Shown here piece by piece: positions 1 to 21,657 of a stretch of 21,657 nt of DNA; within the stretch, counting starts at the first letter, position 1, and the number at the start of each line of letters is the position of its first letter. This DNA is from a virus. The stretch spans positions 1 to 21,657 of the IMG/VR virus record IMGVR_UViG_3300025319_000423. The stretch is one strand, 5' to 3'. Position numbers and translations under genes: made by a program. Under the pieces are notes generated by a model. That model saw nothing but the letters and a program-made list of their open reading frames with translations. It did no database searches and had not been told where the DNA came from.

Positions 1-542
1 CGGACCTGTCTACTGCTGGTGTCGCCTCTGAGGAAGCCTTCGGTACGGGCTCACTCTGGGCCGAGGTGTCTGTCTCCGGGCTTCCGTCGGAAGAGACATT
101 CGGTACTCCGACCGTAAGCATCGATGTCTTCCTGACCGACGCTGGAGGAATAGCATCGGCCGAGGCAATTGGAACGGCCGAACTCGCCATTCTGGTAGAG
201 CCAGCAGGGATACTGAGCGAGGAACTGTTTGGTACTCCGGCGGTTTCGGTCGCCTACTCTGTCTCTCCCTACGGCATCAGCTCCGAGGAGGCGTTTGGGA
301 CGGCCACCGTAGCCATCCAGTACATGATCCGCCAGAGAGCCAAGGACAAGACAGGGAAAGGCATAGAGAACGTCACGGCCATTCTGTTCGATGCAACCAC
401 TTATTCCGTAGAGGCCCAGGGCGTGACGGATTCGGAGGGGTGGGTTTCCCTCCCGACGCCAGACAATACGAACTTGCATTTCATACTGTTCTTCAAAGAC
501 GGTCTCGCGGCTGTCAGCAAACGAACCCTGGTGGGCGCGTGA
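1..542 (+). CDS. Repeat-bearing virion/fibre-type protein with C-terminal carboxypeptidase-regulatory-like domain (5' partial)
   Basis: The reading frame is open from the first bases (codons from position 3) to TGA at 540-542, so the N-terminus lies outside the window. The visible 179 residues begin with five degenerate repeats built on a core like GI(A/S)SEEAFGT followed by alternating V/S/A residues typical of beta strands; cores start at nt 27, 87, 156, 216 and 282. Similar GIxSAEAFG repeats are known from phage structural proteins. The last ~70 residues, from RAKDKTGKGIENV to the stop, look like a carboxypeptidase-regulatory or Cna-B-type beta sandwich (a GKGIENVTAILFD strand, then a TDSEGW turn). 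A tail, fibre or head-appendage role with ligand binding is likely but inferred. The next gene starts directly after the stop in the same frame. Confidence 0.6.
   Translation, partial: DLSTAGVASEEAFGTGSLWAEVSVSGLPSEETFGTPTVSIDVFLTDAGGIASAEAIGTAELAILVEPAGILSEELFGTPAVSVAYSVSPYGISSEEAFGTATVAIQYMIRQRAKDKTGKGIENVTAILFDATTYSVEAQGVTDSEGWVSLPTPDNTNLHFILFFKDGLAAVSKRTLVGA
27..302 (+). repeat. Five imperfect coding repeats, 60-69 bp period (SEEAFGT core)
   Basis: The heptapeptide cores SEEAFGT, SEETFGT, SAEAIGT, SEELFGT and SEEAFGT start at nt 27, 87, 156, 216 and 282. Spacing is 60, 69, 60 and 66 bp (20, 23, 20 and 22 residues). All units are in frame and diverged at the DNA level, so this is an old protein repeat rather than a recent DNA duplication. 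More units may lie upstream of the window. Confidence 0.75.
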
Positions 543-866
543 GTGGACGAGTTGTTTCTTTTCCAGGACGAGGGGGGCGAAGAACTGACCCTCTTGGATT
601 TCTCTATCCAGGAGATCATCGCCATCCTTGGAGGGAGACGGAAAGCGCCGCAGGCCTTTGCGCCACATGTTGTGGAACGGAAACGGACCACGGAGCAGGA
701 AGAGCAACTGCGCCTGCTGAGACTGCTAAACCAGGCGAATGATGCCAAGAGCCTCAAGAAGTGGCAGGAGGCGGAAAACGAGGCGGCCAGGAAGAAGCAT
801 AGCCAACTTGTGGTTGGACGACTTCGCCGGGAGGCGGACATAAAGAAGCTTCGGGGAAAGAGATAG
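543..866 (+). CDS. Small charged, predicted alpha-helical protein of unknown function
   Basis: 107 residues, starting with GTG immediately after the TGA of the upstream gene and in the same frame. No other Met occurs in the protein and no clear Shine-Dalgarno precedes the start, so expression probably depends on reinitiation by ribosomes that have just terminated. The N-terminal half is acidic and hydrophobic (MDELFLFQDEGGEELTLLDF). Residues ~48-107 are rich in E, K, R, Q and L with a heptad-like pattern, suggesting a coiled coil with a very basic end (RREADIKKLRGKR). I do not recognise a family. The position after a repeat-bearing virion protein suggests a structural or chaperone role, but that is only a guess. 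It ends in TAG, overlapping the next gene by one base (TAGTG). Confidence 0.55.
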   Translation: MDELFLFQDEGGEELTLLDFSIQEIIAILGGRRKAPQAFAPHVVERKRTTEQEEQLRLLRLLNQANDAKSLKKWQEAENEAARKKHSQLVVGRLRREADIKKLRGKR

Positions 867-1444
867 TGTGGGCCGGCAAGCTGGGAGATGACTACACCCG
901 CAGGAACATGACAGGAGACCAGACCGCCTTCTTTGCGCCGATTGTGACCCTGACGGGACCACTGGAGTCGGCGATCGAGTTTGGCCCGAATGTTGGATTG
1001 AATCTGTCTGCACTTAGACGGATATTCCCGCAGATTGAGGTTGCCGGCGTAGAGGTAAATCAAGGGGCTTGTGCGGAACTGCAAAAGAGGATCCCGGACG
1101 CCGTGGTTTACCAGTGCCCGGCAGATAGATTTGAAACCGAGAGAACCTATGACCTTGCGCTTACCAAGTCCTTCCTCATCCACATTCCCCCGCAGGAACT
1201 GGATGCGGTTACTGCTAGGCTCTACCAGTGTGTTCGACGGTGGCTACTCCTGGCGGAATACTATAACCCGAGACTCGTGGAGGCTCATTACCGCAATACT
1301 GTCTTGTGGAAGCGGGACTTTGCAGGAGAGATGCTGGACAGATACCCAGACCTACAACTCGTGGCCCACGGGTTCAGTTACCACCTAGATGAATTCCCCC
1401 AGGATGACATCACTTGGTTTCTGCTAAAACGTGCGCCATCGTAG
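866..1444 (+). CDS. SAM-dependent methyltransferase of the pseudaminic-acid-biosynthesis-associated methylase family
   Basis: 192 residues, GTG start preceded by a GGGGAAAGAG ribosome binding site. The N-terminus MWAGKLGDDYTRRN matches the W-G-xFG-xxY-xRN opening of this family, which supports the start. SAM-binding motif I is AIEFGPNVGLNL (residues 36-47), followed by the acidic strand end GVEVN (61-65). DLALTKSFLIHIPP (96-109) corresponds to the post-motif strand. EYYNP (131-135) and LWKRDFAGEMLDRYP (147-161) are characteristic of the family (TIGR03587-type), and the C-terminal DDITWFLLKR matches its usual ending. In bacteria such genes sit in pseudaminic acid clusters and are thought to methylate the sugar or an intermediate. 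Here it would tailor a nonulosonic acid handled by the NeuB- and NeuA-like proteins farther along. The exact substrate is unknown. Confidence 0.8.
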   Translation: MWAGKLGDDYTRRNMTGDQTAFFAPIVTLTGPLESAIEFGPNVGLNLSALRRIFPQIEVAGVEVNQGACAELQKRIPDAVVYQCPADRFETERTYDLALTKSFLIHIPPQELDAVTARLYQCVRRWLLLAEYYNPRLVEAHYRNTVLWKRDFAGEMLDRYPDLQLVAHGFSYHLDEFPQDDITWFLLKRAPS

Positions 1445-2025
1445 GGAATGGGCCGAGCGTCACTCCGGGGTTGCTGGAGGCTATCGGGTGCCCATCATTT
1501 GGCCTGAACGCCGTGGCTTCGATTTACCCCCAGACAACTTGGCGGCCGACGCACTACCTGTTGGGTTGGTCCCAGGGGGACGGGGGGCTTTCCGCTCTCC
1601 CGCTAATTCTTGAGTCGGTGGCACTGGGAATACCGAGTTACATCCCGCATCACTGGGGAGAGAGGGTCATGGGGCCAAACGTTTTTCTCTACGGGATGCA
1701 CAAGGGACCCGAGTGGGCGACGCACACAACTTCCCTTTTCGGGGGGCATACCTCCGTCTACCTGGCCGCCCAGATGGCTACTGTGTTGGGCTTCAGCCAC
1801 GTCCTGTTCATGGGGTTGGACGGACTGAAACCGAGACATGGAAGGGACCCCAACCATATGACAGATAACTACTACGAGTTCGACGAGGACTTATCCGCTA
1901 AAGATGCGGCCATAGCGAATGCGGGCATGTTTGCCGGCTACATCCAGATGGTTGGGCTGATGAAGGACCGCGGCGTAACGTGTGATTTCGTTGTGCCGCC
2001 AAATAGAATAGGTCTTGAGTTTTGA
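1414..2025 (+). CDS. MptE-like / Maf / GT42-sialyltransferase-like Rossmann-fold protein (putative glycosyltransferase)
   Basis: 203 residues, TTG start overlapping the methylase by 31 bp; AGGA lies 9 nt upstream and no ATG or GTG is available before the first conserved motif. The N-terminus has CAIVGNGPSV (residues 7-16), the nucleotide-binding signature shared by DUF115/MptE-like proteins, Maf flagellin glycosyltransferases and GT42 sialyltransferases. It continues with GLNA (30-33) and TWRPTHYL (42-49, a typical 'states where the entity is' strand). SVYLAAQMATVLGFSHVLFM (114-133) is then followed by GLDG and DPNHMTDNYY (145-154), again as in MptE-like proteins. Maf proteins transfer pseudaminic or legionaminic acid, and this gene directly follows a pseudaminic-type methylase, so a nonulosonic-acid transferase role is attractive but inferred. 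Many phage MptE-like proteins have no proven activity. It ends in TTTGA, overlapping the terminase start (TTGA). Confidence 0.6.
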   Translation: MVSAKTCAIVGNGPSVTPGLLEAIGCPSFGLNAVASIYPQTTWRPTHYLLGWSQGDGGLSALPLILESVALGIPSYIPHHWGERVMGPNVFLYGMHKGPEWATHTTSLFGGHTSVYLAAQMATVLGFSHVLFMGLDGLKPRHGRDPNHMTDNYYEFDEDLSAKDAAIANAGMFAGYIQMVGLMKDRGVTCDFVVPPNRIGLEF

Positions 2026-3551
2026 CCGACGAGCAGAACGTTCCGCTAACCGAACTGGCCCTTATGGTGACCCTGGCGAGAATAGATTCTCCCGAGGGAT
2101 ACGAGGCGTTCTATACGCTCATCCAGGGATTTCCCCCTCCCCTCCATGCCCGCAAGTGGATCAAGGACATCTTCCAGGCGAAGACGGACGGTAGGGGATT
2201 GGTCATCGAGGCGTTCCGGGGGTCTACCAAGACCACTACCCTTACGGTCATTTTCGTGGCGCACCAGATTGGTCTTCACCCGGAGAAGTCAAACTTGATT
2301 GTTGGCCTGAACGACGCCGCCGCCAAGAAGCGGGGGGCGTCTAAAATAGCCGACATCATCGAATACAACAAGGCGTGGAAACTCATCTTCCCCCACATCA
2401 TCAAAGACGAGAAGCGGGGGTGGGGAGATAACGGCTACTGGGTTCAAGATACCAGCATCCCCTACGATGAGTGGAGCCGCAAACTTGGCCTGGACTACAC
2501 TCTCTCTGGCTGGGGCTATACCTCCGGCGCCCTAGTTGGAATGCACCCCACGGGGACATTGGTGATTGATGACATCCACGGCGACGAGAACACCTCTTCC
2601 CCCAGACAGTTGGAAGAGGTCATGGACATCATCAAGGGCACCCTTATGCCTACCCTGGTTCCCGGTGCGTTCCACATTGTGGTGGGAACTCCCTGGGTGG
2701 AGGGGGACGCCATCTCCTATTTCAAAGCACTGCCGACGATGTTTCACCACATCCGCACGCCCCTATTGAGCGGGGAGAAGTCGGTCTGGCCCGAGGTGTT
2801 CACCGAAGAGGAAGTTACCAACCGGAAGGCCGCCAGCGGGGCCGTTGAATTCGCCCGCATGTACATGCTGGATTTGGAAGCGGCCAAGGGCCACAACCTC
2901 AAGAAGGAGTGGCTGGGATACTTCAACTACGAGGACATCAAAGAGGACTGGCCCGTCTTCATGGGCAATGACTATGCCTCTACCTCGGACAGAATGAAGC
3001 AAAAGAAACGGGACGACAACGCCATCTGCTGGGGCAGACTGACCCCTCGGGGAGACCTGGTTTTGATTGACGGCGACGCCGAGCAGATGTCCCAGGCTGA
3101 AGCGTATCAAAGGATTATTGCAAGAGCCTCTTCTTTCCCGACGCTGCAACAGATCGGCATTGAGAGCATTGGGAAGGGGGAGGAGTTCTACGAACTGTTG
3201 GCACAGGCGCCGATCTTCATGCCCATCGTTCCCATTCCCTCGCACACGGGACTGGCGAGGTCGAAGGGCGGCAGGTTCGAGAAGGTGTTGGCCCCCATGT
3301 TCCAGAGAAGGCGTGTTCTGATTTCCACGAGGCAGACGCCGTTTCTGAAGAAGTTCGTGGACCAGTGGATTTCGTGGGACGGTTCGGGGAATTCCGGGGA
3401 CGACACCCTGGATGCAGTTTACATGATGACCAAGGCGGCGGAGGGCTTCATTGCCCTGCCCGCATTGCAGGTCTCGGCGGAGAGCCCGCTGTATTTCGAG
3501 AAGAAGAAGATGGTCAATCCATGGGCCATCTTGGGGAGAGGCAATGGCTGA
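2022..3551 (+). CDS. terL: Terminase large subunit (DNA-packaging ATPase/nuclease)
   Basis: 509 residues, TTG start in a 4-bp TTGA overlap with the upstream gene. The protein pumps phage DNA into the prohead through the portal and cuts the concatemer. The ATPase half has the Walker A variant FRGSTKTT (residues 65-72), Walker B LVIDD (180-184) and the coupling motif VVGTPW (220-225). The RNase H-like nuclease half starts near FMGNDYA (D317) and contains DLVLID (D350) and IGIES (E381). The late acidic motif is GDDTLDA (D460, D461, D464). Length and domain order are normal for the family. The last 8 bp overlap the portal gene, the usual terminase-portal arrangement. No small terminase subunit is recognisable in the window; it may lie upstream. 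Confidence 0.93.
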   Translation: MTDEQNVPLTELALMVTLARIDSPEGYEAFYTLIQGFPPPLHARKWIKDIFQAKTDGRGLVIEAFRGSTKTTTLTVIFVAHQIGLHPEKSNLIVGLNDAAAKKRGASKIADIIEYNKAWKLIFPHIIKDEKRGWGDNGYWVQDTSIPYDEWSRKLGLDYTLSGWGYTSGALVGMHPTGTLVIDDIHGDENTSSPRQLEEVMDIIKGTLMPTLVPGAFHIVVGTPWVEGDAISYFKALPTMFHHIRTPLLSGEKSVWPEVFTEEEVTNRKAASGAVEFARMYMLDLEAAKGHNLKKEWLGYFNYEDIKEDWPVFMGNDYASTSDRMKQKKRDDNAICWGRLTPRGDLVLIDGDAEQMSQAEAYQRIIARASSFPTLQQIGIESIGKGEEFYELLAQAPIFMPIVPIPSHTGLARSKGGRFEKVLAPMFQRRRVLISTRQTPFLKKFVDQWISWDGSGNSGDDTLDAVYMMTKAAEGFIALPALQVSAESPLYFEKKKMVNPWAILGRGNG

Positions 3552-5433
3552 TCTGAAGAAAGACATTATGCGCAAGGCCAGGCAGATGGTCGATGCGGAT
3601 AAGACCCTCCACAGATATCAGGAGGAGTACGAGCGCATGGCACGCCTGGATTGGACGCCCCCTGGCGCGTTAGGGCAGTTTGCGTTCATTCGGGGAAGAC
3701 CCTCCACGGCACCTTACGATGCTCTTCGGGGGGCAGTCAGGGCGATGGCGAACCTCCAACCAAGGATAACCGTCCATCCGGCGACGGTTCTGAAGGCCCT
3801 GAAGGGGGGAGACGACAAGAGCCTTGAGGCGAGGAAGCTGGCCAACCAGTGGGAGACGACCTTCCGCTGGGTGCTGGACAGACTGATAAAGCGGTCGCCC
3901 ACGTTCCTGTCTGACATTGTCTGGTCTTCCGTGTTGTACCATGAGGTGAATGGGCAACCCATTCACCTCCCTACGCAGAAGAGAATTGCCGATACCCTCC
4001 GGGGGACAAAGGGCGAGGCGGCTATGCGGATGGGCGACTGGGGGGTGAAACTGGCAGATCCCAAGACGGTGGATGTGAGGTATTCCAACTACGGCACCGA
4101 TGCGGTTCTTTCGGTTGCACTGAGGGATGCCAGGTGGGTCTCGGAGTTCTGGGGCCATGAAGCCATTGCGGCGCAGATTGAGAAGAACCCCGACTTTGCC
4201 ACAGAGCCTTTCCTGGAGTGCGACTACGTCGATTACGAGAACCGCTTTGTGTGGGCTGTTCAGAGCAATTCGGTTAGCGAGATTGAGGACCTGAAGTACA
4301 CCCTTCTTGAGCCGCAACCCTGGCTGGGGAGGGAGGTTCCCTTCCTGCCGTGGATCAACGTCGCGGGGGGCACCAAGGTTGACTTAGCTCCAGAGCACCA
4401 GAGACGACCGCTGCTCTACCCTGTATTGCAGACGGGCCTATGGATCAATGCCAACGTCATGGGCACCATCATGCAGTCGGTGGCAATTGCAGAAGCGGCG
4501 GCCGCCAGGAACATTGTGAAGGGCGCAGGCGCAGCGGATGTCGAGGTTGACTACGGAGAAATTGGCGGACGTATCAACCTTACGCCTTTCCAGACCTACG
4601 AGAGAATACAGCAACTAAGTCTGGACCCGCAGATCCGAGAGATGTTCGACCGCACCGACGAGGCTATCAGGCGGGCCACGGTGTCGGATGTTCTGGTAAC
4701 TGGGCAGCCGATGGGAACCGACCAGACGTTCGCCGGCTTCAACCTCCAGGTTATACAAGCTCTTGCTTCTCTGGGGGATTTCAAGAACGTCGCCCAATTG
4801 TTTATTGCCCGATTACTGGAGCACATGCTTCTTCTGGCGCACTACACCGGCGGAGAAATCTCCGGATACGGCAAAGACGACAAGGTCTACACCATTGATA
4901 GCGAGGACATCGACCCCGAGGGAATCTACATCGACGTAGAGTTGACCACTGACTCTCCGGTGGACCGCCAGCAAAGAGTGAACTCGGCCATGAACCTGGC
5001 CAATTCGGAGAATCTACCCATGTCCCCGCGGTCTCTGTTGGAGTTCCTTGGAGTGACAGACCCCGAGGGCGAAATTAGGGACTGGATGAAGCACCGTGTC
5101 AGAATGGCCGACCTGATGGGCAAGCTGAAGAAGATCGAACTGACGGTCTCCGGAGAAATCGAGCAGATGGCCGCCCAGATGGCGCAGCAGATGGTTCAGG
5201 ACCAGATGAAACAACAGCAGGCTCCGGAGGGTGGCGGTATGATGCCCGGTATGATGGGCACCGGAAGCCCTCCCGAGAACATGATGGCTCCTCCTGGGAT
5301 GCCCGGAGTTGAGGGGCAGGGGGTAAATCCGGCCGCCGGAGGAATGCCCCCCGCTATGGCTAACCCGATGGGGAATACGTTCGAGGGTCAGACGGGAATG
5401 AGCAGGGGCGGTCAAGAACTGGCGGGGCCCTAA
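3544..5433 (+). CDS. Portal protein
   Basis: 629 residues. I chose ATG 3544 because GGGGAG (3533-3538) lies 5 nt upstream and MADLKKDIMRK is a normal portal N-terminus; an ATG 93 bp upstream would add a Cys/Arg-rich stretch that is a shadow of the terminase frame. Its place right after the terminase, its size, the helical N-terminal region (YQEEYERMARLDW), the aromatic central part and the stem-like helices (EMFDRTDEAIRRATVSDVLVTGQ) fit the phage portal family, the dodecameric ring at the DNA-entry vertex. From about residue 535 the C-terminus becomes low-complexity: repeated QMA/QQM, then a Met-Pro-Gly-rich tail that is probably disordered and inside the head. The call rests on context and general features rather than a single catalytic motif. 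Confidence 0.85.
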   Translation: MADLKKDIMRKARQMVDADKTLHRYQEEYERMARLDWTPPGALGQFAFIRGRPSTAPYDALRGAVRAMANLQPRITVHPATVLKALKGGDDKSLEARKLANQWETTFRWVLDRLIKRSPTFLSDIVWSSVLYHEVNGQPIHLPTQKRIADTLRGTKGEAAMRMGDWGVKLADPKTVDVRYSNYGTDAVLSVALRDARWVSEFWGHEAIAAQIEKNPDFATEPFLECDYVDYENRFVWAVQSNSVSEIEDLKYTLLEPQPWLGREVPFLPWINVAGGTKVDLAPEHQRRPLLYPVLQTGLWINANVMGTIMQSVAIAEAAAARNIVKGAGAADVEVDYGEIGGRINLTPFQTYERIQQLSLDPQIREMFDRTDEAIRRATVSDVLVTGQPMGTDQTFAGFNLQVIQALASLGDFKNVAQLFIARLLEHMLLLAHYTGGEISGYGKDDKVYTIDSEDIDPEGIYIDVELTTDSPVDRQQRVNSAMNLANSENLPMSPRSLLEFLGVTDPEGEIRDWMKHRVRMADLMGKLKKIELTVSGEIEQMAAQMAQQMVQDQMKQQQAPEGGGMMPGMMGTGSPPENMMAPPGMPGVEGQGVNPAAGGMPPAMANPMGNTFEGQTGMSRGGQELAGP

Positions 5434-5711
5434 TGTACACCGAGAGAGAGTATGACATCATGCTCCTGGAGGCCCAGGAGGAAAACGACAAGCTGATACA
5501 AGAAGTCGCCCTGGAACTATTAGGGAACAGGGCGAAGAGGATGGTGAAGAATGGCGAAATTGACAGGGGGAACGACATCCCGGAAGCCGGGCCGAACGCC
5601 CCCGGTGGTGGACCCGCGGCGGCCCCTCCCGCCGATCAAGCCGCCGCCGGTCCCGGTGGTAACCCCGCGGGGGACGTTTACGCCGGGGGTCCAACCGTGG
5701 GTCAACCCTAG
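5433..5711 (+). CDS. Small protein with helical head and Gly/Pro/Ala-rich tail, unknown function
   Basis: 92 residues, ATG overlapping the portal stop by one base (TAATG), so it is translationally coupled to the portal. Residues 1-45 are charged and probably helical (MYTEREYDIMLLEAQEENDK, then a basic stretch ending in RAKRMVKNGE). Residues 46-92 are a low-complexity Gly/Pro/Ala segment. The last 161 bp overlap, in another frame, the start of the next gene. I do not recognise a family. Position after the portal suggests a minor head or connector component. The G/P/A tail could be real or could mark the place where translation shifts into the next frame. Confidence 0.5.
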   Translation: MYTEREYDIMLLEAQEENDKLIQEVALELLGNRAKRMVKNGEIDRGNDIPEAGPNAPGGGPAAAPPADQAAAGPGGNPAGDVYAGGPTVGQP

Positions 5712-6369
5712 GGCCGCAGAAAGTGCCGCCATTGGGCAGGCCGTTGCCGGTGCCATCAATACGGTTGCCGGGGCCATAACTACTGGTCCCGGCGGACAAG
5801 TCGGACGGGGAAGTATTGGCGTTGGCGACTGGCGAAATCTTGCGGTAAACATCCCCTCGGCAATTCCAACCAGAACGGTTGGTCCCGCGGGGCGTGCGGG
5901 GTTGCCGGCGGGTGCGGGATTTACTACGGGTATGGCCGCGCAGGGGGAGACACAGCGCCTCCTCACTGCCCGCTATGGAGCGCCCACGGGGCAACAGGCG
6001 GAGACGCAGCGCATTCTGGCGGGACGTTATGGGGCATCTCGCACCGCCGCAATGCAGGCGGCACAGCAGGATCGGGAGCAGGCCTATGTCCTGATGGCTC
6101 GTTATGGAATGGCCCCCCCAGAATTGATACCGGGAACTTCTTCTTACCAGGAGCGGCAGCGTACTCTCACTGCCCGTTACAGCGCGCAAGCCCCCACCAT
6201 TGCCACGATGGGCGGACAAGCCAAGAGAAAACTTAGGCCAACTATTGATACTGGCGGATATGGCCAGGGGGATGACGGCGGAAGCTATGGTGGTGGCGGA
6301 GGTGGCGGGGGTGGATACGCCGGATACGGCGGCGGTAATGGGCTAATCAACTGGAGAATTGGATACTGA
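5551..6369 (+). CDS. Pro-rich / RYG-repeat / Gly-rich putative virion protein
   Basis: 272 residues if ATG 5551 is used (AGAGG at 5536-5540, 10 nt upstream). No ATG or GTG occurs in frame between 5701 and 5932, so the gene very likely begins inside its neighbour. Domains: Pro-rich segment (residues ~13-53, including LPPIKPPPVPVV); Ala/Gly-rich possible membrane-active stretch (57-80); four repeats of a Q(R/A)xL(T/A)ARYGA type unit at about 133-144, 151-162, 175-187 and 201-212; a basic patch (KRKLRP); then a Gly/Tyr-rich tail (235-263) ending in NWRIGY. Such composition is common in small phage virion proteins of unknown role. It ends TGATG, overlapping the giant gene by one base. No function can be assigned. 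Confidence 0.55.
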   Translation: MAKLTGGTTSRKPGRTPPVVDPRRPLPPIKPPPVPVVTPRGTFTPGVQPWVNPRAAESAAIGQAVAGAINTVAGAITTGPGGQVGRGSIGVGDWRNLAVNIPSAIPTRTVGPAGRAGLPAGAGFTTGMAAQGETQRLLTARYGAPTGQQAETQRILAGRYGASRTAAMQAAQQDREQAYVLMARYGMAPPELIPGTSSYQERQRTLTARYSAQAPTIATMGGQAKRKLRPTIDTGGYGQGDDGGSYGGGGGGGGGYAGYGGGNGLINWRIGY

Positions 6370-9300
6370 TGGCCACCCCACAAGTACCGCGGGTAATCAA
6401 AACGGATAAGCCCACCGCGCGGGCCACGCAACCATCCACGCAGTACCCGTGGCAACAACCCGGATTTACCCCGCGGCCGCCTACCCGGCAGCAAGTCCCT
6501 AACTACGAACGCCTGACCGCAACCGAGCGGTGGGTGATGAACCGCCTACCCGGCATTGCCGAGAGCGGCGTTGGGCGTGCGCTGGAGTGGTTCGGCAACA
6601 CATGGGCCGGCAGGGCACTGCAATATCTAGACATTGGGGCCGAGGGAGTTGAGCGGGGCATCGGCTTTGTTGCACAGGCCCTTGATGCAAATGCTCACGG
6701 GCAAGAAGCCTGGGACGATTTCCAGGCAAATGCCCGAGAGGCGTGGTACGCAGGATCTCTTGCGGCTGACTTTGTTGGAAGCCCCACTGGAGACATGGTC
6801 CCCTATACCGTTGCCGGCGGAGGTGTTGGAGCCGTCGGCGGAGCGGTTCTGGGAAGTCTCGGTGGGCCCATTGGGACGTTCGCGGGCGGTCTTCTTGGAG
6901 CGGGCGCTGGGACGGGCATTGGCCTCGCCTTTCAGATGGGGGAAAATGGTCATGAGAGCGTGGCCTCCCTCGTTGAGTCTCGACGACAAATTGCCGATCT
7001 TGTTCGGCAAGGCATGGACCCTGGCGATGCCTTAGTCCAAGTAAGAGACCAGATGTACGAGTCGCAGGGGGCATTGGCGCTTCGCTCCCAGATGAATGAC
7101 CTATGGGTTCATCTCTTTGCTGACCCCATAAACATTGTGGCCGAGTTTATCAAACCAATCGAGGCCCTTGAGGTCCGCAGGATATTGGCCCTCAGGAGGG
7201 CGATGCCAGATGAGGTAGTGGAGTCTATTCGTGTTACCGAGACTCTTCTCGACGAGGCCAGGGGGGCATTACGTGTGGCACAGGGGGGTGCGGCCGAGGT
7301 TGCCGGGGCGGCCCCAAGAGTCGCCGGCGAGGTTCTCGAAGAAGTCGCGGGAGCGGCCCCAAGAGTTGCGGCAACCGCCGAGGAGATTGCAGCAAAGGCG
7401 GAGACGGTTGCCGGGCTTGAGAACTCGCTACGGCTTCTCCGCGAGGCCACGCAGATGTCTCCCTGGCAGCAAGCCGTACTTCGTATTGCCGGGAATATGG
7501 ACTGGCCGACAGATAGTGCGGTCGGGAGATTTCTGAACTCCCGAGCGGGAAGGTTGATAACTGGGCCATTCCGACTCACGCGGGAGTCTCGGGCCTACGC
7601 CTTTGTTGATACGATTGAGACTAACCTGAGGGCCTATCTTCCCCGAGACTTTCAAGAGGCCATGCGGGACGTTCTTCGCGCCCGAGACGGCATTTACAGC
7701 CCCCAGATAGCACATATGGTTGTAACAGCAGAGGGCAGGTATGTTCGTGGGATGATGAGCGGACTAGGGGCAGTGGCCGAGCGCCTGCTACAGGCGAGGG
7801 TGGCGGCAATGCCGGATCGCCGCATCCTTGAGTTTATGTCTGTGGTCCTTGGAGAGGACGTCTACCGTGTTCTTGCCCAGGCGGGGAGCGAGGCCCCCGC
7901 CCTGTTCCGACGGTTCAACGAGGCATTGGCCCAGGTGCCAGATGGTCAAAGGATATTGGCACAGACGCTCCGCATTGGAAATCGTCAGATTGGAGATTTC
8001 ACCGCCGATCTCCTCAAGGGAATACACGGCACCCTGGAGGGAACGGGCACCATCACCGACGATCTACTCAGGACCGGTTTCCTGAACGCGGCGGCGGATA
8101 TTGCCGCCCAGGCGGGTATTGCCAAGTTTGGAGTTCGGGCCAGGGGCACTCTTCTAGCTGCGGCCGATGCCATCAAGGCGGCGGAATCTCTGGCCCTGCT
8201 CCGGGCCGGGAATGTTGTTTATCCTCTAAGGAACTGGGTCAACAATGTTGTAACGATGATTGCCCGAGGCACTTACGTCGGGGGCAGCAGAGAGGCGATT
8301 GCCGACGTAGAGAGAATACTGGGAGGGATGCCCACCAGAATGCGTTCGGGGTATGGCATGGCGGGACTGGCCGGAAATGAGGGCCTGAGTGCCGCCGAGT
8401 CCATTATCGCCCGAGCGTCCAGGGGAGAACGGGGGTTCTGGAACCAGGCGAGGGACTGGATTTCTGGCATTCACTTCCCCGGAGACACGGGGGCATGGGC
8501 CAGAAGGATTGAGGTTAGTGCTTCTCAGAGAGCCTACGCCTCCGGCTTCCACCGCTTCTTCCGCCAAGGCAGGCGTGCCTTGTTACAGAACCTTGAGGAT
8601 TTCGCCCCCGATGTGGCTAACAGCATCAGGGCCAGATATGGCGATGAGGCACTTCGGGCCGCGAACAATGCCATACGCGGGGCGGGCACGGACGATGACA
8701 TCTTGCGCGCCCTGGCCTCTACTGACAATATGCATCTGAACCTAGAGAACATCCTAGACTCCGCCAGCGAGAGGATGGGCGTAGACCTTCCTAACATCCT
8801 GGACGAGACGTTTACGGCACGGTGGGGTCCGGAGATTGAAAGGGCTGCGCGGGCTGGCCCCAATCAGATTGAAGAGGTCTTTGAAAGAATGTGGGGCGAG
8901 GTACAAGACGAACTAGACAATCGCCTAGATGATAGCCTCCGGACGCTAACCGAGGAGGCAACGGAACGGATTGTTGCCGAGGGACCGGGGTCTTTCCCTG
9001 GTGTCTTTGGCGATGCGATAGACGAGTTCCATGGTAGCTATGTCCAGGGCCACGCGATGACAATGGCTCGCATTGGTGATCTGACTGATCTAAGACCAGA
9101 AGTTGCCAACAGAATGATGGGCGCCGTTCTGGACCGAGAGCAGAGGTTCATGAACAGGGGCTGGAGTCGCCTAGAGGCCAGAATGCAAGGCGTGGCAAAC
9201 GCCCTGGGGCGGAGGGAGATAAGGGGCGGCGCTGAGGTAATGACTGCCTTCCGGCAGTGGCGGGATGGCTGGCGGCAATTCTTCGAGTGGCGCAATACAA

Positions 9301-12300
9301 CTTGGCGGGAGTTCTTTGATGCCAGAGGGGCTGGGCGAACCCCGAGTCTTAGTTTTGAGGAGATACGGGCCCAGATAGCCAGGCGATATGACGATGTAAT
9401 CGCAATGGAGGCAGACAGACTTAGTGCGATTGACCGCCTTACCGGAAGCATGATCCCCGAGAATCTTCGCCCCACGTTCTTTGCATCGCGGGACAGGGTG
9501 GCCGCGCTTAGGGCGCAACGAGCAGATATGCTGCGCGAGTGGTTTGCGCAGGTAGACGCTATTCCCTATAACCAGAGACAGGCCGCCTTTGCCGGTTTCT
9601 GGCGGCGGATGATGGACAACACGTCAGCCGTTTCTGTCGAGCAGAAGATTGGTTCTCGTGCCGCGGCGGGGAATGCGGAGGCTGCCGCAACCTACCAGGA
9701 CGACCTGATTGCCGCCAGCGTTCGCGCCGAGGAGGCTGTACGGGGAACGCCGCTTTCAACTGCTGAGCAACGGCAGATTGTACTAGATAGACTGGCTCAG
9801 TATGGCAGACCTCAAGAGGAAGCCGACCTAGTAATGGGGCGGTTGCGCCAAGTAGCAAGACCCCCAGAACCGACGGCGGGGCGATTGAGGCCCCCCGCCG
9901 CCCCAACAGCCGCCGCACCAAGAGAAACTCTAGAATCCAGACTCAGGCCCGCCGTAGAGGCTGGTGGCATACCGGGTACGATGGTGGGTTCTGAGGTCGA
10001 GATTCTGGGGGGGAGATATGCCGGGAGAAGGGCCACCATTACGCGTCAAACGTATGCTGATGGTGTCATGGAATATGGTCTTGATGTTGGGGAGCCGAAT
10101 GTGGTTTTCTCGACGACCTGGGATAATGTTGCCTTCCCAACAGCCGCTGGAGTTCCGATAGAACCCCGCGTTTCACAACGAAGTCTCCCTGGGGCTCTTG
10201 CCCCCTTTGGTACAACGTCGGAGGAAGAGATCGCAGGCGTTCTTCGTGGAGATAGACCATTTGCATTCTTCGGTGGCCAGGGCTTTGGGCAACTACCGGA
10301 GAATCTTCCTGGGGGTGTTTCCGTAACAAGAAACATCGTCAACTTCGGGGGCAATCCCGTTGACATCGTGTACAGAACGGATGCACAGAATGCCACAGAA
10401 ATGCGGCAGCTTATATCTGAACTCCGACGGATAGACCAAATTTATGGCCCCATAGAGCGCGGGGAGGCGCTTGGAAGGCTATTCGGGTATAGCGAGGCAG
10501 ATGTTTCCTTTTGGGCATCTAACATGCGTCGGCAGACCGTGGGAGTTCCGATGGATGCCGAGCAGATCGCGGCACAAGCCGGCGTCATGACGGATGCACA
10601 GCGGTCCGCTATTGCGGCTCAAGACCTAACAACAATAGAGCACGCTCGCCCCATTGTGGCAGCGATGCCTCCGGCGCAGCGCCAGGCATGGCTAGTAAGG
10701 GAGAGCGAAAGCAGTCTTGCCATTGGCCTACAAGAGGGATGGATCACCGCCAGGGAGCTAAATGAAACCAGGGCGGGGCACAGACTCAACAATGTCTTTG
10801 TCACTCGGGGCGGGTGGATTAGATGGGGCTTTGAGGAACTCAACGGAGAGCAAGTTCCTGTTCTGACTTTCATCCGGGGTCGGCGGCCCGGAGGATCCGA
10901 TGTTCTACGGTCCTGGATGCGTCATAATGATGTCGCCGGTCATCGCATGTTTCTGACCAACGAACTTCTCGCCGACACCGTAAATGAGGCTGGCGAGACC
11001 GTAACTCGGGGCGACACCTTCTTTAGGAGAATGGTCAGAGAGGGCGCCGTAACGCGGCTCAGGGATCTGCCGCCCGTTTCTGGCGAGCAGAGGATACTGT
11101 TCCGCATGGGCGGAGAGGCAGAAGAGGCCGCCCATCTCCCCGACTTCCACGCCTTTGTCCCCCGACAACTCTACATGGATACTGGACTTGACCAACTATG
11201 GTATCTCAGGGGGCAACAGGCAGTAGAGTCTATTAGGGATGCCGCCCTTGATTTACAGCGGAGACCGCCCCTAAGGTTTTCGGACCTGAGCGAGGCAGAA
11301 CAGCAGACATTGCAACGCTGGATGTCACAGAGCCAAGTGCAATTGGCCCAGGCTCGTTATATGGGGATGCGGGGCGCAGAGTTCATGAGGGACAGCTCTC
11401 TTCTGAACTACAACCGTCGGCACAACTACAATACCTTCCTCGGGACAATCATGCCCTACGAGTTCTGGTTCACACAGTCTGCCCTGAATTGGGCACTCCA
11501 TTCCATCGACCGCCCAGAAATGCTCATGATCTACTTGAGAATGCAGCAGTTCCTCAACACCGCATACCGACCAGAACAGAACCTTCCTGCAAGGCTTCGG
11601 GGGCAAATCCGCATTCCCATGCCCTTCCTGCCGAATTGGATGGGCGATAGCATCTTTGTAGATCCGATGCGGTTTGCGCTGCCACTGGACCAGTTTACCT
11701 ACCCCTTCGAGCAATACCAGCAACAGCAACAGCGCGACGAGGGGGCAACAACCAGGGTTCTAGAACAGCTGTTGAATGACGGCCAGATTGACCAGGCGGC
11801 ATATCAAGAGGCCCTACAAACCAGACAGGGGACGACATGGGACAGGGCACAAGCGTTAGCCAGACAGGACGATGACGAGGAAAGGCTTAGCGCCTTCGAT
11901 TTCATGTCCTTGTTCTCCTCGCCGCATGTTCCCATCCAGTGGGCATACAATGCTGCCAGGGGAACCCCCGAGAGAATAGGCACCCTCCTTCCGCTGACCA
12001 GAAGCATCCGGGGCGTTACTGCGGCCCTTGGGATCGGCCCTGCGGGCGGGGTCAACATAGAGGGGAACATCCGCAGAGAGCTTGGGCTTCCAGAGTTTGA
12101 CCGCTGGGACGACTATCGAATTGACCGGATGCTATCCAATATGGTCGCCACGGGAGAGATCACGCTTCAGCAAGAGCGGGAGGCAATGACGTCCCGAGAG
12201 GGTGAAGTGTTTGACCTGGCGGAGCATAGGGCGGTGCAGGAAATATCCGGCGGTCCAGGTCTTTTGGGAATAGCGAGGTCCGTCTTCGGCATTCCCATTC

Positions 12301-13178
12301 GGGCCTACCCGCCCGGAGAAGAGCACCTACGGGAACTACGAGACGAGTACGCACAAGCGTGGCAGGAGTATGACGGCGGTGACATGCAGGCGGTCAATCG
12401 GTTCTTCGAGGCCCACCCAGAGTATGAGGCCAGAGTAGACCTGGGCTACTGGAATAAGCCCGAGGAGCGGATACGCCGGTTTGCGGTTGATGAGATATGG
12501 GATACCTGGAACTCCTTGCCGCAATTGCACCAGAACGAGGTTTCTGAACAACTGGGGCCAATGTTCCAGAATGCCTTCCTGAGCAGAGAGACACGAAGCT
12601 ATGAGTCCATCCCGAACGAGATGCTGGTTGCGTGGACCAGGGTCATGCGGGGCGATCCGCCCGGCACCCTCTCAACGGGACCGGGGTGGCAAATTCCTCC
12701 GCTGGACTTGGCCCCCAGGGATGTAGCCTATAGGGCAGATGCGTTTTACCAGTCTCGGGATGCCTACTTCCCGCAGTGGAGAGACCTCCAGAGTGACTAC
12801 TATCTTCTGGATGAGGGGGCCGCGCGGAGAGAGTACCTGAGAGCCCACCCCCCGTATGCGCAGTATCGGGCATGGCGGACGGATTGGTTCATGCGCAATC
12901 CCGACGTTGTGCCCTACCTTACGGACAGGCCGGAGGACTACACCTACCCGAGCGAACAGGCGCTGCGGGAGGCGCAGGCCGGGCAACCGAGTCTCCAGCC
13001 GGCGGAGTGGTATCAGGTTCTGGGGCCCAATATCTGGGCACTTCTAGACGATAACCAAAATGGCGAGCCCCTTCCCGAGGTGGCCCGAAGGAGGCTGCAA
13101 GAAATAGCCGACCAATACGGAACCACAGTTGACCACATTCTATCCGATATAGCACAAGGACTTGCACAAACCCAGTAA
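6369..13178 (+). CDS. Giant 2269-residue virion protein (putative internal/ejection or tape-measure-like protein)
   Basis: One uninterrupted frame of 6.8 kb, about a third of the window, ATG in a TGATG overlap. Visible features in order: Pro/Gln-rich N-terminus; a glycine-zipper hydrophobic stretch (residues ~145-192, GGGVGAVGGAVLGSLGG...) that could insert into a membrane; a 15-residue tandem duplication (310-339); long Ala/Arg-rich helical regions; a short KOW/SH3-like segment (~1205-1250, VEILGGRYAGRRATIT); an aromatic motif around RRHNYNTFLGTIMPYEFW (~1683-1700); a Q-rich patch (~1783); and two helices with an F(F/L)xAHPxY-type motif (~2010 and ~2154). No catalytic domain is obvious. Its place between portal and scaffold and its membrane-active segment suggest a protein packed in the head or tail and ejected with DNA. 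A tape measure is less likely because head genes follow, not tail genes. Confidence 0.6.
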   Translation: MATPQVPRVIKTDKPTARATQPSTQYPWQQPGFTPRPPTRQQVPNYERLTATERWVMNRLPGIAESGVGRALEWFGNTWAGRALQYLDIGAEGVERGIGFVAQALDANAHGQEAWDDFQANAREAWYAGSLAADFVGSPTGDMVPYTVAGGGVGAVGGAVLGSLGGPIGTFAGGLLGAGAGTGIGLAFQMGENGHESVASLVESRRQIADLVRQGMDPGDALVQVRDQMYESQGALALRSQMNDLWVHLFADPINIVAEFIKPIEALEVRRILALRRAMPDEVVESIRVTETLLDEARGALRVAQGGAAEVAGAAPRVAGEVLEEVAGAAPRVAATAEEIAAKAETVAGLENSLRLLREATQMSPWQQAVLRIAGNMDWPTDSAVGRFLNSRAGRLITGPFRLTRESRAYAFVDTIETNLRAYLPRDFQEAMRDVLRARDGIYSPQIAHMVVTAEGRYVRGMMSGLGAVAERLLQARVAAMPDRRILEFMSVVLGEDVYRVLAQAGSEAPALFRRFNEALAQVPDGQRILAQTLRIGNRQIGDFTADLLKGIHGTLEGTGTITDDLLRTGFLNAAADIAAQAGIAKFGVRARGTLLAAADAIKAAESLALLRAGNVVYPLRNWVNNVVTMIARGTYVGGSREAIADVERILGGMPTRMRSGYGMAGLAGNEGLSAAESIIARASRGERGFWNQARDWISGIHFPGDTGAWARRIEVSASQRAYASGFHRFFRQGRRALLQNLEDFAPDVANSIRARYGDEALRAANNAIRGAGTDDDILRALASTDNMHLNLENILDSASERMGVDLPNILDETFTARWGPEIERAARAGPNQIEEVFERMWGEVQDELDNRLDDSLRTLTEEATERIVAEGPGSFPGVFGDAIDEFHGSYVQGHAMTMARIGDLTDLRPEVANRMMGAVLDREQRFMNRGWSRLEARMQGVANALGRREIRGGAEVMTAFRQWRDGWRQFFEWRNTTWREFFDARGAGRTPSLSFEEIRAQIARRYDDVIAMEADRLSAIDRLTGSMIPENLRPTFFASRDRVAALRAQRADMLREWFAQVDAIPYNQRQAAFAGFWRRMMDNTSAVSVEQKIGSRAAAGNAEAAATYQDDLIAASVRAEEAVRGTPLSTAEQRQIVLDRLAQYGRPQEEADLVMGRLRQVARPPEPTAGRLRPPAAPTAAAPRETLESRLRPAVEAGGIPGTMVGSEVEILGGRYAGRRATITRQTYADGVMEYGLDVGEPNVVFSTTWDNVAFPTAAGVPIEPRVSQRSLPGALAPFGTTSEEEIAGVLRGDRPFAFFGGQGFGQLPENLPGGVSVTRNIVNFGGNPVDIVYRTDAQNATEMRQLISELRRIDQIYGPIERGEALGRLFGYSEADVSFWASNMRRQTVGVPMDAEQIAAQAGVMTDAQRSAIAAQDLTTIEHARPIVAAMPPAQRQAWLVRESESSLAIGLQEGWITARELNETRAGHRLNNVFVTRGGWIRWGFEELNGEQVPVLTFIRGRRPGGSDVLRSWMRHNDVAGHRMFLTNELLADTVNEAGETVTRGDTFFRRMVREGAVTRLRDLPPVSGEQRILFRMGGEAEEAAHLPDFHAFVPRQLYMDTGLDQLWYLRGQQAVESIRDAALDLQRRPPLRFSDLSEAEQQTLQRWMSQSQVQLAQARYMGMRGAEFMRDSSLLNYNRRHNYNTFLGTIMPYEFWFTQSALNWALHSIDRPEMLMIYLRMQQFLNTAYRPEQNLPARLRGQIRIPMPFLPNWMGDSIFVDPMRFALPLDQFTYPFEQYQQQQQRDEGATTRVLEQLLNDGQIDQAAYQEALQTRQGTTWDRAQALARQDDDEERLSAFDFMSLFSSPHVPIQWAYNAARGTPERIGTLLPLTRSIRGVTAALGIGPAGGVNIEGNIRRELGLPEFDRWDDYRIDRMLSNMVATGEITLQQEREAMTSREGEVFDLAEHRAVQEISGGPGLLGIARSVFGIPIRAYPPGEEHLRELRDEYAQAWQEYDGGDMQAVNRFFEAHPEYEARVDLGYWNKPEERIRRFAVDEIWDTWNSLPQLHQNEVSEQLGPMFQNAFLSRETRSYESIPNEMLVAWTRVMRGDPPGTLSTGPGWQIPPLDLAPRDVAYRADAFYQSRDAYFPQWRDLQSDYYLLDEGAARREYLRAHPPYAQYRAWRTDWFMRNPDVVPYLTDRPEDYTYPSEQALREAQAGQPSLQPAEWYQVLGPNIWALLDDNQNGEPLPEVARRRLQEIADQYGTTVDHILSDIAQGLAQTQ
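7296..7385 (+). repeat. 45-bp in-frame tandem duplication in the giant gene
   Basis: Two adjacent 45-bp units (7296-7340 and 7341-7385) each encode EVAGAAPRVA at residues 310-319 and 325-334. The shared core GCGGCCCCAAGAGT is identical at the DNA level while flanking codons differ, so the duplication is fairly recent. It sits in an Ala-rich helical region. Confidence 0.7.
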
Positions 13179-13190
13179 TTGTGCTAAAAT
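13162..13190 (+). promoter_or_regulatory. Candidate sigma70-type promoter with extended -10, upstream of the scaffold/capsid genes
   Basis: TTGCAC (13162-13167, 3 of 6 consensus bases including TTG) is separated by exactly 17 bp from TAAAAT (13185-13190, 5 of 6 bases). TGC directly before the -10 box makes an extended -10 element (TGnTAAAAT). Initiation near 13196-13198 would give a very short leader carrying the GGAGG ribosome binding site at 13200-13204. It sits in one of only three intergenic gaps and would allow strong separate transcription of scaffold and capsid genes. Prediction from sequence only. Confidence 0.5.
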
Positions 13191-13213
13191 AGTTGGCATG
13201 GAGGACAAACAGG

Positions 13214-13939
13214 ATGACCGCTAGTGTGCAGGACGCCTTTCCGGTGGTCGAGCCGGAACCGACGGGGCCGCCAGCCCCTGACGTTTCGGGCGGATCAGCG
13301 GATGCGGGTTCGGCAGCGACCGGCCCAGACGCAAGTTCTCTCGCTAAGGAGTTGGCCGAGGTAAAGGCACGCCTTGAGAGGCTCCCAGACGACATCGACG
13401 CGAGGTTCAAGTCTGCCAAGGACAAGCGCTTCGCCAAGGTCGATGAAATCTATGAGTGGGTCAAGGCTGCGGGGGGGGACCCCAAGAAGATCGAGGACAA
13501 GATTGAGCGCCAGGCGCTCGTGGACCGATTGGAAGCCCTCGAAAAGCCAGCTTCAAGTTCCGTCAGTGCTCCTGGCAGGGCGGCTGATGGGGACGCCGAG
13601 AGTAGAACGGCGAAATTCCTGAATGACCTGAAAGATGAGTCCGGGGTCGAACTAACCGACGAAGAGGTTCACCAGATTTGGGACGGCAAACGCTATACCA
13701 ACTGGGAGGACGCCTTCAAGGATGCCCGCAAGGCCGCTTTCAAGAAGGCCAAGGGCGAGAAGATCGGCGCCGGAGCCGTAGTCTCCGAGTCTGGCGTTGG
13801 CGTAACTTCCGCAACGGAAGATGAGCTGGCGCGGGAACTTAGGGACATCCAGGAGGGAAGACGCGGAAGCGCCATCTCACCTGAAAACAAGAAACGACGC
13901 GCTGAACTAAAGGCTCAACTCGCCTCGCAGAGGCGATAG
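13214..13939 (+). CDS. Capsid scaffolding protein
   Basis: 241 residues. ATG 13214 has GGAGG at 13200-13204, 9 nt upstream; an in-frame TTG at 13193 has no such site and would fall inside the promoter/leader region. The N-terminus is acidic and Pro/Ala/Gly-rich (residues 1-40) and disordered-looking. A coiled coil follows (SLAKELAEVKARLERLPDDI, ~42-61), then charged helices to about residue 110. After a Ser/Ala/Gly linker comes a helical segment (~130-185) and a basic C-terminal helix (PENKKRRAELKAQLASQRR). Acidic start, coiled-coil middle and basic helical end just upstream of the capsid gene are classic for scaffolds, whose C-terminal helix binds the capsid protein inside the prohead. No protease motif is visible. 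Confidence 0.75.
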   Translation: MTASVQDAFPVVEPEPTGPPAPDVSGGSADAGSAATGPDASSLAKELAEVKARLERLPDDIDARFKSAKDKRFAKVDEIYEWVKAAGGDPKKIEDKIERQALVDRLEALEKPASSSVSAPGRAADGDAESRTAKFLNDLKDESGVELTDEEVHQIWDGKRYTNWEDAFKDARKAAFKKAKGEKIGAGAVVSESGVGVTSATEDELARELRDIQEGRRGSAISPENKKRRAELKAQLASQRR

Positions 13940-14196
13940 TGCCGCTCGATTGGATGCACCTACAAATCGAGGAAAAGGCGCAAGCCATCCTCGATGATAT
14001 TGAGGGCCTGGAAGACGCCGAGGTTCAGTCACTCCTGGAGGAGTGGCGTGAGCTGGAGGGCTCAGACGACTCTAGGTTGTCTGATGTTACGCGGCTTGCC
14101 CTTGATTTCCTTGCACGCAAGAACGGTGCCCCAACGAGCCGAGAGCGGGCTAGAGCCAGCCTTCAGCGCCGAGGGGTAATAGAATGGCCTCCTTGA
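13939..14196 (+). CDS. Small acidic protein between scaffold and capsid genes, unknown function
   Basis: 85 residues, GTG start in a TAGTG overlap with the scaffold stop and GAGG at 13930-13933, 5 nt upstream. An internal ATG at 13954 would give an 80-residue product. The N-terminal two thirds is acidic and helical (DDIEGLEDAEVQSLLEEWRE), and the C-terminus is basic (SRERARASLQRRG). The last 13 bp overlap the capsid gene. I recognise no family. Position suggests a small head-assembly factor, or an adaptor to scaffold or capsid, but this is inference only. Confidence 0.55.
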   Translation: MPLDWMHLQIEEKAQAILDDIEGLEDAEVQSLLEEWRELEGSDDSRLSDVTRLALDFLARKNGAPTSRERARASLQRRGVIEWPP

Positions 14197-15431
14197 TCCA
14201 AACGGTTTCCTCGACTGCGGTGGGCGGGCAAAACCTTCCCAATTCAGTCAGGACCCAGTACATCGAAAACTACATCGAAGCTGCCGAGATGGCGCGCATC
14301 TACGACCAGATCGCTGCGCCTATTGGCAAAGACATGAGCAACCTTGCTCGTGGTTCCTCGGTGCAGGTTGATGCCCTTTCGGACATGCAGCCCGGCACCT
14401 CGGCAATCTCCGAAGTCTCGGACATTGCCATGCAGGCACTCAGGGACGCGACCCTGAGCATCACCCCCACCAGCCGTGGCGAGGGCATTCAGTGCTCCGA
14501 GCTGCTTCTGAACCAGGCGTACACCGACTACGGTGCTGCGCGGTTCGGGATCGTCGGCAAGGGGTTGATGGAAAGCCTTGAGGTTCTGGCCCGCGACGTT
14601 GCGTGCCAGGGAAGCCTCGTCATCCGACAGGGCGTTGCTGCCCGCACCTCACTTCTGGCTTCCGCAACGGGCCACCGGGCGACCGATGGTCTATTCAGCG
14701 ATGCCTCAACGATGCTGGAAACCCTCAAGTGCCCAGGCTTCAAGGGCATGGGCGGGGGCCGGCGCTGGGTTGCCATCATGCACCCGGCAGCCTTCCACGA
14801 CATCCGCGAGGACGGGAACGTCCAGAACGTCGGCATCTACCAGGACAAGGGCATCATCCTCAACTACGAGTTGGGGAGCATCGGCCCGTTCGCTCTCGTG
14901 AGTTCAGCCTGGGCGAAGGTCTTTGGTGGAGCCGGGGCCGTTTTGACCGATCCTGCTTCAGCGGTGTTCTACACGCTGACCTCCTCGGTCAATGCTCTGG
15001 ACAAGACGCTCGTCCTGTCCACGGTAACGCACCTGGACACACCCACCAACAAGTGGTTCACCATCGGCACGCGAGAGACCGGAGATACGCACTACCCGAT
15101 GAATGAGCGGGTGCGCTTCGTGTCTCATGCAACTGGAACGGTGACCTTTGTTGGCGAGGCCTCCAACGGCGGGTTGCGCTTTGACCATGCCGCGGCCTCC
15201 TGGGTTGGCAACTCCTCGGATGTGTTCCCCATCGTCTTCGGTGGACCGATGTCGCTGGCCAAGGTTTATGAGCCTTCGGTTGGCGAGTACGGCACCATCG
15301 TTGGCCCGAAGCGAGACGGCGCACTCGATCAGTGGGTCACGCTCGGCTTCAAGTGGTACGGGAACTACGGCCGGATGAGTGAAAGCTGGCTCATGCGGGC
15401 CGAGGTTGCTTCGAGCGCAAGCGTCGCGTAA
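14184..15431 (+). CDS. Major capsid protein, N4-gp56/HK97-like
   Basis: 415 residues, ATG with GAGGGG at 14171-14176, 7 nt upstream. The order of segments follows the N4-gp56 family: N-terminal helix (RTQYIENYIEAAEMARIYDQ), the E-loop-like region with VQVDALSDMQPGTSAISE, the spine helix (YGAARFGIVGKGLMESLEVL), the conserved P-domain strand RRWVAIMHPAAFHDIR (the 'HP' motif, ~191-206) and the ELGSIGPFALVSS strand (~230-242). Between GGAGAV (~248) and FPIVFGGP (~347) lies an extra ~95-residue beta-rich insertion. The C-terminus (DQWVTLGFKWYGNYGRM...) returns to the core fold. Hundreds of copies would form the shell. Base use is slightly cleaner and more C/G-ending than in the giant gene, as expected for a highly expressed protein. 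Confidence 0.87.
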   Translation: MASLIQTVSSTAVGGQNLPNSVRTQYIENYIEAAEMARIYDQIAAPIGKDMSNLARGSSVQVDALSDMQPGTSAISEVSDIAMQALRDATLSITPTSRGEGIQCSELLLNQAYTDYGAARFGIVGKGLMESLEVLARDVACQGSLVIRQGVAARTSLLASATGHRATDGLFSDASTMLETLKCPGFKGMGGGRRWVAIMHPAAFHDIREDGNVQNVGIYQDKGIILNYELGSIGPFALVSSAWAKVFGGAGAVLTDPASAVFYTLTSSVNALDKTLVLSTVTHLDTPTNKWFTIGTRETGDTHYPMNERVRFVSHATGTVTFVGEASNGGLRFDHAAASWVGNSSDVFPIVFGGPMSLAKVYEPSVGEYGTIVGPKRDGALDQWVTLGFKWYGNYGRMSESWLMRAEVASSASVA

Positions 15432-15532
15432 CATAGTCTGGGAGGGTTCTCTTGAGGATCACATCGCGCCCTGCTTTGCAAAATGGGGTGCCCGCCCGGT
15501 AAGCTAGACTAACCTCTAGCAGGGAAAAGACA
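15432..15532 (+). other. 101-bp intergenic leader between capsid and decoration genes
   Basis: This is one of the few non-coding gaps. It holds a weak imperfect stem (GCGCCC near 15466 with GGGTGC near 15487) and, at its 3' end, a 6-bp inverted repeat directly before the ribosome binding site AGGGA (15521-15525). I see no convincing -35/-10 pair: TTGCAA at 15476 has no -10 box at a normal distance. No T-run terminator follows the capsid gene, so capsid and decoration genes are probably cotranscribed. Confidence 0.45.
15503..15520 (+). promoter_or_regulatory. RNA hairpin directly upstream of the ribosome binding site of the decoration gene
   Basis: GCTAGA (15503-15508) and TCTAGC (15515-15520) form a perfect 6-bp stem with loop CTAACC. 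The Shine-Dalgarno AGGGA begins at the next base (15521). The octamer CTAACCTC that covers the loop and first stem bases recurs in the loop of the hairpin at 15985-16013. Such hairpins can tune translation or protect a 5' end after mRNA processing; the role here is inferred. Confidence 0.5.
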
Positions 15533-15967
15533 ATGGCTGTTGGAACTAGCACGTACAAGGGTCTCGCTGTCCCCCTCAACGGGGAAGTCGAACTCAGACA
15601 AGATACCGCGGCAACCGACTTCATCACCCTGACTGGCGATGCCAGCATCAGCGGTGACTACCTCGTGTGCCGCACCGGGTCGACCGAGGTGTTCGTAATC
15701 AACTCGGCCGGCGCCATCGCTGCGGGCTCAATCACCACGGGTGTGGGAGTGGCTGGTCTGCGACTGGATACTCTAAAGTCGCTGAAGTTCTCCACCCCCT
15801 ACACCACGGCTCTGCCCACGACTGGGCTTGCCAAGGGTGAGATGTTCCTGGTGATTCAATCAGGGACGCCGCAGCTCGCCGTTCAGATCGCCGCCGCGAC
15901 CACGCCCAACGTCCTCAAGTATTTCACTGCGAATACTTCAACGTTCGGTCGGTCGAGCGCCTCCTAA
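15533..15967 (+). CDS. Putative capsid decoration / head-associated beta-rich protein
   Basis: 144 residues, ATG with AGGGAAAAG a few bases upstream. The sequence is rich in Thr, Ser, Ala, Gly and Val with alternating beta-strand patterns (FITLTGDASISGDYLVCR, EVFVINSAGAIAAGSITTG), and has a Leu/Lys turn in the middle (LDTLKSLKF). The last part, EMFLVIQSGTPQLAVQIAA, looks like further strands. No signal peptide, transmembrane segment or catalytic motif is visible. A small beta-rich protein directly after the major capsid gene is typically a decoration, cement or head-fibre subunit. The family is not recognised with certainty, so the role rests on context. The hairpins on both sides suggest its output is regulated separately. 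Confidence 0.55.
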   Translation: MAVGTSTYKGLAVPLNGEVELRQDTAATDFITLTGDASISGDYLVCRTGSTEVFVINSAGAIAAGSITTGVGVAGLRLDTLKSLKFSTPYTTALPTTGLAKGEMFLVIQSGTPQLAVQIAAATTPNVLKYFTANTSTFGRSSAS

Positions 15968-15984
15968 CAACTGAATAGCCTGAA

Positions 15985-16013
15985 GGGCGGGGGCGCTAAC
16001 CTCGCCCCCGCCC
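15985..16013 (+). terminator. Strong GC hairpin between decoration and glycosyltransferase genes (terminator or attenuator, no T-run)
   Basis: GGGCGGGGGCG (15985-15995) and CGCCCCCGCCC (16003-16013) form a perfect 11-bp stem, all G-C pairs, with loop CTAACCT. The stem is followed not by thymines but by GGAGGGA (16014-16020), the Shine-Dalgarno of the next gene, whose ATG is at 16023. It is therefore not a classic intrinsic terminator. It could pause or partly terminate RNA polymerase, mark an mRNA processing or stabilising end, or control access to the ribosome binding site. It marks the border between the virion module and the sugar module. Confidence 0.6.
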
Positions 16014-16022
16014 GGAGGGATA

Positions 16023-17114
16023 ATGCGAGTTTTTGTCGGCGGAGTATCATCCGAATACGCACACGGGGGTTGCGTCGAATCGTTCTTTACCATCAGATTG
16101 AGGCCCGGAGACGAGCGCAAGTACCAGTGGCGCACGCGCGGAGACATCGCCCGTACCGAACTCTGTGATGAGTTCGTGCATCGCAAGGAGTTCGACGCCT
16201 TCTTCCTGGTGGACGTGGACATGCTGTTTGACCACGACATCCTGGAGAGGCTGCGGTCACACGACCTAGATATTGTCAGCGGGCACTACTTCCGCAGGCG
16301 CTTCAACCCAATGATTTCGATTGCCGAGGTTGGGGAGTGGCCCTATGAGCCACTGTACGACATCCCCGATGACGGGCTGATTGAGGTCTCGACCAGCGGC
16401 TTCGGCTGTCTGCTTATCAAGAGGAATGTTCTAGAAGCAGTACAGAAGACGATGGACCCCAAGGAGCCAATCCTGGGGATGGGACCCCTGCCCGAGATGA
16501 CCAACGGTGATCGCGGCCCATTCGGAGCAGACTTCGTGTTCTCCGCAAGGGCCAGACAGTCGGGTTACAAGCACTGGGTAGACTGCAATCCCGTGGCGGA
16601 GGCCAGGCACGCAGCGACCGTGTTCTTGGATAGGAAACTGTACAAGAAGGTCCGTGGGTGGCAAGTAGAGAAAGCCGCCGACCACTGGAAGAAAATCTGG
16701 CAACTCAATCTGGAGGTTCATGGAATGGACGCAAAGACCGCCGACGCACGAGTGAAGCAACTTCAGCTAATCCGCAAAGGCTTTGCCGATAGCCTGCGGG
16801 ATTTTGAGGATCAGGCGGCGAACCTGCGCACCCGCATTGCCATTGTGGATGGGCAGATTGCCGAACGAGAAATTGACATACAGACAGCGCCACCGGAACC
16901 AAAGACGCTGACGATAGAAGACTCTCCGAAGCCGCTACTCCTGGGCAAGTTGCCCGTGTTCAATTCAGAGGAAGAGGCGAGGGCCGCTCTGGCAAACAGG
17001 GGCAAGGGACCAGAGGGGGAGAGCGAAGAAGAGGGTCAACGTCTTCGGGAACCGGTAGCCAAGAAACTCGCACAGGATTTCTTGGGGGCGCTAAAAGATG
17101 GCTCGGCCTCTTGA
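16023..17114 (+). CDS. GT-A-fold glycosyltransferase (GT2-like) with C-terminal coiled-coil extension
   Basis: 363 residues, ATG with GGAGGG 3-4 nt upstream. The N-terminal ~210 residues look like a GT-A nucleotide-sugar transferase. RGDIARTELCDE (40-51) is typical of phage GTs that scan for the acceptor. AFFLVDVDML (59-68) carries the metal-binding DxD (D64-x-D66). SGFGCLLIKR (125-134) and the GADFVFSARARQSGY segment (168-182) correspond to the acceptor/catalytic region (GEDxxF in relatives), and H196 could ligate the metal. From about residue 205 the protein becomes charged: a coiled coil (LRDFEDQAANLRTRIAIVDGQIAEREI, ~258-285, split here across repeats), then an acidic, Glu-rich tail. The extension is unusual for such enzymes and suggests anchoring to a partner. 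It probably glycosylates a virion or host-surface target; donor unknown. Confidence 0.7.
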   Translation: MRVFVGGVSSEYAHGGCVESFFTIRLRPGDERKYQWRTRGDIARTELCDEFVHRKEFDAFFLVDVDMLFDHDILERLRSHDLDIVSGHYFRRRFNPMISIAEVGEWPYEPLYDIPDDGLIEVSTSGFGCLLIKRNVLEAVQKTMDPKEPILGMGPLPEMTNGDRGPFGADFVFSARARQSGYKHWVDCNPVAEARHAATVFLDRKLYKKVRGWQVEKAADHWKKIWQLNLEVHGMDAKTADARVKQLQLIRKGFADSLRDFEDQAANLRTRIAIVDGQIAEREIDIQTAPPEPKTLTIEDSPKPLLLGKLPVFNSEEEARAALANRGKGPEGESEEEGQRLREPVAKKLAQDFLGALKDGSAS

Positions 17115-17661
17115 GGTTGTCAGGCATTGTTGCCTGGCAGGGACGAACCTTGAGCGCGCCGACCTGAGGTACATGGACCTCAGGGGAGTGAACTTTACCA
17201 ATTCAAACCTGCGTGGGGCAGACCTGTCCCACGCTGACTGTCGGGGAACAATCTTCGTGAAGGCGGACCTCTCGCGGGCGTGCCTCTACAACACGAACTG
17301 CGAGGATGCAGACTTCAGCAACGCCGACCTCACTATGTCCTACTTGCGGGCAACCAACTTCATCCATGCCACGATGTGGTGGGCGTCTCTTAGGAGGGTT
17401 ACGGCCAAGAATGCCTTCTTCCTTGGGGCAGACATGACCGGAGTAGACATGGCTTATGGCTTCTTCCTGGGGGCAAGATTTGGGCCTCCCCTTTGCAAGA
17501 CCGACCAGATGCGGAATGTTGATAAGGCGGTCTTTCACTGGTACTGGGATCCACAGGGGGGCATCCCGTCCTACGATCCCAAAGAGGGATACGTTGATCT
17601 CTGGCACAGCGTCCTAGGGGGCATCTCTCTCCAAGAGAATGCATCTACGAGGCCCAAATGA
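17098..17661 (+). CDS. Pentapeptide-repeat protein A
   Basis: 187 residues, ATG overlapping the glycosyltransferase by 17 bp. Residues ~13-127 are tandem pentapeptides of the A(D/N)Lxx type (NLERADLRYMDLRGVNF..., ADLSHADCRG), which form a right-handed square beta helix. The last 45 residues are non-repetitive: DKAVFHWYW followed by PSYDP, a WHS segment and QENA. This C-terminal cap is shared with the second pentapeptide protein at 18092-18712. The repeat contains several Cys and bulky aromatic residues, making it less regular than its paralogue. Some pentapeptide proteins mimic DNA and bind gyrase; others have unknown roles, and nothing here settles which. It ends ATGA with the following gene. 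Confidence 0.85.
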   Translation: MARPLEVVRHCCLAGTNLERADLRYMDLRGVNFTNSNLRGADLSHADCRGTIFVKADLSRACLYNTNCEDADFSNADLTMSYLRATNFIHATMWWASLRRVTAKNAFFLGADMTGVDMAYGFFLGARFGPPLCKTDQMRNVDKAVFHWYWDPQGGIPSYDPKEGYVDLWHSVLGGISLQENASTRPK

Positions 17662-18095
17662 GACACCGCGCCTTTGAGTTACGATTGCAGGAACTGGAAA
17701 TGCAGCTGGAGTTCCTGGTCAAACAGATCAATGAGGCACGGACCTCCGGGGCGGAGAAAACCGCCATTGCCGAGCTGATGCTGAAGTACACCGATGTCGA
17801 GGCCCGGATGGACGAGATACGTCTGTGGGAAAAGGCGGAGGAAGAGAACCCGCGGTATGGAACCCAGGTCAGGGTCAACGGGATGTGGCGCCCGAAGTTG
17901 CCGGAGTTTGGATCTCTGGAGAAAGCCCTAGAAGCCATGAACTCCCCAACCGGGGGAGGACACTCGGCGGCGGCCGTGAAAGCGGCAAGAGAGTTTCGGT
18001 CCAGCGAGGACGCCAGGGAAACCGTCAGGTCCTTAGACGGTAGAAGCCCGCTCGTTCCCGAGGAAGAACGGAAGCCGTTCAACACGACGCTATGA
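17658..18095 (+). CDS. Coiled-coil protein between the two pentapeptide-repeat genes, unknown function
   Basis: 145 residues, ATG in an ATGA overlap, with GAGG at 17649-17652, 5 nt upstream. Residues ~5-65 are strongly helical with heptad spacing (FELRLQELEMQLEFLVKQIN and a second helix ending in MDEIRLWEKAEEEN). A middle segment contains RYGTQVRVNGMWRPKLPEFG. The C-terminal third is Ser/Gly/charged and probably flexible. I recognise no family. Being locked in ATGA couplings between two paralogous pentapeptide proteins suggests it works with them, perhaps as an oligomerising partner; this is inference. Confidence 0.6.
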   Translation: MRHRAFELRLQELEMQLEFLVKQINEARTSGAEKTAIAELMLKYTDVEARMDEIRLWEKAEEENPRYGTQVRVNGMWRPKLPEFGSLEKALEAMNSPTGGGHSAAAVKAAREFRSSEDARETVRSLDGRSPLVPEEERKPFNTTL

Positions 18096-18712
18096 CCAGT
18101 GTAGATAAGCGCCTGGAGTTGGCTTACAAGAGTTCCCTCGTCGGGGCGAACCTGGAGAGAGCTGATTTGCGTGGGTTGGATTTGCGAGGCATCAATCTGA
18201 CCAGCGCCAACCTCCGGGGGGCCGATTTGTCGCAGGCGAACTTATCGCAGGCGACGCTGATTAGGACAGATTTGTCCAGGGCCAACATCCAGCGGGCGAA
18301 CTTCACCGACGCCGACATGACGGGCTGCGACCTTACGGGCTGTTACGGCAGAGGGGCGAAGTTCTACAGGACCAAATTGTGCCTGGCCTATCTGAGATAC
18401 GCCCAGTTCAAGAACGCATTCTTCATCGAGTGCGACATGACTGGGGCGGATCTGCTGAATAGCCTCTTCCTGGGAGCGAAGTTTGATGGCTCCAACACAG
18501 AGGGCGTGAAGAATGCCGACAGGGCCATCTTCCTGTGGTGGTGGTCGCCGTTGAAGACGGGGAAGATCAGCTACGATCCGCTGCCGGGATGGATACAACT
18601 GGACGAGAGCGTTACTGGAGTCGAGAGCGTTCGAGAGAACGCCGCCCGAGAGCGTGTTGAAGACTCCGTACAGAAGGCGTGGGAGGTTATGGACGATGCC
18701 TCGAAAGCGTAA
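18092..18712 (+). CDS. Pentapeptide-repeat protein B (paralogue of the protein at 17098-17661)
   Basis: 206 residues, ATG in an ATGA overlap; no good Shine-Dalgarno precedes it, so it depends on coupling to the gene before. Residues ~16-133 are a very regular run of A(D/N)LxG/Q-type pentapeptides (NLERADLRGLDLRGINL, ADLSQANLSQATL), forming a quadrilateral beta helix. The C-terminal part repeats the cap of protein A: ADRAIFLWWW, then SYDP, a DESVTG segment and RENA. An extra charged helix (ARERVEDSVQKAWEVMDDASKA) is added at the end. Both proteins also share the block NAFF-x3-DMTG-x-D followed by FLGA(K/R)F. A tandem duplication followed by divergence is the simplest origin. Function unknown. 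Confidence 0.87.
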   Translation: MTSVDKRLELAYKSSLVGANLERADLRGLDLRGINLTSANLRGADLSQANLSQATLIRTDLSRANIQRANFTDADMTGCDLTGCYGRGAKFYRTKLCLAYLRYAQFKNAFFIECDMTGADLLNSLFLGAKFDGSNTEGVKNADRAIFLWWWSPLKTGKISYDPLPGWIQLDESVTGVESVRENAARERVEDSVQKAWEVMDDASKA

Positions 18713-19025
18713 GGATCAGCCCGTTCCGTTGGAAGAGTTGCGGTTCTCGGGGGATGCCAACCTCATCCTTGCCAGGCTCAAGGCAGAGTTGGCCGAGAGG
18801 GATAGGTATATCAACGTCCTGGAGAACGAGAACCTGGGCCTGGAGAAGTGTGCCAACAGGGTTTGGACTGCCCTGGAGGAGGCGGAGGCAATGGCAAACC
18901 GCTTCCCGCAGTTTGTTCAGGATGCCCTGAATGACCCGAAAAAGCACGCCTCCAGACTGGCCGAGGCGGCTCGCTACGGCAGGATCTTCCGGGAAGCCAA
19001 GGACGACTTCCAGAGGCTCAGATGA
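18696..19025 (+). CDS. Small charged coiled-coil protein, unknown function
   Basis: 109 residues. ATG 18696 was chosen because GGGAGG (18681-18686) lies 9 nt upstream; a longer GTG start at 18654 would add only an Arg-rich stretch overlapping the pentapeptide gene. It overlaps the upstream gene by 17 bp. After a basic start (MPRKRKDQP) comes a long helix (residues ~20-60, NLILARLKAELAERDRYINV, then ENENLGLEKCANRV) with leucine spacing typical of a coiled coil, and an Arg/Lys-rich end (YGRIFREAKDDFQRLR). No family recognised. It ends in ATGA with the cytidylyltransferase gene. Confidence 0.55.
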   Translation: MPRKRKDQPVPLEELRFSGDANLILARLKAELAERDRYINVLENENLGLEKCANRVWTALEEAEAMANRFPQFVQDALNDPKKHASRLAEAARYGRIFREAKDDFQRLR

Positions 19026-19735
19026 ACCGCCAGCAGAGGGTCCTCGGGGTCACGGCCGCCAGGGGAGGAAGCAAGGGCGTTCCCCGGAAGAATATCCGCC
19101 AGATCAATGGCATTCCCCTGATTGCCTACACCATCCGAGAAGCCAAGAAGAGCCATCTCATCAGTAGATACATTGTGTCTACAGATGATGACGAGATAGC
19201 TGAGGTTTCCCGCCACTACGGGGCCGGGGTTCTGATGCGGCCGTCGGAACTGGCCGAAGACCATACCCCAATGATTGCCGTGATGCAGCACGCCCTGAAG
19301 CGGTGCGAGGAGGAAGAGGGGGAGTGGTATGACATCGTGGCCGACCTAAGATGCACCAATCCTCTCAAGACGGCCTATGACATCGACGGGGCAATAGAGA
19401 AACTGATCCACACTGGGGCAGACGGGGTTATCGGGGTGACAAAGCTGGACGATCACCACCCGGCACGGATCAAGCGGGTCTTCGAGGATAGATTGATTGA
19501 CTTTGCCTGGCCCGAGCCGCCGGCGGGATTGCGACAGGAACTCAAACCAGATGCCTTCATCCGCAACGGCAGCTTGTATGTGGTGCTCAGGGATGCACTT
19601 CTAGACGGCATTCTTCTTCAGGGTAGCGATAATCTTAGGCCTTGGTACATGCCGCTGGAGAAGAGCGTGAACATCGACTCCGAGTTGGATTTTGTTCTGG
19701 TGGAGGCGCTCCTTGGACGCAACCGCAAGATTTGA
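19022..19735 (+). CDS. CMP-nonulosonate (acylneuraminate) cytidylyltransferase
   Basis: 237 residues, ATG in an ATGA overlap with AGAGG at 19012-19016. The enzyme activates a nine-carbon 2-keto sugar acid (sialic, legionaminic or pseudaminic acid) with CTP to CMP-sugar and pyrophosphate. The CTP-binding signature ARGGSKGVPRKNI (residues 13-25) is complete. STDD (53-56) and LRCTNPLKTAYDID (109-122, the LxPTSPLR-like segment) follow. NGSLYV (182-187) and VNIDSELDF (216-224, with metal-binding acidic residues D219 and D223) complete the family pattern. Length matches NeuA, PseF and LegF single-domain enzymes. The NeuB-like gene two positions downstream strengthens the call. KdsB is less likely, as its signature differs. 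Which nonulosonic acid is used cannot be decided. Confidence 0.88.
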   Translation: MNRQQRVLGVTAARGGSKGVPRKNIRQINGIPLIAYTIREAKKSHLISRYIVSTDDDEIAEVSRHYGAGVLMRPSELAEDHTPMIAVMQHALKRCEEEEGEWYDIVADLRCTNPLKTAYDIDGAIEKLIHTGADGVIGVTKLDDHHPARIKRVFEDRLIDFAWPEPPAGLRQELKPDAFIRNGSLYVVLRDALLDGILLQGSDNLRPWYMPLEKSVNIDSELDFVLVEALLGRNRKI

Positions 19736-20432
19736 AGTCGGGGGTAAGGAGTTCAACTTTACGGCCCCCACGCCCCTCCAGTTCAGGACACTGCACAAGA
19801 TAGTGGATGCCTACTATTCAACCGATTATGTCAGGCAGCGTCTAGGAAACATTCGGCATATCGTTGATGTGGGCGCCTGCATAGGAACAATGTCTCTTGT
19901 TTACGAGGCTATATGGCCAGGGGTGGAAATACTTGCCATAGAACCACACCCAGACAACTTCAGGTATCTCGTGGAGAACTGTAGGGCGTTCAAGAACATT
20001 CACCCCGTGAACATTGCCGTCAGCGACAAAGAGGAGAGAATACGCCTCGCCTTCCCAACCCCGGAACAGCGGCCGGACATAAAACGCCTTTATCTATTCG
20101 CCAACGTAGGAATGGTTTCTCGCTACGGACTCTCAGACGCATTTGTGGCGGAGGTGGACGCCGTACCGCTAGACAGTATTGTTGGATGGAATGTAGATTT
20201 CCTGAAAGTCGACGTAGAGGGGTCAGAAATGCAGGTCTTGCGCGGGGCCGAAGGGGTGCTCTCTGGAAATCCCCTCGTGACGGTGGAGTTGCGCCCCGAC
20301 AATCTGGCCATGGCGGGCCTGACCTGCGAAGACGTTGACGAACATCTACAGGGCATGGGATATGAGGCGGTGGCAAAGTTTATGGGAGACCCGTTGTATC
20401 AACGCCGGAACTGGCGGCCATGGTTTTCATAG
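19713..20432 (+). CDS. FkbM-family SAM-dependent methyltransferase
   Basis: 239 residues. I chose TTG 19713 because GGAGG at 19702-19706 lies 6 nt upstream; another TTG at 19692 has no such site. The start lies inside the cytidylyltransferase gene (23-bp overlap). SAM motif I is VDVGACIGTMSL (residues 51-62). AIEPHPDNFRYLVENC (75-90) is motif II with the ribose-binding acidic residue, and FLKVDVEGSEMQVLRGAE (163-180) is the hallmark FkbM segment. FkbM enzymes O-methylate sugars or polyketides and are frequent in surface-polysaccharide clusters. Here it probably methylates the sugar or glycan made by the surrounding genes. It ends 13 bp into the NeuB-like gene. Confidence 0.85.
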   Translation: MDATARFEVGGKEFNFTAPTPLQFRTLHKIVDAYYSTDYVRQRLGNIRHIVDVGACIGTMSLVYEAIWPGVEILAIEPHPDNFRYLVENCRAFKNIHPVNIAVSDKEERIRLAFPTPEQRPDIKRLYLFANVGMVSRYGLSDAFVAEVDAVPLDSIVGWNVDFLKVDVEGSEMQVLRGAEGVLSGNPLVTVELRPDNLAMAGLTCEDVDEHLQGMGYEAVAKFMGDPLYQRRNWRPWFS

Positions 20433-21082
20433 CCGAACTCGGCAGTATGCATAAAGGCATTGAGGCGCTGGCCTATGAGATGGTGCGCAGGGCAAAGATG
20501 TCTGGCGCAGATGCCGTGAAGTTCCAGTTCGGCTGGGGTCCCGATGCGGGGGACGCCCGCAGGTGGGCCGAGGCGAACGCCAAACTGATACGTGGCTGGT
20601 GTGACTACTTTGACATCCAGTTCGGGGCGTCGGTGTTCTCCTGGGGCGGGTTGGCCACGGCGGAATCTTGCGGCGTAGACTACCTGAAGATGGCGCATCC
20701 GGAGACATTTGCCAGGAATGCGCCTTTTGAGAACTACGAGAAGATATTGCATCTGTGTCTGCAAAGCGGCAAGCCGCTGTACGTTTCCGGGAGCAGTGCC
20801 CCTGGGGCGGTCTCTCTTTATTGTGTTCCGAAGTATCCCGTTTACCAGGAGGAACTACAACTGCCGATGCGCTTCTCTAGCCTGTGGTGGGGCGGCTACT
20901 CATCGCACACTCATGGAATTGAGGATGCGCTGGTGGCCATTGGCAGGGGAGCGACGGTTATCGAGAAGCACGTAACCCTGGACAAGACCGAGGAGAGCAT
21001 CAAAGACAACCAGTTCGCGCTCTCATTTGAGGAGTTTGCCGAGATGGTCCATATCGGAAGGGCTATGTCGAGGCTGACATAA
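20420..21082 (+). CDS. NeuB-family nonulosonic acid synthase-like protein, unusually short
   Basis: 220 residues against the usual ~330-350. NeuB-type enzymes condense phosphoenolpyruvate with an N-acylated six-carbon sugar to give a nonulosonic acid. Conserved landmarks, in order: IAELGSMHKG (residues 4-13, variant of AEIGxNHxG), AKMSGADAVKFQF (25-37), YLKMAHPE (88-95), the PEP-side segment YCVPKYP (134-140), SSHTHG (161-166, normally SDHT) and GATVIEKHVTLD (177-188). H163 and H184 match the metal-binding pair, with E182 kept. The C-terminal SAF (antifreeze-like) domain is absent, and about 35 residues after VKFQ and a short helix before YCVPKYP are missing. The gene ends naturally at TAA, overlapping the next ATG, so this is a real short form, not a window effect. 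It could have altered specificity or activity. Confidence 0.78.
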   Translation: MVFIAELGSMHKGIEALAYEMVRRAKMSGADAVKFQFGWGPDAGDARRWAEANAKLIRGWCDYFDIQFGASVFSWGGLATAESCGVDYLKMAHPETFARNAPFENYEKILHLCLQSGKPLYVSGSSAPGAVSLYCVPKYPVYQEELQLPMRFSSLWWGGYSSHTHGIEDALVAIGRGATVIEKHVTLDKTEESIKDNQFALSFEEFAEMVHIGRAMSRLT

Positions 21083-21657
21083 TGTTGGCACACTGGAGCG
21101 CCCCCTACAGACCTCACTGGAAGATGTGGTCCTGGCCGTGCGAGACCTCGTTCTGGGAGGTCTATGAGGCGAAAGACCTGGAGGGGCTGCCGCCGATTGG
21201 CATTCTCTACGCCAACCCGAATGCGCACTACGTCCTGGACATGGCCGCCCTGGAGATGCTGCCCGACCTCAAGATGGTTGTGACGCCGTCTACGGGGAAC
21301 ACGCACATTGATATGCTGGCCCTTAGGGAGGCGGGTATTGAACTGCGGTCTCTGCTGGATGACCGTCCCGCCCTGGAGGAAATCAGGGCCAGCTCGGAGT
21401 TCACGTTCCTGCTCATTCTGAACGCCCTGCGACGCCTGGATAAGATGCTACTGTCGGGGGAGTGGAGGCGGGACGAGGAAAGCCTGCGGGGGCACGAGCT
21501 ATACGAGGCGATGATCGGGCTGGTGGGTCATGGGAGGATCGGCAAGAACGTCGAGAGATGGTGCCGAGAGTTCGGGGCGGGGGTGTACTGGTACGATCCC
21601 TACGACGACGCCAGGGATAACATCTACCAGTGCAGCATACCGTGGCAGTTCTCAAAC
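21082..21657 (+). CDS. D-isomer-specific 2-hydroxyacid dehydrogenase-like protein (3' partial)
   Basis: The frame opens at ATG 21082 (TAATG overlap with the NeuB-like gene, GAGG at 21070-21073) and runs 192 codons to the window end without a stop. The N-terminal substrate-binding half has LKMVVTPSTGNTHID (63-77), the usual 'TGxxHID' strand, and SSEFTFLLILNALRRLDK (104-121), matching the family's AEHTxxLxLxxxR helix. The NAD-binding motif is IGLVGHGRIGKNV (145-157), GxGxxG-like, followed by VYWYDPY (168-174). The catalytic Arg, Glu and His lie outside or near the cut end and cannot be checked. Relatives include phosphoglycerate dehydrogenase and other 2-keto/2-hydroxy acid oxidoreductases. In this operon it may act on a sugar-derived 2-keto or 2-hydroxy acid, which is speculative. 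Confidence 0.8.
   Translation, partial: MLAHWSAPYRPHWKMWSWPCETSFWEVYEAKDLEGLPPIGILYANPNAHYVLDMAALEMLPDLKMVVTPSTGNTHIDMLALREAGIELRSLLDDRPALEEIRASSEFTFLLILNALRRLDKMLLSGEWRRDEESLRGHELYEAMIGLVGHGRIGKNVERWCREFGAGVYWYDPYDDARDNIYQCSIPWQFSN

Follow-up and report, generated by a model that had tools for sequence, protein, structure and literature searches.

Does a virus of bacteria carry its own genes for a sialic-acid-like sugar, and if so, where would that sugar be placed? The question is raised by a podovirus-like contig of environmental origin, analysed here as a 21,657-nt stretch (the window), for which an earlier note had proposed that genes making, activating, methylating and possibly transferring a nine-carbon sugar acid lie around the head genes.

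Gene layout and the head-gene backbone

The backbone of the window is represented by four genes, which were compared with those of the complete, syntenic podophage MW202725:

2022..3551, + strand: terminase large subunit (phrog_38, E 4.6e-51; 30% identity to MW202725)
3544..5433, + strand: portal protein (phrog_156; 35% identity to MW202725, syntenic)
6369..13178, + strand: 2269-aa protein (homologue of the giant MW202725 ORF, with 28-42% identity at both ends)
14184..15431, + strand: major capsid protein, N4 gp56-like (48% identity to MW202725)

By its position, the 2269-aa protein would be an internal or ejection protein. The genes of the sugar cassette and its surroundings are the following:

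866..1444, + strand: Pse_Me-ase, a class I SAM methyltransferase ('pseudaminic acid biosynthesis-associated methylase'; TIGR03587, 190.7 bits, cut-off 112.05)
1414..2025, + strand: 203-aa ORF, doubtful MptE/DUF115-like, candidate glycosyltransferase (PF01973, 18.6 bits, cut-off 34.6)
16023..17114, + strand: GT-A-like glycosyltransferase with a DVD motif (phrog_1574, E 1e-8; phrog_12406, glycosyltransferase, E 0.002)
17098..17661, + strand: pentapeptide-repeat protein 1 (dN/dS 0.06)
18092..18712, + strand: pentapeptide-repeat protein 2 (recognised from sequence; dN/dS 0.06)
19022..19735, + strand: PseF/NeuA-like CMP-sugar-acid cytidylyltransferase (PF02348, CTP_transf_3, 81.7 bits, cut-off 22.6; PDB 6ifd, 1eyr)
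19692..20432, + strand: FkbM-family methyltransferase (TTG start at 19692 or 19713; PF05050, 62.7 bits; TIGR01444, 80 bits)
20420..21082, + strand: barrel-only NeuB-family synthase, 220 aa (PF03102, 74 bits, cut-off 22.1)
21082..21657, + strand, cut by the window end: D-2-hydroxyacid dehydrogenase, PGDH-like (PF02826, 43.8 bits)

The genes named in the earlier note, cassette and head genes alike, are intact open reading frames on the same strand, and overlaps of 1 to 44 bases connect neighbouring genes of the window, in line with the coupling to head genes that the earlier note had described. The cassette is positioned between head and tail genes, and the whole head module also falls within the span of cassette genes (866-21657). 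All the genes named in that note were found at their places; it had overlooked the 2-hydroxyacid dehydrogenase, which completes the cassette, and the barrel-only form of NeuB. An INPHARED DNA search with the whole window as query returned no match, and a scan for sigma-70 promoters and terminators remained at chance level.

Enzyme families of the cassette

As judged from its Pfam match and predicted fold, the 220-aa synthase is a member of the NeuB family. Its AlphaFold model (pLDDT 94.9, pTM 0.92) gave Foldseek matches of which the best 12 were all NeuB/PseI/SpsE, and fold comparison yielded Z scores of 22.9-26.6 to these proteins, separated by a gap from DAHP and KDO8P synthases, none of which exceeded 19.4; in the top match (Z 26.6), 211 residues were superposed at 2.1 Å. 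The protein is devoid of the C-terminal SAF domain, since the ORF stops with the barrel helix, and the barrel loops are shortened. Arg314 in the SAF domain of Neisseria meningitidis NeuB touches the substrate. With regard to the catalytic residues, E25, K53, Q55, K129, E134, S154, Y186, S213, H215, H236 and D247 of N. meningitidis NeuB correspond to E6, K34, Q36, K90, E95, S123, Y139, S161, H163, H184 and D196 of the window protein, so that the metal His pair (H163, H184) and the PEP-binding Lys pair (K34, K90) are kept, while N184 and D214 are replaced. The NeuB alignment comprised 28 rows of phage sequences. Scores were below the equivalog cut-offs (NeuB_NnaB, 75.5 against 399.65; PseI, 69.4 against 340.25), and the protein was therefore filed neither as NeuB_NnaB nor as PseI.

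The NeuA-like protein, whose ATG shares 4 bases with the stop of the preceding gene, belongs by sequence to the NeuA family, as had been proposed. Its best NCBIfam model was PseF (TIGR03584), with 121.2 bits against a cut-off of 205.7; as with NeuB, it was under every equivalog cut-off. Its dN/dS was 0.06.

Both methyltransferases of the earlier note were recovered by their family models. Pse_Me-ase has a GTG start and a 1-base overlap with the preceding gene, is 97% identical in the related contig G002 (dN/dS 0.06) and lies in the same phage as NeuA and NeuB, that is, among pseudaminate-type genes. It also adjoins NeuA/NeuB-type genes in G034 and G006, and is present among pseudaminate-type genes in L017 and L070. 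By comparison, the FkbM methyltransferase is only 60% identical in G002. The complete copy of the dehydrogenase in G002 (309 aa; PF02826, 123.4 bits) keeps the GxGxxG motif and the R/E/H residues, and is 93% identical to the window copy (dN/dS 0.04). Pattern scans of genome contigs with NeuB and with Pse_Me-ase, both using a short pattern that says little, found no relatives, and the compact NeuB had no match in INPHARED.

The Maf/MptE-type transferase that had been suggested at 1414-2025 found no support. This ORF, which contains GNGPS and LFMGLDG stretches and overlaps the terminase gene by 4 bases, matched PF01973 over 37 residues and below the Pfam cut-off, hhalign against phage MptE-like proteins gave a probability of 3.5%, and the AlphaFold model was poor (pLDDT 43.5), its Foldseek matches not being meaningful. 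PDB matches of its profile were repeat-protein artefacts. The GT-A-like gene, which opens the insert downstream of the capsid genes (dN/dS 0.11), had weak PHROG matches and no match in PDB or Pfam; a search for GT42 (PF06002) found none, and neither did its control.

Conservation, exchange and proposed function

Two further contigs, independent and from other samples, carried this gene set in unchanged order and with identical junctions, and all cassette genes were under purifying selection (dN/dS 0.04-0.21). Taken together, these observations place the cassette far beyond chance. It is absent from MW202725 and thus represents an addition to an older backbone. Among relatives, FkbM and the 5' end of NeuB have been swapped, with sharp borders and a 42-base scar, and a glycosyltransferase has been gained or lost. 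In agreement with the earlier note, precursor enzyme genes were found neither in the window nor in a 34.5-kb relative, both being incomplete genomes.

We consider it probable that these genes constitute a cassette fed by the host, its product being a CMP-activated, sialic-acid-like sugar of the 2-keto-3-deoxy ('nonulosonic') type. The compact NeuB would couple phosphoenolpyruvate to an aldose from an assumed host pool, and the PseF-like enzyme would, by its family, convert the product to the CMP form. FkbM, Pse_Me-ase and the hydroxyacid dehydrogenase may alter the sugar or a substituent, and the GT-A-like protein, together with the further transferase of relatives, may assemble or attach the glycan. 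As gene order goes, the overlap with the terminase gene and the continuity with the capsid operon make late expression of the cassette probable.

As the destination of the sugar, the virion is slightly more likely than the surface of the host. Nevertheless, it is quite possible, if somewhat short of an even chance, that the same enzymes place the sugar on LPS or capsule during infection, blocking adsorption of other phages or binding of progeny to debris. The sharp-bordered exchange and the gain or loss of the glycosyltransferase fit surface-glycan variation, and for the sugar clusters of jumbo cyanophages a role in superinfection exclusion has been proposed (PMC7824862); however, the late expression suggested by the terminase coupling and capsid continuity would be late for such exclusion, and no flippase or polymerase gene was seen.

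It is rather doubtful that the cassette yields something other than a nine-carbon acid, in which case the barrel-only NeuB would take another aldose (e.g., a pentose or an unmodified hexose) and yield a Kdo-like or Kdn-like acid, with the dehydrogenase in a different small pathway. The loss of the SAF domain and substrate loops and the placement of NeuB on a very long branch would suit this, as would the next-best folds, KDO8P and DAHP synthases, which likewise lack SAF. Against it, NeuB-type folds clearly outscored KDO8P synthases, NeuA preferred the PseF model over KdsB models (46 bits or less), and Pse_Me-ase is present. Finally, that the genes are recent decaying passengers or the contig a host-phage chimera, as the syntenic MW202725 without the cassette might suggest, is very improbable and largely refuted by the intact catalytic residues, the low dN/dS and the identical junctions in independent contigs, the decayed active sites that the earlier note would have counted against its module being absent.

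Similar cassettes and known systems

Among 39 IMG/VR contigs selected by the NeuB motif alone, NeuA was found in 35. The trio 2HADH-NeuA-NeuB recurred in the unrelated contig G041, the dehydrogenases being 34% identical, and the unrelated phage G025 harbors a NeuA and NeuB island between capsid and SU10-type adaptor. Several phages have near-complete pathways, one with a NeuA-NeuB fusion, and near-complete NulO-type islands were found in environmental phages (L025, L038, L060, L061 and L070). A 'phage' match, FPLJ01000048, proved to be a Moritella capsule locus. Cassettes of this kind sit in many unrelated phages, which may commonly use such sugars on the particle or the infected cell. A further-reaching and unlikely proposal is that the barrel-only NeuB has its own substrate use and, with the dehydrogenase and two methyltransferases, gives an O-methylated ulosonic acid that is peculiar to the phage, possibly bears a hydroxyacyl group (e.g., glyceroyl) and coats the virion, such sialylation-like glycosylation of virions being widespread in environmental phages and varying by cassette exchange.

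Should the cassette reading be correct, sialic-acid-like sugars would be made or activated by many phages of the environment with genes of their own, ranging from near-complete pathways (L025, L038, L061 type) to host-fed cassettes as in the window, perhaps including import-and-activate sets (L013, L016). Sialylation-like modification of the virion or late cell surface would then be a common phage trait, the 220-aa protein would offer a minimal NeuB for enzymology, and roles of phage sugars as armour, receptor mask or exclusion would become testable.

The presence of neuA- and neuB-like genes in viral metagenomes has been known since 2013 (PMC3877843), in the form of a KEGG list that gives neither genomic setting nor domain anatomy nor head-gene linkage; what is new here is the barrel-only, mosaic form. 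A Stenotrophomonas phage gene reported to have a NeuB_NnaB domain (PMC6469090) is unlike that of the window, as it belongs to a lysis cassette and has a transmembrane domain. Members of the NeuB/PseI/LegI family (PF03102; PDB 1xuu, 8h2c, 6ncs) share with the window NeuB the TIM barrel (Z 23-27), the metal His pair, the PEP Lys pair, and the sugar-site Glu and Asp, whereas they have about 340 residues instead of 220 and they alone carry the SAF (antifreeze-like) domain. PseF/NeuA synthetases (TIGR03584, PF02348) match the window protein over its whole length and share its nucleotide-binding motif RGGSKGVPRKN, with Asn in the window protein where N. meningitidis NeuA has Asp209. PseB-, PseC-, NeuC-, WbuX- and HisH/HisF-like genes, none of which the window has, occur in part in the five NulO-type islands, all of which have NeuA and NeuB; in L025, L038, L060 and L061, NeuB is barrel-only as in the window, and the islands adjoin terminase genes. 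The LPS/capsule clusters of jumbo cyanophages are described as NDP-sugar epimerases, kinases and transferases, with no mention of sialic, neuraminic or pseudaminic acid (PMC7824862); as in the window, they are phage-borne glycan genes that vary among close relatives.

Arrangement of the cassette and its position in the phage backbone

All substantial genes of the window, a 21,657-base IMG/VR virus contig, are located on the + strand, and sugar genes were found on both sides of the head module. The genes up to the capsid gene are organized as follows:

866-1444, +, methyltransferase upstream of the terminase (TIGR03587, 190.7 bits, well above the cut-off)
1414-2025, +, ORF with an MptE-like match below threshold, upstream of the terminase
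2022-3551, +, terminase, head module
3544-5433, +, portal, head module
6369-13178, +, 2269-aa protein, head module
13193-13939, +, scaffold-like ORF, head module
14184-15431, +, N4 gp56-like capsid protein, head module

Downstream of the capsid genes lie a GT-A-like gene, a pair of pentapeptide-repeat genes accompanied by small ORFs, genes for a PseF/NeuA-like cytidylyltransferase, for an FkbM methyltransferase and for a short protein of the NeuB family, and that for a D-2-hydroxyacid dehydrogenase, which is truncated by the window's end and was overlooked in the earlier note. The layout described in that note, with same-strand, overlapping sugar genes flanking the head genes, was borne out, with gene-gene overlaps of 1 to 44 bases (4 bases between the MptE-like ORF and the terminase). 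Its MptE/Maf-like transferase did not hold at the same level, the match of the ORF at 1414-2025 being below threshold. The two pentapeptide-repeat genes (17098-18712) are within the sugar insert and under strong purifying selection.

A search with NeuB retrieved two other contigs with the cassette, G001 (24.9 kb) and G002 (34.5 kb), from different samples. The two agree with each other at 99.9% across 23.8 kb; they share the window's gene order and match its sequence in long blocks at 83-92%. On a fourth, fragmentary contig, the beginning of NeuA is present (92%). In G002, the dehydrogenase is complete (309 aa) and followed by tail genes, and one additional glycosyltransferase-like gene is present between FkbM and NeuB. 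In line with the earlier remark that no precursor enzymes are visible, the 34.5 kb of this incomplete contig showed no recognisable gene for a dehydratase, an aminotransferase or an epimerase. Beyond their 23.8 kb of near identity, G002 encodes a CBM96/disaggregatase-repeat protein (L006, 29375-29974) and G001 a glycine-rich protein (L008, 23845-24639), which looks like a swap of a tail-end protein.

Podophage MW202725 (Manatee Spring), whose genome is circular and complete, harbors its terminase, portal, giant protein, scaffold, capsid, adaptor and tail genes in the window's order (28-48% identity) and has no counterpart of any window sugar gene. Because the backbone order is kept there without these genes, the cassette is, judging by gene content, two additions to an older backbone, namely the methylase with the MptE-like ORF, and the genes from GT-A through the dehydrogenase. 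The 2269-aa protein, with no family match in a PHROGs search, has a 2025-aa copy in G002; at both ends it matches an ORF of 2156 aa in MW202725.

Between the window and G002, dN/dS was 0.04-0.21 in all sugar genes (Nei-Gojobori, from two sequences, with NeuB dS close to saturation). Identity was around 90% through NeuA, fell to 50-78% in the interval 19721-20920, which covers FkbM and NeuB up to two thirds of its length, and was around 83% thereafter. Directly after FkbM, G001 and G002 both contain a 42-base stretch in which 36 positions agree with the beginning of the window's NeuB, compared with 30 for the real NeuB start of G002 and 23 for the next best place; the extra transferase and a differing NeuB start follow. 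On the simplest reading, a block with the transferase and a new 5' part of NeuB would have entered, leaving this scar behind.

A compact NeuB synthase

The window's NeuB has 220 aa, compared with around 340, ends where the barrel ends and has shortened loops. Its AlphaFold2 model, based on an alignment of 28 phage NeuB sequences, reached a pLDDT of 94.9 and a pTM of 0.92. The best 12 Foldseek matches were all NeuB, PseI or SpsE chains, and VIA-align Z was 22.9-26.6 for these families and did not exceed 19.4 for the DAHP and KDO8P synthases, so that the NeuB-like assignment of the earlier note, for which a structure search had been proposed as a check, agrees with the predicted fold. Among the residues that we take to be functional in the N. 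meningitidis NeuB structure, profile alignment showed E25, K53, Q55, K129, E134, S154, Y186, S213, H215, H236 and D247 to be retained and N184 and D214 to be replaced; Arg314 of the SAF (C-terminal antifreeze-like) domain has no counterpart. By modelled fold and catalytic core, the protein is a NeuB-family enzyme. It falls far below both equivalog cut-offs, for sialic and for pseudaminic acid synthase, and is therefore not assignable as either.

The barrel-only form is not confined to the window. A motif scan of IMG/VR for NeuB gave 40 loci, and 13 of the 35 complete ORFs were shorter than 275 aa (eight of them forming one close clade). One more of the 35, on a viral contig, is a 527-aa fusion of NeuA-like and SAF-less, barrel-only NeuB-like parts (L042:593-2176). 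The NeuB tree required at least two changes of the trait, on well-supported branches, and placed the NeuB of the window and G002 alone on a long branch. One bacterial example was found, in a polysaccharide island of an Azospirillum plasmid.

Related gene sets in other phages and proposed function

NeuA was present on 35 of 39 contigs picked by NeuB alone, and terminase on no more than roughly one in four NeuB contigs, with one terminase family tested and many contigs being fragments. An unrelated 131.8-kb contig (G041; L062:8836-11100) carries an overlapping dehydrogenase, NeuA and SAF-less NeuB, in that order, its dehydrogenase being 34% identical to that of the window; since this run recurs, the dehydrogenase is likely a cassette member. 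In G034 (167.6 kb, with large-phage genes), PseB-like, PseC-like, MptE-like, NeuA, NeuB, acetyltransferase-like and Pse_Me-ase genes lie within 9 kb. At L025, L038, L060 and L061, PseB-, PseC-, NeuC-, WbuX-, HisH/HisF-, NeuA- and NeuB-like genes adjoin terminase, portal or capsid genes, and these are regarded as phage contigs carrying a NulO-type pathway that is nearly complete; profile searches of L038 and L025 placed NeuC (253 bits) and WbuX (326 bits) above cut-off in islands of this type. Genes resembling a sugar ABC transporter (a binding protein and two permeases, judged by reading rather than by profile), with NeuA and an MptE-like gene after them, occur at L013:7094-12116, upstream of terminase, and at L016:6414-12560; no NeuB was seen in either interval, and these sets possibly serve to import, activate and transfer.

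Most likely, the host would supply an aldose, which NeuB would join to PEP, and NeuA would convert the product to its CMP form. The methyltransferases and the dehydrogenase would modify either the sugar itself or an acyl group on it, and the transferases would add the sugar to an acceptor. Gene order suggests late expression of the cassette, and, because the sugar genes are interspersed in the operon for morphogenesis, we lean slightly towards the virion rather than the cell surface as the acceptor.

In the open literature, with most subscription papers and preprints outside coverage, no paper on phage nonulosonate cassettes was found; neuA and neuB were listed among viral-metagenome genes in a 2013 virome study (PMC3877843). 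Sugar clusters of jumbo cyanophages, without sialic-type acids, have been discussed in terms of superinfection exclusion (PMC7824862). In G025, whose head genes are unrelated to those of the window, a glycan island with NeuA and a barrel-only NeuB is located between capsid and an SU10-like adaptor, the same site as that of the window's sugar island.
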